From: Knoellia sp. S7-12
GTDB taxonomy: Bacteria > Actinomycetota > Actinomycetes > Actinomycetales > Dermatophilaceae
DNA length: 64,000 bases
Direction: 5' to 3'
Assembly (NCBI RefSeq): GCF_040518285.1
Contig: NZ_CP155449.1
Coordinates: forward strand, 3,286,001-3,350,000
Every line of letters starts with the position of its first letter. Position 1 is the stretch's first letter. Shown one piece after another: positions 1 through 64,000 of the stretch. The notes below the pieces were generated by a model. The model searched no databases. It saw only the letters and a program-made list of their open reading frames with translations, and was not told the DNA's origin. The position numbers were made by a program, and so were the translations under genes.

Positions 1-109
1 CGCGCTCATCCATGGCACTGCCGACGTATCCGACGATTCCACACATGGCGGCAAGACTAATGGCTCGGATCGGGCTTCACGAACCACTGCGTTGCGCGCC
101 CGAGATGGC

Positions 110-120
110 GTATGCCGTCC
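110..120. repeat. GTATGCCG word, upstream of coaA
   Basis: One intergenic copy of the over-represented word, here extended as GTATGCCGTCCGCTC. The same 15 bases form each arm of the hairpin at 2880-2916. The first 143 bases of the window hold nothing else I can identify. Confidence 0.7.
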
Positions 121-143
121 GCTCACCCAGCATGTGCGCCACA

Positions 144-1136
144 ATGGCGCGCGTGTCTGCCACACCCGTAGTTCCCCCGTCCGGGTCCGAGCCGACGGCG
201 GCCGTGCCGTCGCCGTACCTCGACTTCACGCGTGACGACTGGGCCGAGCGGCGGGAGAACCACCCCCTGAGCCTCACCCCCGGTGACATCGCCCGGGTCA
301 CGGGGCTCGGCGACCGCGTCGACCTGCGCGAGGTGGAGCAGGTCTATCTCCCCCTTTCGCGCCTTCTCGCCTTCTATGTCAACGCCACCGCTGGCCTGCA
401 CCGGGTCACGACTGACTTCCTCGGCGACCGTCCGGCCAAGGTGCCGTTCGTCATCGGCATCGCCGGATCGGTGGCCGTCGGCAAGTCGACGACGGCGCGT
501 GTCCTGCGTGAGCTCCTCCGCCGCTGGCCCCAGACACCCCGGGTCGACCTCATCACGACCGATGGTTTCCTCCGGCCCAACGCAGACCTTGAGGCGCGAG
601 GACTGTTGCAGCGCAAGGGTTTTCCTGAGTCCTATGACCGTCGCGCGCTCCTCCGCTTCGTCGCCGACGTGAAATCGGGTATGCCGCGTGTCGTCGCCCC
701 CGTCTATTCGCACCTCACCTACGACATCGTCCCGGGGGCCGAGATCATCGTCGATCAGCCCGACGTGCTGATCGTCGAAGGGCTCAACGTGCTTCAGCCC
801 GCGACGGTGCGATCGGACCTCAGGACCCGTCAGGTGCTCTCGGACTACTTCGACTTCTCGGTCTACGTCGACGCCCCCGTGGATCAGCTGCGCACTTGGT
901 ACGTCGAGCGATTCCTCCGGCTGCGAGAGACCGCCTTCGCTGATCCGGAGTCGTACTTCCACCGCTACGCGGCGTTGACCGATGCCGAGGCACGCGAGAC
1001 TGCGGCAGGGATCTGGGAGCGGATCAACGAGCCGAACCTGCTGCGGAATGTGCTCCCCACGCGCGACCGGGCCACCTTGGTGCTGACCAAGGGCGCGGAC
1101 CACGCCGTGACGAACATCCGCCTGCGCCGTCTCTGA
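144..1136 (+). CDS. coaA: type I pantothenate kinase
   Basis: Phosphorylates pantothenate with ATP, the first committed step of coenzyme A synthesis, in the cytosol. The P-loop [12 protein letters not shown] lies at about residues 105-116, and the downstream LITTDGFL and [10 protein letters not shown] segments are typical of bacterial CoaA (P-loop kinase fold). From the ATG at 144 the protein is 330 residues, close to the usual 310-330. The frame is open further upstream, but that stretch resembles no CoaA and carries the GTATGCCG word. No strong ribosome site is visible, so the exact start is uncertain. The gene stands alone, convergent with the aldolase gene. Confidence 0.93.
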
Positions 1137-1166
1137 GCCGTCTTCGGGCCGAACCCGGGCACAGGT

Positions 1167-1883
1167 TCAGAGCCGGGCGAGGAGAGTTTCGGTCCCGGCC
1201 GCGACGACCGCGATGTCGGTCGTGACCGCGAGGCAGTCGAAGCCCCGGTCACGGAGCACGTGAGCCCGCTCAGGGGTTCCTGCAAAGGCCGCGACCCCGA
1301 TGCCCGCTCCTTCGGCGGCGCGTCGAACCGCCGACAAGGGTCCGTCGGAGTCCGCGAGCAGGTCGTCCACCGAGGTCCCCAGCGAGAGCGCCAGGTCGAA
1401 GGGGCCGACGAACAGGAGGTCCACGCCGGGCACAGCGGCGACGGCGTCGACGTTCGACAGGGCGAGCGCGGACTCGACCATCACGGCCACCTGTGTTCCC
1501 GACTGCTCTGGACCGGGCGCCTCCTGACTCCACAGAGGTGCCAGCGGCCCCCAACTGCGGTGCCCTGCCGGCGGGTAGTGCGCAGCCGCCACCGCGAGGC
1601 GCGCATCGTCGACGGTGTCGACGAGAGGGACGACGATGGTCGACGCCCCGACGTCCAGGGCGAAGCCGATGTCACCGGCATCCACCCGCGCCACCCGCAC
1701 GGCGAAAGAGTGCCCGCCGGCGCTCAAGATCTGGCCGGCCTCGAGCAGTGCGCGGCGGTCGAACTCACCGTGCTGGGCGTCCAGGGCTACCCAGTCGGCG
1801 GCAGAGTGCGCGAGCAGACCGACGACGGCCGGGCTGCTCATCGAGCACCAGATCCCGCTCGAGCCGGCTGCGAGTGCGCCCAC
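1167..1883 (-). CDS. HpcH/HpaI-family aldolase
   Basis: A 238-residue protein of the HpcH/HpaI aldolase/citrate lyase family, which makes or cleaves 2-keto-3-deoxy acids with a divalent metal in a TIM barrel. Visible family features are LDAQHGEFD near residues 34-42 (in place of the usual D-x-EHG), a V-P-L segment after the third strand, and MVESALALSNVDAVAAVPGVDLLFVGPFDLA near the C-terminus, where the metal-binding Glu and Asp sit. It starts with GTG three bases after the stop of the transglycosylase gene, so the two are probably translationally coupled. The pairing is not obviously functional and the substrate cannot be told. Confidence 0.82.
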   Translation of the reverse strand: MGALAAGSSGIWCSMSSPAVVGLLAHSAADWVALDAQHGEFDRRALLEAGQILSAGGHSFAVRVARVDAGDIGFALDVGASTIVVPLVDTVDDARLAVAAAHYPPAGHRSWGPLAPLWSQEAPGPEQSGTQVAVMVESALALSNVDAVAAVPGVDLLFVGPFDLALSLGTSVDDLLADSDGPLSAVRRAAEGAGIGVAAFAGTPERAHVLRDRGFDCLAVTTDIAVVAAGTETLLARL

Positions 1884-1886
1884 GGC

Positions 1887-2675
1887 TCAGTACCAGTGCG
1901 GGAAGCGGTTGTTCCAGAATTCCCAGGCGCCGCAGGGCGTGCCGTATGACTGCTTGATGTAGTTCAGGCCCCACTTGATCTGGGTGACCGGGTTGGTGCG
2001 GTAGTCGGCACCCTCGGTCGCCATCTTGCGCGCCGGCAGGCTCTGCGGGATGCCGTAGGCACCCGACGAGGGGTTCTCGGCCTTGAAGTTCCAGGCGCTC
2101 TCGCCCTCCCAGAGGAGGTTGAGGCAGTCCCACTGCCTGTCGCTCGAGAAGCCGTAGTCACCCATGAGGGCTCGGGCCGCGCTCCGGGGGTCGGCCTGGG
2201 CGCCGGCGATGAGTGATGCACGCTGCTTGTCGCGAGCCGCCTTCTGAGCGGCAGCCACGCGAGCTTTGGTGAGGGCTGCCTCCTTGGCCTTGGCCACCTT
2301 CGCGGCCGCATCAGCCTTGGCCTTGGCGATTGCGGCGGCCGCATCAGCCTTGGCCTTGGCCTCGGCCTGCGCCTTGGCGTCGAGGGCCGCTCGTTGCGCG
2401 TTGGCACCGGCGCGCTCGTTCGAGATGCGGCTGTCGTCGGCGAAGCTTTCCTTGGCCAACAGGGCCGCCTGAGTCACGGACGCCGCGCTGAGGGTGAAGG
2501 GTTCGGAGTCGGCGACGGCGTCATTGGTTCCGACACCAACGGCTCCGGTCCCCACGAGCGCAAGGGCCATGCCGGCGGTGACGGCGGGGCGACGCACGAC
2601 GCCGAGCGCCTGCGCCAGGGGTCCCTCGGATGGACGGGCGTGGCGCCCACGGTGAGTTCCGCGGTACCTGCTCAT
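1887..2675 (-). CDS. secreted lytic transglycosylase-like protein
   Basis: Predicted cell-wall hydrolase of 262 residues. It has a basic N-terminus, a hydrophobic segment at about residues 28-48, an Ala/Lys-rich coiled-coil linker at about 92-152, and a C-terminal transglycosylase-like domain with LLWEGESAWN and NPSSGAYGIPQ. The catalytic Glu is probably E192. The start at 2675 is chosen because GGAAAGGAAAG stands just upstream. Similar proteins in actinobacteria cleave peptidoglycan during growth. A CGTTACCAAA box about 75 bases upstream is shared with rpfB. The aldolase gene follows after three bases. Confidence 0.85.
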   Translation of the reverse strand: MSRYRGTHRGRHARPSEGPLAQALGVVRRPAVTAGMALALVGTGAVGVGTNDAVADSEPFTLSAASVTQAALLAKESFADDSRISNERAGANAQRAALDAKAQAEAKAKADAAAAIAKAKADAAAKVAKAKEAALTKARVAAAQKAARDKQRASLIAGAQADPRSAARALMGDYGFSSDRQWDCLNLLWEGESAWNFKAENPSSGAYGIPQSLPARKMATEGADYRTNPVTQIKWGLNYIKQSYGTPCGAWEFWNNRFPHWY

Positions 2676-2749
2676 ACGTGGGCTTTCCTTTCCAGACACA
2701 CGACAGCTCTCCAGACGCACAACAGCCCGGCTGACGGGCAGTCGGGCTG

Positions 2750-2759
2750 CGTTACCAAA
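2750..2759 (-). promoter_or_regulatory. possible MtrA-type box of the transglycosylase gene
   Basis: TTTGGTAACG in gene sense, about 75 bases before the start codon. The same ten bases occur at 62411-62420 upstream of rpfB, the other peptidoglycan transglycosylase gene here. GTAACG-type half sites are recognised by the actinobacterial response regulator MtrA, which controls wall hydrolases. Assignment to MtrA is inference. Confidence 0.4.
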
Positions 2760-2879
2760 TCGAGACCAATTTACGCGATGACTCCCCAATGGCCAAACCG
2801 AGCCCTTCAAGGTGGACAGCGCGCGCGGCTCACCTGCACCGAACGGGCGGTGCCGCGGGCCACACCCTGCCACAGCGCC

Positions 2880-2916
2880 GGTATGCCGTCCGCTCGAGGC
2901 GAGCGGACGGCATACC
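2880..2916. terminator. perfect 17-bp hairpin after phoH2
   Basis: The two 17-base arms, beginning GGTATGCCGTCC and ending GGACGGCATACC, are exact complements around the loop AGG. It lies 30 bases past the phoH2 stop, before the transglycosylase promoter region. It has no T-tract, as is usual for actinobacterial terminators. Both outer ends are the GTATGCCG word. Confidence 0.85.
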
Positions 2917-2945
2917 GGACCGTTGTTGTCGGGCGGCGCGAACCC

Positions 2946-4388
2946 TCAGAGGTCGCCGTGCTCCTGCTCGAGCAGGTCGGTGACGAGGGCCGCGATGGGG
3001 CTGCGCTCGCTCCGCGTGAGGGTGACATGGGCGAAGAGCGGGTGACCCTTGAGCTTCTCGATGACCGCCGCAACACCGTCGTGACGGCCGACCCGCAGGT
3101 TGTCGCGCTGGGCCACGTCGTGAGTCATGACGACCTTGGAATTCTGACCGATACGCGAGAGGACCGTGAGGAGGACGTTGCGCTCGAGCGACTGGGCCTC
3201 GTCGACGATGACGTAGGCGTCATGCAAGGAGCGACCACGGATGTGCGTCAGTGGCAGTACCTCGAGCATGCCGCGGTCGAGCACCTCCTCGACGACCTCA
3301 CGCGACACGAGCGCCGACAGGGTGTCAAAGACCGCCTGGCCCCACGGGTTCATCTTTTCGGACTCCGAGCCGGGCAGGTAGCCCAGCTCCTGGCCACCCA
3401 CGGCATACAGCGGCCGGAAAACGACGACCTTGCGCTGCTGGCGGCGCTCCATCACGGCTTCGAGGCCGGCACAGAGTGCAAGCGCCGACTTGCCGGTACC
3501 CGCGCGCCCTCCGAGGCTCACGATGCCGATGTCGGGGTCGAGCAGGATGTCGAGGGCGATGCGCTGCTCGGCGCTGCGTCCGTGCAGACCAAAGGCGTCG
3601 CGGTCGCCCTTGACGAGCCGCACCTGCTTGTCGGCACCGACCCGTCCCAGGCCACTGCCACGGGGAGAGAGCAGCTTGAGACCGGTGTGGCACGGCATCT
3701 CTGCCGCACCGAGGTGCTCGAGCCGGCCGTACTCGTAGAGGTGGTCCATCTCCTCGACCGTGACGTCGACCTCGGCCATGCCGGTCCAGCCCGAGTCGAC
3801 CGCGAGCTCAGCGCGGTACTCCTGCGCCTCCATGCCGCAGGCCGAGGCCTTGACCCGCATCGGCAGGTCCTTGCTCACGATGGTGACGAGGCGTCCCTCG
3901 TTGGCGAGGTTCTTGGCCACCGACAGGATACGGGTGTCGTTGTCTCCCAACCGGAACCCGGCAGGAAGCGATGAAGAATCGGTGTGGTTGAGCTCGACCC
4001 GCAAGATGCCGCCGTCATCACCAACCGGCACGGGAGCATCGAGCCGACCGGCCTTGATCCGCAGGTCGTCCAGCAGGCGCAGCGCCGCACGCGCGAAGAA
4101 ACCCAGTTCCGGGTGGTGCCGCTTGCCCTCCAGCTCCGTGATCACCACGATCGGGAGGACGACCTCGTGTTCCTTGAACCGCAGGATCGCTCGCGGATCC
4201 GAGAGAAGGACCGAGGTGTCGAGGACGTAGGTCCGCATCGCCGACTCCGAGACGTCCAAGGGTTCAGAAGACGTCGCATCTGAATCTGTGGAGGTGGCCG
4301 CCCCCTTCGCGCTCTCGCGCTTGCGCTGCCGGGTGCTCCCGGCGGTGGTCGTCGGTGAGGTAGCGGTGGAACGCGAGGATGTGGCCAC
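2946..4388 (-). CDS. phoH2: PIN-PhoH protein (PhoH2 family)
   Basis: A 480-residue protein joining an N-terminal PIN ribonuclease domain ([14 protein letters not shown], acidic D57) to a C-terminal PhoH ATPase with Walker [11 protein letters not shown] and Walker [10 protein letters not shown]. Studied members are sequence-selective RNases and RNA helicases, and in mycobacteria they pair with a small upstream antitoxin gene, phoAT. The GTG at 4388 is chosen because AGGAG stands seven bases before it; a longer open frame exists but its translation is low-complexity. The first 45 or so residues are Ser/Thr-rich and probably disordered. A hairpin terminator follows at 2880-2916. Confidence 0.93.
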
Positions 4389-4398
4389 GGCGGGGCTC

Positions 4399-4506
4399 CT
4401 AGGCGCGCACGTCGTGCGCTGACTCGAAGGTGCGGATCCCGGTCGGCCCACTGCCACGAGCAGGGAGCCGGGACCGGTCCCTCCTCCGGAGCGTGGTGTG
4501 CTCCAT
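4399..4506 (-). CDS. 35-residue upstream ORF of phoH2
   Basis: Too short for standard calling. An ATG at 4506 follows GGGAGG with eight bases between, and opens a 35-codon frame ([14 protein letters not shown]...) ending at TAG ten bases before the phoH2 GTG. The stop overlaps the phoH2 ribosome site (TAGGAG). About 85% of codons end in G or C, as in real genes here. The peptide is strongly basic and has no motif I know. By position it could be a phoAT-like antitoxin, a leader peptide that couples translation to phoH2, or chance. The rest of 4389-4725 holds no gene; it has small inverted repeats at 4619-4642 and 4659-4676 beyond the uppS stop. Confidence 0.4.
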
Positions 4507-4725
4507 GCGATGGGCCTCCCGAACGCATCAGGGTGACGCGTTAGAGGTGACGCTACGACTGGGCCACGCTCACGTGTCACGCAAGCCGGGGGGTGTGTCG
4601 AGGTGTTTACACAGGCTTCATCTGGCGCCCATGTGACAGATGAGACATATGGGACTGGTGCGCCGAATGTGGCGCAGATCGGGTCGGTTCGAGCGGGTCA
4701 AGTCCGAGTGCGTCAGGCCGACCGG

Positions 4726-5487
4726 TCAGGCGCCGAACCGGCGCTGCCGATCGCCATAGGCCCGCAGTGCCCGCAGGAAATCGACCTTGCGGAAGTCGGG
4801 CCAGTAGGCCTCGCAGAAGTAGAACTCGGAGTGGGCGCTCTGCCACAGCAGGAAGCCCCCAAGTCGCTGCTCCCCCGACGTGCGGATGACAAGGTCCGGG
4901 TCGGGCTGACCCTTGGTGTAGAGGTGTTCGGCGATGTGCTCGACGTCGAGCACCTCAGCCAGCTCCTCGATCGTCGTGCCGCGACCTGCGTGCTCAAGGA
5001 GCAACGACCGGACGGCGTCGGCGATCTCGCGCCGGCCGCCGTAGCCGACAGCGATGTTGACGAGGAGGCCGTCGACGTCGGCGGTGCGCGCCGCCGCTGC
5101 CTCGAGGCGTTGGCGCGTCGCGGTCGGCAGGAGCGTCAGGGCGCCGACGATGTGGAGTCGCCACTGGCCCGAGTCGGCGAGCGTGTCGACGGCCCGCTCG
5201 ATGATGCCGAGGAGTGGACGGAGCTCGGACTCGGCACGACTGAGGTTGTCGGTCGAGAGCAGCCAGAGGGTGACGACCTCGACCCCCACCTCCTCGCACC
5301 AGGCGAGGAAGTTGGCGATGTTGTCGGCACCGGCCTGGTGACCCTCGCTCGTGCCGGCACCCCGGGCCTTGGCCCACCGGCGGTTTCCGTCGAGCATGAC
5401 GCCGACATGGCGAGGAACACTCTCGGGAGGCAGGCGCTTGGTCAGCCGACGCTCGTATGCCGCATAGAGAACATCACTGAACGCCAT
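4726..5487 (-). CDS. uppS: short-chain cis-isoprenyl diphosphate synthase
   Basis: Condenses isopentenyl diphosphate units with cis geometry to make prenyl carriers for the envelope. The family signature HVGVMLDGNRRWAK is present with catalytic D33, as are LWLLSTDNLSR and DLVIRTSGEQRLGGFLLWQSAHSEFYF. At 253 residues, and lying beside hemolysin III as Rv1086 does beside Rv1085c, it resembles the M. tuberculosis Z-farnesyl diphosphate synthase rather than the decaprenyl enzyme; product length is inference. The start at 5487 is favoured because TACGGT sits six bases before it, giving a leaderless transcript. The gene is divergent from hemolysin III. Confidence 0.92.
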   Translation of the reverse strand: MAFSDVLYAAYERRLTKRLPPESVPRHVGVMLDGNRRWAKARGAGTSEGHQAGADNIANFLAWCEEVGVEVVTLWLLSTDNLSRAESELRPLLGIIERAVDTLADSGQWRLHIVGALTLLPTATRQRLEAAAARTADVDGLLVNIAVGYGGRREIADAVRSLLLEHAGRGTTIEELAEVLDVEHIAEHLYTKGQPDPDLVIRTSGEQRLGGFLLWQSAHSEFYFCEAYWPDFRKVDFLRALRAYGDRQRRFGA

Positions 5488-5493
5488 GTCGTC

Positions 5494-5499
5494 ACCGTA
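5494..5499 (-). promoter_or_regulatory. -10 box (TACGGT), leaderless uppS promoter
   Basis: TACGGT followed by GACGAC and then the ATG, so transcription should start at or next to the start codon. No ribosome site is present. Confidence 0.6.
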
Positions 5500-5544
5500 C
5501 CGCTGGGCGCACAACGAGACGCAGGCCACCTCGCCGGCTCGGAA

Positions 5545-5560
5545 CCTACGCAAACGTAGG
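5545..5560. promoter_or_regulatory. palindrome over the hemolysin III promoter
   Basis: CCTACG-CAAA-CGTAGG, a perfect 6-bp inverted repeat. It overlaps a possible -10 box just before GGGAGGA and the ATG at 5577. It could be an operator or a 5' hairpin. Confidence 0.4.
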
Positions 5561-5576
5561 TATCGTTGGGAGGAAT

Positions 5577-6275
5577 ATGGACAACCGCCGTGAACCCCGC
5601 ACCATCGACGCCCTCGAAGAGCGCGTCGATGCGGTGCTTGACGTGGTCAAGCCCAAGTTGCGCGGTTGGCTGCACCTCGCAATGGCACCGATCGCGTTCA
5701 TCGGTGGGCTCGTCCTCGTCGTGCTGGGCGACACGGTCCAGGCGAGGGCTTCGGCCGCCGTCTTCACCCTGACGGCGGTGCTGCTCTTTGCGATGTCGGC
5801 CGTCTATCACCGCGGCGACTGGTCACCCCGCTGGGGCAACGCCCTGAAGCGGATCGACCACTCCAACATCTTCCTCATCATCGCGGGCAGCTACACGCCG
5901 TTCGCGCTGCTACTCCCCCGCAACCAAGCCATCACCCTGCTGGCGATCGTCTGGGGTGGTGCGATCGCCGGAGTTGCCTTCCGGCTCCTGTGGATCCACG
6001 CGCCTCGCTGGCTCTATGTGCCGGTCTACGTCGCACTGGGGTCGGTCGCGATCTTCTTCCTTGGCCCGCTACTGAATCACGCGGGGACCACGGTCGTCAC
6101 GCTCGTCATCACCGGCGGGGCGCTCTATACGATCGGTGCCATCGTCTACGGGATCAAGCGACCCAACCCGTCGCCCCGATGGTTCGGGTTCCACGAGATC
6201 TTCCACACCTTGACGATCCTCGCCTTCATCACGCACTACATCGCCGCCTCGATCGCGCTCTACGACCGCGCCTGA
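5577..6275 (+). CDS. hemolysin III / TrhA (PAQR) membrane protein
   Basis: A 232-residue integral membrane protein with about seven hydrophobic segments, of the hemolysin III/YqfA branch of the PAQR superfamily. Metal-site residues typical of the family are visible: SAVYHRG, IDHSNIF, and FHEIFHTLTILAFITHY near the end. Family members have been linked to membrane fluidity and energetics; the hemolysin name is historical. GGGAGGA precedes the ATG. The gene is divergent from uppS, and its 3' end overlaps the opposing small membrane-protein frame by 207 bases. Confidence 0.9.
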   Translation: MDNRREPRTIDALEERVDAVLDVVKPKLRGWLHLAMAPIAFIGGLVLVVLGDTVQARASAAVFTLTAVLLFAMSAVYHRGDWSPRWGNALKRIDHSNIFLIIAGSYTPFALLLPRNQAITLLAIVWGGAIAGVAFRLLWIHAPRWLYVPVYVALGSVAIFFLGPLLNHAGTTVVTLVITGGALYTIGAIVYGIKRPNPSPRWFGFHEIFHTLTILAFITHYIAASIALYDRA

Positions 6276-6509
6276 CCCGCTGTCGGCATCCTCAGCAGCC
6301 TTCGCGCGGTAGGACATCCGACGCAGTCGCGCGTTCATGTTGCGCATGAGGAACCACAGCGCGATCGCCAGGAAGAGGAACGCGACAAAGGCCCAGAGCC
6401 CCGGGGCTGCCTGCTGGCTCGGCGTGCCCTCCGTCGCCGTGCTGGGACTGGGGCTGGGGGACACCGACAGCGGAAGCAGGACGATGTGGGCGAGCATCGA
6501 GGTGATCAT
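6069..6509 (-). CDS. small membrane protein downstream of mca
   Basis: The ATG overlaps the mca stop (ATGA), which supports translation. Residues 1-70 look real: a Pro/Ser-rich stretch, one membrane helix (GLWAFVAFLFLAIALWFLMR), then NARLRRMSYRAK. Actinobacterial mca genes are often followed by such a protein (Rv1081c-like). Beyond about residue 78 the frame is antisense to the 3' end of hemolysin III and reads as charged low-complexity sequence, so the C-terminal half may be read-through after loss of a stop or a frameshift. The function is unknown. Confidence 0.6.
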   Translation of the reverse strand: MITSMLAHIVLLPLSVSPSPSPSTATEGTPSQQAAPGLWAFVAFLFLAIALWFLMRNMNARLRRMSYRAKAAEDADSGSGAVVERDRGGDVVRDEGEDRQGVEDLVEPEPSGRRVGSLDPVDDGTDRIERPAGDDERDDRGPRVIQ

Positions 6510-7447
6510 GCGGTTCGTTCCTTGCGTCCGTCGTGCACGATGGTGAGGTCCTGAGACGTCGCCATGGCATCGGCCTCGGCAAGGTCCGTCGGCAATCCAG
6601 CGAAGAGGTCGTCCTCGCCGTCGACGATGGGCACGTAGGACAAGCCCGCCTCATAGTCCTCCCACGGCCAGACCCGCGCCTGCTCCTCGCGCGAGACCTT
6701 GAAGAAGTTGCCGTCGGGATCGATCTGCGTCGCGTGCGCGAGCAGCGCCTGGTCGCGACGCTCGAACCACTCGTCGCACTTCACCCGGGTGGTGACCACG
6801 CGGTCACGCTCCGGGGGCCAGTTCTCGAGCCACGCGGCATACGGGCTCTCCTCCCCGAGAGCCGTGAGGGCTTCGTGGAAGGCGACCACCCGTCCGCGGC
6901 TGAAGGTCTGGTTGTAGTAGATCTTCAGCGGCTGCCAGGGCTCACCTGCGGTGGGGTATGCCGTGGGGTCACCTGCCGCTTCGAAGGCCGCCATCGACAC
7001 GGTGTGGCACATGATGTGGTCCGGGTGGGGGTAGCCGCCGTTCTCGTCATAGGTCGTCATGACGTGCGGGCGGAAGCGCCGGATCTCGCGCACGAGGGCC
7101 TCGGTCGTGACATCGGTCGGCTCGAGCGCGAAGCATCCGTCCGGCAGCGGTGGGAGCGGATCGCCCTCGGGCAGACCAGAGTCGACGAAACCGAGCCAGG
7201 TGTGGTCAACGCCGAGGATCTCCTGGGCGCGGCGCATCTCGTCGCGGCGCACCTGGACGAGGTCGCGCAGGATGTGCGCGTCGTCGGCAAGCTTGGGGTT
7301 GAGCACGTCTCCGCGCTCACCGCCGGTGCACGAGACGACGAGGACGTCGTGGCCTTCGTCGACGTACTTGGCCATCACCGCTGCGCCCTTGCTCGACTCG
7401 TCGTCGGGGTGTGCGTGAACACACATGAGTCGGAGGCGTTCTGCCAC
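6506..7447 (-). CDS. mca: mycothiol S-conjugate amidase
   Basis: Cleaves mycothiol-xenobiotic conjugates to a mercapturic acid and GlcN-inositol, a cytosolic detoxification step restricted to actinobacteria. It has the zinc-binding HAHPDDE at residues 11-17 and HPDHIMCH at 141-148, in a 313-residue LmbE/PIG-L fold. The paralogue MshB is the main alternative, but length, the YNQTFSR region and the neighbours (DUF4307, greA, small membrane protein) match Mca. The GTG at 7447 is preceded by AAAGGA. The next gene overlaps by four bases. Confidence 0.92.
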   Translation of the reverse strand: MAERLRLMCVHAHPDDESSKGAAVMAKYVDEGHDVLVVSCTGGERGDVLNPKLADDAHILRDLVQVRRDEMRRAQEILGVDHTWLGFVDSGLPEGDPLPPLPDGCFALEPTDVTTEALVREIRRFRPHVMTTYDENGGYPHPDHIMCHTVSMAAFEAAGDPTAYPTAGEPWQPLKIYYNQTFSRGRVVAFHEALTALGEESPYAAWLENWPPERDRVVTTRVKCDEWFERRDQALLAHATQIDPDGNFFKVSREEQARVWPWEDYEAGLSYVPIVDGEDDLFAGLPTDLAEADAMATSQDLTIVHDGRKERTA

Positions 7448-7550
7448 GAGAGGGGTCCTTTGAGGATCGGGTGGTCGCACAGGCGACAATGGGCTTCGCT
7501 CCATCTTCGCACTCGTTGCACGCGCACCCACTCTCGACCCAGGACCCCCG

Positions 7551-7913
7551 ATGCCCCTTCCTCGTCCCGCCCCCGGCACCACTCGTTGGTGGGTCATCGG
7601 CACCGTGGGGATCTCCCTGATGTTGGCGGTCATCGTGTGGTTCGCCCTCGCCTCCGCAAACGCACTCACCGCCGTCGTCACGACATACGACGTGCTGAGC
7701 GACTCCGAGATCGCGGTGGGCTATGACGTGCACCGGCCCGATGGTGCGGCTGTGCGGTGCACCATCGAGGCGCAGGACACGCGCCACGGACGCGTCGGCA
7801 CGATCACGGACGAGGTGCCGGCCGGAGCGAAATCGGTGCACCGCGAGGTGGCGGTCCGCACGAGCGCCCGCTCGGTCGTCGGCGTCGTCCAGTCCTGCGT
7901 GCGCGTTCCCTGA
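7551..7913 (+). CDS. DUF4307 membrane protein
   Basis: A 120-residue protein with one N-terminal membrane helix (about residues 14-34) and an extracytoplasmic beta-rich domain containing VGYDVHRPDGAAVRCTIEAQD and SVVGVVQSCVRVP; two Cys could form a disulfide. It matches the DUF4307 family, commonly found beside mca in actinobacteria. It is divergent from mca with a 103-base shared promoter gap. The function is not known. Confidence 0.8.
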   Translation: MPLPRPAPGTTRWWVIGTVGISLMLAVIVWFALASANALTAVVTTYDVLSDSEIAVGYDVHRPDGAAVRCTIEAQDTRHGRVGTITDEVPAGAKSVHREVAVRTSARSVVGVVQSCVRVP

Positions 7914-7927
7914 CCTGTCTTTCACTG

Positions 7928-7966
7928 ATGGCGCATTCGGGTCATTGCACCTACCGATTGCGCCTT
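7928..7966. terminator. imperfect hairpin after DUF4307
   Basis: ATGGCGCATTCGG pairs with CCGATTGCGCCTT at 11 of 13 positions, starting 15 bases past the DUF4307 stop. The remaining gap to greA (to 8157) has no gene; TATCCT near 8014-8019 could be a greA -10 box, giving a long leader. Confidence 0.45.
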
Positions 7967-8157
7967 CCGGTCACCCTGTGGCCTGCAACAACGTGCTTTC
8001 CTGCGGGGACGTTGCTATCCTTGTTCTTTGCACCAACGGGTCTGGGGCCCACCGAACCGCACGAGGTTCAGGCCCCGGACCCTTTCACGTAGGACCACAT
8101 CCCCTTGTTCAGGCGGCTGACGTCGCCCGCTCGAGGGCACCCGAGGAGTGAACTTCT

Positions 8158-8646
8158 GTGAGCGAGACCGTCGTCAAGACGAGCTACCTGACCCAAGAGG
8201 CGTTCGACCGCCTCAAGGCCGAGCTCGACGAGCTCTCCGGACCCGGTCGGGCCGACATCGTGGCCAAGATCGAGGCCGCCCGCGAAGAGGGCGACCTGAA
8301 GGAGAACGGCGGCTATCATGCGGCCCGCGAAGAGCAGGGCAAGAACGAGGCCCGCATCCGCCAGCTGACTCAGCTTCTCGAGAACGCCACCATCGGTGAG
8401 ACCCCTCCCGACAACGGCATCGTCGAGCCCGGGATGCTCGTCACGGTCGAGATGTTCGGCGACGAGGAGACCTTCCTCCTCGGCTCGCGCGAGATCGCCG
8501 ACGGGTCCCTGCAGGTCTACAGCGAGCAGTCGCCCATCGGCTCGGCAGTGAACGGCAAGAAGGCCGGTGACTCGACGAGCTACGAGGCGCCCAACGGCAA
8601 GCAGATCGACGTCAAGATCATCTCCGCGAAGCCCTTCACCGGCTGA
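8158..8646 (+). CDS. greA: transcription elongation factor GreA
   Basis: Rescues backtracked RNA polymerase by stimulating transcript cleavage. The 162-residue protein has an N-terminal coiled coil carrying the conserved acidic tip (GDLKENGGYHAAREEQ) and a C-terminal FKBP-like domain (IGSAVNGKKAGDSTSYEAPNG). It starts at GTG after GAGGAG. The actinobacterial form lacks the usual YQARA spelling but the acidic tip is intact. A strong terminator follows. Confidence 0.95.
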   Translation: MSETVVKTSYLTQEAFDRLKAELDELSGPGRADIVAKIEAAREEGDLKENGGYHAAREEQGKNEARIRQLTQLLENATIGETPPDNGIVEPGMLVTVEMFGDEETFLLGSREIADGSLQVYSEQSPIGSAVNGKKAGDSTSYEAPNGKQIDVKIISAKPFTG

Positions 8647-8663
8647 CCGTTTCAGATCTGACC

Positions 8664-8702
8664 CGAGAGGGCGCTCCCCCGTTGCGGGTGAGCGCCCTCT
8701 CG
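8664..8702 (+). terminator. greA terminator
   Basis: CGAGAGGGCGCTC and GAGCGCCCTCTCG form a perfect 13-bp stem around a 13-base loop, 17 bases after the greA stop. Confidence 0.85.
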
Positions 8703-8706
8703 TCAT

Positions 8707-8785
8707 GTCCCGAACCACCCAATTGGACGGTTCGGGACGTTGAAGGTTGCACGTCCCCAACCGTCAAATTGGATGAGTTGGGGAC
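8707..8785. repeat. tandem twin hairpins between greA and ilvA
   Basis: Two hairpins in tandem. The first (8707-8738) has arms GTCCCGAACC and GGTTCGGGAC; the second (8753-8785) has arms GTCCCCAAC and GTTGGGGAC. Both loops contain AATTGGA. The arms differ by a G-C to C-G exchange that keeps pairing. They lie between convergent genes, so they may terminate ilvA transcription. Confidence 0.75.
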
Positions 8786-8828
8786 GGTCTGGCCGGCAGC
8801 AGTTTCAGCAGTCCAGCGATCCATCAGT

Positions 8829-10085
8829 TCAGGCTTGGGCTTCTCTGTCGTGGATAACGACGTAGCCCTTGGCGCGCATGGCTGCGAGGACGCGCTCGCG
8901 GTGCTCGGGGCCACGCGTTTCGAGCCGCAGGGCGATCTCGACCTCGTCGACGTTGATCTGCGGACCCGTGCGAATGTGCTCGATCTCGAGGATGTTGGCG
9001 TCGACACCGGCGCAGTCGGCGAGGATGGCGGCCAGGGAGCCGGGTGTGTCGGGGACACGCACCGAGAACTGCAGGTAGCGGCCGGCTGCAACCAGTCCGT
9101 GCCGGATGATCCGCAGCATGAGGAGCGGGTCGATGTTGCCCCCCGACAGGACCGCCACGACCGGTCCTTCGATCTTCTCGGACTCGGAAGTCTCGGTCTC
9201 GGAGATCTCCAGGAGCCAGCCGACGGCTGAGGCACCCGCCGGTTCGACGACAAGTTTGGCCCGCTCGAGGAGGAAGAGCAGGGCGCGCGACATGCCGCCC
9301 TCGCTCACAGTCTCGACGCTGTCGACGAGGTCGCGCACGAGTGGGAAGGTCACGTCACCAGGCAGGCCGACGGCGATCCCGTCGGCCATGGTCGACATTT
9401 TCGCAGCGGCCAGCGGGTGCCCCGCGGCCAGGGATGCCGGGTATGCCGCGGCTTGCTCGGCCTGCACGCCGATGATGCGCACATCAGGCTTGAGTTCTCG
9501 GACGGCGACGGCGATACCGGCGAGCAGTCCGCCGCCGCCGAGTCCGACAACGATCGTCTTGACGTCGGGGCACTGCTCAAGGATCTCGAGGCCACAGGTG
9601 CCCTGTCCGGCCACGATGTCGTCGTGGTCGAACGGGTGGATGAGGATCGCACCGGTCTGCTGCGCCCAGGCCCGGGCGTGGACGAGGCTCTCGTCGAGGG
9701 TCTCGCCAATCTGCTCGATCGTGGCGCCGTAGGCCTTGGTGGCCGACACCTTGGGCATCGGCGCGCGCACAGGCATGTAGACCTTGACCGCGATGCCGAG
9801 CATCTGTCCGGCGAGGGCGACACCCTGCGCGTGGTTGCCCGCGCTGGCGGCGACGACACCCCGCGCCTTCTCGTCAGCGGTGAGGTGGAACATGCGGTTG
9901 TAGGCGCCACGGATCTTGAAGGACCCGGCGCGCTGGAGGTTCTCGCACTTGAGAAAGACGTCGGCGCCGACTCGCGCCGACAGACCGCGGTTGAACTCCA
10001 TGGGTGTGGGAGCAATGACGGTGGAGAGCAGGTCAGCGGCGGCGCGGATCTGCGCGACCGTCACCGACGACGATGTGGGTGTCAT
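8829..10085 (-). CDS. ilvA: threonine ammonia-lyase with ACT domain
   Basis: A PLP enzyme converting threonine to 2-oxobutanoate and ammonia. The 418-residue protein has the PLP Lys in AGSFKIRGAYNR (K57), the phosphate-binding loop VVGLGGGGLLAG, and one C-terminal ACT domain beginning LQFSVRVPDTPGSLAAIL. A single ACT domain is common in catabolic and short biosynthetic forms. The start at 10085 has no ribosome site, but TACTCT sits six bases upstream, which indicates a leaderless transcript; an in-frame upstream extension is Cys-rich noise from the twin hairpins. Confidence 0.92.
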   Translation of the reverse strand: MTPTSSSVTVAQIRAAADLLSTVIAPTPMEFNRGLSARVGADVFLKCENLQRAGSFKIRGAYNRMFHLTADEKARGVVAASAGNHAQGVALAGQMLGIAVKVYMPVRAPMPKVSATKAYGATIEQIGETLDESLVHARAWAQQTGAILIHPFDHDDIVAGQGTCGLEILEQCPDVKTIVVGLGGGGLLAGIAVAVRELKPDVRIIGVQAEQAAAYPASLAAGHPLAAAKMSTMADGIAVGLPGDVTFPLVRDLVDSVETVSEGGMSRALLFLLERAKLVVEPAGASAVGWLLEISETETSESEKIEGPVVAVLSGGNIDPLLMLRIIRHGLVAAGRYLQFSVRVPDTPGSLAAILADCAGVDANILEIEHIRTGPQINVDEVEIALRLETRGPEHRERVLAAMRAKGYVVIHDREAQA

Positions 10086-10091
10086 GGCGCG

Positions 10092-10097
10092 AGAGTA
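10092..10097 (-). promoter_or_regulatory. -10 box (TACTCT), leaderless ilvA promoter
   Basis: TACTCT, then CGCGCC, then ATG. The spacing is identical to uppS, metB, fadH and ispE. Confidence 0.6.
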
Positions 10098-10130
10098 TCG
10101 ACCGCCGGGCACGCACGTCGCCCCGCCTGT

Positions 10131-10201
10131 GCACTGCTGCGGTGAGGCGCAGCAATGCTCACCCAACCCTGTGCACTGCTGCGGTGGGGCGCAGCAGTGC
10201 A
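10131..10201. repeat. tandem twin hairpins between permease and ilvA genes
   Basis: The first hairpin (10131-10158) pairs GCACTGCTGCG with CGCAGCAATGC, one mismatch. The second (10172-10201) pairs TGCACTGCTGCG with CGCAGCAGTGCA perfectly around GTGGGG. The two are near copies. They lie past the permease stop and upstream of the ilvA promoter. Confidence 0.75.
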
Positions 10202-10271
10202 CCAGGGTGACCGCGCCCTATCCATCGCAGACCGCCGGCCCAGGCGAGGTGGCGTGCGCCTGCTCAGCCGC

Positions 10272-11120
10272 TCAGTCGGTGGTGCGCTTGTTGAAGGCCC
10301 GCAGAGCCAGCGGGGCGATGATCAGCGTGATCGCGACGGACCAGATGATCGTCGAGAGCTCGGGGTTCTGCAGGGGCCACGGCGCATCGGCTCGCACCGG
10401 GGACCCACCCACGCCCCAGTTGTCGCGCATGGCCTGGGTGAGAGAACTGATCGGGTTCCATTCCGCGATGGTGCGCAACACCGGAGGCATGACCTCGGTG
10501 CGCGCGAACGCGTTGGAGAGGAAGGTGATCGGGAAGATCGTCGTGAACATCAACCCGTTGACGGCCTCGACCGAACGCATCGCCGAGCCGACAAGGATGC
10601 CGACCCAGATCATCGCGAAGCCGAAGATCAGGAGCAGGGCGTAGCCCAGCAGACCCTTGAGCACGCCTTCGTTGATCCGCCACCCGATGAACAGCCCGGT
10701 CACCGACATGACCGCGACGCCGATGCTCGAGTGGATGAGTGCCGCGATGCTGCGGGACACGAGGATTGACGAGCGCTGGATCGGCAGGGAGCGCAGTCGG
10801 TCGACCATGCCCTTGCCGATGTCGGTGTTGAGGCCGATGGCGACGATGAACGCGCTGAACGCGATCGTCTGCGCCATGATCCCCGGCAGGAGCCAGGGCT
10901 TGTAGTCGACGCCCGGCACCTGGATGGAGCCACCGAAGACATAGGCGAAGAGCAGCACGAACATGATCGGCTGGATCGTCACATCGGTGAGCATCTCGGG
11001 CTGGCGCTTGATGTGGGTGAGGTTGCGCCGGACCAGGGTCGTGATCTGGCGGAGCTGACCCGCGCCAGAGGGTCGCGGAGCGGTGCGGTCGAGGACCGCG
11101 GCTTGCGTGGCGGCGCTCAT
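10272..11120 (-). CDS. ABC-2 type export permease (DrrB-like)
   Basis: A 282-residue permease with six hydrophobic segments and the ABC-2 pattern of daunorubicin-type exporters: RRNLTHIKRQPEMLTDVTIQPIMFVLLFAYVFGG near the N-terminus, then MVDRLRSLPI and EWNPISSLTQAMRDN. It should form a membrane complex with the ATPase encoded just upstream, whose stop it overlaps (ATGA). The substrate is unknown; the linked VOC protein hints at drug handling. Confidence 0.88.
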   Translation of the reverse strand: MSAATQAAVLDRTAPRPSGAGQLRQITTLVRRNLTHIKRQPEMLTDVTIQPIMFVLLFAYVFGGSIQVPGVDYKPWLLPGIMAQTIAFSAFIVAIGLNTDIGKGMVDRLRSLPIQRSSILVSRSIAALIHSSIGVAVMSVTGLFIGWRINEGVLKGLLGYALLLIFGFAMIWVGILVGSAMRSVEAVNGLMFTTIFPITFLSNAFARTEVMPPVLRTIAEWNPISSLTQAMRDNWGVGGSPVRADAPWPLQNPELSTIIWSVAITLIIAPLALRAFNKRTTD

Positions 11121-12088
11121 GCCGACACCTCTTCCTGGTTGCTCGTGTCTTCGGCCTTGTGTCCGGTGAGCGCGAGGAAGACGTCATCGAGGCTCGGACG
11201 TTGCATGCCGAGGTCGTCGACCTCGATGCCGGCTTCATCAAGTTGCGTCGCGATGCGCGTCAGGGCACCGACGTCGCCCCCGGGAGCGACGAGCTTGCGG
11301 GCGTCGGCGTCGACGTGGACCTCGCCGACGACTCCACGGAGCAGCTCGGCCGCCTGGTGGACCTCGTCGTGGCGCGACACGGTCACGACGAGGCTGGCAG
11401 CGCCCGACTGGTTCTTGAGCTCCAGCGGCGTGCCCTGGGCGATGATCTTGCCCTTGTCGATGACCACGATGTTGTCAGCGAGCTGGTCGGCCTCGTCGAG
11501 GTACTGAGTCGTGAGGAGCAGCGTTGTGCCGTCCCGCACGAGGTCGCGCAGGACGTCCCAGAGCTCGACGCGGCTGCGCGGGTCGAGGCCGGTCGTCGGC
11601 TCGTCGAGGAACAGCACCGGCGGGTGGGCGATCAGGCTCACCGCGAGGTCGATGCGTCGCCGCATGCCGCCGGAGTAGTCCTTGACGACCTTGTCGCCCG
11701 CCTCGGTCAGTGAGAACTGCTCGAGCAACTCATCGGTCCGCTTGCGCACGAATCCGCGGTCGAGGCCGTAGAGATCACCGATGAGGCGGAGGTTCTCGCG
11801 ACCGGTGAGCAGGTCGTCGACCGTGGCACTCTGGGCGGTGAGGCCCATGCTCGCGCGCACCGCCTCGGGTTCGGCGACCACGTCGTGACCGGCGACGCGG
11901 GCAGACCCACTCGTGGGAACGGCCAGCGTCGTCATCATCCGCACTGTCGTGGTCTTGCCCGCTCCGTTGGGCCCGAGCAGACCGAAGACGGACCCCTTGG
12001 GCACCACGAAACTGACGTCGTCGACGGCGGTGAAGTCACCGAACTTCTTGACGAGACTCTCGGCCTCGATGACGTGATCGCTGGTCAT
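11117..12088 (-). CDS. ABC exporter ATPase (DrrA-like)
   Basis: A 323-residue ATPase with Walker A GPNGAGKTTT, signature DYSGGMRRRIDLA, Walker B VLFLDEPTTGLDP and a C-terminal DUF4162-type extension (QRPSLDDVFLALTGHKAED) typical of DrrA. It powers the adjacent permease. It overlaps the VOC gene upstream and the permease gene downstream by four bases each, so all three are one operon. Confidence 0.92.
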   Translation of the reverse strand: MTSDHVIEAESLVKKFGDFTAVDDVSFVVPKGSVFGLLGPNGAGKTTTVRMMTTLAVPTSGSARVAGHDVVAEPEAVRASMGLTAQSATVDDLLTGRENLRLIGDLYGLDRGFVRKRTDELLEQFSLTEAGDKVVKDYSGGMRRRIDLAVSLIAHPPVLFLDEPTTGLDPRSRVELWDVLRDLVRDGTTLLLTTQYLDEADQLADNIVVIDKGKIIAQGTPLELKNQSGAASLVVTVSRHDEVHQAAELLRGVVGEVHVDADARKLVAPGGDVGALTRIATQLDEAGIEVDDLGMQRPSLDDVFLALTGHKAEDTSNQEEVSA

Positions 12089-12513
12089 GACGGCTCCCCG
12101 CAGAGGCAGAACGGATGTCCGGCCGGGTCGAGGTAGACCTTGAAGCTGCCGCTCTCGCTCGGCTGCTCCGCAGCCACAGTGGCTCCGGCAGCGAGCACCG
12201 CGGGCTCAGCCGCGGCGATGACGGGCACCGCGAAGTCCAGGTGGAATTGCTGGGGATGCGAGCCTGCGGGCCACGTCGGTGCGACGAAGTCGTCGATGCG
12301 CTGGAAGGCGAGGGTCGTCCGACCATCGAGCCGGTCAGGTGCAATGACCCCACCCGGGGGCTCCAGGGTGGCCCAGTCGCGGTCAGAGTCCGCCTCAAGG
12401 CTCCAGCCGAGGACTTCACCATAGAAACGACCGAGCTCGAGAGCATCGGGGCAGTCAAGGACGACGAGGTCGAGAAGGGGACGAACAGCAGATGGAGCGG
12501 CGTCTTCACTCAT
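12085..12513 (-). CDS. VOC/glyoxalase-fold protein
   Basis: A 142-residue protein of the vicinal oxygen chelate fold, with paired modules seen in LDLVVLDCPDALELGRFYGEVLGW and the C-terminal VYLDPAGHPFCLC. Members include dioxygenases, glyoxalases and drug-binding resistance proteins; motifs do not decide which. It is the first gene of the DrrAB-like operon. The start at 12513 has TAGGCT seven bases upstream and no ribosome site, so it is probably leaderless. Confidence 0.82.
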   Translation of the reverse strand: MSEDAAPSAVRPLLDLVVLDCPDALELGRFYGEVLGWSLEADSDRDWATLEPPGGVIAPDRLDGRTTLAFQRIDDFVAPTWPAGSHPQQFHLDFAVPVIAAAEPAVLAAGATVAAEQPSESGSFKVYLDPAGHPFCLCGEPS

Positions 12514-12520
12514 GCCAACG

Positions 12521-12526
12521 AGCCTA
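12521..12526 (-). promoter_or_regulatory. -10 box (TAGGCT), leaderless promoter of the VOC/DrrAB operon
   Basis: TAGGCT, seven bases, then ATG. It would drive all three genes. Confidence 0.55.
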
Positions 12527-12570
12527 GAGCCGGCCACCGACAGCGCCCACCCCCTTTTCGGGGAAAGCCC

Positions 12571-13881
12571 TCAGACCACGGTTCGAGCGAGCGCGCGCGC
12601 CGCCTGCGGGTACGCGTGCCCGAGCAGGCCACAGGCAAAGAGCACGTATGCCGTGTCGACGCCGTGCGTCGCAGCCGCAGGGACCGTCCACCCGCCGGCA
12701 TGGTCGCTCACGAGCGCGCCAAGGACACCGTCAGCCACTCCGTCCGGGCCGTGCCGCAGCACACCGCCGGACCCGAGGACGAGTCCGACGTCGGCGAGCG
12801 GGCGCGGCCTGTCTCCGACGACCCGCGGACGACCGTGCCGTCGCGCAGCAACCACCGCGGCCACCCGGGCCAGGTCGGACTCGTGCACCCACTCCCCCGG
12901 CGTCGACGCGCGGTGACCAGTCGCGGAGGCGACGTGAGCGGCATACGCATCGGTTCCGGACGACAGCGCAAGGTGCTCGCGAGCAGCGGCCTCGACGATG
13001 CCGAGAGCGTTCCACCGCATGCCCAGGTCGGCCTCGACGGTGCGTTCGTGCCACATCGAGCCGGCGACGTCGCGCTCGATCTCGGCGTCCTCTCCCTGGG
13101 GTCGGAGCACCGAGTAGACGTCGGTCGTCGCGCCACCGATGTCGATGACCATGACGTCCTCACCGCGCACGTCGGCCAGCAGCTCGACCCCTTGAAGGAC
13201 GGCATCGGGGGTTGCCGCACGGACCAGCTCGGTGAATCCCCGCCCTCGGGACAGGCCTTTGCCGCCGATGACGTGCTCGAGGAAGGCTGCCCGGATGGCT
13301 CCACGCGCGGCATCCGGGGCGATGACCCCGATGCGCGGAAGGACGTTGCTCGTGACGCTGTGACGACGCCCGGTTCGCTCGAGCTCGGCCGACACCTCGA
13401 GGGAGACCTCGGCGTTGCCGGCGACGACGATGGGCATGGTGACGCGGGCATTGGCCAGTCGAGTTGCATTGTGTCGCAACACATCTGCGTTGCCACCGTC
13501 AGTCCCGCCGACCAGAAGCACGAGGTCGGGTGCGGCCGCTCGCAACTCGCGCACCCCCTCCCCCGACAGCAGGCCCCCCGACACGTGGACGACCCGACCG
13601 CCCGCTGACAGGGCCACCCGGTGCCCCGCCTCCGCCGTCACCTCGCGTTCGTAGCCCACGACGGCGATACGCAGCCCGCCGCCTGCGGACGAGCAGACGA
13701 GCGTCTCGGTTACGGGACCATGGGAGGCGAGCGCACGGCATACGCCATCCACTCCGTCCATGACGTCGGTGTCAACGGTCGTCGGGTGAGACGCTGCTGC
13801 GACCAACACGCCGGACGACACGTCGACGAGGACGGCCTTCGTGAAGGTCGACCCGACATCGACGCAGAGGACGAGTGACAC
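12571..13881 (-). CDS. MutL-like ATPase (glutamate mutase accessory family)
   Basis: A 436-residue actin/Hsp70-fold protein of the MutL/GlmL family: phosphate-1 motif LCVDVGSTFTKAVLVD, phosphate-2 motif VMVIDIGGATTDVYSV, and LVLLVGGTDGGN. In glutamate-mutase operons this protein accompanies the B12-dependent mutase subunits; none are in this window, so it is an orphan and may be a reactivating chaperone for another enzyme. The GTG at 13881 lies one base after the metB stop, so translation is coupled to metB. Confidence 0.78.
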   Translation of the reverse strand: MSLVLCVDVGSTFTKAVLVDVSSGVLVAAASHPTTVDTDVMDGVDGVCRALASHGPVTETLVCSSAGGGLRIAVVGYEREVTAEAGHRVALSAGGRVVHVSGGLLSGEGVRELRAAAPDLVLLVGGTDGGNADVLRHNATRLANARVTMPIVVAGNAEVSLEVSAELERTGRRHSVTSNVLPRIGVIAPDAARGAIRAAFLEHVIGGKGLSRGRGFTELVRAATPDAVLQGVELLADVRGEDVMVIDIGGATTDVYSVLRPQGEDAEIERDVAGSMWHERTVEADLGMRWNALGIVEAAAREHLALSSGTDAYAAHVASATGHRASTPGEWVHESDLARVAAVVAARRHGRPRVVGDRPRPLADVGLVLGSGGVLRHGPDGVADGVLGALVSDHAGGWTVPAAATHGVDTAYVLFACGLLGHAYPQAARALARTVV

Positions 13882-13882
13882 G

Positions 13883-15070
13883 TCAGGTGAGGCGGTCCAG
13901 AGCCTGCTTGAGGTCGGCGATGAGGTCTTCGACGTCCTCGATGCCGACGGAGAGCCGGATGAGATCCGACGGGACCTCGAGCTCGGTGCCCGCGACCGAA
14001 GCATGGGTCATGCGTCCCGGGTGCTCGATCAGCGACTCGACTCCACCGAGCGACTCACCAAGCGTCCAGATCTGCGTCTCGGCGCACACCTTGACGGCGA
14101 CGTCCTCGCCGCCCTTGACGCGGAAGGCGACCATGCCGCCGAAGCGCTTCATCTGGCGCGCCGCGACCTCATGGCCGGGGTGGTCGGGCAGGCCCGGGTA
14201 GTGGACCGCGGTGACGCCGTCGTGCCCCTGGAGGAACTCGACGACCTTCTCGGCGTTGTCGCAGTGGCGTTCCATGCGGATGGCGAGCGTCTTGAGCCCG
14301 CGCTGCACGACCCACGAGTCGAACGGCCCGGCGATGGCACCCATCGAGTTCTGGTGGAAGGCAACCCGATCGCTCGCGGACTCGTTGTCGAACCACGGGA
14401 CGGTGACGCCGTGACCGACGACGACGGCGCCACCGACGACGTCGGAGTGGCCGCCGCAGTATTTCGTCGTCGAGTGCAGGACGAGGTCGGCGCCGTCCGC
14501 AAGGGGCTGCTGGAGGTAGGGCGAGGCGAAGGTGTTGTCCACGACGAGCAGCGCGCCGGCCTCGTGCGCGATCTCGGCGAGCGCCTTGATGTCGGCGATG
14601 CCGAGCATGGGGTTCGTGGGCGTCTCGACCCAGATGATGCGGGTCCTGCCCGGCTGGATCGCAGCGCGCACGGCGTCGTTGTCGGCGATCGCGGCGATGG
14701 TGTGCTCGACGCCCCAGTGGGACAGGACCTTGTTGAAGAGACGGTAGGTGCCGCCATAGGCATCCGAGGGCACGACGACGTGGTCGCCGGGGCTGAGGAG
14801 CGCACGGAGCACGGTGTCCTCGGCGGCGAGACCGGACGCGAACGCAAACCCACGCTCACCACCCTCGAGCGCGGCGAACCCGGTCTCGAGCGCAGTGCGC
14901 GTCGGGTTGGCGGAGCGGCTGTACTCGTAGCCGTTGCGGAACCCGCCGATGCCGTCCTGCTTGTAGGTCGACGTCTGGTAGATCGGGGTCACGACGGCAC
15001 CCGTCGTGGGGTCCGGGTCCTGCCCTGCGTGGAGGGCGCGGGTGGAGAAGCCGAGGGTCTCGTCAGTCAT
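13883..15070 (-). CDS. metB: cystathionine gamma-synthase / PLP transsulfuration enzyme
   Basis: A 395-residue Cys/Met-metabolism PLP enzyme, with the PLP lysine at K203 in LHSTTKYCGGHSD, TPIYQTSTY and ETPTNPMLGIADI. It is most like actinobacterial MetB, which joins an activated homoserine to cysteine and can also act as gamma-lyase. cbs lies about 6 kb away, so the pair could run transsulfuration in either direction. It is leaderless: TACCCT stands six bases before the ATG and overlaps a GTATGCCG word, which leaves no room for a SAM riboswitch. Confidence 0.9.
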   Translation of the reverse strand: MTDETLGFSTRALHAGQDPDPTTGAVVTPIYQTSTYKQDGIGGFRNGYEYSRSANPTRTALETGFAALEGGERGFAFASGLAAEDTVLRALLSPGDHVVVPSDAYGGTYRLFNKVLSHWGVEHTIAAIADNDAVRAAIQPGRTRIIWVETPTNPMLGIADIKALAEIAHEAGALLVVDNTFASPYLQQPLADGADLVLHSTTKYCGGHSDVVGGAVVVGHGVTVPWFDNESASDRVAFHQNSMGAIAGPFDSWVVQRGLKTLAIRMERHCDNAEKVVEFLQGHDGVTAVHYPGLPDHPGHEVAARQMKRFGGMVAFRVKGGEDVAVKVCAETQIWTLGESLGGVESLIEHPGRMTHASVAGTELEVPSDLIRLSVGIEDVEDLIADLKQALDRLT

Positions 15071-15076
15071 GACGAC

Positions 15077-15082
15077 AGGGTA
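15077..15082 (-). promoter_or_regulatory. -10 box (TACCCT), leaderless metB promoter
   Basis: TACCCT, then GTCGTC, then ATG. The TAC is shared with a CGGCATAC word. Confidence 0.6.
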
Positions 15083-15127
15083 TGCCGCGTGGTCCCGACC
15101 GCTTCGGGCGAGCCGGTTCGGCTCGCG

Positions 15128-16123
15128 TCAGCCGAGCCGTTTCTGCCACTCGCGCAGGATGGCCGTGGTCCGGTAGCCGAGCGCCTCGTTGACCGCGATC
15201 ATCGGCCCGTTCTCCTGGGCGTTCCAGGTGCGGACGATCCTGGTCTGGGGGGACTCGGCGCGCAACGTGCGCATGTTGGCGGCCTTGACTGCTGCGCCGA
15301 GCCCGTGGCCGCGGTGCTCGCGGAGAACGAGAGTGTCCTGCTGATAGGCGAGAACCGGCTCCGCCGTGGGGATCTGCAGCTGGGTGAAGGCGACGAGCCG
15401 GCCGGTGTCGAGGTGGCGGGCCACGGACTCGACGGCGCGGCGGCCGCTCTTCGCCGTCGCCTCGCGCTCACCCTTGAGCCGCTCGACGTCCCAGTCCTCC
15501 TCCTCGAAGTCGAGGTCGCCGAGCGGGACGTCGGTGCTCATGCGCCGCTGCAGATGGGCGCGATCCTCGAGCCACTCGTCCTTCGTGTCATCAGTGGACG
15601 TCTCGATGACGTATCCCGGTGTGTCGCTTGCCTGCTCGTGTCGATACCCGGTGACATCGAGGTCGTTGCGGTGGTTCGTCTGGGCCATGTCGAAGCCGTG
15701 GATGCGCGCGAATGCCTCCCCCGGATCCGTGCCGTCCTTCGGGTATGCCGTCTCCGTCACGAGAGACGTCCGGCCGGCCCCTCGCGCCACCTCGGTGACG
15801 TGGTCGAACATCGTGGTCCCGATGCCGAGGCGACGGTGATCAGGATGGACCGCGAGGTCGAGCAGGGCCAGCTCGGGGTTGTCCCGCAGCGGCATCGCGA
15901 GGTTCGCGCTGGACAGGACCCGACCTGCGTCGTCCACGGCCGCGAGGTAGCGCCGGTCCCACGCCGAGGACGCCTCGCGGGCCCGTAGTGAAGCCATCGA
16001 CCAGGCGTCGTGATCGTCACCCATCGTGGCCACGGTCGAGGCGACGAAGACGTCGTTCCACTCGACCGCCAGATCGGCTTGGGCGGGGTCGAGCGTGGTG
16101 ACGCGAACGATGCGGACGGACAT
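15128..16123 (-). CDS. tandem GNAT acetyltransferase
   Basis: 331 residues holding two GNAT folds. The first carries LLDLAVHPDHRRLGIGTTMFDHV, where the R-x-x-G-x-G/A loop binds acetyl-CoA. The second carries DTLVLREHRGHGLGAAVKAANMRTL. Two-domain GNATs include MshD, the last enzyme of mycothiol synthesis, but I see nothing that fixes the substrate. The start at 16123 follows GAGG; a longer open frame upstream is not protein-like. Confidence 0.82.
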   Translation of the reverse strand: MSVRIVRVTTLDPAQADLAVEWNDVFVASTVATMGDDHDAWSMASLRAREASSAWDRRYLAAVDDAGRVLSSANLAMPLRDNPELALLDLAVHPDHRRLGIGTTMFDHVTEVARGAGRTSLVTETAYPKDGTDPGEAFARIHGFDMAQTNHRNDLDVTGYRHEQASDTPGYVIETSTDDTKDEWLEDRAHLQRRMSTDVPLGDLDFEEEDWDVERLKGEREATAKSGRRAVESVARHLDTGRLVAFTQLQIPTAEPVLAYQQDTLVLREHRGHGLGAAVKAANMRTLRAESPQTRIVRTWNAQENGPMIAVNEALGYRTTAILREWQKRLG

Positions 16124-16182
16124 GCCCTCATGGTCCTCGCCCGAGGAGTCCCGATGCCACCGATTTCCGACTGCGCGAGGAG

Positions 16183-17379
16183 TCAGCCGGGCTGGGTGGA
16201 ACGGAGCGCCTCCTCGAAGTGTGGCAGCGACGCCTCGATCGTGGCCATGGTTGCGGTGAGGCAGATCCGGAAGTACCCGGGAGTTTCGAAGAGGGCGCCG
16301 GGCATGACGAGCACTCCGCGCTGCGCAAGGTCCGCAACGAAGGCCTCGTCGTCCGGGATCGGCGACTTGGGGAAGAGATAGAACGTGCCCTCTGGTGAGG
16401 CCACGGTGTAGCCCATCTCGCGCAGGGCGGTGACGAACCGGTCGCGTTTGGTCTGGAGGTGGGCGACGTCGATCGACAGTTCCTCGAGACGTGGCACCGC
16501 GTGTTGCATCACCGCGTTGGGGAACAGCCAACCGGCAGCGATCTGGACGCTCTCGAAGGCCTCGAGCAGTGGGTCCGCGTCGGGCATCGCCGGCGGAATG
16601 GCGAGGTAGCCCAGGCGCTGACCGGGCGCAAGGAGCGTCTTGCCGTAGCTGTAACAGAGCAGGGTCCACGGATAGAACTCCGCGGGACTGTGGAATGTCG
16701 CGCCGTCAAAGACGATGCGGTTGTAGGGCTCGTCCGAGATGAGGTAGATCCGCCGGCCGTTGCGCGCTGACGCCTCCTCGAGCAGGTCGGCAAGAGCCCG
16801 GAGCGTCTCCGGTGGATAGACCCGGCCGGTCGGGTTGTTGGGCGAGTTGACGATGACGATGCGTGTGCGCGCTGTGATGACGGCGGCGATGGCCTCGAGA
16901 TCGAGGTCAAAACTGGGCTGCAGCGCATTGACCTTGATCGGGACGAGTCCGGCCTCGACGGCGAGGGCCTCATAGAGGAACCACGGTGGAAGGGAGTAGA
17001 CGACCTCGTCGCCTGGGTCCGCCACCACCTTCATGGACACCGTGATCGCACCGAATCCGCCCGTCGACATGCGGATGCGATCGGCCGTCCACGGCAGGTC
17101 AACGACCTTGCGAAGCGCGGCCGCCGCAGCCTCCTGTGCGGCGAGTTCACTCTGTTTGTAGGCAAACCAGAGTTCGTCCTGTGGCAGCGCGGCGTCTCGC
17201 AGCGCCTCGACATATTCGGAGGTGGCCATCTCGTGTGGATCGCCGAAGGTGAAGTCGAAGACTTCGGGGTCGAGCCGACGCTTGTCGTACCCGGAGTGGC
17301 GCAGGAACGCGAAGAGCTTTCGGAACGGAGTGACGTCCTGAATCCGTCGGCTCCGATCAGACACGGGTTGATCAGGCAT
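16183..17379 (-). CDS. class I/II aminotransferase
   Basis: A fold-type I PLP aminotransferase of 398 residues: NNPTGR at 181-186, [13 protein letters not shown], and the PLP lysine K247 in [15 protein letters not shown]. It resembles aspartate/aromatic aminotransferase-like proteins; the amino donor cannot be told. It is probably leaderless, with TACCGT six bases before the ATG, and divergent from msrA. Confidence 0.88.
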
Positions 17380-17385
17380 CTCTTC

Positions 17386-17391
17386 ACGGTA
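17386..17391 (-). promoter_or_regulatory. -10 box (TACCGT), leaderless aminotransferase promoter
   Basis: TACCGT, then GAAGAG, then ATG. The 117-base gap to msrA also holds TTGGGGA and TCCCCAA arms about 35 bases apart upstream of the msrA ribosome site. Confidence 0.5.
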
Positions 17392-17496
17392 GGGGCGCAG
17401 GTCCCGTCGCGTCCGCCAGTCGCCGCAGCTCGTTGGGGAATCATTGAGTCCTGCGGAACATTGAACGAGGGAGTCCCCAATGATCAGGAGTGCCCC

Positions 17497-18189
17497 ATGT
17501 TCGGATCACGCGCCAAGACCACGCTGCCCACCGCCGCCGAGGCTCTGCCCGGACGTGAGACCCGACCGTTCATGGTTCCGGCGACCCACGAGGTGCTCGG
17601 CACGCCGCTCGAGGGCCCGTGGCCCGAGGGCACCAAGGTCCTCTATGTCGCCATGGGATGTTTCTGGGGTGCCGAGCGCATCTTCTGGCAGCTCCCGGGT
17701 GTCGTGACGACGGCTGCGGGCTACATCGGTGGCTTCACCCCGAACCCGACCTACGAGGAGACCTGCACCGGCCGCACCGGTCACGCGGAGGCCGTCCTCA
17801 TCGCCTACGACCCCAAGCAGACTTCCCCCGAGCTGCTCCTCAAGTCCTTCTGGGAGAACCACGACCCCACGCAGGGCAACCGGCAGGGCAACGATGTCGG
17901 CACGGCATACCGGTCCGCAATCTTCTGGACCACGCCGGAGCAGGAGGCGGCCGCGAGGTCGACCAGCGAGGCCTTCCAGGGCGAGCTGACCCGCGTCAAC
18001 GCCGGCGAGATCACGACGCAGTTCTCGCCAGCCAAGGACGTTGGCGAGTTCTGGTACGCCGAGGACTACCATCAGCAGTACCTCCACAAGAACCCCAACG
18101 GCTACTGCAACCACGGGCCCAATGGCCTGACGTGCCCGATCGGCGTCGCGAACCTCCCGGCTCAGACAGACGTCCTCCCGCCCACCTGA
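17497..18189 (+). CDS. msrA: peptide-methionine (S)-S-oxide reductase
   Basis: Reduces methionine-S-sulfoxide in damaged proteins. The catalytic cysteine is C55 in [11 protein letters not shown], followed by [26 protein letters not shown]; the C-terminal [18 protein letters not shown] carries two likely recycling Cys. At 230 residues it is of usual length. AGGAG lies seven bases before the ATG. It is transcribed alone. Confidence 0.95.
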
Positions 18190-18309
18190 GGCACTCCGCA
18201 CGACCAGACAAATCGGGTATGCCGTCGCGCACCCTCTTCTCTGGCAGATTCTCCATGGGCGAGATCTGCTACCCGCACGAGGACGCGTGTGGGACCTTCT
18301 TTCCCGACT

Positions 18310-18591
18310 TCAGAAGGCCTTGGCGAGGGTGAGCGCCACACCAATGACGGCAGCCGTTGCGAGTGACGCGAACCCAGCGATGCGCAGCGGCGCGCCGACC
18401 TTCCAGTGATCACGTGGGCCGGGCGCATTGAAGCCGGTGTGCCCGCCGACGTCCGAACTACCTGCCGGACCGCCGAAGCCACCCTTGATCTCGGCCGTGG
18501 GCCGGGCCCTGCGCATCAGCACGAATCCGACACCGAGCAACAACACGCCGAGCACGGCGAGCACGACGACGAGCCACCACCATCCGGTCAT
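18310..18591 (-). CDS. small two-helix membrane protein
   Basis: 93 residues with helices at about 4-26 and 68-92, separated by a Gly-rich cytoplasmic or external loop. No family is recognised. It is convergent with msrA across a 120-base gap holding one GTATGCCG word and a weak GCAGAT/ATCTGC hairpin near 18247-18273. Confidence 0.55.
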   Translation of the reverse strand: MTGWWWLVVVLAVLGVLLLGVGFVLMRRARPTAEIKGGFGGPAGSSDVGGHTGFNAPGPRDHWKVGAPLRIAGFASLATAAVIGVALTLAKAF

Positions 18592-18648
18592 GCCTGACAG
18601 CGTGCCACGGCGGCCACGAACGAGGGGTTTTTCGGCGCCCCCTCAGTC

Positions 18649-20802
<2,154 letters not shown>

Positions 20803-22179
20803 TCAGTCGACGAGGTGACCCAGGAGGTCGGCCCGGGTGAGGACACCGACCGGCTTGCCACCCTCGATGACAAGGACCGCGTCGGCCGTCTCGAGCTCGT
20901 GTCGCGCGGTGGCGACCGGCTCACCAGAACCGACGAGCGGCAGTCCCTTGCCCATGTGCTTCTCGACCGAGTCGGACAGGTGCGCCTTGCCGACGAACAG
21001 CAGCTCGAGTAGTTCGCGCTCGCTCACGGACCCGGCGACCTCGCCGGTCATGACGGGCGGCTCGGCCTTGACGACGGGCATTTGCGAGACGCCGTACTCG
21101 CGCAGGATCTCGATGGCGTCGCGGATCGTCTCGCCCGGGTGCGTGTGCACGAGCGCAGGCATCTCGCCGGACTTGGCGTGGAGGATGCTGCCGACCGTCG
21201 TGGTCGCGTCGGAGTGCATGAAGCCGTAGGAGCTCATCCAGTCGTCGCTGAAGATCTTGGACATGTAGCCGCGACCCGAGTCCGGCAACAGGACGACGAC
21301 GACCGCGTCTGCCGGCAGGTCCTTGGCGACCTCGAGAGCCGCTACGACTGCCATGCCACAGGAGCCACCGACGAGCAGGCCCTCCTCGCGGGCGAGGCGA
21401 CGGGTCATCTCGAACGAGTCCGCGTCAGAGACGGCGACGATCCGGTCGACGACCTTGGGGTCGTAGGCGGTTGGCCAGAAGTCCTCACCGACACCCTCGA
21501 CGAGGTAGGGGCGACCGGTGCCGCCGGAGTAGACCGAACCCTCGGGGTCGGCGCCGACGATCTGGACGCGGCCGCCGTCACGGGACTCGCTCTGCTCGCG
21601 CAGGTAGCGGCCGGTGCCAGTGATCGTGCCGCCAGTGCCGATGCCCGTGACGAAGTGGGTGAGCGCGCCGTCGGTGTCGTTCCAGATCTCGGGACCGGTG
21701 GTCTCGTAGTGCGAGGCCGGGCCGTTGGGGTTGGAGTACTGGTCCGGCTTCCACGCGCCCTCGGTCTCGCGCACGAGGCGGTCCGAGGTCTCGTAGTAGG
21801 AGTCGGGGTGGTCCGGCGCGACGGCGGTGGGGCAGACGACGACCTGCGCGCCATAGGCCTTGAGGACGTTGCGCTTGTCCTCGCTCACCTTGTCCGGGCA
21901 CACGAAGATGCACTTGTAGCCCTTGCGCTGGGCGACCAGGGCGAGGCCGACGCCGGTGTTGCCACTCGTCGGCTCGACGATGGTGCCGCCCGGCTTGAGG
22001 GCGCCCGAGGCCTCGGCGGCCTCGACCATCTTGACGGCGATGCGGTCCTTCACGGACCCGCCCGGATTCATGTACTCGATCTTGGCAAGAACGGTCGCGG
22101 CGATCCCGTCAGTGACGGAGTTCAGCTTCACGAGCGGGGTGTTGCCCACGAGGTCGACGATGTGCTCGGCATACTTCAT
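20803..22179 (-). CDS. cbs: cystathionine beta-synthase
   Basis: A PLP enzyme joining serine (or an activated serine) and homocysteine to cystathionine. The PLP lysine is K44 in MNPGGSVKDRIA, and PTSGNTG and GIGTGGTITGTG follow. The C-terminal third holds two CBS domains (adenosyl-ligand regulatory pair), so length (458) and layout match bacterial/mycobacterial Cbs rather than CysK. GGGAGGAT precedes the ATG at 22179. It is divergent from the SGNH gene. Confidence 0.94.
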   Translation of the reverse strand: MKYAEHIVDLVGNTPLVKLNSVTDGIAATVLAKIEYMNPGGSVKDRIAVKMVEAAEASGALKPGGTIVEPTSGNTGVGLALVAQRKGYKCIFVCPDKVSEDKRNVLKAYGAQVVVCPTAVAPDHPDSYYETSDRLVRETEGAWKPDQYSNPNGPASHYETTGPEIWNDTDGALTHFVTGIGTGGTITGTGRYLREQSESRDGGRVQIVGADPEGSVYSGGTGRPYLVEGVGEDFWPTAYDPKVVDRIVAVSDADSFEMTRRLAREEGLLVGGSCGMAVVAALEVAKDLPADAVVVVLLPDSGRGYMSKIFSDDWMSSYGFMHSDATTTVGSILHAKSGEMPALVHTHPGETIRDAIEILREYGVSQMPVVKAEPPVMTGEVAGSVSERELLELLFVGKAHLSDSVEKHMGKGLPLVGSGEPVATARHELETADAVLVIEGGKPVGVLTRADLLGHLVD

Positions 22180-22279
22180 GGCCACATCCTCCCACTTGGC
22201 CCTGGGCCCCAGAGACCCTCCTCCCACGGCGTGGGCCGTGGGCTTCCCGGGTGGGAACACACCTGTCCCCGCCGGGCGT

Positions 22280-22285
22280 TAGCGT
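22280..22285 (+). promoter_or_regulatory. possible -10 box of the SGNH gene
   Basis: TAGCGT about 33 bases before the ATG, upstream of a GAGGAGG ribosome site. This gene is leadered, unlike many neighbours. Confidence 0.35.
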
Positions 22286-22317
22286 GGTCGAAGACCGAGG
22301 AGGTTTGAGGACCACAC

Positions 22318-23487
22318 ATGGGACGCGCACGACGAGCACGCAAGATCGCAGCAACAGCGGCATACGGGGGTGGCGGCCTGGCCGCGGCAAGCGCTGCGCT
22401 GGGGGCGGTGAGCTACGGAGTGATCCGGGGCGAGGCGCTGCTCGCGCGCCGCTTGGTCGGTAGGCCGTTCGACACTTCGCCGGACGACAACGGCACCTAT
22501 GGCGCCGGTCCGGGTGACCCCATCGAGATCCTCGTCATCGGCGACTCCAGTGCTGCCGGCATGGGGGCGCACCACCCCCACGAGACGGTCGGCGCGATCG
22601 TCGCCGGGGGTGTGAGCGCCCTCATGGGCCGCAGCGTCCACCTCACCAACCATGCTGTCGTCGGCGCCGAATCGAGCGACCTGGAGCGGCAGCTCGCACA
22701 GAGTCTCGAGTCGGTGACCTTGCCCGACGTCGTCGTCATCATGATCGGCGCCAACGACGTGACCCACCGCGTCGACCGTGCGACAGCCGTGCGTCACCTC
22801 GAGCTGACGGTGCGGCGCATCCGGGCTCTGGGCAGCGAGGTTGTCGTCGGCACCTGCCCCGATCTCGGCACGATCGAACCGTTGGCCCAGCCGCTTCGCC
22901 TGCTCGCGCGCCGATGGAGCCGCGACCTCGCGGCCGCCCAGACGATCGCCGTCGTCGAGGCCGGCGGCCGCACCGTGTCGCTGGGTGACCTGCTGGGGGT
23001 TGAGTTCGCTGCGTCGCCCAAGACTCTTTTCAGCGAGGACCGCTTCCACCCCTCGCCCGCGGGCTACGCCAGAGTGGCGGCGGCGTTGCTCCCGTCGGTC
23101 TGCGCCGCGCTCGGTGTGTGGGGCCACGACACGGCCGACCGCCCACCGGAGGCCCGTCGTGGCGAGGGCGTCGGCCCGGTCGCCGTGGCTGCCGGTCAGG
23201 CGGTCAAGGACCCGGGGACCGAGGTCTCTCCGACCGAGGTCGGTGGCCAGGCGCGCGGTCCGCGGGGACGTTGGGCTGTGCTGTTGCGGCGTCGCCCCGA
23301 CGCCGTGCCGGACGCGCGCGACCCCGAGGCCGACGCGTCAGTCGACGAGTCGACCTCACTTGAAGCATCGACCGCAGGTGAGGCGCCAACCTCAGGGGTG
23401 ACGCGCACCCCAGGGGAGACGCAAACCTCAAGGGAGGCGACGGCGCAGGTCGGCAAGCCGGTCGGCGAGTTCGGGGACATCCGCTGA
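22318..23487 (+). CDS. SGNH/GDSL-type hydrolase
   Basis: A 389-residue esterase/lipase-like protein: block I GDSSAAGMGA, block III GANDVT, block V DRFHPSPAGY supplying the Ser and Asp-x-x-His of the triad. An N-terminal hydrophobic segment (about 13-35) suggests export or anchoring. The last 100 residues are Arg/Pro/Thr-rich and look disordered. It parallels Rv1075c beside cbs in M. tuberculosis. The 3' end overlaps the opposing small gene by 60 bases. Confidence 0.85.
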   Translation: MGRARRARKIAATAAYGGGGLAAASAALGAVSYGVIRGEALLARRLVGRPFDTSPDDNGTYGAGPGDPIEILVIGDSSAAGMGAHHPHETVGAIVAGGVSALMGRSVHLTNHAVVGAESSDLERQLAQSLESVTLPDVVVIMIGANDVTHRVDRATAVRHLELTVRRIRALGSEVVVGTCPDLGTIEPLAQPLRLLARRWSRDLAAAQTIAVVEAGGRTVSLGDLLGVEFAASPKTLFSEDRFHPSPAGYARVAAALLPSVCAALGVWGHDTADRPPEARRGEGVGPVAVAAGQAVKDPGTEVSPTEVGGQARGPRGRWAVLLRRRPDAVPDARDPEADASVDESTSLEASTAGEAPTSGVTRTPGETQTSREATAQVGKPVGEFGDIR

Positions 23488-23697
23488 CGCGGCATCCCAC
23501 ACGAGGACGCGCAACTGGTCGATGAGAACGGCCGGGCCCAGCTCGGGCACCGGCTGACCTGCGGTGACGGCGGCAAGCTCCTGGACGACCTCGCGCATGT
23601 CTCTGGATGCGGCGAGCGCGTGGTCCGCGGACAGCTCTCGCCATCTGCGGACCACGCGCTCGAGCTCCCGAGAGACGTCCTCAGGGAGTGCGTGCAT
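23428..23697 (-). CDS. small helical protein of unknown function
   Basis: 89 residues, predicted all-helical and charged (ELERVVRRWRELSADHALAASRDM, LADRLADLRRRLP). It lies 13 bases after the Bax-inhibitor gene, in the same operon, and its 3' end runs 60 bases into the opposing SGNH gene. No family is recognised. Confidence 0.6.
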   Translation of the reverse strand: MHALPEDVSRELERVVRRWRELSADHALAASRDMREVVQELAAVTAGQPVPELGPAVLIDQLRVLVWDAASADVPELADRLADLRRRLP

Positions 23698-23710
23698 CAG
23701 TCGAGCAACG

Positions 23711-24571
23711 TCACTCGCGCATGCGGGCGAAGAGGCGCAGGAACTCGATGTAGAGCCAGACGACCGTGACGATCAGGCCGTGCGCGAGGAGCCAGCTGTA
23801 CTTCTGGGGGGCGCCGGTCGCGATCGCGCGCTCGATCATGTCGAAGTCGAGGGCGAGTGAGACCGAGGCGAGGCCGACGGCGAACACCGAGATGGCGATG
23901 CCGAACGGCGTGTTGCCGCCGATGCCGAACTGCGTGTTGGTGACCATCGCGTAGATGACGTTGATGACTGCGAAGATCGCGTAGCCGAAGATCATCATCG
24001 TGACGATGCGGCGGAACTTCGCGGTGACCTTGATGAGCCCGGACTTGTAGGCAAGGAACATGCCGACGAACACCCCGACGGTCGCCATGGCCGCCATCGG
24101 CACGACACCGTTCCAGCGCGACTCAAAGACCTGGCTGACTGCACCAACGAACAGACCCTCGAGGACGGCATACCCAACGATGAGCGGAACGCTCAGGGTC
24201 TTCTTGAAGGCGATGACGAGCCCGAGCACGAGCGTGCCGATCATGCCGCCGATCAGCACCATCAGGCCGAGACCGGGGTACTGACTCGCGACGTACCAGC
24301 CGACTGCACCGAAGCTCACGACCAGGGCGAACAGGCCCATCGTCTTCATGATGACGTCGTCCATGGTCACGCGACCGGTGTCGGTCGGACCTGCGGTGGG
24401 CGCGTTGTACATGTCCTGGAGCTGCTGCTCCGACCCCAATTGGCCGGTCGCGCCCTGCTGCGCGTAGGAGCTGTTGCCGGGCTCGGCGCCCTGGCTGCGG
24501 TGACCCTGGAACCCGGCATAACCGGACTGGGCGTCCTTCTCAAGTCGGTTGAAGGCCGGATTGCTGGCCAT
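23711..24571 (-). CDS. Bax inhibitor-1 / YccA family membrane protein
   Basis: 286 residues: a Gln/Gly-rich cytoplasmic N-terminus of about 70 residues, then seven hydrophobic helices with the family's ALDFDMIERAIATGAPQKYSWLLAHGLIVTVVWLYIEFLRL, which includes the paired aspartates implicated in pH-gated ion leak in BsYetJ. Its role in bacteria is uncertain. GGAGGA precedes the ATG. Confidence 0.9.
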   Translation of the reverse strand: MASNPAFNRLEKDAQSGYAGFQGHRSQGAEPGNSSYAQQGATGQLGSEQQLQDMYNAPTAGPTDTGRVTMDDVIMKTMGLFALVVSFGAVGWYVASQYPGLGLMVLIGGMIGTLVLGLVIAFKKTLSVPLIVGYAVLEGLFVGAVSQVFESRWNGVVPMAAMATVGVFVGMFLAYKSGLIKVTAKFRRIVTMMIFGYAIFAVINVIYAMVTNTQFGIGGNTPFGIAISVFAVGLASVSLALDFDMIERAIATGAPQKYSWLLAHGLIVTVVWLYIEFLRLFARMRE

Positions 24572-24742
24572 CGTTGTCCTCCGTATGTCTGGCGCGGTGG
24601 CGATCCACCACGTCGTTCACCTATTCAATCGTGTCTGGGGCCCTCTGTGTTCCCGGGGCGCGGTCTCCTGTGGACAACGATCCCCAGGGGGACGGCGATT
24701 TTGCATACGCTCACACAACATCGCGACTCGTTGACTGGGTGA

Positions 24743-25336
24743 ATGACTCACCCCGTTGCCGCAGTTCGACCCGAGGAGCGCCCTCGACGCGCGCTCCTCG
24801 TTGCCTTGTTCCTCGTCTATCTCGTGCTGCTCACATGGGTCGTGATGTGGAAGCTCGACGTGCCGTGGGTCGGCGGAGGCTTCCGCAACGTCAAGCTCGT
24901 GCCCTTCGTCTCCAGCGACGGTGACGGCGCCAGCCAGCCCCTGGAGGTCGCGGGGAATCTCCTGCTCTTCATCCCCTTCGGCGTCTACCTCAGACTGCTC
25001 GCGCCGTCGTGGTCCCCGCTGTCGGTGACGGCTCTGGCTGTGGGCGCGAGTGGAACGCTGGAGGGTGCGCAGTTCGTGCTGGCCGTCGGACGCACCGACA
25101 CCTCGGATGTCATCGCCAACACCGCTGGCGCCGTGGTCGGGCTGGTCGCCGTCGCCCTCGCCCACCATGGGATCGGAGCGCCGGCGAGGCGTCTCATGAC
25201 GGGTGCCTGCACCGTGGGGACCACGTTTGCCTTGGTGGCGTGCGCGATCTTCGTCGCCGCTCCCCTGCGCTATGGACCGCCGGACGTCGCGTGCGACCAG
25301 TCGGGGTCGTGCCGCGTGGGCCACCTCGCCCGCTGA
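24743..25336 (+). CDS. VanZ-like family protein
   Basis: 197-residue membrane protein with about five helices and the VanZ core: NVKLVPF, EVAGNLLLFIPFGVYL, TLEGAQFVLAVGRTDTSDVIANTAGAVVG. VanZ confers low-level teicoplanin resistance; most relatives have no known role. A possible -10 box (TACGCT, 24706-24711) gives a short leader. tRNA-Leu follows on the other strand. Confidence 0.85.
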   Translation: MTHPVAAVRPEERPRRALLVALFLVYLVLLTWVVMWKLDVPWVGGGFRNVKLVPFVSSDGDGASQPLEVAGNLLLFIPFGVYLRLLAPSWSPLSVTALAVGASGTLEGAQFVLAVGRTDTSDVIANTAGAVVGLVAVALAHHGIGAPARRLMTGACTVGTTFALVACAIFVAAPLRYGPPDVACDQSGSCRVGHLAR

Positions 25337-25340
25337 AAAC

Positions 25341-25418
25341 TGGTGCCCCCGACGGGGATCGAACCCGTACCCGGAGCGATTTTAAGTCGCCTGCCTCTGC
25401 CAGTTGGGCCACGGGGGC
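25341..25418 (-). tRNA. tRNA-Leu(UAA), short variable arm
   Basis: A cloverleaf can be drawn: acceptor GCCCCCG/CGGGGGC, anticodon stem GGCGA/TCGCT with loop CTTAAAA (anticodon TAA), T-arm ACGGG-TTCGATC-CCCGT, encoded CCA. The variable loop is short, unlike normal class II leucine tRNAs. A tRNA of this form annotated Leu(TAA) is, from memory, widespread in actinobacteria. Amino-acid identity is therefore by anticodon only. Confidence 0.88.
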
Positions 25419-25461
25419 GAACTCACTGTATGCCGTGAGGCCGGCCTCCAGCCCTCTGCTT

Positions 25462-25572
25462 GCGTCTGCGGATGCGGCGGTTCCAGCGACCACATCCGCA
25501 GGCGCGGTGGGTATACCGCCTGCTTGCGCCCGCAACCTTGGCCACCCCTGCGACCAAGGTTGCGGACGCAAG
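25462..25572. terminator. tandem twin hairpins after the DUF1700 gene
   Basis: Hairpin one pairs GCGTCTGCGGATG (25462-25474) with CATCCGCAGGCGC (25493-25505). Hairpin two pairs the 19 bases at 25523-25541 (CTTGCGCCCGC...) with 25554-25572 at 18 of 19 positions, starting two bases past the DUF1700 stop. A small GCGGT/ACCGC stem lies between. The gap also holds a GTATGCCG word at 25428. Confidence 0.75.
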
Positions 25573-25574
25573 GG

Positions 25575-26654
25575 TCACCTCGACGCGCTCGGACTCGGAC
25601 TTGAGCTGGGCGTCGGGGTGGGAGTCGCCGAGACCCCTGAGCTCGGCGACGTCGGTGGGGCCTCGGGTGAGGCCGTGGGTGACGGACTGACGGTGGCGGC
25701 AGTCGTCGGAGAGGTCGTCGTCGGATCCTTTGGCTCGATCGTCGGGACCGGCCCGGGAAGCGGGGTGATCGCCACCGGCGGCTCCCATTCGGTGTCGCCC
25801 ATGCGCTCCCACCCGCTCCGATCGTTCCACCGCAGCGGGAAGATGTCGCGCGCGACCGGGAGTTCCCCAGTGCTCGGATCACGGAGCTGCTCGAGAGCAG
25901 CGAGGTCATCGCCCGCACTGATGAAGTCCTCACCCACCTGAAGGGCTCGACCGTTCTGGTCCAGAATCCGGACCTTGTCGATCCGACGGCCCGTCTCGTC
26001 GTAGGCATAGAGGTTGGCGACCGGCTGGCCGTTGTTGAACACACCAGTGCCCACCGGCGACCCCATCTCCTCGGTGTAGGTCGGTTCGCTGTACGAACCT
26101 CTGTCGACGAACAGGACTAGCGCGAACGGCAGCAGGAGCACCGCGACGATGTTGCCGATGACGCGCACCGGACCGACCCAGTCGCCGGTCAGCGTCCCGT
26201 GGCGAGCCATGAGACCCAGCGCGATCGAGACGACCGCACTGAGTACACCGAGCCAGGTAATGGGTGCACCGATCATGAGGGCCGGAAGGGCTGCGAGGGC
26301 GAAGCCACGCACAGCCCACCACACAGGCCGAAGGTCGCTCAGCCACGGCATCGCCGTGGTGGCGTTCGTGGCCAGTTCGGACCACCACTGCGAAAGACGC
26401 TCTCCCGCAGAGGTGCTCGTCTGCACCGCAACCACCCGCGGAGGCAGGCCAGCAGCGGAACGCAGCTCGGCGGCATACGCATCCGGTTCACCGAGACGGT
26501 CACGCAACGTGCCGTCGCCCGGCTCGGCCAACCGCTCCGTGAGGTCAGCCTCCATCCCGGTCGTGAACTCATCGGCATCCTCGGCCGGCAGGTCCGCGAG
26601 GGCCGCCCGAACCTGCGCAACGTAGTCGCGAACCTCGGTGTCCGTGTCGTTCAT
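25575..26654 (-). CDS. DUF1700/HAAS-domain membrane protein
   Basis: 359 residues. Residues 1-75 form the helical HAAS-type domain (VRAALADLPAEDADEFTTGMEADLTERLAE), then three to four membrane helices, an external domain, and a Pro/Ser/Thr-rich tail. HAAS proteins usually follow a PadR regulator, as here, and are thought to act as its membrane partner. The ATG at 26654 is the chosen start; GTG at 26666, overlapping the padR stop, adds four residues and is equally likely. Confidence 0.8.
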   Translation of the reverse strand: MNDTDTEVRDYVAQVRAALADLPAEDADEFTTGMEADLTERLAEPGDGTLRDRLGEPDAYAAELRSAAGLPPRVVAVQTSTSAGERLSQWWSELATNATTAMPWLSDLRPVWWAVRGFALAALPALMIGAPITWLGVLSAVVSIALGLMARHGTLTGDWVGPVRVIGNIVAVLLLPFALVLFVDRGSYSEPTYTEEMGSPVGTGVFNNGQPVANLYAYDETGRRIDKVRILDQNGRALQVGEDFISAGDDLAALEQLRDPSTGELPVARDIFPLRWNDRSGWERMGDTEWEPPVAITPLPGPVPTIEPKDPTTTSPTTAATVSPSPTASPEAPPTSPSSGVSATPTPTPSSSPSPSASR

Positions 26655-26662
26655 GCTGGCGT

Positions 26663-26995
26663 TCACGTGCGCACTCCTGCCTCGTCGAGGAGGCCGGCCA
26701 TCGTCCCTGCGAAGGCGGCCCAGGTCTTGCCCTGGCTGGCGAGGGCGTCGCGGCCCTGCGCGTTGATCCCGTAATACTTGCGGTGGGGGCCCTCGTCGCT
26801 CGGAACGACGTAGGACGTGAGCGCCCCTGCGCTGTAGAGGCGACGAAGCGTGCCATAGACCGATGCGTCCCCGACGTCCTCGAGCCCGGCGGCCCGAAGG
26901 CGACGAACGACGTCGTAGCCGTAGCCGTCCTCGCGGGCGACGACGGCGAGGACCGCGAGGTCGAGCACTCCCTTGACGAGCTGTGTGGCGTCCAT
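26663..26995 (-). CDS. PadR-family transcriptional regulator
   Basis: 110-residue winged-helix repressor: MDATQLVKGVLDLAVLAVVAREDGYGYDVVRRL at the N-terminus, recognition helix and wing in DASVYGTLRRLYSAGALTSYVVPSDEGPHRKYY. The start at 26995 follows GGAG. It forms an operon with the DUF1700 gene. The inverted repeat at 27053-27081 is a likely autoregulatory operator. Confidence 0.9.
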   Translation of the reverse strand: MDATQLVKGVLDLAVLAVVAREDGYGYDVVRRLRAAGLEDVGDASVYGTLRRLYSAGALTSYVVPSDEGPHRKYYGINAQGRDALASQGKTWAAFAGTMAGLLDEAGVRT

Positions 26996-27052
26996 GATCT
27001 CCGGGCACCCCCTGTTCTCTCGTGACGACCATCGACCTGATGGCGCACGGTG

Positions 27053-27081
27053 CACACTACTACGCACTCCGCATTAGTGTG
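27053..27081. promoter_or_regulatory. padR promoter and operator
   Basis: CACACTA and TAGTGTG are perfect 7-bp arms 15 bases apart. On the gene strand TTGCCA and TAGTAG are separated by 17 bases, a good -35/-10 pair that overlaps the repeat, so PadR binding here would block its own promoter. Confidence 0.55.
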
Positions 27082-27148
27082 GCAACAACAGGAGCGACCG
27101 CGTGTCGCCAGCTCGGGCAAGGCCCCGGAACCCCCGGGACACGCCCGG

Positions 27149-27154
27149 TAGGCT
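27149..27154 (+). promoter_or_regulatory. -10 box (TAGGCT) of the TetR gene
   Basis: TAGGCT about 45 bases before the ATG at 27199. Confidence 0.4.
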
Positions 27155-27198
27155 CAGGAATTCACCCGCGCGGCACTCAGAACGGATGACCTCCCGGC

Positions 27199-27945
27199 AT
27201 GACCTCCACGGCAACTCCCGGTTCCTCGGACACCCCCGACCTCACCGGCTCCCCTGGCCCCAAGGAGTCCCTCACCACGCGCCGTCGCGGCCCCGCCAAG
27301 GGCACTCCCCGAGCACCGCGGATGAAGCGCGAAGAGCGCGAGCGCCAGCTCCTCGACGTCGCCGAGTCGGTCTTCGCCGAACACGGCTACCAGGAGACGA
27401 CGATGGAGCTCATCGCCGCTGCCGCCGGGATCACCAAGCCGGTCATCTATGACCACTTCGGCTCCAAGGAGAAGCTCCTCGTCGCCGTCGTCGCCCGCGC
27501 CCGCGAGGACCTGCTCTCGTCGACTGCGGCCGCGCTCGATGCGCTCCCACCGCACTCGCCCGTCGAGGCCCACTTCCGGGCCGGGGTCCGCGCCTTCATG
27601 CAGTTCTTCGAGGCTCGCCGCGGCAGCTTCCGGGTCTACATGCAGGAGTCCGCCGTCGCTGTCGTGGCCGGACAGGACATCGAGAACCTCCGGCAGGCTC
27701 AGGCCCGCGACATCGCCGAACGATTCAGTGACAACCCCGCGATCGCGGCCTATCCCATGGTCTTTCGCGAGGCCATGGCCGAGATCATGATCGCCACCAA
27801 CGAGCGGGTCGCCTCTTGGCGCCTGCGCAACCCCGAGATCGATCTCGACACGGCAGTCGAGATCGTGATGTCGGTGCTGTGGAACGGTTTCGGCTCCTAC
27901 ACCGCCGAGACGGTCCCCGAGGTCGCGATCAGCCCACGCAACTGA
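27199..27945 (+). CDS. TetR-family transcriptional regulator
   Basis: 248 residues with a disordered 45-residue N-terminus, then a TetR DNA-binding domain (LLDVAESVFAEHGYQETTMELIAAAAGITKPVIYDHFGSKEKLL) and an all-helical ligand domain. Target and ligand are unknown. Its 3' end overlaps the opposing ppx gene by 17 bases. A related TetR lies at 52426. Confidence 0.9.
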   Translation: MTSTATPGSSDTPDLTGSPGPKESLTTRRRGPAKGTPRAPRMKREERERQLLDVAESVFAEHGYQETTMELIAAAAGITKPVIYDHFGSKEKLLVAVVARAREDLLSSTAAALDALPPHSPVEAHFRAGVRAFMQFFEARRGSFRVYMQESAVAVVAGQDIENLRQAQARDIAERFSDNPAIAAYPMVFREAMAEIMIATNERVASWRLRNPEIDLDTAVEIVMSVLWNGFGSYTAETVPEVAISPRN

Positions 27946-28897
27946 GGGCGATGCCGTCGAGGATGTCGTGCTCGGACGTGACGACCTGAGCCTGCGGCGA
28001 TCGTTCGAGCACCCGGCCAAGGACCTCGTGCCAGATGAGCGCGCCCGCGCCGATGACGTCGACGCGACCGGGATGCATGTAGCCGAGGTCTGCGCGCTCG
28101 TCCATCGTTGCCTGCAGGAGACTTTGCGCTGACTCACGGTGTGCTTGCGGCGTGAGGTGTGCCAGATGGATTCGAGCCGGTTCGTATGCCGTGAGCCCCA
28201 GTGCGTGGGCCGTCACCGTGGTGATGCTGCCGGCGAGACCGACCACCGTCGCGATGCCGGACAGGTCGACGACTTCCTCAGCCCGGTCTATGGCAGCGAT
28301 GATGTCGGCGTTCGCAGCGGCGATCTGCTGCGCAGTCGGTGGATCGCTCGTGAGGTGGCGCTCGCTGATCCGGACGCAACCGATATCGACCGACAGGGCG
28401 CTCTCGACCCGATCCGTTCCGCGCACGAACTCGGTCGAGCCCCCACCAAGATCGATGACGAGATAGGGGCCGGGAACATCGGCCGCGACGAGGTCACCCG
28501 TCGAGCCGGTGAAGGACAAATTGGCCTCCGCCCCGCCACTGACAACCTCGGGCGAAACGTCGAATCCCGCTGCTGCAAAGGCGTTCTCGACACCAGTGAC
28601 GAACTCGGCAGCGTTGCGTGCATCACGCGATGCCGACGTGGCAACGAAACGCACACGTTCGACAGAATGCTCACGGCACTGGGCGGCATACTCCCGCGTT
28701 TGGGCCACGGTGCGCTCCATGGCCACCGGGTCGATGACTCCGGTGCGGTCCACGCCGTAGCCGAGGCGAACGACTTCGGTACGACGAACAACATCAACCA
28801 AAGACAGAGCCCGGTTCACATCCGCTGTGTCCACGGGGTCGGCAATGAGCAGCCGGATCGAGTTGGTGCCGCAGTCGATGGCGCCGACGCGACTCAC
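27929..28897 (-). CDS. Ppx/GppA exopolyphosphatase family protein
   Basis: 322-residue ASKHA-fold hydrolase: VGAIDCGTNSIRLLIAD (phosphate-1), PYLVIDLGGGSTEFV (phosphate-2) and VVGLAGSITTVTA. The short, HD-less form matches Rv1026/Ppx2-like proteins next to eno in actinobacteria; it may hydrolyse polyphosphate or pppGpp. It overlaps the DUF501 stop by four bases. Confidence 0.9.
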   Translation of the reverse strand: MSRVGAIDCGTNSIRLLIADPVDTADVNRALSLVDVVRRTEVVRLGYGVDRTGVIDPVAMERTVAQTREYAAQCREHSVERVRFVATSASRDARNAAEFVTGVENAFAAAGFDVSPEVVSGGAEANLSFTGSTGDLVAADVPGPYLVIDLGGGSTEFVRGTDRVESALSVDIGCVRISERHLTSDPPTAQQIAAANADIIAAIDRAEEVVDLSGIATVVGLAGSITTVTAHALGLTAYEPARIHLAHLTPQAHRESAQSLLQATMDERADLGYMHPGRVDVIGAGALIWHEVLGRVLERSPQAQVVTSEHDILDGIALSCVG

Positions 28898-29439
28898 TGC
28901 TGCTTGCCCTGCGGCGCTGCAGAGTCATCCGCCAGCTCGGTGCAAGGATATGTGGTCCACCACTCGGGCAGCATCTCGAGGGCCTCGTCGCCCAGCGGGT
29001 TGACGCCCGGTCCGACGCTGAGTGAGTGCGCGACGAGAACGTGGAGGCACTTGACGCGGCTGGGCATGCCACCGGCGCTGATGCCGTCGATCTCGTCGAC
29101 CTGCCCGAGCTCGGTCCGTCGGGCGAGGTAGTCCTCGTGCGCTGCGGCATAGCGGGCGGCGAGATCGTCGTCCTGCGAGAGTCGGTCGGTCATCTCACGC
29201 ATGACGCCCACGGACTCGAGGGTGCTGATGGCGCCGGTGAGCCTGGGGCAGGTGGCATAGAACGAGGTCGGGAACGGTGTGCCGTCCGGGAGCCGCGGCA
29301 GGGTGCGCAGGACGTCGGGCTCACCACACGGGCAACGGTGGGAGACCTCGACGACACCGCGCGGGATGCGACCGAGCTGACGCTCGACGGCGTCGAGATC
29401 CTCCTGGGCGACCGGTGCGCGGTCGGGAGTCGTCGTCAC
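28894..29439 (-). CDS. DUF501 protein
   Basis: 181 residues matching DUF501 (Rv1025-like): GRIPRGVVEVSHRCPCGEPDVLRTLPRLPDGTPFPTSFYATCPRL and GMPSRVKCLHVLVAHSL. Conserved Cys and His suggest a metal site. The function is unknown. It is translationally coupled to the divIC-like gene upstream and the ppx gene downstream by four-base overlaps. Confidence 0.9.
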   Translation of the reverse strand: MTTTPDRAPVAQEDLDAVERQLGRIPRGVVEVSHRCPCGEPDVLRTLPRLPDGTPFPTSFYATCPRLTGAISTLESVGVMREMTDRLSQDDDLAARYAAAHEDYLARRTELGQVDEIDGISAGGMPSRVKCLHVLVAHSLSVGPGVNPLGDEALEMLPEWWTTYPCTELADDSAAPQGKQQ

Positions 29440-29975
29440 CGGCGGTGATTGGCGGGCACGTCGGCCGCCTGCATCGAGGACCAGATGGTGTCGTACCAGG
29501 GGTCGGTGCTCTCACCCGCGCGGGCGACGGTGGAGTCGCGCTTTTCGATCTCGGGATCGAGCACGGTGTAGGACTTCTCGCCGACCTTGACGAACTTCAG
29601 GCGGGTGCGTGCCTGCTGCTCAACGTAGGCCGGGTCCTCCCAGCGGGCCTGCTCGGACTGCAGCTCGTCGACCGTCACCTTCTGCTGGGCGACCTTGTCG
29701 CGCAGGGCGCTGATGTCGGACTGCTGCTGCCAGTAGGCCCGCAGGGTCGGCGCCACGAGGATGACGAGGAAGAGCACGACGACGCCGAGCCCGACTCGAC
29801 GGACCGTCCGACGGTTCGCCCGGGCACCGTTGAGCCGTTCGCGCCACCCGTTGGTGGCCTGCTCCGCCACCTTGCCCGGGACGGGCTCACGAGGAGCCCG
29901 GGCGCGCGGCGAGGGTCGAGAGGAAGCCGGACGTCGTGGTGACGATCCGGGTCCTCGACTGCTGCCGCGCGCCAT
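29436..29975 (-). CDS. FtsB/DivIC-type septum formation initiator protein
   Basis: 179-residue bitopic protein: a basic Pro/Arg-rich cytoplasmic tail, one helix (VGLGVVVLFLVILVAPTLRAYW), then a coiled coil (QQQSDISALRDKVAQQKVTVDELQSEQARWEDPAYVEQQARTRL). This is the PF04977 pattern; such proteins tie divisome parts together outside the membrane. It starts ten bases after eno. Confidence 0.88.
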   Translation of the reverse strand: MARGSSRGPGSSPRRPASSRPSPRARAPREPVPGKVAEQATNGWRERLNGARANRRTVRRVGLGVVVLFLVILVAPTLRAYWQQQSDISALRDKVAQQKVTVDELQSEQARWEDPAYVEQQARTRLKFVKVGEKSYTVLDPEIEKRDSTVARAGESTDPWYDTIWSSMQAADVPANHRR

Positions 29976-29985
29976 GGGTGCTGCC

Positions 29986-31465
<1,480 letters not shown>

Positions 31466-31501
31466 AGGAAGAAATGCCGTCGGGTATGCCCGATGGTCGC
31501 T

Positions 31502-32446
31502 TCAGGCGACCGGCGCCACTGCCGCGTAGGCCCGGGCCAGGGCGGAGCCGAGGCGGGCGTTGCTGCGCACCAACGCGATGTTGGTCTCGAGGCTTGCGCC
31601 ATCGGAGAGCTCGACGATGCGGCCGAGGAGGAACGGGGTGATGTCCTTGCCGATGATCCCGCGCTCGCCGCACTCGGCGACTGCCTGGTCGATGAGGGCC
31701 GAGATCGCCTCGGGCGCCATCTCGTCCTCGGCAGGGACCGGGTTGGTGACGGCGATGCCGCCGCGCAGCCCGAGGTCCCATTTGACCCGCATCATCTCGG
31801 CGAGCTCCTCGACCGTGTCCGTGCGCATCGGCGCGGAGAATCCCGACGATCGGGAGTAGAACGACGGGAACTCGTCGGAGCCGAAGGTCACGACGGGCAC
31901 ACCGAGGGTCTCCAGGACCTCGAGCGTGCGGCCGATGTCGAGGATCGACTTCACGCCGGCCGAGACGACGGCGACATCGGTCAGGCTGAGTTCGGTGAGG
32001 TCTGCGGAGATGTCCATCGAGTCCTCGGCGCCGCGGTGGACACCACCGAGACCGCCGGTGACGAAGACCTTGATCCCGGCGAGGGCAGCGAGTCGCATGG
32101 TGCTCGCGACGGTCGTCGCGCCGTGGCGCTTGGTTGCCATGACGTGTGGCAGGTCTCGAATGCTCACCTTGGCGACGTCGGGGTGGGTGGCGAGCAGTTC
32201 GAGTTCGTCGGTGGAGAGGCCGATGCGGGCGACGCCGTCGAGGATGGCGATGGTCGCTGGCGTGGCGCCACCATCGCGGACGATCTGCTCGACCTCGCGG
32301 GCCATCTCGACATTGCGCGGGTAGGGCATGCCGTGGCTGATGATCGTCGACTCGAGAGCGACGACGGGGCGACCGCCGGCCAGCGCCTCGGCGACCTCGG
32401 GTGCGAGGGCGAGAGCGGGATGCGCATTCTTGGCGTAGTGGGTCAT
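31502..32446 (-). CDS. psuG: pseudouridine-5'-phosphate glycosidase
   Basis: Splits pseudouridine 5'-phosphate into uracil and ribose 5-phosphate. 314 residues with family blocks ALESTIISHGMPYPRN, KRHGATTVASTM, FVTGGLGGVHRGAEDSMDISADL and TFGSDEFPSFYSRSSG. The ATG overlaps the stop of the kinase gene, which would supply its substrate, so the pair is a complete pseudouridine salvage route. Confidence 0.95.
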   Translation of the reverse strand: MTHYAKNAHPALALAPEVAEALAGGRPVVALESTIISHGMPYPRNVEMAREVEQIVRDGGATPATIAILDGVARIGLSTDELELLATHPDVAKVSIRDLPHVMATKRHGATTVASTMRLAALAGIKVFVTGGLGGVHRGAEDSMDISADLTELSLTDVAVVSAGVKSILDIGRTLEVLETLGVPVVTFGSDEFPSFYSRSSGFSAPMRTDTVEELAEMMRVKWDLGLRGGIAVTNPVPAEDEMAPEAISALIDQAVAECGERGIIGKDITPFLLGRIVELSDGASLETNIALVRSNARLGSALARAYAAVAPVA

Positions 32447-33582
32447 GTCTTCCCTTGCTGGGTGGTGAGGCGCCCGGTCACGAGCGCGTGGGTGAGGTCG
32501 GGGCGCACGGTGTGTGCCGACTCGGTGGTCAGGGCGGCAGTGGCCTGGCCGAAGGCTGCGGCGGCAACGGGGTCGTCGTCGCGAAGGAGGGCGTGGACGA
32601 AACCCGCGGTCATCGAGTCACCGGCGCCGGTGACCTCGACGACCTCATCGCTCACACGCGCGTCAGTGGTGACGGTCGCCCGTCCCGGGGGATCGGTTGC
32701 GGCTGTGGAGAGGAGGCTGCCCCGCGCACCCCGGCGCACCCACACGTGGCTCACGCCGAGACCGTGCAGCTCTCGGGCGGCGCGGCTGATCGCCGGGATG
32801 GTGTCAGCGACGTCGTGGTCGACCAGGGCTGCGAGCTCGGCGATGTTGGGGGTCACGGCCAACACGGGTCGATCGGCGGCCAGCAGAGGTCGCAGGCGAC
32901 GAGCCTTGACCACCGACACCGGCTCGATGACGACGGGAACGTCACCCAGACGCGCCACGTCGCACAGCCACGAGGCGACCTTGAGGGGGACGTTGCCGTC
33001 GACGACGAGCAGATCGCAGTGCTGGATGAGCGAACGGGCCGGCTCGATGTCGGCGACGGCGAGGGCGTCGGTTGCGCTCATGTCCGAGACGGCGACAGAG
33101 AGGTCCCCGTCGTGGTCGAGCACGGCGAGGTAGGTGCCCGTCGGCCGGACGCCGGCGACGACGTGGTCGAGCCGCACTCCCGCCTTCCGGGTGTGGGCGA
33201 GGAGCTCTTCACCGAACGAGTCAGTGCCGATCGCTGCGACGAGGTGAGTGGGGGTCCCGAGCCGGGCGAGGTTCTCGGCGATGTTGCGGCCAACTCCGCC
33301 GGGGTGGGTGGTGATCTGGCCGGGGTTGCTCGTCGCCGAGTCGAGGGGGGCGCCGGAGCGCGCCTTGACGTCCATGACTGCACCGCCGACCACGACGACC
33401 CCCGCCTCGCCACGCACGAGGTAGCCGCGGCCCAAGATCGCTCCCTTGCGGGTGAGGTTGGACAGCGCGACCGACACTGACGCCTTGGTGCTGCCGAGCC
33501 GCTCGGCCAAACCGGCGGCATCGAGCAGCGGGTCGGCACGGAGCAGGCGCAAGATCGTCTGTTCCTGAGGAGTCAGCTTCAC
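32443..33582 (-). CDS. psuK: HTH-domain PfkB kinase, probable pseudouridine kinase
   Basis: 379 residues. The first 60 are a winged helix-turn-helix (PQEQTILRLLRADPLLDAAGLAERLGSTKASVSVALSNLTRKG); the rest is a PfkB sugar/nucleoside kinase with HPGGVGRNIAENLARLG and the catalytic VEVTGAGDSMTAGF. Its partner psuG indicates pseudouridine as substrate. A DNA-binding domain fused to the kinase suggests substrate-sensed autoregulation; the palindrome at 33601-33616 is the likely site. The start is GTG. Confidence 0.92.
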   Translation of the reverse strand: MKLTPQEQTILRLLRADPLLDAAGLAERLGSTKASVSVALSNLTRKGAILGRGYLVRGEAGVVVVGGAVMDVKARSGAPLDSATSNPGQITTHPGGVGRNIAENLARLGTPTHLVAAIGTDSFGEELLAHTRKAGVRLDHVVAGVRPTGTYLAVLDHDGDLSVAVSDMSATDALAVADIEPARSLIQHCDLLVVDGNVPLKVASWLCDVARLGDVPVVIEPVSVVKARRLRPLLAADRPVLAVTPNIAELAALVDHDVADTIPAISRAARELHGLGVSHVWVRRGARGSLLSTAATDPPGRATVTTDARVSDEVVEVTGAGDSMTAGFVHALLRDDDPVAAAAFGQATAALTTESAHTVRPDLTHALVTGRLTTQQGKT

Positions 33583-33589
33583 ATTGAAG

Positions 33590-33619
33590 AGTTAAGCATT
33601 ACTTGGTTCTCCAAGTCAA
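33590..33619 (-). promoter_or_regulatory. psuK promoter with operator palindrome
   Basis: On the gene strand TTGACT and TTAACT are 18 bases apart, and the GTG follows seven bases later, so the mRNA may be leaderless. ACTTGG-TTCT-CCAAGT (33601-33616) is a perfect palindrome lying in the spacer and -35 box. Confidence 0.6.
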
Positions 33620-33637
33620 TGGCGTCGCCGAGGACGA

Positions 33638-34159
33638 TCACTCGTACAGGTCCGCCATGGTGAACTCCCCGTCGGTGCCCCGGAAGACCACGACGACCCT
33701 CAGGTCTTCGATCCCATCACTCCCCCGGCAGATTGTCGTCACGTCGGTGCCGACCTTGGCCGTGTGAGGGCAGGTCATGTCTTCGTACCAATCGTCCTCG
33801 AGCACGTCAGCGAGCGCTGCGCCCGACACCGAGCCGTCCGCAGCCACCGTCACGCGCTGGGACCCGTCCATGAATCCCTCGTCGAAGTCGCCGCCGAACG
33901 GCCCGCCCATGAGGAAACCGAAGAAGATCATCGGCAGGACGAACGACAGCACCATGGCCCCGATCCCGCCGATGAGGACGCCGATGAGACCAGCCACCCA
34001 TGGGTTCAGCCCGGTGGATCGCGGTGCAGGAGAAGGCATTCCGGCGTATGCCGGGTGCACCCCATAGGGAGGCGGCCCACCTTGGGCGCCCTGGCCGTAG
34101 TACGCCTGGGGGCCAGGACCGTGGCCGGGGCCGGGCGGCAGGGGTGACTGGTACGACAT
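33638..34159 (-). CDS. Pro-rich single-helix protein with DUF4333-like domain (copy 1)
   Basis: 173 residues: a Pro/Gly/Tyr-rich cytoplasmic N-terminus (MSYQSPLPPGPG), one membrane helix (LNPWVAGLIGVLIGGIGAMVLSFVLPMIFFGF), and an external domain with DMTCPHTAKVGTDVTTICRGSDG. The paired Cys and following VVVVF strand fit DUF4333-type proteins. The function is unknown. It is a tandem paralogue of the next gene, duplicated together with its leader. Confidence 0.75.
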   Translation of the reverse strand: MSYQSPLPPGPGHGPGPQAYYGQGAQGGPPPYGVHPAYAGMPSPAPRSTGLNPWVAGLIGVLIGGIGAMVLSFVLPMIFFGFLMGGPFGGDFDEGFMDGSQRVTVAADGSVSGAALADVLEDDWYEDMTCPHTAKVGTDVTTICRGSDGIEDLRVVVVFRGTDGEFTMADLYE

Positions 34160-34318
34160 GGTGAGCTCCTCGGGGCGCGCAGGTGGCTCAGAGTCGCACG
34201 CCTGTCGGTGCGCTGTCCGGGCATTCGCCGGTTCGTGACCGGATGATCGCCCCGGTCCAGTCAGCCCCACCACTTCGCGCATGCGCCTCCTTGATCGCCG
34301 CGGGTGCGAAGCGCGCCG

Positions 34319-34834
34319 CTACTCGCTGAAGACCTCGGCCGTCTCGAAACGCCCGGTGTCGTCCAGGAACAGCACCACGACGCGATAGGTGTCATAGCCG
34401 TCGTCGACCCGGCACACCGTCGTCACGTCAGCGGCGACCCGCGGCGAAGATGGGCACACCACCTCTTCGTAGTACCCACCGCCACCCACGTCGAGTACGG
34501 CGTCACTGAGCAAGAGTCCTGGCACGCTGCCATCGCTGGCCACTTGGACGCTGCCCGTCCAGTCATCGGCCAGGTCGTCGATCCCCTCCCACGGCAACGG
34601 TCCACCCGTCGCGACCCAGAGCAGCGCACCAACAACGGTGGCAAGCAGCATTCCCCCAAAGGCTCCGAGGCAGGCCGCGACCCACGGGTTCAGTCCCTTC
34701 GACTGCCGATCGGGAGTCGAACCAAGGTATGCCGGGTGGCCGGCATATTGGCCCGGCGCACCGTGCATGGGCTGACCGTAGTAGGTGACCGGCGACGGGC
34801 CAGGGCCAGGCGGCAGGGGTGGCTGGTACGACAA
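34319..34834 (-). CDS. Pro-rich single-helix protein with DUF4333-like domain (copy 2)
   Basis: 171 residues with the same order as copy 1: MSYQPPLPPGPG, helix LNPWVAACLGAFGGMLLATVVGALLWVATGG, external VVCPSSPRVAADVTTVCRVDDG. The start codon is TTG where copy 1 has ATG, after the same GAGGAG site, which should lower expression. An inverted GTATGCCG pair lies inside it at 34728-34747. Confidence 0.72.
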   Translation of the reverse strand: MSYQPPLPPGPGPSPVTYYGQPMHGAPGQYAGHPAYLGSTPDRQSKGLNPWVAACLGAFGGMLLATVVGALLWVATGGPLPWEGIDDLADDWTGSVQVASDGSVPGLLLSDAVLDVGGGGYYEEVVCPSSPRVAADVTTVCRVDDGYDTYRVVVLFLDDTGRFETAEVFSE

Positions 34835-34923
34835 GGTGAACTCCTCACGAGGCCCAGAGTGAGTTCAGAATCGCACGAAACCTGCGACGGCGTCGGGCAA
34901 TCCCCGGTTCGCGACCGGCCAAC

Positions 34924-35691
34924 TCACTCCAGGGACAGGGACGCGCTGGGGGCCCGCTTGGCGGCCTTCTCCTGCGCCTTGATGCGGGCCCACTCCGCCT
35001 CGACCTCTTCGGGGGTCGAGGCATCACCGTCGGCGAAGACGTGCGGGTGTCGGCGGACGAGCTTGTCGACGAGCACCCCAGCGACCTCATCGATGTCGAA
35101 CTGGTCCTCGGGCGACTCCGCGTCCTCGGCAACCCGCGAGTGGAACAGCACTTGGAGCAGGACGTCGCCGAGCTCCTCGGCAAGGTGCTGCCGGTCCCCC
35201 GAAGCAATAGCAGCGATGGTCTCTTGGGTTTCCTCGGTCAAGTACTTCGCGAGCGACTCGTGCGTCTGCTTGGCATCCCACGGGCAACCGCCCGGCGAGC
35301 GCAGTCGGTCCATGACGGCCACGGCGTCGAGCAAGCGCGACCCGGGCACGTCCCATGAGCCGACGATGACCTCGACCTCGGGCGGCACCTCGAGTCGCGA
35401 GACCTCGGAGGCGATGGCGTCGGTGAGGCCCGGGTCCGCATCCGACGAGCCGAGCCAGACGACGTCGGTGTCCACTGAACGACTCACGAGCAACCGCGCG
35501 AGGTCGGGCGCCGACAGCTCCGGACCCACCGCATCCACCGACAGGGCGGACTCGACGACGGCGTCCACGACCGGCTCCGAGACGTCCCGGCACAGACGTG
35601 CGGAAGCCGACTCCACGGCATACCAGGCACTGCGGGACAACAGGCCCGGCGCAACGCGCGGACTGGTGACGAGGAGGCTCAGGCGCCCCAC
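34924..35691 (-). CDS. mazG: MazG-type nucleoside triphosphate pyrophosphohydrolase
   Basis: 255 residues. The C-terminal half is a MazG domain: LLDAVAVMDRLRSPGGCPWDAKQTHESLAKYLTEETQETIAAI, EELGDVLLQVLFHSRVA and VDKLVRRHPHVF, with the metal-binding E-x-x-E and E-x-x-D. It removes abnormal dNTPs and damps the stringent response. The N-terminal 110 residues resemble the extra domain of mycobacterial MazG. The GTG start is five bases after the lipoprotein gene, downstream of mfd. Confidence 0.9.
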   Translation of the reverse strand: MGRLSLLVTSPRVAPGLLSRSAWYAVESASARLCRDVSEPVVDAVVESALSVDAVGPELSAPDLARLLVSRSVDTDVVWLGSSDADPGLTDAIASEVSRLEVPPEVEVIVGSWDVPGSRLLDAVAVMDRLRSPGGCPWDAKQTHESLAKYLTEETQETIAAIASGDRQHLAEELGDVLLQVLFHSRVAEDAESPEDQFDIDEVAGVLVDKLVRRHPHVFADGDASTPEEVEAEWARIKAQEKAAKRAPSASLSLE

Positions 35692-35695
35692 GGCG

Positions 35696-36247
35696 TCACT
35701 GAGCCGGGGCGGCGGATGGCACCGACGCCGCGGGCGCGGGGACGAGCCAGTTGGCCCGGGTGGGCACGACCGACGCCTGCTGGGGGTCGAACGTGCCATA
35801 GCGAGGGTTGATCGAGATGTCGAGGGCCCCGAACTCCGCGAGGAGCGCCTGACCTGTTGCCTCGTCGAGCTGCTGGCCGCTCATGTCTGCCTGGATGACG
35901 TCGACGGCTGCATCGGAGGGCGCCTCCGGAAGGTTCTTGAATTCCGCGCGCGCAGCCGACTCGCTCTGCGGCCTGCCCGCCTTCGTCGCGGCCTCATTGA
36001 CGTAGGGCGCTCGGATCAGCAGACCGAGGATCTCGCTGGCCGCATACGGCCGCCCCTCTCTCGGGAAGGCCAGGTTGAGTTCGTCCGTCGCCTCGCGCAG
36101 CTGCTGCTCGGTGATGACCCGACCGTCGACGACCGCGGCGGTCTCCGCCGATGAGGTTCCCGAGCATGCTGACAGCGCGAGAACGCCGGCGAGGGCGAGA
36201 GCGGTGGTGCGAGCCTTGACGGCCTTCACAAGGTGTCCCTTCGTCAT
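35696..36247 (-). CDS. SurA-N-like lipoprotein
   Basis: 183 residues with a lipoprotein signal (ALAGVLALSACSG, lipidated Cys near 28) and a SurA N-terminal-like helical domain (VVDGRVITEQQLREATDELNLAF). There is no parvulin PPIase domain. It is probably an extracytoplasmic chaperone-like lipoprotein. The ATG overlaps the mfd stop; mazG follows. Confidence 0.85.
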   Translation of the reverse strand: MTKGHLVKAVKARTTALALAGVLALSACSGTSSAETAAVVDGRVITEQQLREATDELNLAFPREGRPYAASEILGLLIRAPYVNEAATKAGRPQSESAARAEFKNLPEAPSDAAVDVIQADMSGQQLDEATGQALLAEFGALDISINPRYGTFDPQQASVVPTRANWLVPAPAASVPSAAPAQ

Positions 36248-39200
36248 CGGGCGGACTCCGCCACCCTTGCTGCTTCTCCGACATTGTCCATGACGACACT
36301 GCGGATGACCGCACCTGCCCACTCGAGCACCGCGTGGTTGCGCAGCGGCTGCCCTCCGACGCGAGCCGTCATCGGTTTGGGCACGAGGATCGTGCCGAGC
36401 GCCTCCTTGATGATCGAGCCCGGATAGAGGCGCTGAAGTCGCAGCTCTTGGCTCTCGCGCAACTCGACCGGGCCGAAGCGCACCGTCGTGCCCTGCATGG
36501 AGATGTCCTTGATGCCGGCAGCGCGCGCGACCGTGCGCAGCCGGGCCACCTCGATGAGGTTGCGGACGGCCTCCGGTGGCTTGCCGTAGCGGTCGACGAG
36601 CTCGGCCTCGATCTCGACCAGCGCGGCTTCGTCCACCACGGTCGCGAGCTTCTTGTAGGCCTCGAGGCGCAGCCGCTCCCCCGGCACGTAGTCGTGCGGC
36701 AGATGCGCATCGACCGGCAGCTCGATCTTGATCTCGCCGATCTCCTCGTTGACGTCACCACGGAAGGTCGAGACGGCCTCGCCGACGAGCCGGACGTAGA
36801 GGTCGAACCCGACGCCCGCGATGTGGCCGGACTGCTCGCCACCGAGGAGGTTGCCGGCGCCGCGGATCTCGAGGTCCTTCATCGCGACCTGCATGCCGGC
36901 ACCGAGATCGGTGTGGCTGGCGATGGTCTGGAGACGGTCGTGTGCCGTCTCGGTGAGCGGGTTCTCGGGCGGATAGAGGAAGTAGGAGTAGGCGCGCTCG
37001 CGGCCACGCCCGACCCGTCCACGCAGCTGGTGCAGCTGGCTGAGTCCGAGCCGGTCGGCACGCTCGACGATGAGCGTGTTGGCGTTGGAGATGTCGAGTC
37101 CGGTCTCCACGATCGTCGTGCAGACGAGGACGTCGAAGCGGTTCTCCCAGAAGTCGAGGACGACCTGTTCGAGCCGGTGCTCGCCCATCTTGCCGTGGGC
37201 GGTGGCGATGCGCGCCTCGGGGACGAGTTCGCGGATGCGAGCCGCAGCCTTCTCGATCGTCGACACCTTGTTGTGGATGTAGAAGACCTGGCCCTCGCGC
37301 AGCATCTCGCGCCGCACCGCGGCAGTGATCTGCTTCTCCTCGTAGGCGCCGACGTAGGTGAGAACCGGGTGCCGCTCCTCGGGAGGCGTTGCGAGAGTGG
37401 ACATTTCGCGTATGCCGGTCACAGCCATCTCGAGTGTGCGCGGGATCGGCGTGGCCGACATCGCCAGCACGTCGACCGCTGTCCGCATCTGCTTGAGCTG
37501 CTCCTTGTGCTCGACCCCGAAGCGCTGCTCCTCATCGACGACGACGAGTCCGAGATCCTTGAACTTGATGCTGTCGGAGAGCAGCCGGTGGGTGCCGATG
37601 ACGAGGTCGATGGAGCCGTTGGCGAGGCCCTCGATGACCGCCTCGGATTCCTTTTTGGACTGGAACCGGCTGAGTGCCTTGACCGTCACGGGGAAGGGCG
37701 CGTAGCGCTCGGTGAAGGTCTGCAGGTGCTGCTGCACGAGCAGGGTCGTGGGCACGAGGATGGCGGCCTGCTTGCCGTCCTGGATCGCCTTGAAGGCAGC
37801 ACGCACCGCGATCTCGGTCTTGCCATAGCCGACGTCGCCACAGATGAGCCGATCCATGGGGACCTCTCGCTCCATGTCGGCCTTGACCTCGTCGATTGAG
37901 CTCAGCTGGTCGGGCGTCTCGACGTAGGCGAAGGCGTCCTCGAGCTCGCGCTGCCACGGGGTGTCGCGCGAGAATGCGTGCCCCTTGGTCGCCATCCGGG
38001 CGCTGTAGAGCTGGATGAGTTCGGCCGCGATCTGCTTGACGTAGCGGCGCGCCTTGGACTTGGTCGTCTTCCAGTCCGAGCCGCCCATCTTGTTGAGGGT
38101 CGGCTGCTCGCCACCGACGTAGCGAGTGATCTGGTCGAGCTGGTCCGTCGGCACGAACAGGCGGTCGCCCGGGTGTCCACGCTTGCCCGGGGCGTATTCG
38201 AGCACGAGGTACTCGCGTGTGGCGCCCTGGATGGTGCGCTGCATCATCTCGACGAACTTGCCCACACCGTGCTGCTCGTGGACGACGAAGTCGCCCGGCT
38301 TGAGCTGGAGAGGGTCGACCTGGTTGCGCCTGCGTGACGGCATACGCCGCATGTCCTTGGTCGACGGACCCGTCGACGGGGTGCCGGTGAGGTCGGTCTC
38401 GGTGAGGACGACGAGGCGGCCCGCAGCATGGACGAAACCGCGCCCGAGCTGGGCGGTCGTGACGTGGACGATTCCGGGCTCGAACGTGTCGAGCGCGGTC
38501 TCGAGGCGGGCCGGGACCTCGGCCTCGCCGAGGACCTCGACGATGCGCTTGGCCGACCCCTGACCGTCGGTGGCCACGAGGACGCGCCAACCGTCGTCGG
38601 TCCAGGAGCGCAGGTCTGCGGCAGCGGACTCGATGTCACCCCGGTATGCCGTGGGGTCCACGGTGCCGGTCTCTGCGACGCCTGCCTCGGTCGTGTCCAT
38701 CGTCTCCAGATCGAGGGCGAAGGGCGTGAGGTCCCACCACGGGTGCTGCGTCGCACTGGCGTGGTCGCGCAGGTCACCGACGGACCAGAACGAGGCCGAC
38801 CCGAGGATCTTCGCGAGGTCGATGGGGACGGCGTTGCCGGCGGCGGCGTTGGCCCAGCCGGCCTCGAGGAACTCCTGGCTCGTGGCCACGAGGTCGTGGG
38901 CACGAGTCCGCACGCGCTCGGGATCGCAGGTGACGACGGGTGAGCCGGCGGGGAAGCTGTCGAGCATTGACTCCATGCCGTCGACCAGGGCCGGAGCCAG
39001 CGACTCCATGCCCTCGACGGCGATGCCTGCGGCAAGCTTGTGGAGCAGGTCAGCAGCGCCGGGCAGCTGGTCAGCCAACACCGCAGCACGGTCACGCACG
39101 GCGTCGGTGAGCAGGACCTCGCGGCAGGGCGGGGCCCACAGTCCGTGCGACGCGACCTCGAGGGAACGCTGGTCGGCGACCTTGAACCAGCGGATCTCTT

Positions 39201-39861
39201 CGATCGTGTCGCCCCAGAACTCGACGCGGAGCGGGTGCTCCTCGGTCGGCGGGAAGACGTCCAGGATGCCACCGCGCACGGCGAACTCGCCACGACGCTC
39301 CACGAGGTCAGTGCGACTGTAGGCAGCACCAGCAAGCGCCTCGACGACCTCGTCCAGGTTGTGGTCCTCACCGGCGCGCAGGGCGACCGGCGTGAGGTCA
39401 CCGAGACCTATCGAGATCGGCTGCAGGACAGCGCGCACCGGCGCCACGACGACCGACAGTGGACCGTGTGCGACGTCGTCATCGGCGACCGAGGCCGGGT
39501 GGGCGAGGCGGCGCAGCACGGCCAGACGGCGACCGACGGTGTCGGAGCGCGGACTGAGCCGCTCGTGCGGCAGCGTCTCCCAGGACGGGAAGTCCGCGAT
39601 GACGTCAGGGTCGAGGACGCAACCCAGGGCCGCCGTGAGGTCTTCGGCCTCGCGGCTCGTCGCGGTGACGACGAGCAGGGGCAGTCGGTCGGGTGCGGTC
39701 GCGCGCAGGCGCTGCACCGCAGCGGCGATGAGGGCAGGACGGGCACCGGCGCTGACGGAGACGTCGAGCGTCTGCGTGCCAGGTCCGGTGGCGGTCTCGA
39801 GGAATGAGTGGATCTGTGGGGCGGCGCCGAAATGATCGACAACCGGTTGCAACGTGGGCAT
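36244..39861 (-). CDS. mfd: transcription-repair coupling factor
   Basis: 1205-residue SF2 translocase that removes stalled RNA polymerase and recruits UvrA. In order: UvrB-homology module near the N-terminus (FPSWETLPHERLSPRSDTVGRRLAVLRRL), the RNA-polymerase-interacting Tudor-like domain (LKPGDFVVHEQHGVGKF), and RecG-like motor motifs CGDVGYGKTEIAVRAAFKA, VPTTLLVQQH, VDEEQRFGVEHKE, LRGRVGRGRERAYSYF, then the D7 domain. Length is normal. TAGGCT eight bases before the ATG suggests a leaderless or near-leaderless start. Confidence 0.97.
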   Translation of the reverse strand: MPTLQPVVDHFGAAPQIHSFLETATGPGTQTLDVSVSAGARPALIAAAVQRLRATAPDRLPLLVVTATSREAEDLTAALGCVLDPDVIADFPSWETLPHERLSPRSDTVGRRLAVLRRLAHPASVADDDVAHGPLSVVVAPVRAVLQPISIGLGDLTPVALRAGEDHNLDEVVEALAGAAYSRTDLVERRGEFAVRGGILDVFPPTEEHPLRVEFWGDTIEEIRWFKVADQRSLEVASHGLWAPPCREVLLTDAVRDRAAVLADQLPGAADLLHKLAAGIAVEGMESLAPALVDGMESMLDSFPAGSPVVTCDPERVRTRAHDLVATSQEFLEAGWANAAAGNAVPIDLAKILGSASFWSVGDLRDHASATQHPWWDLTPFALDLETMDTTEAGVAETGTVDPTAYRGDIESAAADLRSWTDDGWRVLVATDGQGSAKRIVEVLGEAEVPARLETALDTFEPGIVHVTTAQLGRGFVHAAGRLVVLTETDLTGTPSTGPSTKDMRRMPSRRRNQVDPLQLKPGDFVVHEQHGVGKFVEMMQRTIQGATREYLVLEYAPGKRGHPGDRLFVPTDQLDQITRYVGGEQPTLNKMGGSDWKTTKSKARRYVKQIAAELIQLYSARMATKGHAFSRDTPWQRELEDAFAYVETPDQLSSIDEVKADMEREVPMDRLICGDVGYGKTEIAVRAAFKAIQDGKQAAILVPTTLLVQQHLQTFTERYAPFPVTVKALSRFQSKKESEAVIEGLANGSIDLVIGTHRLLSDSIKFKDLGLVVVDEEQRFGVEHKEQLKQMRTAVDVLAMSATPIPRTLEMAVTGIREMSTLATPPEERHPVLTYVGAYEEKQITAAVRREMLREGQVFYIHNKVSTIEKAAARIRELVPEARIATAHGKMGEHRLEQVVLDFWENRFDVLVCTTIVETGLDISNANTLIVERADRLGLSQLHQLRGRVGRGRERAYSYFLYPPENPLTETAHDRLQTIASHTDLGAGMQVAMKDLEIRGAGNLLGGEQSGHIAGVGFDLYVRLVGEAVSTFRGDVNEEIGEIKIELPVDAHLPHDYVPGERLRLEAYKKLATVVDEAALVEIEAELVDRYGKPPEAVRNLIEVARLRTVARAAGIKDISMQGTTVRFGPVELRESQELRLQRLYPGSIIKEALGTILVPKPMTARVGGQPLRNHAVLEWAGAVIRSVVMDNVGEAARVAESAR

Positions 39862-39869
39862 CGTCGCCC

Positions 39870-39875
39870 AGCCTA
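39870..39875 (-). promoter_or_regulatory. -10 box (TAGGCT) of mfd
   Basis: Eight bases separate it from the ATG, so the leader is zero to two bases. Confidence 0.45.
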
Positions 39876-39891
39876 ACGCCGGGGTGTGACG

Positions 39892-40497
39892 CTAGCTTCC
39901 GGCTGCAGGCGCGTGGAACTTCTGCTGGGTGTCGAGCAGGCCGTGGGTCACGAGCATCTCGACCGCGTCGGCCGCATCACTCAAGGTGAACGGAAGCTCC
40001 TTGCGTTCAACCGGCGAGAAGTCCCTGAGCACGAAGTCGGCCGCATCCTGGCGTCCCGGTGGTCGACCGATGCCGACACGCACGCGCAGGTAGTCCTTGG
40101 TGCCCAGCGACTTCGAGATCGAGCGCAGCCCGTTGTGCCCGCCCTCACCGCCACCGAGTTTGAGACGGACGTCACCGGCCGGGATGTCGAGCTCGTCGTG
40201 GATGACGACGAGCCGTTCGGGTTCGACCGAGAAGAAGCCCATGAGCGCCTTCACCGGACCCCCCGACTCGTTCATGTAGCTGTGGGGCACGGCGATGACG
40301 GCACTCGGTCCGGGCACTCCCCCGGGGCCCGTGCCGATCCGCACCTGCGCAGCGGCCGCCCGCGCCTTGTGCGCGCGCAGCGCGTTCTTCGTCCGGGAAG
40401 CCAGCTCGTCGACGACCATCGCTCCGACGTTGTGGCGGTTGCCGGCATACGTCGGTCCAGGGTTGCCCAACCCGATGACCATCCACGTCTCGCTCAC
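39892..40497 (-). CDS. pth: peptidyl-tRNA hydrolase
   Basis: Recycles peptidyl-tRNA. 201 residues with [24 protein letters not shown] (catalytic His), [12 protein letters not shown] and [30 protein letters not shown]. It starts at GTG (40497) without a clear ribosome site. CATACT of a CGGCATAC word lies eight bases upstream and may act as -10 box. mfd begins 30 bases past its stop. Confidence 0.96.
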
Positions 40498-40533
40498 AAC
40501 CGACGAGTATGCCGTCCGCCCACCCGGACAGCA

Positions 40534-40568
40534 CAGCAGGCCCGGTCCGCAGTGGACCGGGCCTGCTG
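40534..40568 (-). terminator. rplY terminator
   Basis: CAGCAGGCCCGGTCC and GGACCGGGCCTGCTG form a perfect 15-bp stem around GCAGT, about 24 bases past the rplY stop. Confidence 0.88.
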
Positions 40569-40591
40569 GTTCAAGCAGTGGAGCGCGAGGC

Positions 40592-41290
40592 TCAGGCGTC
40601 TTCGGACTTCTCGCCGTCGCCCTCGGCGTCGTCCCCGTCGGCGGCAGCTGCCTCGGCCTCGATCTCCGCGGCCTCCTCCTCGGACGGCTCGTGCTCGATG
40701 CCGGCCTCGGCCTCGGCCTCGGCGAGCTCGGCCTCGAGGGCCTCGGCAGAGATCTGCTGGGTGACGTTGACGACGAGCGCCTCGGGGTCGGTGACGAGCG
40801 TTGCGCCCGCGGGGAGCTCGATGGCGCCGGCGAGGATCAGGGTGCCGGCCTCGAGACCCTCGACCGAGACGGTGACCGACTCGGGGATGTGGGTGGCCTC
40901 GACCTCGACCTGCAGGCTCGAGTTGTCGAGGTTGACCAGGGTCTCGGGAGCGGCTTCGCCCTCAAGGTGGACCGACACGTCGACGATGACCTTCTCGCCC
41001 TTGCGGACGATGACGAGGTCGATGTGCTCGATGACCGGCTTGATCGGGTCGCGCTGGACATCCTTGGCGAGGGCCAGCTGCTCGGAACCGTCGAGGACGA
41101 TCGTGAGCAGGGCGTTGGGGTTCTTGAGCGCCATCATGGCGTCGTGACCCACGAGGGTGATGTGCAGCGGCTCGGCGCCGTGGCCATACATGACCGCGGG
41201 GATCTTGTGGTCGCGGCGGATCTGGCGGGCAGCGCCCTTGCCGAACTTGGTGCGGGCCTCGGCCTGCAGCTTGATGGTGTCGTTGGCCAC
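40592..41290 (-). CDS. rplY: ribosomal protein bL25, long CTC form
   Basis: 232-residue 5S-rRNA-binding protein with the general-stress CTC extension: L25 domain ([31 protein letters not shown]) followed by a beta domain ([29 protein letters not shown]) and an acidic Glu/Ala tail. The GTG start has AGGAG upstream. A -10 box TAGACT at 41517-41522 implies a leader of about 220 bases, unusually long beside the leaderless neighbours. Confidence 0.95.
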
Positions 41291-41516
41291 GGGAACTCCT
41301 GAAATATGGGGTGAATCGGTCAGGGACGACATCGGAGGGGACTCGACGTCTGCGGTGGCCTCGACGCGGGACACGGCACGGACAGGCGCGCTGGTCCACG
41401 GAAAAATCTCGGAGTCACATGAACCGAATCTTTCAATGACCACCGCGTCGATCACGGACGTGCATGGCCCGAGAAGTTGTGGGCCGTGCTGCGTCCCTCG
41501 CCGAGGCAACCCCGAG

Positions 41517-41522
41517 AGTCTA
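41517..41522 (-). promoter_or_regulatory. possible -10 box (TAGACT) of rplY
   Basis: It lies about 227 bases before the start. The leader between has no recognised riboswitch; autogenous or stress control is possible. Confidence 0.35.
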
Positions 41523-41602
41523 GGCGACGGGGTGTGAAGCAGGGAAATCGGTGTATGCCGCCCGCTCGACCGCGCTCGTGCGCCACCTTCTGATGCGTGA
41601 GC

Positions 41603-42637
41603 CTACCGCCGGACGATCAACTCACGGGAGGTGCTCGCTGCAGCGAGCAAGGACTCACTGGTGGGGACGACGAGCTGATCGTCGTCCGGCAGGTCGGGCC
41701 CACCCTCGGGCCGCTCCCCCATCCGGACCGCGACGACCCCGCCCAGGATGAGCAGGCCGCCAGCGAGCTGGATCCATCCGGGCAGCTCGTCGAGGAGCAA
41801 CCAGGCGATGAGCACCGCGAAGAGGACCTCGGAGAGCCCGATGAAGCTCGCGACGGTGGCGCCGACAAGGCGGGTGCCGATGACACCGACGCCATAGGCG
41901 AGAGCTGCGGCGACGAGGGCGAGCTCGGCGACGGGCACCCACCACGCGGTGGCGACCCCGGCGATCTGGACACTCTCCCGGGCGGTGCCGTAGTCGATGA
42001 GGCCCGTTGCGCTCGCCAGGACGAGCAGCACTGCACCCACACCAAGCCCGAAGCCTGCGAGGGCCAGGGGCGGCAGCGAGTCCTCGTGCTCATGTCCGGA
42101 GGTCACGTAATAGGTGGCGAGCCCGACGGCCGCGAGGAGCCCCCAGATGACACCGGCCCAGGAGATCTGCACGCCGGAGAAGACGTCGAGGACGAGGACG
42201 AGCCCTGCGACGGACAGGCCAACGCCGGCGAGCGTGAGGCGGGACGGGCGGTGACCGTGCCGCGCCCACATCCATCCGACGACGACCACGATCCCGAGGT
42301 ACTCGAGGAGCAGCGCCACGGCGACGGACAACGTCTCGACGGCGTTGAAGTAGGCGAACTGGCACCCGGCGACAGCCACCGCCCCGAAGGCGATGACCTG
42401 GCCAGCGTTGCGGCGCAGGAGACTCCAGCGACCCCGGAGGGACCAGATCGCGACCGGCCCGAGGACGAGTGCTGCGAACCCGACGCGCCAGGTCACCACG
42501 CCCGCGGGGGTCCAGCCGGCGCTGAGCAGGGACTTCGCGAACGCACCGGAGGAACCGAACGCCGCCGACGAGATCACGACGAGAATGAGCCCGAGCAGCA
42601 GGGTGCGCCCCGATCGGTTCTGGATTCCAGCGTTCAT
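41603..42637 (-). CDS. EamA/DMT-family transporter
   Basis: 344 residues with ten hydrophobic helices in two EamA repeats (SSAAFGSSGAFAKSLLSAGWTPAGVVTWRVGFA and SWAGVIWGLLAAVGLATYYV). It is probably a metabolite exporter; the substrate is unknown. The ATG at 42637 follows GAGGTGAG. It is divergent from the CGNR regulator, which may control it. Confidence 0.88.
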   Translation of the reverse strand: MNAGIQNRSGRTLLLGLILVVISSAAFGSSGAFAKSLLSAGWTPAGVVTWRVGFAALVLGPVAIWSLRGRWSLLRRNAGQVIAFGAVAVAGCQFAYFNAVETLSVAVALLLEYLGIVVVVGWMWARHGHRPSRLTLAGVGLSVAGLVLVLDVFSGVQISWAGVIWGLLAAVGLATYYVTSGHEHEDSLPPLALAGFGLGVGAVLLVLASATGLIDYGTARESVQIAGVATAWWVPVAELALVAAALAYGVGVIGTRLVGATVASFIGLSEVLFAVLIAWLLLDELPGWIQLAGGLLILGGVVAVRMGERPEGGPDLPDDDQLVVPTSESLLAAASTSRELIVRR

Positions 42638-42650
42638 GGCGCTCACCTCT

Positions 42651-42719
42651 GTCAGGAGTAAAGTGGTTCTATGACCCTTACGAGGTTCACGGTAGAGGTT
42701 CGCGATGTCAGGAGTCAAG
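42651..42719. promoter_or_regulatory. direct repeats in the EamA/CGNR divergent region
   Basis: TGTCAGGAGTAAAG near 42651-42664 and TGTCAGGAGTCAAG near 42706-42719 differ at one base. The second supplies AGGAG for the CGNR start at 42720. They could be regulator sites or coincidence. Confidence 0.3.
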
Positions 42720-43271
42720 ATGCTTTTTGCCCATGACACTGAGTTGGCGCTGCAGTACGCCGCGTCGCTCATCAACACCGCGCCCGGACACGGCGACTCG
42801 ATGGCGGAGGACCTGCCCACAGTGGAGTCGCTCGTGACCCACATGGACGGGTGGCAGTGGAGCGGCGACCGCCCGCGGACCCGCGCCTCGCTCGACGAGG
42901 TCCACGCCCTGCGCCCGCGGCTTCTCGACCTCTGGACACGCGACGTCGACGACCTTGTGTCAGGTGTCAACGACCTCCTCGCCGAGCACCAGGCACTCCC
43001 GCGCCTCGTCAAGCACGACGACCTCGACTGGCACATCCACGCCACACGCGATGACGAACCGATCGCCAAGCGCATGGCCGTCGAAGCTGCCATGGCCTTC
43101 ATCGACCTCATCCGGTCCGGGGAGACCGAGCGCCTACGGGTGTGCGCCGCCGATGACTGCGAGGACGCGGTCATCGACCTGTCCAAGAACCGGAGTCGGC
43201 GCTATTGCGACGGGACGTGCGCCAACAAGGCCCACGTCGCGGCATACCGAGCACGTCGGCACACCGACTGA
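42720..43271 (+). CDS. CGNR zinc finger / ABATE-domain regulator
   Basis: 183 residues: an N-terminal ABATE domain (FAHDTELALQYAASLINTAPG) and a C-terminal CGNR-type zinc finger with C-x4-C and RYCDGTCANKAHVAAYRARR. It is a putative stress-linked transcriptional regulator. The ATG at 42720 with AGGAG six bases before it is preferred over the ATG at 42705. Divergent from EamA, convergent with prs. Confidence 0.86.
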   Translation: MLFAHDTELALQYAASLINTAPGHGDSMAEDLPTVESLVTHMDGWQWSGDRPRTRASLDEVHALRPRLLDLWTRDVDDLVSGVNDLLAEHQALPRLVKHDDLDWHIHATRDDEPIAKRMAVEAAMAFIDLIRSGETERLRVCAADDCEDAVIDLSKNRSRRYCDGTCANKAHVAAYRARRHTD

Positions 43272-43282
43272 ACGCACCCTCC

Positions 43283-43362
43283 CCGACTTATTGCGAAATC
43301 CGTCGAATCTCCTGACCTATTGCTCAATCCGTCAGCGGCCGACGGATTGCGCAAGAAGTCGG
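43283..43362. terminator. three-armed repeat/terminator between CGNR and prs
   Basis: The arm at 43340-43362 can pair with 43283-43305 (21 of 23) or with the nearer copy at about 43314-43333 (17 of 20). All three share TTGC-x-x-AATCCGTC. It lies between convergent genes and would terminate both; the two foldings are mutually exclusive. Confidence 0.7.
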
Positions 43363-43366
43363 AGCC

Positions 43367-44368
43367 TCAGGCGCGCCCGCCGAAGAGGCTCGTCACCGAG
43401 CCGTCCTCGAAGACTTCCTTGATCGCCGCGCTGATGAGCGGTGCGATCGACAGGACGGTGAGTCCCTCGAACTCCGCCTCCGGCGCGATCGGCAGGGTGT
43501 TGGTGACGATGACCTCGCGGGCGGCGCAGTCGCGCAACCGCTCCGTCGCGGGTGCCGAGAGAATGGCGTGCGTCGCCGCGATGATGACGTCCTTGGCACC
43601 GTCGGCCATGAGCGCGTCGGCGGCCTTAGTGATCGTGCCGCCCGTGTCGATCATGTCGTCGACGAGCACGCAGACGCGACCCTTGACGAGACCGACGACG
43701 CGGTTGGCCACGGCCTGGTTGGGCTGGTTGACGTCGCGCGTCTTGTGGATGAAGGCCAGCGGCGCACCACCGAGACGCTTGGACCACTGCTCGGCGACCT
43801 TGATGCGACCGGCATCGGGAGAGACGACGGCGAGGTCCTCGTGGCCGTACTTCGCCGACACGTAGTCCGACAGCACCGGCTGGGCCATGAGGTGGTCGAC
43901 CGGTCCGTCGAAGAAACCCTGGATCTGGTCGGTGTGCAGGTCGACGGCGATGAGCCGATCGGCGCCAGCGCTCCGGAAGAGGTCGGCCATGAGGCGGGCC
44001 GAGATCGGCTCACGACCGCGGTGCTTCTTGTCCTGGCGGGCGTAGCCGTAGAAGGGCATGACAACGGTGATCCGCTTGGCGCTCGCCCGCTTGAGCGCGT
44101 CGATCATGATGAGGTGCTCCATGATCGCCTCGTTGAGCGGGGCGGCGTGGCTCTGGATGACGAACGCGTCGGAGCCGCGCACGGACTCCTCGTAGCGCAC
44201 GTAGATCTCGCCGTTGGCGAAGTTGTAGGCACTCGTCGGGACGAGCTCGGTGCCGATGAGTGCGGCGATCTCCTGCGCCAGCCCCGGGTGCGAGCGACCC
44301 GAGAAGATCATCAGCTGCTTCTTGGGCTTCTTGCGGATGTTGGCCGACTTGGGGCGTTCTTCCTTCAT
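43367..44368 (-). CDS. prs: ribose-phosphate pyrophosphokinase
   Basis: Makes PRPP from ribose 5-phosphate and ATP. 333 residues with FANGEIYVRYEESVRGSDAFVIQS, the flexible ATP loop FYGYARQDKKHRGREPISARL, and the PRPP loop VCVLVDDMIDTGGTI. It starts two bases after glmU, in one operon. Confidence 0.96.
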   Translation of the reverse strand: MKEERPKSANIRKKPKKQLMIFSGRSHPGLAQEIAALIGTELVPTSAYNFANGEIYVRYEESVRGSDAFVIQSHAAPLNEAIMEHLIMIDALKRASAKRITVVMPFYGYARQDKKHRGREPISARLMADLFRSAGADRLIAVDLHTDQIQGFFDGPVDHLMAQPVLSDYVSAKYGHEDLAVVSPDAGRIKVAEQWSKRLGGAPLAFIHKTRDVNQPNQAVANRVVGLVKGRVCVLVDDMIDTGGTITKAADALMADGAKDVIIAATHAILSAPATERLRDCAAREVIVTNTLPIAPEAEFEGLTVLSIAPLISAAIKEVFEDGSVTSLFGGRA

Positions 44369-44370
44369 CG

Positions 44371-45861
44371 TCAGGCCTTCTGTTCTTGTGACTCGTCGGT
44401 CGGGTTGTCAGGCGATCCGGTATGCCGGGTGCCCGCCTGCGTGGCCGCCTGGGCTGCCGCTTCGGTCTTGCTTCCGGCGCGGGCCCGGGCGACCCACCCG
44501 TCGATGTTGCGCTGGCGTCCGCGAGCGACGGCGATCTGGCCGGGCTCGACGTCGCCAGTGAGGGCACTGCCCGCCGCGACGTAGGCGCCGTCCGCCACGT
44601 CGACGGGAGCCACGAGCACACTGTCGGAGCCGATGAAGGAGTGCTTGCCGATCGTCGTGTGGTGCTTGTTGACACCGTCGTAGTTGGCGAAGATCGTGCC
44701 GGCGCCGATGTTGGCGCCCTCACCGATGGTGGCGTCCCCGGCGTAGGTGAGGTGCGGGACCTTGGCGCCGTCGCCGATCCACGCGTTCTTGGTCTCGACG
44801 AAACCGCCGATCTTGCCCTTGACGCCGAGGACGGTGCCGGGGCGCAGGTAGGAGAACGGGCCGACGGTGGCCTGCGCGCCGATCCGGGCGAGGTGGGCCT
44901 CGGTGCGCTTGACCTCGGCGCCCTCGCCCACCTCGGTGTCGGTGAGCGTGCTGTCGGGGCCGATGCGGGCGCCAGCACCGATGCTCGTCGCGCCGAGGAG
45001 CTGAGTGTTGGGCAGGATCGTCGCGTCGCGGCCGATGGTGACGTCGGCGTCGATCCACGTGGTGGCTGGGTCGACGATCGTCACGCCCTCGCGCATCCAC
45101 TTCTCGTTGTTGCGGCGGTTGAGCTCGCGGCCGAGCGTGGCCAGCTGGACGCGGTCGTTGATGCCCTCGGTCTGCCAGAGGTCGTCGATGAGGTGGGCCC
45201 CGACCGGATGTCCGCCGTCGCGGGCAATGGCGAGCACGTCGGTGAGGTATTTCTCGCCCTGGGAGTTGTCGGTGCCGACCTGATCGAGCGCGGCCCGAAG
45301 GACGTCGGCGTCGAAGGCCCAGATCCCCGAGTTGATCTCGTCGACCTCGCGCTGCTCGTCGGTCGCGTCCTTGTGCTCGACGATGCCGAGCACCGAACCG
45401 TCGTCGGCGCGCAGGATCCGGCCGTAGCCGCCGGGGTTGGGCACCCGCGCGGTGAGGACGGTGACCGCGCTGGCGGACGCCGTGTGCGCGGCAAAGAGCG
45501 CGGTGATCGTCTCGGACGTGAGGAGCGGGGTGTCACCGGACGTGATGAGGACGGTGCCGTCCACACCGACCGGGAGGGCCAGGAGGCCGCACTCGGCCGC
45601 GCGGCCGGTGCCCTTGATCTCATCCTGGTCGGCGATGATCGCCGTCGCGTCGACCTCGGTGGCGTGGGCGGCGACCCGGTCGCGATCGTGCCGAACGACG
45701 ACGACGACGCTCTCGGCGTCGGCCCCGCGGGCAGCGACGAGGGCGTGCCCGAGGAGGCTGCGGCCGCCGATCCGGTGGAGCACCTTGGGGGTGACTGACT
45801 TCATCCGGGTCCCCTCGCCTGCGGCGAGGATGATGACAGCGGTGGGCCGAGCAGTGGTCAC
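44371..45861 (-). CDS. glmU: bifunctional GlmU (uridyltransferase/acetyltransferase)
   Basis: Makes UDP-GlcNAc for peptidoglycan. 496 residues: nucleotidyltransferase domain (IILAAGEGTRMKS, LITSGDTPLL) then a left-handed beta-helix acetyltransferase domain with hexapeptide repeats (VGPFSYLRPGTVLG, KVPHLTYAGDATIGEGANIGAGTIFANYDG). The last 35 residues are a variable tail. It starts at GTG after GGGAG. Confidence 0.97.
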   Translation of the reverse strand: MTTARPTAVIILAAGEGTRMKSVTPKVLHRIGGRSLLGHALVAARGADAESVVVVVRHDRDRVAAHATEVDATAIIADQDEIKGTGRAAECGLLALPVGVDGTVLITSGDTPLLTSETITALFAAHTASASAVTVLTARVPNPGGYGRILRADDGSVLGIVEHKDATDEQREVDEINSGIWAFDADVLRAALDQVGTDNSQGEKYLTDVLAIARDGGHPVGAHLIDDLWQTEGINDRVQLATLGRELNRRNNEKWMREGVTIVDPATTWIDADVTIGRDATILPNTQLLGATSIGAGARIGPDSTLTDTEVGEGAEVKRTEAHLARIGAQATVGPFSYLRPGTVLGVKGKIGGFVETKNAWIGDGAKVPHLTYAGDATIGEGANIGAGTIFANYDGVNKHHTTIGKHSFIGSDSVLVAPVDVADGAYVAAGSALTGDVEPGQIAVARGRQRNIDGWVARARAGSKTEAAAQAATQAGTRHTGSPDNPTDESQEQKA

Positions 45862-45947
45862 GAGTGGGGCTCCCGGGGGTTCGTGGCGGCGTACCGCGCC
45901 ACTCTACCGACGAGACGCGGGTATGCCGTCCTCGCCCGTTTGGATGG

Positions 45948-47195
45948 TCAGGTGGCCAGTGCGTGACTGCGCCGAAGCACCAGGCTGAGGACAGCCACTC
46001 CGGCAAACAACGCACCGGCGAGGACGACGACACCGGACCACCCGGCATACGCCCAGGCATGTCCCCCGGCCGTCCCGAAGACGGACGAGCCGACGTAGTA
46101 GGCGAACAGATAGAGCGAGGCGGCCTGTGCGCCGGCCACGCCGCCGGCGTGCGCCCGCACTGGCACCCAGCCACTGGCCACGCCATGGAACACGAAGAAG
46201 CCCGCGGTCATGAGTGCGGTGCCGGCAACGACGACCGCGAGGTGGCCAGGGATCGTCAGCAGGAGGCCCGCGAGCGCGAGCCCCGCGCCGATCGGGACGA
46301 CCGCCCGACGACCAAAGCGATCGGCGAGCCGGCCGGCGATCGCGGACCCGGCGGACCCGAACGCGTAGACGAGGAAGACGAGGCTCGCAGCGCCCAGGCC
46401 GAGGCCGAACGGTGCACTCGTGAGCCGGAATCCGAGTGCATTGAAGACGGCGACGAAAGCCCCAGCGCCGAGCATTCCGATCCCGTAGAGCGCCAGGAGC
46501 ACCGGATCAGCGACGGCACGGCGGGCCATCCCGAGCATGGAGCGCACGCCCGCTCGACGTGGGACGAAGTGGCGCGACCCGGGCAGCGCGAACCACACGA
46601 TGAGCGCGCAGATGAGCCCCAGGACGGCCGCGGCCGCGAGCGCCCAGCGCCACCCCCACGCCTCGGCGACGGCTCCTGTTGCGAGTCGCCCCGTCATGCC
46701 ACCGACGGCGGTCCCCCCGATGTAGAGACCTGCGGCGCGCGCGTGGGCGCCGCGGTGCAGCTCTTCACGCAGGTATGCCGTGGCGACCGCGGGCAGGCCA
46801 GCGATCGTCACGCCGAGCGCGAGTCTCAGTCCGAGGAAGGTGGGCCAGGTGGGTGCGACGGCACTGGCCGCGGCGACGACCACTGAGGCGATGAGGCTGG
46901 CGTGGATGAGTCGGGTGCGGCCGATGCGGTCGGACAGCGGCCCGGCGATGAGGAGGGTGAGGCCGAGCGCGATGGTGGTGAGCGAGAGGGAGAGCGTGCT
47001 GTCGGCCGACGAGACGCCGAAGTCGTGGGCGAGCTCGGGCAGCAGTGCCTGGGTGCTGTAGATGAGGGCGAAGGTCGCGACACCCGCTGCGAAGAGAGCA
47101 AGAACGACTCGGCGATAGCCCGGCGTGCCGGGACGGTGACCCGTGTTCGTCGGCACAGGGGTGTCTGGTCGAGCGACCCGCTGGCGTGTCTTCAC
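45948..47195 (-). CDS. MFS transporter
   Basis: 415 residues with twelve predicted helices and the MFS motif A GPLSDRIGRTRLI, repeated as AGRLADRFGRRAVV. It is like YnfM/arabinose-type exporters that sit divergent to LysR genes. The GTG at 47195 is the best start; the ribosome site is poor. It is the first gene of the accessory block beyond glmU. Confidence 0.86.
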   Translation of the reverse strand: MKTRQRVARPDTPVPTNTGHRPGTPGYRRVVLALFAAGVATFALIYSTQALLPELAHDFGVSSADSTLSLSLTTIALGLTLLIAGPLSDRIGRTRLIHASLIASVVVAAASAVAPTWPTFLGLRLALGVTIAGLPAVATAYLREELHRGAHARAAGLYIGGTAVGGMTGRLATGAVAEAWGWRWALAAAAVLGLICALIVWFALPGSRHFVPRRAGVRSMLGMARRAVADPVLLALYGIGMLGAGAFVAVFNALGFRLTSAPFGLGLGAASLVFLVYAFGSAGSAIAGRLADRFGRRAVVPIGAGLALAGLLLTIPGHLAVVVAGTALMTAGFFVFHGVASGWVPVRAHAGGVAGAQAASLYLFAYYVGSSVFGTAGGHAWAYAGWSGVVVLAGALFAGVAVLSLVLRRSHALAT

Positions 47196-47227
47196 CCCTC
47201 GAGAGTGGCTCAGGTCGATCCATACGT

Positions 47228-47243
47228 CTAATGACGCTGTTAG
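47228..47243. promoter_or_regulatory. LysR-type operator between MFS and LysR genes
   Basis: CTAATGACGCTGTTAG is an interrupted palindrome (CTAA/TTAG) with the T-N11-A form of LysR sites, in the divergent gap. Confidence 0.5.
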
Positions 47244-47265
47244 CGCTTTGCCATACGCAAGGCGC

Positions 47266-48156
47266 ATGATGATGAATATGCAGCTGAGAGACCTGGAGTG
47301 GCTCGTGGCCCTCGCAGAGCATGGTCATGTCACCGAGACGGCAGCCGCGCTCGGGGTGAGCCAGCCGACGCTCTCGCGGGCTTTGGCACGGATCGAGACC
47401 TCGCTGGGGACGCGGTTGTTCGAGCGCGTGCCCAACGGCGTCGCCCTCACTCCCCACGGCGAGGTCGCCGTCGCAGCCGCCCATGACATCACCGGTCGCC
47501 ACGACCAGCTGCTGGCGGACCTCGCGGCACGGCTCGACCCCGACAGTGGCACGGTGCGCCTCGCGTTCCTCGACTCGATGTCGACGTCCCTCGTTCCCCG
47601 GGTGCTGCGTGAGTTCCACACGCATGCCCCTGCTGTTCGGGTCCTCCTCACCCAGGAACCGCACCACCACATCGTCCGCGACCTCGACTCCGGGGCGGTC
47701 GAGCTGGCGATCACGTCCTGGCTGCCCGATGGCCCGTTCGGATGGGCACCGCTCCAGAAGGAACGACTTGTTCTCGTCGTCCCTCCGCACCACCGGTGGC
47801 GAGGCCGGCGCCGGATCGCGCTGCAGGACCTCGCCGATGAAGAGCTCGTGACCACTCCACCGGGCTTCGGCTATCGCGCGCTCGTCGACGACCTGCTGGC
47901 GTCGGCCGGTGTCGCTCCGAAGGTGTCGTTCGAGAGCGCAGACCTCGCGACGATCGAAGGCCTCGTGTCTGCCGGACTCGGGGTTGCCGTGCTGCCCGAA
48001 CAGTTCGCCGGGCAGACGGGCACCGTCGGCATCCCGCTCACCGCTGCCGCCGCCCGCCGGACGATCGGCCTCACATGGCGCACCGATCGCGACCTGGCCC
48101 CGCCTGCCGCCCGATTCGTCGATTTCGTGGTTTCTGCGGCCGCGAAAACCCGATAA
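47266..48156 (+). CDS. LysR-family transcriptional regulator
   Basis: About 296 residues: N-terminal winged HTH (MQLRDLEWLVALAEHGHVTETAAALGVSQPTLSRALARIETSLGTRLFERV) and a periplasmic-binding-like effector domain. Several ATGs lie at 47266-47278; the last (MQLRDLEW) is the best match to the family. It probably controls the divergent MFS gene. Confidence 0.92.
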   Translation: MMMNMQLRDLEWLVALAEHGHVTETAAALGVSQPTLSRALARIETSLGTRLFERVPNGVALTPHGEVAVAAAHDITGRHDQLLADLAARLDPDSGTVRLAFLDSMSTSLVPRVLREFHTHAPAVRVLLTQEPHHHIVRDLDSGAVELAITSWLPDGPFGWAPLQKERLVLVVPPHHRWRGRRRIALQDLADEELVTTPPGFGYRALVDDLLASAGVAPKVSFESADLATIEGLVSAGLGVAVLPEQFAGQTGTVGIPLTAAAARRTIGLTWRTDRDLAPPAARFVDFVVSAAAKTR

Positions 48157-48290
48157 CCGCAGGTCGTGGGCCTGCTGTCGCCGTGGCTCGCGATGCAGTT
48201 GACGGGGGCAAACAAGGACGCCCTAACCTTGGGCCCAGCAAGGGGATTGCGGCGGCCGACGGAACCGCTGTGACTGTCGAGGAGCATGAA

Positions 48291-48689
48291 GTGAACGCAG
48301 CACGGCCGCGGGTGCGGGTGCACATCGTCGCGATCGACGACGACCACCGAATGCTGCTCGACCGACGGCCCAAATCCCTGACGTGGAGCCTGCCCTGGGC
48401 CTACCTGCGGATGGGTGAGGACCCCTGCCGTGCCGCCCGCACCCTCGTCCATGACACGGGAGCCACGCCCTCAATGGCTCGCGTTCACGGCGTCGAGAGC
48501 GCGGTCGAGCACGGCGATCACTATCTCGATCTGGTCTATCGCTGCAGCGCCGAGCGGGTCTGGAAGTCGTCACCGGTGACGTCGAGTGCCCTGTGGTGGA
48601 GCCTGGACGAGATCACGTCGATGGAGTTGGTGTCGCGCGCCAAGAGTGCGCTCGTCACGACGTGGCCGCAGGTCTGGCCCAACATCTGA
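48291..48689 (+). CDS. degenerate Nudix-fold protein
   Basis: 132 residues with Nudix topology: RVHIVAIDDDHRMLLDRRPKSLTWSLPWAYLRMGEDPCRAARTLVHDTGA. The Nudix box normally reads G-x5-E-x7-R-E-U-x-E-E-x-G-U; here the metal-binding Glu residues are replaced, so hydrolysis is unlikely. It may be a ligand-binding relic. AGGAG precedes the GTG start. Confidence 0.65.
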   Translation: MNAARPRVRVHIVAIDDDHRMLLDRRPKSLTWSLPWAYLRMGEDPCRAARTLVHDTGATPSMARVHGVESAVEHGDHYLDLVYRCSAERVWKSSPVTSSALWWSLDEITSMELVSRAKSALVTTWPQVWPNI

Positions 48690-48727
48690 GGTTCCCGTCC
48701 TCAGTTCGACCTCAGTGCGGGTAGGGC

Positions 48728-49516
48728 TCAGGGCGGCGCGGTCGCCGGTGAGCAACCGGCCTCGCCCGGCTGGATGGTGACGCGCGGCGGCGACCACACG
48801 TTCACCTGTCCATCAGCGTCGCGGTGACCCAGACGGCAGTCCAGTGCCTCAGCACCAAAGAGCGAGGCGAAGACCTCTCCCTCGATCTCTTCGACCTCGA
48901 CGAGGAGCCCCGGAGTGGTCACGGAGACCAACTCGTCCCGTGTCGAGGGAGTCCCCGTTTTCAGCCACTCGATGAAACGATCACGGTCGGTGTCCGAGAT
49001 CGAGGGTGGCGAAGTCGGAGCGAAAACGGGGAGCACTGGCCGGGACTCGCAGTCGTCGACACGCTGGCTGGATCCGCCATCTCCCCACGGATCGAGATCA
49101 ATCGCACGACACACCACCGCGCTGCCCGGCCCCCACGACTTCGAAAACGGCGGGCCTCCGTTGAAACCGCTGGTCGATGCTTTCGCACGCAACTCGAGGT
49201 GCACGATTCCATCGTCATCGCGCGCCTCTGGCGCGGACAGAACCTGGATGGTCACGCGATCTTCCTGGTTCGCTGGCATCTCGGGAGGGCCGGACTGTCC
49301 AGTTGGTGAGGTCACCATTCGTTGGGTCAGTTGGTCGACATCAGGCGAAGTGGTGATGAGTCCCCGCATCCACTCCTCTTCGCGATCCAGACGATCGACC
49401 GCCATCTGGCGAGCAACACGCTCGCCAGATGGCGGTCGTTCCCGGTGCCAGACCCACGTCATGGCGACGGAGCCCACGACAAGCGCCAGCACGGCGTAGC
49501 GACCGAATCTCCCCAT
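48728..49516 (-). CDS. membrane-anchored hypothetical protein
   Basis: 262 residues: one N-terminal helix (FGRYAVLALVVGSVAMTWVW), then an external domain with several Cys (VVCRAIDLDPW, DDCESRP, ALDCRLGHRD, GCSPATAPP). No family is recognised. TAGGTT lies six bases before the ATG, a leaderless layout. A perfect 18-bp inverted repeat falls inside codons 27-41. Confidence 0.6.
   Translation of the reverse strand: MGRFGRYAVLALVVGSVAMTWVWHRERPPSGERVARQMAVDRLDREEEWMRGLITTSPDVDQLTQRMVTSPTGQSGPPEMPANQEDRVTIQVLSAPEARDDDGIVHLELRAKASTSGFNGGPPFSKSWGPGSAVVCRAIDLDPWGDGGSSQRVDDCESRPVLPVFAPTSPPSISDTDRDRFIEWLKTGTPSTRDELVSVTTPGLLVEVEEIEGEVFASLFGAEALDCRLGHRDADGQVNVWSPPRVTIQPGEAGCSPATAPP
49394..49436. repeat. 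perfect 18-bp inverted repeat inside a coding region
   Basis: Arms CGACCGCCATCTGGCGAG and its exact complement surround CAACACG. It encodes a segment of the hypothetical protein at 48728-49516 without breaking the frame. Confidence 0.85.
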
Positions 49517-49522
49517 AGCCAC

Positions 49523-49528
49523 AACCTA
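49523..49528 (-). promoter_or_regulatory. -10 box (TAGGTT), leaderless hypothetical gene
   Basis: TAGGTT, then GTGGCT, then ATG at 49516. Confidence 0.45.
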
Positions 49529-49560
49529 GGGATCGTCCGATCCGCCCCGCGTGAGTACGG

Positions 49561-50290
49561 CTACCCGGCTTGGGCCACCGTGCGCTCGCCCGGGGATCCG
49601 CCGATCACGATCTTGGCGTTCGACACGTTGTTGGTCGTGTTCGACTCCTTGAGGCGGTTGCGGAAGTTTGTCGTCACGCGCACTGAGTAGGTCCCGTTGG
49701 GCAGGCCGGCGATGTCGAAGGCCTGGCCCGGCAAGCCCTGGTAGTACGTGTCACCCCAACCCGCTGGAAGCACCTCGCGAATCCACAGGGCTGACTGGCC
49801 GCCACAGGCAGACCAGAGTCGGTCCGTGTCGACGCGCTGCTCCGCACCCGGGATCGTGAGGTCGATCGGATCGGTGGGGGCGAGGCAGAAGGCCTGCTTC
49901 CCACTGCGGGTGATCGAGCCGTTGGCGGCAACGAGGTCGCCGGCGCGACGTCCTCGACGTGCCAGTGCATATGCCCTCAAGCGGATCCCACTCGAACTCC
50001 CCAGCGGGGTAGGACTTCACCGGAACGCCGTTGCGGTTCTCCTACTGGGTCGCCGTTATGGTGCTCTGGTTGACGTGGTAGCCCTCCACCACGAGCGGCC
50101 CCGAGCCGAGGTTGGCGATGTTGGCACCGAACGTCAACTGGTCGTTGCCCTCCTCGTCCGTTCCCGCGAACATGTCGAACGCCGGAAGAGCCACCCTGTC
50201 GGGCTGCTCTTCTTCGCCGCCGGAGCACTACCCGGGGTCGTAGGGGCACGGCACCGTCTTCACGGTCATGGTGAGCCCTCGTCGAGGCCG
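49561..50290 (-). pseudogene. broken lysyl-oxidase-like gene
   Basis: Pieces of a bacterial lysyl oxidase-like protein are spread over three frames. From upstream: LPAFDMFAGTDEEGNDQLTFGANIANLG...VVEGYHVNQSTITATQ, then an in-frame TAG (50042-50044), KSYPAGEFEWDP, then in another frame HMHWHVED (copper-ligand His), then in a third NGSITRSGKQAFCLAPTDPIDLTIPGA...GWGDTYYQGLPGQAFDIAGLPNGTYSVRV to the stop at 49561. One stop and at least two frameshifts make it non-functional unless sequencing errors are involved. The upstream limit is approximate. Confidence 0.72.
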
Positions 50291-50537
50291 TAGACGATGT
50301 GCTTGGTCAGGTCAGAACCCGTGGTGAGCCACGAAGGACGAGGGACATCGGGGGGCAAGCGCCTCCTCGGGTCTTAGTACCAAGGTCCACTCGTGCCAAG
50401 CATCGCCTTCGTGCGACTGTTGCCACAGGACGTGCGCACCGACCACTTCTCGGCGCTGATCGGCCGCCCTCCCCTTCAGGCCGTACGGCCCGAGGGTTGA
50501 AGCGAAAGCACCACGGGCCGGGGTCGAGGAGGCAGAC
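50291..50537. other. intergenic region before the Ig-like gene
   Basis: No gene is seen. CTTAGTACCAAG at 50373-50384 is a near palindrome and may be a regulator site; GAGGAGG precedes the ATG at 50538. Confidence 0.4.
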
Positions 50538-52067
50538 ATGGCCGAACGCCAGTTCCGCTCCCTGTGGGTGATCCTCGCGGCGGTCATGTTGCTCCTCTCG
50601 GTCAGTCTCACCGAGACCGCCTTCGCGGCGGTAGTGAGCGTCTCCCGCGCGGAGGTGAGCGGCAACCGGCTTCGGATCGAAGGCAATGCGAGTGCAAACC
50701 GGGCCATCACGGTCGACGGTGTGTCGATGACCACGAGCAGCAGCAGCGGCAGTTTCAGGATCGACCGGTCCGGCTATACCCGTCCGGCGGACTGCACGGT
50801 GGACCTCCACGACGGAACCCCCGCGGCCCCTCGCGTCGTCAGGCTGTCCGGTTGTGTGGTGACGACACCGCCACCTCCACCGCCACCTCCGCCGCCGCCC
50901 ACCTCCGTCGCGCTGGTCACCGTGACGTTGAACCCCGCAACTCTTCAGGGCGGTCAGACCGCCTCGGCCACCGTCGTGCTGACGGCGCCGGCGCCGGCCG
51001 GTGGTGCAGTCGTCTCCTTCCTGAGCAAGAACGCGGCAGCCACGGTGCCTTCGACACTCATCGTTCCGGCGGGGGTCAACAGCCGGGTCGTTCCGGTCTT
51101 CGTGACGACCAACCCGGTCACCGCCACCACCACCGGGCCGATCGAGGCGACGTACAACGGCGTGACGCTGACGACCGTGGTCACGGTCACCCCCCCGCCG
51201 CCACCACAGCCCGGCGGCCAGCTGGAGTCGATCTCACTTTCCCCGTCCCTCGTGCAGACCGGCACCCTGCAGTCGTCCGCGACGCTCTTCTTCACCGCCC
51301 TCACCGGGACCGGGGGCGCCTTTGTCACCCTCACCAGCAGCAACACCTCCGTCGCCACGGTCCCGGCGTCCGTGACGGTGCCGGCGTTCAGCTCGCAGGG
51401 TGCCTTCGGCGTCGCGATCCGGTCGTCGGCCCTGGGCACCACGACGATCTCCGCGACGTACAACGGGGTCACGCGCTCGGCAGTGTTGACCGCGCAGAGC
51501 GCAACGCTGTTCCGGATCATCACGGAGTCCCCGCTCCCGCAGGCCACCGTGGGAGCCAACTACGCGGGCTTCATCGAGGCTTGTTGCGGCCAGGGAGGGC
51601 CGTACACCTGGTCGCTGGTGAGCGGCACGGTCCCCGACGGTCTCCGGTTCGCCGGGAACGACCTGGGGCTGACGCGCACCACTGGCGTGACCGGCGTGCC
51701 GACCCGCGTCCAGACCACGACGTTCACGGTCCGCGCCCGGGACGGCGCCGGCAACACCGCCACCAAGACCTTCACCCTCAGCGTGGGACCTGCTGACCCG
51801 TTGGTGATCACGAACCAGAGCGGCACACTCCCCCCTGGACGGGTCGGCGTGAACTACGAGGCCGCGGTGTTCCCCGGAGGAGGGGTGCCGCCCTGGACGT
51901 GGTCACACGTCGCGGGAACTCTGCCTCCCGGCCTCCGGCTGCAGGCCTCACCCGGTCGGGTCCTCGGCACCCCATCCGCCCCTGGCACCTTCTCGTTCAC
52001 CCTGCGCGTGGATGACTCCGGCGGTCAGTTCGCCACCGGGGTCTTCAGCATCACGGTCAGTCCCTGA
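50538..52067 (+). CDS. secreted multi-domain Ig-like protein
   Basis: 509 residues: signal peptide (SLWVILAAVMLLLSVSLTETAFA), a small beta domain, an eleven-proline linker near 112-122, two Ig-like repeats (LNPATLQGGQTASATVVLTAPAPAGGAVVSFLSKN and LSPSLVQTGTLQSSATLFFTALTGTGGAFVTLTSSN), then two putative-Ig (He_PIG-like) repeats marked by TWSLVSGTVPDGLRF and TWSHVAGTLPPGLRL. There is no sorting signal or anchor. It is probably a surface adhesion or matrix protein; the role is unknown. Confidence 0.8.
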   Translation: MAERQFRSLWVILAAVMLLLSVSLTETAFAAVVSVSRAEVSGNRLRIEGNASANRAITVDGVSMTTSSSSGSFRIDRSGYTRPADCTVDLHDGTPAAPRVVRLSGCVVTTPPPPPPPPPPPTSVALVTVTLNPATLQGGQTASATVVLTAPAPAGGAVVSFLSKNAAATVPSTLIVPAGVNSRVVPVFVTTNPVTATTTGPIEATYNGVTLTTVVTVTPPPPPQPGGQLESISLSPSLVQTGTLQSSATLFFTALTGTGGAFVTLTSSNTSVATVPASVTVPAFSSQGAFGVAIRSSALGTTTISATYNGVTRSAVLTAQSATLFRIITESPLPQATVGANYAGFIEACCGQGGPYTWSLVSGTVPDGLRFAGNDLGLTRTTGVTGVPTRVQTTTFTVRARDGAGNTATKTFTLSVGPADPLVITNQSGTLPPGRVGVNYEAAVFPGGGVPPWTWSHVAGTLPPGLRLQASPGRVLGTPSAPGTFSFTLRVDDSGGQFATGVFSITVSP

Positions 52068-52241
52068 AGCGATCGCGCACACCGGGCGGGCGAAGCAAAG
52101 TCGGGCAGGATGAGGTCATGACTGCGCCGGCGGGTCAAGGCCACGACCCACCAATCTGCCCGGAGAGCCCATCGGGGCACGTTCCGACGGGTGAATCGCA
52201 GCGACAGATCGCCGCGCACGGCGCTGACCTGCTGGATCTTG

Positions 52242-52320
52242 CTCCCCGGGTAGGAGTCGAACCTACGTCGCTAGTCCTGATTCAAAGTCAGGCGGGCCCT
52301 GCCGGCAGACCAACCGGGGA
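52242..52320 (-). tRNA. tRNA-Gln(UUG)
   Basis: Acceptor TCCCCGG/CCGGGGA, anticodon stem CCTGA/TCAGG with loop CTTTGAA (anticodon TTG), T-arm GTAGG-TTCGACT-CCTAC. CCA is not encoded. At 79 bases it is longer than usual, with an enlarged D-loop and a nine-base variable region. Its 3' end faces the accessory block. Confidence 0.82.
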
Positions 52321-52425
52321 ACGATGCGCGTCAGGCGTGCTCACGGCATACGTCGCACAGAGTAGTTGACCCGAGCGCGACCTCACGCATGGTGCTGTCA
52401 GCGGTGACGTGCGCAGGAGGGCACA

Positions 52426-53079
52426 ATGGCGCAGGTGAGTCGAGACGATGCCGTGACGAAGGTGCGCACTCCGCGGGGGCGGATGACGGGAGCACAACGG
52501 CGCGAGCAGCTCGTCGGGATCGGACGCCAGATCTTCGCGAAGCGGGGATACGAGGCGACCACCGTCGAGGAGATCGCGAGCGCAGCCGGTGTCTCCAAGC
52601 CCGTGGTCTATGAACACTTTGGGGGCAAAGAGGGCCTGTATGCCGTCGTCGTCGACCGTGAGATCCAGGCACTTCTCGCGTCGATCGCCGGTGCGCTGAC
52701 CTCTGGTGGCAGCTCGCGAGCACTGCTCGAACGGGCCGCGACCGCACTGCTCGACTACATCGAGTCGTCGACCGACGGCTTCCGGATCCTCGTGCGCGAC
52801 TCGCCACCCGGACAGCAGACCGGCAACTTCGCGTCCCTCATGTCGGACGTCGCCTCGCAGGTCGAGCACCTGCTCGCAGCGCAGTTCACCAAACGCGGGC
52901 TCGACCCCAAGCAGGCGCCGATGTATGCGCAGATGCTCGTCGGCATGGTGGCGCTCACGGGTCAGTGGTGGCTCGAGAACCCCAAGGCCAAGAAGCGCGA
53001 CGTCGCCGCAGCCCTGGTCAACCTTGCATGGAACGGTCTGACGGGCCTTGAGCCCAAGCCCGAGATCACCCACGCCTGA
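52426..53079 (+). CDS. TetR-family transcriptional regulator
   Basis: 217 residues with HTH in LVGIGRQIFAKRGYEATTVEEIASAAGVSKPVVYEHFGGKEGLYAVV and a helical ligand domain. AGGAGG precedes the ATG. A TetR gene near glmU and tRNA is conserved in actinobacteria (Rv1019-like); targets are unknown. It contains a GTATGCCG word read as Tyr-Ala. Confidence 0.92.
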   Translation: MAQVSRDDAVTKVRTPRGRMTGAQRREQLVGIGRQIFAKRGYEATTVEEIASAAGVSKPVVYEHFGGKEGLYAVVVDREIQALLASIAGALTSGGSSRALLERAATALLDYIESSTDGFRILVRDSPPGQQTGNFASLMSDVASQVEHLLAAQFTKRGLDPKQAPMYAQMLVGMVALTGQWWLENPKAKKRDVAAALVNLAWNGLTGLEPKPEITHA

Positions 53080-53106
53080 CGTCCCGACGGGGCACGAAGT
53101 CGCTCG

Positions 53107-53493
53107 TCAGACGAAGAAGTCGGCCTTGCGGGTGGCGACCTGCTGGAACTCGATCCGGTTGCCCACGGGATCGTCGCTGTGGAACCGCCTCACACCGGGG
53201 ATGGCGTTGTCCCAACGCACCTCTCCGCCGGCACCAGCGATGGCGGCGGCCAGCTGGTCGACGTCGTCGGTGGCGAGGCAGGGGTGGGCCTTGAGCGCGG
53301 GAGCGAATCCGCCGTCGACACCGCAGTGGAGCTCCTGATCACCGGCGCCGAACCACACACCACCGCGTGCCGCCAGGGCTGTCGGTTTGGAGATCTCTGG
53401 CAGGCCGCACACCACACCATAGAAGTGGCGCAGCAAGTCCTCGGAGCCTGCGGGACAGGCGATCTGGACATGGTGGATTCCAAGGATGGCCAT
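53107..53493 (-). CDS. VOC/glyoxalase-family protein
   Basis: 128 residues with GIHHVQIACPAGSEDLLRHFYGVVCGL at the N-terminus and RRFHSDDPVGNRIEFQQV at the C-terminus; the His and Glu fit a VOC metal site. The substrate is unknown. Its ATG overlaps the stop of the methyltransferase gene by one base. Confidence 0.86.
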   Translation of the reverse strand: MAILGIHHVQIACPAGSEDLLRHFYGVVCGLPEISKPTALAARGGVWFGAGDQELHCGVDGGFAPALKAHPCLATDDVDQLAAAIAGAGGEVRWDNAIPGVRRFHSDDPVGNRIEFQQVATRKADFFV

Positions 53494-54359
53494 CAGGCAC
53501 CTGCTTCGGTCGGAGCATCGGTAGGAGCTTCGGTCGGGAGTGTGTCGGCGGCGTCCTTCTTGCGGGCCACGGCGAAGACACGCCTGAACGGGAAGAGGAC
53601 ACCGACCTCGCTGCGCGGATAGGCCTCGCGGAGCGACGCGGCATACGGCTCGACGAAGGCGTCACGCTCCTCCCCCTCGGGAAGGATGTCGAGGACCGGA
53701 CGCAGGCCGGTGGCGCTCACCCAGTCGAGGACGGGATCCTGCGACGCACCGTCGGGGTCGAGCACATGCGAGTAGACCGTCTCCCAGGCATCGACGTCGG
53801 CGCCCAGCCGAGTGAGGAAGGTGAGATAGGTCTTGGGCTCCCCGACGGCCGGCAGGTCGAGCGCGGCGAGCAGCTCGTTGGCGCGGGCGTGGGTGGCCGA
53901 AGTCTCGCGCATGAGTGCGTGACTTGGTGCGTCGAAGTTGTTGGGGACCTGGATCGCGAGCCAGCCACCGGGTGCCAGTGCGTCCATCCACGTCGGCAGG
54001 AGGTTGAGGTGACCGGGCACCCACTGCAGGGTCGAGTTCGTGATGATGATGTCGGGAACCTGACCGAGGGAGGCGGGATCCCAGTCCTTGAGGTCGGCCT
54101 GGATCCACTCGACCCGATCGGCCGTGTCCAAGGCTCGAGCGGCCTCGAGCATCGTCTCGGACGCATCGATACCGACGATGCGAGCGTTCGGCCAGAGCTC
54201 ACCCAGCGTGAGGGTGGCCGGACCGTTGCCACAGCCCAGATCCACGACCAACTCCGGTTCGTCGCAGCGCACTTGGGCAACGAGGTCGGCGAACGGGCGA
54301 CTTCGCTGCTCGCCGAACCGTGAGTATGCCGCGGGGTCCCAGCTCGGCTGTGTGCGCAT
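53493..54359 (-). CDS. tam: trans-aconitate 2-methyltransferase-like protein
   Basis: 288-residue class I SAM methyltransferase: motif I LVVDLGCGNGPATLTLGE, acidic loop VGIDASETML, WIQADLKDW, and TNSTLQWVPGHLNLLPTWMDALAPGGWLAIQVPNNFD, the pattern of Tam, which methylates trans-aconitate to protect aconitase. The last 20 residues are a Thr/Pro/Ala tail. AGGAGGAG precedes the ATG. It is divergent from the MarR gene, whose operator lies in the shared gap. Confidence 0.88.
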   Translation of the reverse strand: MRTQPSWDPAAYSRFGEQRSRPFADLVAQVRCDEPELVVDLGCGNGPATLTLGELWPNARIVGIDASETMLEAARALDTADRVEWIQADLKDWDPASLGQVPDIIITNSTLQWVPGHLNLLPTWMDALAPGGWLAIQVPNNFDAPSHALMRETSATHARANELLAALDLPAVGEPKTYLTFLTRLGADVDAWETVYSHVLDPDGASQDPVLDWVSATGLRPVLDILPEGEERDAFVEPYAASLREAYPRSEVGVLFPFRRVFAVARKKDAADTLPTEAPTDAPTEAGA

Positions 54360-54426
54360 CGTTGCTCCTCCTGCAAGTCATGAATGATTCGTCGGCCGAA
54401 CCCTTGGCTTAACTCTCCCGGGAATG

Positions 54427-54450
54427 TATCTTGATGTCAAGATACTTGAC
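54427..54450. promoter_or_regulatory. MarR operator
   Basis: Two overlapping palindromes: TATCTTGATGTCAAGATA (54427-54444) and GTCAAG-ATA-CTTGAC (54436-54450). TATCTTGA/TCAAGATA is a common MarR half-site form. It covers the marR -35 region, predicting autorepression, and may also affect tam. Confidence 0.7.
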
Positions 54451-54455
54451 GAGAG

Positions 54456-54461
54456 TACAGT
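54456..54461 (+). promoter_or_regulatory. -10 box (TACAGT), leaderless marR promoter
   Basis: TACAGT, seven bases, then ATG at 54469. Confidence 0.6.
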
Positions 54462-54468
54462 CGCCCTC

Positions 54469-54963
54469 ATGCCCGAGGATGATGTCGACCGTATCGTCTC
54501 AGCCTGGCGCCGAGAGCGTCCTGAACTCGACGTCACCCCACTCGAGATCCTCAGCCGGGTCTCGCGGCTCGCGCGCCGCCTCGATCTCGCCCGCGGGAGC
54601 GCCTTCGCCGAGCACGGGCTCGACGGCTGGGAGTTCGACGTCCTCTCGGCACTGCGCCGGGCAGGCGCGCCCTATGAACTGTCCCCGGGCCAGCTCATCG
54701 CCGAGACACTCGTGACCAGCGGCACCATGACCAATCGCGTCGACCGGCTCCTCACCCGGGGCTTCGTCGAACGCCAACCGGACCCGCGCGACCGCCGGGG
54801 CGTCATCGTGCGGCTCACCCCAGAGGGCATGCAGACGGTGGACGCGGCCCTTGACGACCTTCTCGCACACGAGCGGGTCCTGCTCGGGGAGCTGCCCAAG
54901 GGCGAACGCACCGCTCTTGCCGGACACCTGCGCATCCTCCTGAGGCCTTTCGAAGCGAACTGA
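54469..54963 (+). CDS. MarR-family transcriptional regulator
   Basis: 164 residues with the MarR winged helix: FDVLSALRRAGAPYELSPGQLIAETLVTSGTMTNRVDRLLTRGFVERQPDPRDRRGVIVRLTPEG. It binds DNA as a dimer; the ligand is unknown. The start at 54469 fits the leaderless promoter; an in-frame ATG at 54424 would read through the operator and is rejected. Confidence 0.93.
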   Translation: MPEDDVDRIVSAWRRERPELDVTPLEILSRVSRLARRLDLARGSAFAEHGLDGWEFDVLSALRRAGAPYELSPGQLIAETLVTSGTMTNRVDRLLTRGFVERQPDPRDRRGVIVRLTPEGMQTVDAALDDLLAHERVLLGELPKGERTALAGHLRILLRPFEAN

Positions 54964-54992
54964 CGTGCGGCCCCGCTGGACTCGACGTCGGC

Positions 54993-56087
54993 TCAGGTCG
55001 CGCGCACTTTCGAGGCGAAGGCGCTGTAGATCGGCGAACCCCGCCCGATGATCGTCGCCTCGGAGAGCGAGGCACTCTCTCCACTCCAGATCGAGAAGCA
55101 GGCGCCGCGCAGCTTCGTGTGGGTCTCACTCATCGCGCGATCCGCACCCCAGTAGCCCAGCGTCCACCAGCCACGCAGGGCGTCACACATCCACTGCCGG
55201 TCCTCCGCGGTTTCGTAGGTCCGAGGGACCCAGTAGCAGTAGTAGCCGTTGTAGTTGTGGATGGTGAAGCCAGCGGTGGCCAGTGCCGGCATCGTCAATC
55301 GCGTGCCGGGCGTGCCCCAGTCGTCGTAGTCCCAGTAGGCCACCGTGAGCGAGCGGCTGAGCACCGCAGCCGCCTCGGGGATGATCGCGTCGTTCCACAC
55401 CGTCGAGGACACGAAGTGCTGAGCCCTGAGGGTGGCCGCCAGAGAGCTCACGCCCTTGGCCCATGCCCGCTTCTCCAGCGGCGTCCCCGCGAACTCATCC
55501 CCGCCGAGGTGCACCCGAGTGGCGCTCGGGTGCATGCCGAGCACCTCCCTCCAGAGCTCACGCACGAAGGCCCAGGCGGTGGCGCTGTGAACCTCGATCT
55601 CCCGTGGCGCGTAGTCGGAGAACACCTCGGAGGTGGGGAACCGTGAGATCGGGGTGAGGTCCATGAGGCGGCGAATGCCACCCGCATGCCCCGGGGTGTC
55701 GATCTCCAGCATGACGTCGACACCCCGGCTCGCGGCATGAGCGATCAACGAGGTGAGCTGGACCCGAGTGAGGAAAGCCGTCCCGGTGCGCGGATTGACA
55801 TACTTCGTCCCGATGCGCGTCGCCTTCGCTGCGGTTTGCCCGAGCATCGCGGACTCGAGCCCGTAGGCCTCGTCGTCGGAAGCGTGCAGGTGCAGGGAGT
55901 TCCCGCCCCTGTCGGCCACCAGGTTGATGAGGGTGACGATCGAGGCCGGCGACCAGTAGCGGCGGGCGATGTCGAGGTTGAGTCCCACGCGATCGATGGT
56001 TCTCACTGCAGCCTCAGCGCGCATTGGCATCCCGAGCAAAGTGGCCGCGCCCGCTGCCGCTGCCATCAGAACCGTTCGACGTCGCAT
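54993..56087 (-). CDS. secreted GH20 beta-N-acetylhexosaminidase
   Basis: 364 residues with an export signal carrying a twin-arginine-like start (MRRRTVLMAAAAGAATLLG, cleavage near AEA) and a single GH20 barrel: DRVGLNLDIARRYWSP, LHLHASDDEAYG, MLEIDTPGHAGG, and the catalytic Asp-Glu in VHLGGDEFAG. With no other domain it resembles dispersin B-type enzymes that cut poly-N-acetylglucosamine, though chitin or wall fragments are possible. Transcribed alone. Confidence 0.87.
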   Translation of the reverse strand: MRRRTVLMAAAAGAATLLGMPMRAEAAVRTIDRVGLNLDIARRYWSPASIVTLINLVADRGGNSLHLHASDDEAYGLESAMLGQTAAKATRIGTKYVNPRTGTAFLTRVQLTSLIAHAASRGVDVMLEIDTPGHAGGIRRLMDLTPISRFPTSEVFSDYAPREIEVHSATAWAFVRELWREVLGMHPSATRVHLGGDEFAGTPLEKRAWAKGVSSLAATLRAQHFVSSTVWNDAIIPEAAAVLSRSLTVAYWDYDDWGTPGTRLTMPALATAGFTIHNYNGYYCYWVPRTYETAEDRQWMCDALRGWWTLGYWGADRAMSETHTKLRGACFSIWSGESASLSEATIIGRGSPIYSAFASKVRAT

Positions 56088-56194
56088 CAGGTGGACCGGC
56101 TTCCGCTCGAGGGTCCTGCCCTGACCGTGAACCGTCCACCCCGGGCATTGACGTCAACGTAGCAGCGCCCACCAGTTCCTGCCCGGTGGGGAAA

Positions 56195-58036
56195 TCAGGG
56201 CTCGAGGGCGTCTGCAGCTTCGAGCCATTCGAGCTCGAGGACCTCACGCTCGTCGACGACCTCACGCAGCTCCTGGTTGAGCTCAAGCACCTTGGCGTGA
56301 TCACTCACGTGCTCGGCCATCGCCGCGTGGATCCGCGCTTCACGGGTCGCCAGTTTGGAGAGCTGCTTCTCGACCCGAGACATGACCTTGCGGGCCTCCC
56401 GCTGCTCAGCCGGACTTGCCGAGGAAACCGGTTGCGCCACAGGGGTTTTCGGCTCGACCGCCGACGAAGCGGGGCTGTCGACGGAAGGGGCCATCGCGGC
56501 ATACGTCGGGGTGACGGTGGCGCGCAGCTTGAGGTACTCCTCGACACCGCCCGGCAGCTGCCGCACGTGACCATCGCCCAAGAGGGCCACCTGCTGGTCC
56601 GCGACCCGCTCCAGGAGGTAGCGGTCGTGCGAGACGACGAGCAGCGTTCCGGCCCAGCCGTCGAGGACATCCTCAAGGGCGGTGAGCGTCTCGATGTCGA
56701 GGTCGTTGGTCGGCTCGTCGAGGAGCAGGACGTTGGGCTCGTCCATGAGGATGCGCAGCACCTGCAGCCGGCGCCGCTCACCACCGGAGAGGTCACGGAC
56801 GCGCACCTGCTGGCGAGGACCCGGGAAGCCCAGGCGCTTGGCCAGCGATGATGCCGAGACCTCCTTGCCGCCGAGCATGGTGACCTTGCGAACCTCTTCG
56901 ACGGCATCGATGACCCGGCTGTCGCGGAGGCGGTCGAGCTCGCGCACGTCCTGCGTCAGGTGGCCGATGCGGACGGTGATGCCTTCCTTGCGCTTGCCCG
57001 CAGTCAGCGGGATCTCGCCGGCGATGGCGCGCAGCAGGGTCGACTTGCCGGAGCCGTTGACCCCGACGATGCCGATGCGCGCACCCGGCGCGAGGTGCCA
57101 GGTGAGCTTTTCGAGGAGGGTCCGATCACCCAGGGACACGGACGCGTCGAGGAGGTCGATGACATCCTTGCCGAGCCGGCTCGTCGCGAACGCCATGAGC
57201 TCGACGTCGTTGCGCGGGGCGGGCTCGTCCTCGATGAGGGCGTTGGCGGCGTCGATCCGGAACTTGGGCTTCGTCGTGCGGGCGGGCGGGCCGCGACGCA
57301 GCCAGGCGAGCTCCTTGCGGAGCAGGTTGTTGCGGCGCTCGGCGGTGACCTTGGCCATCCGCTCGCGCTCGGCCTTGGCCAGCACGTAAGCCGCGTAGCC
57401 GCCGTCGAAGCCGTTCACCTGACCGTCGACGACCTCCCAGGTGCGGGTGGCGACGGCGTCGAGGAACCACCGGTCGTGAGTGATGGCGACGAGGGCGTTG
57501 TCGGGGCGGGACCGATAGTTCACGAGGTGATCGGCCAACCAGGCGACGCCCTCGACGTCGAGGTGGTTGGTCGGCTCGTCGAGGAGCAGGACGTCGGGGT
57601 CGTCGACCAGCAGCGAGGCCAGCGCGAGGCGGCGGCGCTCGCCACCGGACTTGCCGGCCACGGTCGACTCCAGACCCCCGAGCGCGGGGGCGTCCAGTCC
57701 TCCGAGCAGGCCCGTGAGGACGTCGCGGATACGCGAGTCACCGGCCCAGACGTATTCCTCGAGGTCACCCAGGACGACCTCACGCACGGTCGCCGCGGGG
57801 TCGAGCGTGTCGTCCTGGGTCAGCACACCGACGGTGCCGCCGCCGAGGCGGGCCACCCGTCCACTGTCCACGGCGAGCTCCCCCGCGAGGACCCGAAGCA
57901 GAGTCGTCTTGCCGCCACCGTTGCGTCCGACGATGCCGATCAGGTCGCCGCCGGAGACCCCGAGGGAGACGCCGTCGAGCACCTGAGCGGTGCCGAGCGC
58001 GAGGGCAGCGCGCTCGACCGAGATGATGACCGCCAC
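56195..58036 (-). CDS. ABC-F family ATPase
   Basis: 613 residues with two ABC domains: Walker A GRNGGGKTTL and GVNGSGKSTL, signatures SGGERRRLALA and SGGERRRLQVL, Walker B LLLDEPTNHLD and LLLDEPTNDLD, the P-site linker between, and a C-terminal coiled coil of the Uup type. It has no membrane helices. ABC-F proteins act on ribosomes. The GTG overlaps the ispE stop by one base (TAGTG). Confidence 0.93.
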   Translation of the reverse strand: MAVIISVERAALALGTAQVLDGVSLGVSGGDLIGIVGRNGGGKTTLLRVLAGELAVDSGRVARLGGGTVGVLTQDDTLDPAATVREVVLGDLEEYVWAGDSRIRDVLTGLLGGLDAPALGGLESTVAGKSGGERRRLALASLLVDDPDVLLLDEPTNHLDVEGVAWLADHLVNYRSRPDNALVAITHDRWFLDAVATRTWEVVDGQVNGFDGGYAAYVLAKAERERMAKVTAERRNNLLRKELAWLRRGPPARTTKPKFRIDAANALIEDEPAPRNDVELMAFATSRLGKDVIDLLDASVSLGDRTLLEKLTWHLAPGARIGIVGVNGSGKSTLLRAIAGEIPLTAGKRKEGITVRIGHLTQDVRELDRLRDSRVIDAVEEVRKVTMLGGKEVSASSLAKRLGFPGPRQQVRVRDLSGGERRRLQVLRILMDEPNVLLLDEPTNDLDIETLTALEDVLDGWAGTLLVVSHDRYLLERVADQQVALLGDGHVRQLPGGVEEYLKLRATVTPTYAAMAPSVDSPASSAVEPKTPVAQPVSSASPAEQREARKVMSRVEKQLSKLATREARIHAAMAEHVSDHAKVLELNQELREVVDEREVLELEWLEAADALEP

Positions 58037-58968
58037 TAGTCGACCTTGGCCGGGATGACGTGGGCGCCGTGGACGGGACCGATCGCCTTGCGCACCTCGC
58101 GCGCGGCGCCGGTGGCGGTGAGGGCAACTGTGAGGTCGATGGCCGACTCGACGTCCTCGACGAGGAAAGCGACCGTCGGCCCGGACCCCGAGACGACGCC
58201 ACCGAGGGCACCGAACTCCATGCCGCTCGCGAGAAGCTCACCGAGCTCGGGCCGCAGCGAGATCGCGGCATCCTGCAGGTCGTTGGTGAGCTGCGGCGCG
58301 AGGATGTGCGGGTCGCCGGAGCGCAGCGCGACCATCAGCTCAGAATTTGGCGTGGGGTCGGGCACGGAGGCCTCGCCACGCAGGCGGTCACACTCGGCAT
58401 AGACCTCGGGCGTCGAGAGGCCGATGTCGCTCATCGCGAAAACCCAGTGATAGCTGCCGCGCGCGAGCACCGGGGCGAGACGCTCGCCCCGGCCACTGCC
58501 CACGGCGGTGCCCCCACGGATGAGGAACGGGACATCGGAACCCAGCTCGGCGGCATACTCCTCCAGCTCTTCGGTCGACAGACCGAGTGCCCACAGGCGG
58601 TCGCACGCCACGAGAGTGGCGGCAGCATCGGCCGAACCACCGGCCATTCCCCCGGCGACGGGGATCGACTTCGCGATCGACACGTGCACAGGGGTGTCGA
58701 CGCCGGTCTCGTCGGCGAGGAGGCGGGCGGCGCGCAGCGCGAGGTTGGTCGAGTCGGTCGGCACGACGTCGGCGTAGGGGCCGCTCATCGAGCAGTTCCA
58801 GTCGTCGTCGAGGGCGACCGTGACGTCGTCGTGGAGGTTCACGGCTTGGTAGACGGTGGACAGCGTGTGGAAGCCGTCGTCGCGCACAGGACCAACGAGA
58901 AGTTCGAGGTTGACCTTGGCGGGGACACGCACCGTGACGGGCGAGGGGTCCGAGTGGGCCGAGGTCAT
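58036..58968 (-). CDS. ispE: 4-diphosphocytidyl-2-C-methyl-D-erythritol kinase
   Basis: GHMP kinase of the MEP isoprenoid route. 310 residues: VRVPAKVNLELLVGPVRDDGFH, the ATP loop SIAKSIPVAGGMAGGSADAAATLV, and LGGVVSGSGPTVAFL. Leaderless: TAGGGT stands six bases before the ATG. An ABC-F gene follows in the same operon. Confidence 0.95.
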   Translation of the reverse strand: MTSAHSDPSPVTVRVPAKVNLELLVGPVRDDGFHTLSTVYQAVNLHDDVTVALDDDWNCSMSGPYADVVPTDSTNLALRAARLLADETGVDTPVHVSIAKSIPVAGGMAGGSADAAATLVACDRLWALGLSTEELEEYAAELGSDVPFLIRGGTAVGSGRGERLAPVLARGSYHWVFAMSDIGLSTPEVYAECDRLRGEASVPDPTPNSELMVALRSGDPHILAPQLTNDLQDAAISLRPELGELLASGMEFGALGGVVSGSGPTVAFLVEDVESAIDLTVALTATGAAREVRKAIGPVHGAHVIPAKVD

Positions 58969-58974
58969 GCCGCC

Positions 58975-58980
58975 ACCCTA
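58975..58980 (-). promoter_or_regulatory. -10 box (TAGGGT), leaderless ispE promoter
   Basis: TAGGGT, then GGCGGC, then ATG. Confidence 0.6.
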
Positions 58981-59063
58981 GTCATCGCACGAGCGTGCCC
59001 TGACATCCACGCTCTCAGCGAACACGGTCGCGCTCCAGTGCTCGGCCGCGGTCCACTGTCGGC

Positions 59064-60071
59064 ATGAGACTTCTCGTGCTCGGTGGAACGGCGATGCTCG
59101 GACGTGCCGTCGCGGCTCAGGCTGTCGCCGACGGTCATGACGTGACCTGTCTGGCGCGCGGCGTCGCCGGCGACGTGCCCGACGGTGTGCGGTGGGTTCG
59201 TGGTGACCGCGATGAGCCCGACGGACTCGCCGAGGTGTCAGCCGCCGACTCGAGATGGGACGCCGTCCTCGACGTCTCGCGCCAGCCCGGACAGGTGCGC
59301 AGCGCTGTCGTTGCCCTCGAACCAGTCGCCTCGCACTTCGTCTTCGTCTCCACAGGCAATGTGTATGCCGACCACTCACGTCTCGCGTCCGACGAGTCCG
59401 TTCCGCTGTTGCCGGCCCTGGACGGCGAGGTCATGGCCGACATGACGGTCTATGGCGAGGCCAAGGTGGCGTGCGAGGCGGCCGTCCTCGACGGGTTCGG
59501 CGCCGACCGCTCACTGATCGCCCGGGCCGGGCTCATCGGCGGGCCCGGCGATGCCTCGGGTCGCTCGGGCTGGTGGCCCTGGCGCTTCGCCCACCCGGTG
59601 GGTTCTGGTGGGGCCGTGCTGACGCCTGACGACCCGGGCCTTCCCATGGCGATCATCGACGTGCGCGACCTCGCTGCCTGGCTCGTGCGCTGCGCCGACG
59701 CGCGGACCTCAGGAGTGTTCGACGCCGTCGGCGAACCCGACACCCTGGGCGGCCTGCTCTCGGCCGCGCGCGAGGTCGCCGGTCACGAGGGCGCCGTTGT
59801 CCCGGCCTCGGCCGCATGGTTGGCCGAGCACGGTGTCCAGGAGTGGATGGGCGACGAGAGCCTGCCGCTGTGGATCTCGGACCCGGACTGGCGCGGCTTC
59901 GGCTCGCACACCGGGGCCGCGGCCCGCGCAGCCGGACTCACCAACCGGCCGGTGACGGACACGCTTCGGGACGCGGCGGCATACGAGGAAGGTCGTCAGG
60001 CGACCGACCCACGACGCTGCGGCCTCAGCGACGAGACCGAGCGAAAGCTACTCGGACTCCTCGGCCACTGA
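59064..60071 (+). CDS. NAD-dependent epimerase/dehydratase-like protein
   Basis: 335-residue extended [28 protein letters not shown] (nucleotide-binding), [12 protein letters not shown], and YGEAKVACE (active-site Tyr-x-x-x-Lys). Substrate unknown; the atypical G-G-T-A-M-L-G loop and C-terminal region suggest a reductase rather than a sugar epimerase. It holds two GTATGCCG words. Its end overlaps rsmA by 24 bases, convergently. Confidence 0.85.
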
Positions 60072-60929
60072 GCCTGCACGGGCGCGGTGGGCGCTCGCGA
60101 TCGCCGCGAACTGGTGCACGTCGAGCTGCTCACCCCGGGTGCGCGGGTCGATGCCCGCGGCGACCAGAGCGGCCTCCGCCGCCTTCGGTGAGCCGGCCCA
60201 GCCCGACAGCGCGGCGCGAAGGGTCTTGCGCCGCTGCGCGAACGCGGCGTCGACGCAGGCAAAGACCTCTTCCCTCGAGGCATCCGTGGTCGGCTGCTCG
60301 CGGCGGATGAGCTTGACGAGGCCCGAGTCGACGTTGGGCACGGGCCAGAACACCGATCGGCTGACGTTGCCTGCGAGCGCGACGTCGGCGTACCAGGCGG
60401 CCTTGACGCTGGGCACGCCATAGATCTTGGAGCCCGGTTTGGCTGCGAGCCGCTCGGCGACCTCGAGCTGGACCATGACGAGGATGCGCTCGAGACTGGG
60501 GAAGCGCTCGAGAAAGTTGAGCACGACGGGGACCGAGATGTTGTAGGGCAGGTTGGCGACGAGCGCGGTCGGCGCCTCACCGGGGAGCCCCTCGACACGG
60601 AGGGCATCGGCGTGGACGACGGTGAGCCGGTCAGCGACGGCTGGAGCGACGGTCTCGACGGTCTCGGGCAGGGCGCCCGCCAGGGTCGGATCCACCTCGA
60701 CGACGGTGACGTGCCGCACCACTGGCAGGAGGGCAAGGGTCAGCGACCCCAGACCCGGTCCCACCTCGACGACGACGTCCTCGGCGCCGACACCCGCCAC
60801 CCGCACGATGCGCTGGACAGTGTTGGCGTCGATGACGAAGTTCTGCCCCCAGGTCTTGGTGGGGCGGATGCCAAAGCGGGCCGCGAGCTCGCGGATCTGT
60901 GAAGCCCCGAGGAGCCCTGACGTCGACAT
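60048..60929 (-). CDS. rsmA: 16S rRNA dimethyladenosine transferase
   Basis: KsgA dimethylates A1518 and A1519 of 16S rRNA during 30S maturation. 293 residues with [21 protein letters not shown] motif [15 protein letters not shown], and catalytic [12 protein letters not shown]. Leaderless: TAGGGT seven bases before the ATG at 60929. Two further residue blocks upstream in the open frame are ignored for that reason. Confidence 0.96.
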
Positions 60930-60936
60930 GGGCGCC

Positions 60937-60942
60937 ACCCTA
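60937..60942 (-). promoter_or_regulatory. -10 box (TAGGGT), leaderless rsmA promoter
   Basis: TAGGGT, seven bases (GGCGCCC), then ATG. Confidence 0.6.
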
Positions 60943-60960
60943 TGGCCCGTGATCAGCCGG

Positions 60961-61017
60961 ACAGACAACGAGGCCGTGCGCCCCACCGAAGTGGGAGGCA
61001 CGGCCTCGGACGTCTGT
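60961..61017 (-). terminator. rpfB terminator
   Basis: Core stem CGAGGCCGTGC/GCACGGCCTCG with inner CCCAC-CGAA-GTGGG and outer ACAGAC/GTCTGT arms, just past the rpfB stop. Confidence 0.85.
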
Positions 61018-61022
61018 CAGCG

Positions 61023-62204
61023 TCAGGCTGCGTGTCCGCAACCCCACGGCTGGAGGCCACGGTCCGCGTAGACGCGGTTGGCCACGGTGATCTGCTCGGC
61101 GCGCGACGCAAGGTCGGCGCGCTGGGCGAAGTCGCCACCGCCGGCACCGAGCCACGTGCGGATGTCGAACTGGAGCCCGCCGTAGTAGCCGTTGCCGGTG
61201 TTGATCGACCAGTTGCCGGTCGACTCGCACTGGGCAATGCGGTCCCACATCGCGGCGTTGCTGAGGTTGATGCCAGCCCCAGAGGTGTTGCCGGGCGAAG
61301 GCGCCGGAGCAGAGGACGTCCTGGGAGCGGACGACGTCTTGGGCGCGTCCGGCTTGGGGGCGACCGGCTTGGCCTTGGTGCCCACGGCCACGACCTCGGC
61401 CACAGCAGCCTTGGTGACCTTGGTGCTGAGGACCTTGTCGCCGGCGGGCTTGCCGTCGACCAGGGTGCGTTGGATGGTGAGGGTCTTGGAGCCGTTCTTG
61501 CCCTCGGTGACGACCTTGCGGGTGCCCTCGAAGAGCGAGGCGTCCTTCTTGGTCGTCGTCGTGTGGGCAATCGCCTGCGTGGTCGTCAGCTGCTGCTGCC
61601 TGAGGCGCTGCACCGTGATGTTCAGCCCGTTTGCCACGGGCGTCGTGAGGCCCGGCGCGACCCTGTCATCAGCGTCGTTCGAGACACCCAGCTGCTTCAA
61701 CACATCGGCGACAGTGGCACCGGTGGTCGAGACGGGGATCTTGCGCTTGTCGATCGACACGGTCACGTTCTTGGAGGTGACCACCGTGAGGGCGAGGCCC
61801 TGGCGGCCCAGCGCCTGTGAACGCGAGGCGGAGAGCTTGGCATCGCTGCCGGCGCGGATGTTGAGATCGCGCAGCGCGGCGTCGACGGTCGTGGCGGTGG
61901 TCCAGTAGTCCTTCCTGACACCGTCGACGGTCACGGTCAGCTTGCGCCCGTAACGCACCGAGATGGTGTCACCGTCCTCGAGCGGCGAACCGACTGAGGG
62001 AACGACCTGGTCGTGCTCGCCGACCTTGATGCCCTTCTTGGCGAGGGCGTCGCCCACGGTCGAGCCGAAGACGTGCAGCGACGAGGACTGGCCGTCGACG
62101 GACAGCGCGACGGCCTTGTCGAGGTGGGCAACGCCGAAGGAACCGGCGGCCACCGTCAGTGCCGCGGCACCTTGGGCAGCAAAACGCAGGGGACGAGAAA
62201 TCAA
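61023..62204 (-). CDS. rpfB: resuscitation-promoting factor RpfB
   Basis: Secreted lysozyme/transglycosylase-like enzyme that cleaves peptidoglycan at regrowth from dormancy. 393 residues: N-terminal hydrophobic segment (FAAQGAAALTVAAGSFGVAHL), three DUF348 repeats, a G5 domain (KVVTEGKNGSKTLTIQRTLVDGKPAGDKVLSTKVT), a Pro/Ala/Ser linker, and the C-terminal Rpf domain (MWDRIAQCESTGNWSINTGNGYYGGLQFDIRTWLGAGG, catalytic Glu in CES). The TTG at 62204 is chosen because CGGAG lies six to seven bases before it. The leader of 200 or more bases contains GGGACTC/GAGTCCC stems and the shared CGTTACCAAA box. Confidence 0.94.
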   Translation of the reverse strand: MISRPLRFAAQGAAALTVAAGSFGVAHLDKAVALSVDGQSSSLHVFGSTVGDALAKKGIKVGEHDQVVPSVGSPLEDGDTISVRYGRKLTVTVDGVRKDYWTTATTVDAALRDLNIRAGSDAKLSASRSQALGRQGLALTVVTSKNVTVSIDKRKIPVSTTGATVADVLKQLGVSNDADDRVAPGLTTPVANGLNITVQRLRQQQLTTTQAIAHTTTTKKDASLFEGTRKVVTEGKNGSKTLTIQRTLVDGKPAGDKVLSTKVTKAAVAEVVAVGTKAKPVAPKPDAPKTSSAPRTSSAPAPSPGNTSGAGINLSNAAMWDRIAQCESTGNWSINTGNGYYGGLQFDIRTWLGAGGGDFAQRADLASRAEQITVANRVYADRGLQPWGCGHAA

Positions 62205-62410
62205 GAGTGCTCCGATGATCGAACTCTCCGGATACCAAGACGGGCGACAGTCCCAGGGGAGGACCGCGGGACTCCCCAGGGGAAGAGTCCCGACAACAGG
62301 AGAGCGAGGGTCGCCAGGCGTCACCGCCGGCGTCCTCGCCCCTGCCTTCGCCCGGAGCCCAGCTCCGGCCAACCCATCAACCATGACCAGAAACAAGGCA
62401 AAGGTCAAAT

Positions 62411-62420
62411 TTTGGTAACG
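62411..62420 (-). promoter_or_regulatory. possible MtrA-type box of rpfB
   Basis: TTTGGTAACG on the plus strand, identical to the box upstream of the transglycosylase gene at 1887-2675 but in the opposite sense to its gene. Confidence 0.4.
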
Positions 62421-62480
62421 GTGAGATGGCCCAAGGGTGTCACGGCTGGGACATGTGTGACAGGTGTGCAGCGCGACGCG

Positions 62481-63377
62481 TCACCAGGGGCCGTAGACGC
62501 GTTCCGAGTTCTCGGACAGCGCTTCACAGAGCGTGGGCACCGCCACCCCCAACGTGGCCGCCATCGCGCGCACGGTGAGCGGCACGAGGTGAGGGGCGTT
62601 GACGGAGCCTCGCCACGGGTGCGGCGTGAGGTAGGGCGCATCGGTCTCGACGAGCAGGCGATCCAGCGGCGTCACGGAGAGTGCGTCCCGCAACCCATGG
62701 GCGTTCTTGAAGGTCACGGTGCCCGCAAAGGACAGGTAGTAGCCACGCTCCACGCATTCCTGAGCCATCGACAGATCACCCGAAAAGCAGTGCAGCACAG
62801 TCGATTCCGGCGCTCCCTCCTCCTCGAGAATGCGCAGCACGTCGGCGTGCGCGTCTCGGTCGTGGATCTGCAACGCCTTGCCAAGGCGCTTGGCCAGGTC
62901 GATGTGCCATCGGAAGCTGGCGTGCTGCGCGCCGTGACCCTCGGGGCCGGTCCGGTAGTAGTCGAGCCCGGTCTCCCCGATGACCCGCACCCTGGGGTGC
63001 CCGGCCAGTTCCTCGATCTCGGCGTATGCCGCGTCGAGACTGCCGCTGTCAGCGAGGCCGGGCACCTCGTTGGGATGCAGAGCGACGCCACCGAGCATTG
63101 CCGGATGCGTGTCGATCATCTCGATGGTGGCGCGGGCCCCCGGGAGGTCGCAACCGATCTGGACGACCCGGTCGACACCGACTGCCCTGGCCCTGGCAAG
63201 GGCGTCAGCGATGTCGACAGGGTGCCCCTCACGCTCGATGTCGAGGTGCGTGTGGTTGTCGACAACCGCGATGGGAAGTGGGTCGGGCAGGCCGGGGACC
63301 CCTCTTGTCTGGCTCGTCGAACTCGTCGAACTCGTCGAACTCGACGGGGTTGTCGAGTTCGACGCGAGCCCAGTCAC
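62481..63377 (-). CDS. tatD: TatD-family metal-dependent DNase
   Basis: 298 residues of the amidohydrolase fold: VVDNHTHLDIE (first metal ligands), VRVIGETGLDYYRTGPE, LQIHDRDAHADVLRIL, LHCFSGDLSMA and LVETDAPYLTPHPWRG. Acts as a 3'-5' exonuclease and DNA-repair or quality-control enzyme. The GTG overlaps the metG stop (GTGA). Residues 10-24 are a Ser/Thr repeat encoded by a nine-base minisatellite absent from usual TatD. Confidence 0.93.
   Translation of the reverse strand: MTGLASNSTTPSSSTSSTSSTSQTRGVPGLPDPLPIAVVDNHTHLDIEREGHPVDIADALARARAVGVDRVVQIGCDLPGARATIEMIDTHPAMLGGVALHPNEVPGLADSGSLDAAYAEIEELAGHPRVRVIGETGLDYYRTGPEGHGAQHASFRWHIDLAKRLGKALQIHDRDAHADVLRILEEEGAPESTVLHCFSGDLSMAQECVERGYYLSFAGTVTFKNAHGLRDALSVTPLDRLLVETDAPYLTPHPWRGSVNAPHLVPLTVRAMAATLGVAVPTLCEALSENSERVYGPW
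63313..63339. repeat. nine-base minisatellite in tatD
   Basis: CTCGTCGAA is repeated three times exactly, with further partial copies on both sides. It encodes the Ser-Ser-Thr run at the TatD N-terminus. Confidence 0.9.
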
Positions 63378-64000
63378 GACTGCTGGAGCCGCGCGAGCTC
63401 CTCATCAACGACGGCCTCGTCGAGCTTGACGAAGACACCCGTGGGCTTGGCGATCGGCGTACCGACGGTCACGGGACGCGACTCCCACCGCGGGGACGCG
63501 CTGTAGTCGCCGGTGATGATCGGGTAGGTGCGGTCCTTGTCAGCCTCGTCGAGCCCGGTGACCTCCTCGATGACCGGCATCGGGCTGAACTCACCCTCGC
63601 CACCGATGAAGGCGTGCACCCGGTTGGAGGCGTGTGGCAGGAACGGGGCGAGGATCGTGTTGAGGTCGCTGACACACTGGATGAGCGTGTGCAGGACCGT
63701 CGCGAGGCGTTCGCGCTGGTCGTCGCCCTTGAGCTTGAAGGGCTCGGTGTCGGTGACGTACTTGTTGACGTCGCCCACCGCCCGCATGGCCTCGCTGACC
63801 GCAGCCTTGATGCGCTGCTTGGCGAGCAGGTCGCCCACGGTGTCGAAGGCCGCGAGCGTCGCGGCTCGCACCGCCTCGTCGACCGGCTCGAGCGTCCCGG
63901 GCTGCGGGATCTCGCCGAAGTTCTTGGCGATCATCGCGCCCGTGCGGTTGACGAGGTTGCCCCAGCCGGCGACCAGCTCGGAGTTGTTGCGCTGCACGAA
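63374..64000 (-). CDS. metG: methionyl-tRNA synthetase, C-terminal part
   Basis: The last 208 or so residues; the start lies beyond the window. They cover the anticodon-binding helical domain (NNSELVAGWGNLVNRTGAMIAKNFGEIP, DVNKYVTDTEPFKL) and the C-terminal end (FVKLDEAVVDEELARLQQ). No EMAP/tRNA-binding extension is present, as in other actinobacterial MetG. It overlaps tatD by four bases. Confidence 0.93.
   Translation of the reverse strand, partial: FVQRNNSELVAGWGNLVNRTGAMIAKNFGEIPQPGTLEPVDEAVRAATLAAFDTVGDLLAKQRIKAAVSEAMRAVGDVNKYVTDTEPFKLKGDDQRERLATVLHTLIQCVSDLNTILAPFLPHASNRVHAFIGGEGEFSPMPVIEEVTGLDEADKDRTYPIITGDYSASPRWESRPVTVGTPIAKPTGVFVKLDEAVVDEELARLQQS

Follow-up and report, generated by a model that had tools for sequence, protein, structure and literature searches.

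To our knowledge, uptake sequences have been recognised only in the Neisseriaceae and Pasteurellaceae, and natural transformation is not known for the genera considered here. A search of a limited literature collection agrees, among the matches listed, with the first-pass annotation of this DNA in finding no uptake sequence described in an actinobacterium, and none of those matches reports natural transformation in these genera. In the Neisseriaceae, as portrayed in PMC7371117, the DUS is an over-represented word with dialects of related words in different phylogenetic groups, its inverted pairs have been suggested to be terminators, and the genomes contain islands without the host DUS. The USS of Haemophilus influenzae is described in PMC1939737 as 65% intragenic and free of orientation bias. 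The same source disputes the view of Karlin et al., who took the even spacing of uptake words as a sign of replication, repair or compaction; it reports USS spacing as less even than compaction sites should show and only ~10% of copies as lying in inverted pairs. In Micrococcus luteus, transformation needs comEC and two tad clusters according to PMC4322843, a paper in which the phrase “uptake sequence” has 0 occurrences. Finally, the cyanobacterial HIP1, given in PMC4390886 as the palindrome GCGATCGC, is an octamer iterated genome-wide.

The window, by which we mean the whole 64-kb stretch of DNA analysed here, contains 52 copies of GTATGCCG (27 on the plus and 25 on the minus strand) and 57 of the 7-mer TATGCCG (27 plus, 30 minus). 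The first-pass annotation had put TATGCCG/CGGCATA at about 50–55 copies and called the word strongly over-represented; a true copy lies no more than 11 bases from each of its 21 named coordinates, and an order-3 Markov model, which expects 5.0 copies of TATGCCG (z = 23) and 2.4 of GTATGCCG (z = 32), places the two at the head of the 7-mer and 8-mer lists of the window. At Markov orders 5 and 6 the word is outside the eight best in the window, because its own subwords load the excess into the model; we base the enrichment on the order-3 model, a reversed-word control and codon shuffling. Over the 4.16-Mb chromosome of the same genome (labelled G000), there are 2,805 copies of GTATGCCG, which we call the A word, as opposed to 79 of the reversed word (33 plus, 46 minus), far from the Markov-like counts that would have spoken against the annotation. 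A 464-kb sample of 21 stretches of this genome holds 340 copies where 14.9 are expected (z = 84), the first rank among 8-mers with at least 10 copies. The annotated density of about one copy per 1.2 kb holds in the window and becomes one per 1.5 kb chromosome-wide. GTATGCCG is thus a short word over-represented across the genome, as DUS and USS are.

By our gene calls, which come from a simple in-house caller based on a small codon-usage script, 35 of the 52 copies in the window fall within genes and the other 17 are intergenic. Besides the arms of two hairpins described below, the intergenic copies are at 110..117, 15080..15087, 18217..18224, 25428..25435, 34046..34053, 34727..34734, 40507..40514, 41553..41560, 45921..45928 and 54324..54331 on the plus strand and at 22358..22365, 31377..31384 and 52344..52351 on the minus strand. 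The word count places the others at 679..686, 5455..5462, 6956..6963, 9441..9448, 12646..12653, 15743..15750, 18741..18748, 28184..28191, 37410..37417, 38644..38651, 44420..44427, 46773..46780, 52638..52645, 59363..59370 and 63024..63031 (plus), and at 3401..3408, 6835..6842, 12939..12946, 13736..13743, 17903..17910, 19860..19867, 22167..22174, 24166..24173, 26471..26478, 28684..28691, 30030..30037, 35616..35623, 38338..38345, 40443..40450, 43240..43247, 46043..46050, 53639..53646, 56497..56504, 58551..58558 and 59977..59984 (minus).

The two orientations are about equally common, as annotated: 1,406 plus and 1,399 minus copies chromosome-wide and 165 and 175 in the sample (chi-square 5.9 on 21 degrees of freedom), with no stretch of the 21 clearly strand-biased. 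Polarity was judged here by plus and minus counts rather than relative to oriC/ter positions, and on such counts the strong polarity that would have contradicted the annotation is not found; GTATGCCG shares this lack of polarity with DUS and USS. In the same plus and minus counts, there is none of the polarity to the terminus that marks KOPS, which agrees with the annotation in making a polar role of the KOPS or Chi type unlikely. A recombination hotspot of the Chi type, with RecBCD, AdnAB or AddAB as its reader, would also be short, over-represented and largely coding, and Chi too differs among species, as PMC8022716 describes. In that account, however, Chi has a leading-strand polarity, which our plus and minus counts do not show; moreover, a search for RecC, and so for a RecBCD enzyme, gave no match in G000, and of 39 A-word genomes searched RecC was absent from 26 and present in 13. 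Because the strands are balanced and RecC has no match in G000, and since the intergenic bias and inward hairpins (see below) have no rationale in Chi, we regard this explanation as quite improbable.

The copies are also evenly spaced in G000. The variance-to-mean ratio is 0.62 in 4-kb bins, 0.51 in 10-kb bins and 0.59 in 20-kb bins, and of 61 comparably abundant 8-mers, 0, 1 and 3, respectively, have lower values. Even spacing and spread over the whole genome are what one would expect of a HIP1-like or chromosome-organising word, bound inside the cell by a nucleoid protein, methylase or repair factor and spread evenly by selection, and the reading of uptake-word spacing by Karlin et al., as relayed in PMC1939737, points the same way, although that source disputes it. 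GTATGCCG, however, is not self-complementary and so is no palindrome, unlike HIP1; the one-base variants and the wholly different word found in related genera fit a changing receptor better than they do a housekeeping protein; and uptake words have been described with hairpin pairs like the inward-facing ones of G000. An organising role therefore seems unlikely to us, if the most serious of the alternatives.

Within the 464-kb sample, 233 of the 340 copies are intragenic, and the word is nonetheless 2.3 times denser in intergenic than in coding DNA (1.40 versus 0.60 per kb); seven other A-word genomes (280 kb) give 1.05 versus 0.50 per kb. Among the 233 coding copies, Tyr-Ala (103) and Ala-Tyr (84) frames predominate, as would be expected if the word were an artefact of codon or dipeptide usage. 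That explanation is already contradicted: coding DNA has 228 copies where a synonymous-codon shuffle that keeps protein and codon use gives 17.4, a 13-fold excess, and the higher intergenic density also speaks against it, so that we give it practically no weight. Nor is it at all probable that the word belongs to a family of mobile or repeat elements, such as a REP, a MITE or an attachment-site remnant. Some intergenic copies are indeed hairpins of ~30–50 bases, and intergenic copies in G000 extend to roughly GTATGCCG-T-S-Y-G-S-Y-C, but most copies are bare 8-mers within genes, where the flanks are little conserved, and no flank conservation was seen further out than the extended word. The flank preference differs in the other A-word genomes, where 30 of 49 intergenic sites have C at +8.

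The window holds two inverted pairs of the word, both between minus-strand open reading frames and both terminator-like. The hairpin at 2881..2915, between frames 1887–2873 and 2946–4580, has arms at 2881..2888 (plus) and 2908..2915 (minus), a perfect 16-bp stem with 3 outer pairs and a loop of 3; that at 20749..20778, between frames 18649–20709 and 20803–22260, has arms at 20749..20756 (plus) and 20771..20778 (minus), a 12-bp stem and a loop of 6. The combination of intragenic copies and inverted, terminator-like pairs that had been likened to the layout of uptake sequences is thus present. In the sampled genome, 16 of 21 pairs less than 60 bp apart face inward and the stems of 11 of these 16 reach beyond the word; 12 inward pairs could be placed in gene gaps, of which 9 are tandem, 3 convergent and 0 divergent. 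The arrangement is weaker in relatives: close pairs face inward in 3 of 4 cases among 166 copies from seven other A-word genomes, in 7 of 12 among 254 copies from 19 A-word comEC loci, and in 5 of 9 among 197 copies of the variant GGATGCCG. For the unrelated word CCCCTTCG (112 copies), only 1 of 9 does.

These words come from a survey of 186 genomes of one family, taken to be the Dermatophilaceae. At least 390 copies of GTATGCCG are present in 107 of the 186, whereas of the 287 genomes from elsewhere in the class none approaches that density. GGATGCCG replaces or joins GTATGCCG in 7 genomes, with a 6.4-fold excess over codon shuffling, and 19 genomes, of probable Janibacter and one other genus, carry CCCCTTCG; a Janibacter-like stretch searched against plasmids gave no match. 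The tallies of 107, 7 and 19 are manual, with each threshold set where the counts leave a gap (394 versus 361 for GTATGCCG, 2,099 versus 1,336 for GGATGCCG and 1,198 versus 396 for CCCCTTCG) and use absolute counts, as the reversed-word control is inflated in group g4, where some words are tandem. GAATGCCG is the probable changed word of one relative (L031/G047). GTATGCGG, a candidate in 4 genomes, is a tentative one: its proxy, GWATGCSG minus GTATGCCG, reaches 608–1,391 in group g13 and also 400–1,031 in several genomes outside it (1,031 in G086, 922 in G046, 771 in G104), so that the main support is a single 20-kb stretch in G025 with 8 copies where 0.4 are expected and zero of GTATGCCG. About 51 of the 186 genomes carry none of the counted words, and 40–100 kb each of G001, G008, G010, G020, G022, G038, G068, G082, G095, G183 and g46 yielded no sharp word. 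Where the word occurs, its sites are conserved, as the first-pass annotation had proposed to check: near comEC, alignment with three relatives shows them kept in 21 of 28 comparisons, and between A-word loci 1,001 of 2,556 (39%) are kept as against 12.6% for all 8-mers, in comparisons that re-use 43 loci and are hence non-independent.

The competence genes whose presence was also to be checked are found in G000, which has comEA (with SLBB and HHH_3 domains) and comEC together near leuS, and Tad-type ATPases. Their distribution does not follow the word. Of 80 genomes, with or without GTATGCCG, comEC is in 79 (the sole miss is a 760-contig assembly), and T2SSE-family ATPases are, among the matches listed, in all 80 (79 of them above the cut-off); of 30 comEC loci taken from genomes of both kinds, 28 also showed comEA. 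Since comEC and these ATPases are independent of the word, they single out no receptor gene. The comEC of G113, considered as a broken gene, was rejected as such, as the gene runs to the contig end. PilM, a marker of type IV pili, is in 3 of the 80 genomes (2 over the cut-off). One Tad cluster was read in ten loci, nine with identical gene order and the tenth (G119) beyond the gene caller; the nine are from A-word, GGATGCCG and GTACGCCG genomes and two without the A word. A second Tad cluster, likewise conserved, was read in genomes related to G000. At the Tad locus of G124, an ATPase, two T2SSF proteins, TadE and Tad match Pfam, and a 52-aa flp candidate and one pilin, without a Pfam match, are named by position.

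The resemblances to described systems are several. Like DUS, GTATGCCG is highly over-represented and has variant words in relatives, inverted pairs and a word-poor stretch, with reference to what PMC7371117 describes; like the Pasteurellaceae USS, it is over-represented, largely intragenic and without orientation bias, and it is evenly spaced, as Karlin et al. reported of USS and PMC1939737 qualifies; word and lineage are other. The hosts differ from those of DUS in being monoderm and high-GC and in having Tad-type genes in place of the near-absent PilM-type pilus genes. The core of GTATGCCG also lacks the CTG reported in PMC7371117 as common to all eight DUS dialects, and we take it as coincidence that the AT-DUS ATGCCGTCTGAA and a common extension of GTATGCCG both contain ATGCCGTC. 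DUS is read by the receptor ComP, and for GTATGCCG a reader is putative; the comEA, comEC and Tad-type clusters of the Dermatophilaceae do resemble, in gene order, the Flp/Tad transformation genes described for M. luteus in PMC4322843.

The layout of GTATGCCG is that of an uptake sequence, and from it we infer an actual one. The annotated likeness accordingly stands for enrichment, strand balance, spacing, pairs, conservation and variants, and fails for tracking with comEC, comEA or the T2SSE-family ATPases. We think it reasonably probable that GTATGCCG is an uptake sequence that has dialects and whose reader is a Tad/Flp–ComEA–ComEC machine. It would then be a self-recognition tag of sequence-biased DNA uptake in the family. 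The DNA-binding part of a surface machine, perhaps a minor pilin of Tad/Flp filaments or a ComEA partner, would prefer tagged DNA, which ComEA and ComEC would import and recombination would set into the chromosome. Tags would build up wherever they do little harm, because tagged DNA would be taken up more often; pairs would be tolerated or reused as terminator hairpins, and shifts in reader specificity would create dialects of one system. More tentatively, and with somewhat less than even confidence, a whole monoderm family may practise sequence-specific uptake through a receptor on the Tad/Flp filament, with dialects GTATGCCG, GGATGCCG, GAATGCCG and perhaps GTATGCGG and a change of language to CCCCTTCG; G036, G037 and G047 may then be genomes caught mid-switch between words. 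Our confidence in both readings is lowered by the weaker inward pairing in relatives, its near-absence for CCCCTTCG and the tentative status of GTATGCGG. Further points against the uptake reading are that comEC, comEA and the T2SSE-family ATPases do not track the word, that the flank preference changes in the other A-word genomes, that natural transformation is not known for these genera, that a two-base variant (GCATACCG, see below) is also raised in G000, and that ~51 of the family genomes carry none of the counted words. If uptake is indeed what the word serves, this would be the first uptake language known to us outside the Proteobacteria and a third, independent case, implying repeated evolution of sequence-biased uptake, here with another pilus type, and it would indicate that genera not recognised as naturally transformable are so. 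The word changes between related species provide natural comparisons for finding the receptor.

One further word, GTACGCCG, was rejected as a dialect. In 40-kb samples of G089 and G002 it occurs 34 and 33 times, respectively, where 7.5 are expected, and in G088 up to 4,185 times; in the same non-independent site comparisons over 43 loci, 228 of 842 A sites read GTACGCCG in genomes rich in it versus 40 of 530 in genomes without the A word. We do not count it because its enrichment is spread diffusely over many CGTACG-type words; the excess is also seen in Nocardioidaceae, Kribbella and Micromonosporaceae loci. Its occurrence at orthologous GTATGCCG sites may mostly reflect synonymous change together with CGTACG-type bias. 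In G000 itself, the two-base variant GCATACCG is also raised (38 copies versus 8.9 expected). The region at 681–704 kb of this genome, with boundaries chosen after looking, is word-poor, with 2 copies where ~15 are expected; inside it, at 685–694 kb, is a Tad cluster that matches other Tad loci at only 25–34% and looks accessory. Phage TJE1 has only 2 copies in 49 kb, and both it and the word-poor region fit with tag-less foreign DNA.

The over-representation of GTATGCCG is solid and exceeds what the first-pass annotation, working from the window, could know. The window holds 52 copies, 27 forward and 25 reverse, where an order-3 Markov model predicts 2.4 (at orders 5 and 6 it drops out of the ranking, because its own subwords carry the excess). 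In the whole chromosome of G000, the Knoellia genome (4,163,720 bases), there are 1,406 + 1,399 copies, 2,805 altogether, against 33 + 46, or 79, for the word read backwards. A 464-kb sample, composed of the window and 20 stretches of 20 kb spread along the chromosome, contains 340 copies versus 14.9 expected; of the 8-mers present 10 times or more, GTATGCCG ranks first here, and it is overlapped by 9 of the 11 next-ranked ones. No single-base variant, of the 24 possible, shows a comparable excess. Their observed/expected ratios run from 0.11 to 2.5, with CTATGCCG the highest, and those altered at the last three positions fall below 0.6. In coding DNA, 228 copies stand against 17.4, a 13-fold excess over a synonymous-codon shuffle that keeps proteins and codon use constant. 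Two other words are also raised in the part of the G000 sample that lies beyond the window (400 kb, L008–L027): GCATACCG, two bases off GTATGCCG (38 versus 8.9), and GTAGGCCT (25 versus 4.9).

The layout proposed at first pass, with both orientations about equal and copies inside genes, is borne out. Strands are divided 165:175 across the 21 stretches (chi-square 5.9, 21 degrees of freedom), and none of the stretches, judged by its forward and reverse counts, shows a Chi- or KOPS-like bias. This balance argues against a Chi-like word, and so does a RecC search that gave no match in G000 or in 26 of 39 genomes carrying GTATGCCG, although the other 13 do have RecC. Spacing in G000 is more even than chance, with variance/mean ratios of 0.62, 0.51, and 0.59 in 4-, 10-, and 20-kb bins; among 61 comparably abundant 8-mers, 0, 1, and 3, respectively, have lower values. 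Of the 340 copies in the 464-kb sample, 233 lie inside genes (103 read in frame as Tyr-Ala, 84 as Ala-Tyr), though density is higher between genes (1.40 versus 0.60 per kb). A mobile repeat does not fit, as the intragenic copies stand as bare 8-mers, and a likeness to HIP1 is argued against because HIP1, unlike GTATGCCG, is palindromic.

It had also been claimed that inverted pairs serve as terminators, and the arrangement of pairs fits this better in G000 than in its relatives. In the 464-kb sample, 16 of 21 neighboring pairs less than 60 bases apart face inward, including those at 2881–2915 and 20749–20778 of the window, and 11 of the 16 have stems that reach beyond the word, to as much as 18 bp. 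A gene gap could be assigned to 12 inward pairs: nine are in tandem gaps, three in convergent gaps, and none in divergent gaps (12.8 kb), as expected of terminators, albeit in small numbers. At 101 intergenic sites of G000, the word tends to be extended by T at +8 (51 sites), C/T at +10 (77), G at +11 (64), C/G at +12 (92), and C at +14 (74). The pattern is weaker in relatives: seven other GTATGCCG genomes (166 copies) have 3 inward-facing pairs among 4 close ones, 19 comEC loci with the word (254 copies) have 7 among 12, and the extension in the other genomes differs from that of G000, with C at +8 in 30 of 49 intergenic sites.

By a hand tally of genome-wide counts, 107 of 186 genomes, in 30 of 53 genera, of the family that we take to be Dermatophilaceae in the GTDB sense carry at least 390 copies, and the other 79 carry at most 361. 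Members named with the help of a comEC search in named genomes include Phycicoccus elongatus Lp2 (G164), Humibacillus xanthopallidus (G039), Arsenicicoccus bolidensis (G005), Intrasporangium flavum (G098), Dermacoccus abyssi (G020), and an uncultured Phycicoccus (G163). Among the 287 genomes outside the family, of 295 sampled from the class, the top hand-reckoned density is ∼0.05 per kb versus 0.67 in G000; one outlier among them, G442 (family f27, genus g92), has 94 + 76 copies (170) versus 9 + 18 (27) for the reversed control. Within Arsenicicoccus (genus g4), G008 is without GTATGCCG and has RecC, and G005, G007, and G009 have the word and are without RecC. Individual sites are conserved as well. 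Near comEC, whose best segment in G000 is 76% identical to that of K. remsis and makes Knoellia its probable genus, the exact word is kept in 21 of 28 aligned site comparisons with three relatives (aligned pieces 72–89% identical). Among 43 comEC loci, comparisons of one word-carrying locus with another preserve the site in 1,001 of 2,556 cases (39%), versus 12.6% for 8-mers in general, and comparisons with loci of genomes lacking the word preserve it in none of 530; these comparisons reuse shared sequences and are not independent.

Scanning relatives with few copies of GTATGCCG for other words, together with genome-wide counts, yielded candidate replacement words. GGATGCCG has at least 2,099 copies in seven of 186 genomes (G017, G018, G034, G035, G178, G036, and G037; no other genome exceeds 1,336), in G036 and G037 together with GTATGCCG. 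GAATGCCG is carried by one genome, G047, with 3,269 copies by subtraction, far above every other; the 22-kb locus L031, assigned to G047 from the comEC position, has 14 copies alongside eight of GTATGCCG. GTATGCGG is tentatively the word of genus g13, where G025 has eight copies in 20 kb and no GTATGCCG there. The unrelated CCCCTTCG, with core CCCTTCG, has 1,198–3,180 strand-balanced copies in 19 of 186 genomes, all 16 of genus g27 (G052–G067) and all three of g35 (G090–G092; loci of the word are L107–L109, L118, and L119); none of the remaining 167 has more than 396. It is 4.8-fold over codon shuffling in g27 coding DNA, and its close pairs show no inward preference (1 of 9). A Janibacter indicus locus has six CCCCTTCG in 12.4 kb and no GTATGCCG; thus, g27 is probably Janibacter. 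About 51 of the 186 genomes have none of the counted words, or 55 if the tentative GTATGCGG is left out. GTACGCCG was rejected as a replacement because CGTACG-type words are diffusely in excess over codon shuffling, an excess seen in G002, G015, G083, G087, and G089 and also in Nocardioidaceae, Kribbella, and Micromonosporaceae loci (L051, L055, L058, L067–L069, L072, L073, L075, L079, L083, L088, L095, and L102).

Together, the layout and the changed words in relatives suggest that GTATGCCG is probably a DNA uptake sequence, which we consider the best explanation; this part of the first-pass reading is partly supported, and no receptor emerged from the genes searched. The main rival, an organizing role inside the cell, is possible, and DNA poor in the word bears on both. 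About 15 copies would be expected at ∼681–704 kb of the G000 chromosome (L147 and L159; limits set after looking), where an accessory Tad cluster lies with a TIR-domain protein, but there are two, and the Tetrasphaera phage TJE1 has two in 49 kb. This scarcity fits a tag absent from arriving DNA, but would fit any genome-maintained word. Regarding uptake sequences in actinobacteria, GTATGCCG itself, and transformation in these genera, nothing relevant was among the matches listed, which for the word itself were 15 of 643 papers, subscription papers and preprints lying outside the search.

G000 has competence genes: comEC adjoins, near leuS, a gene whose product has SLBB and HHH_3 domains and that we take as a candidate comEA, and there is a T2SSE ATPase at 677 kb. 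Of 80 genomes picked to represent many and few copies of the word, 79 have comEC, all 80 have T2SSE-family ATPases (79 above cut-off), and 3 have PilM. None of these searched genes tracks the word in up to 80 genomes, so none singles out its reader. The Tad-type cluster read in relatives (ATPase, two T2SSF proteins, an flp candidate, TadE, a second pilin, and Tad) was seen both in genomes that carry GTATGCCG and in genomes that lack it. In Micrococcus luteus, transformation depends on comEC and two tad clusters (PMC4322843). In G068, a genome without any counted word, comEC lies in two parts ∼28 kb apart on one contig (C1, 2175993–2204556; L153 and L154), which looks like an insertion.
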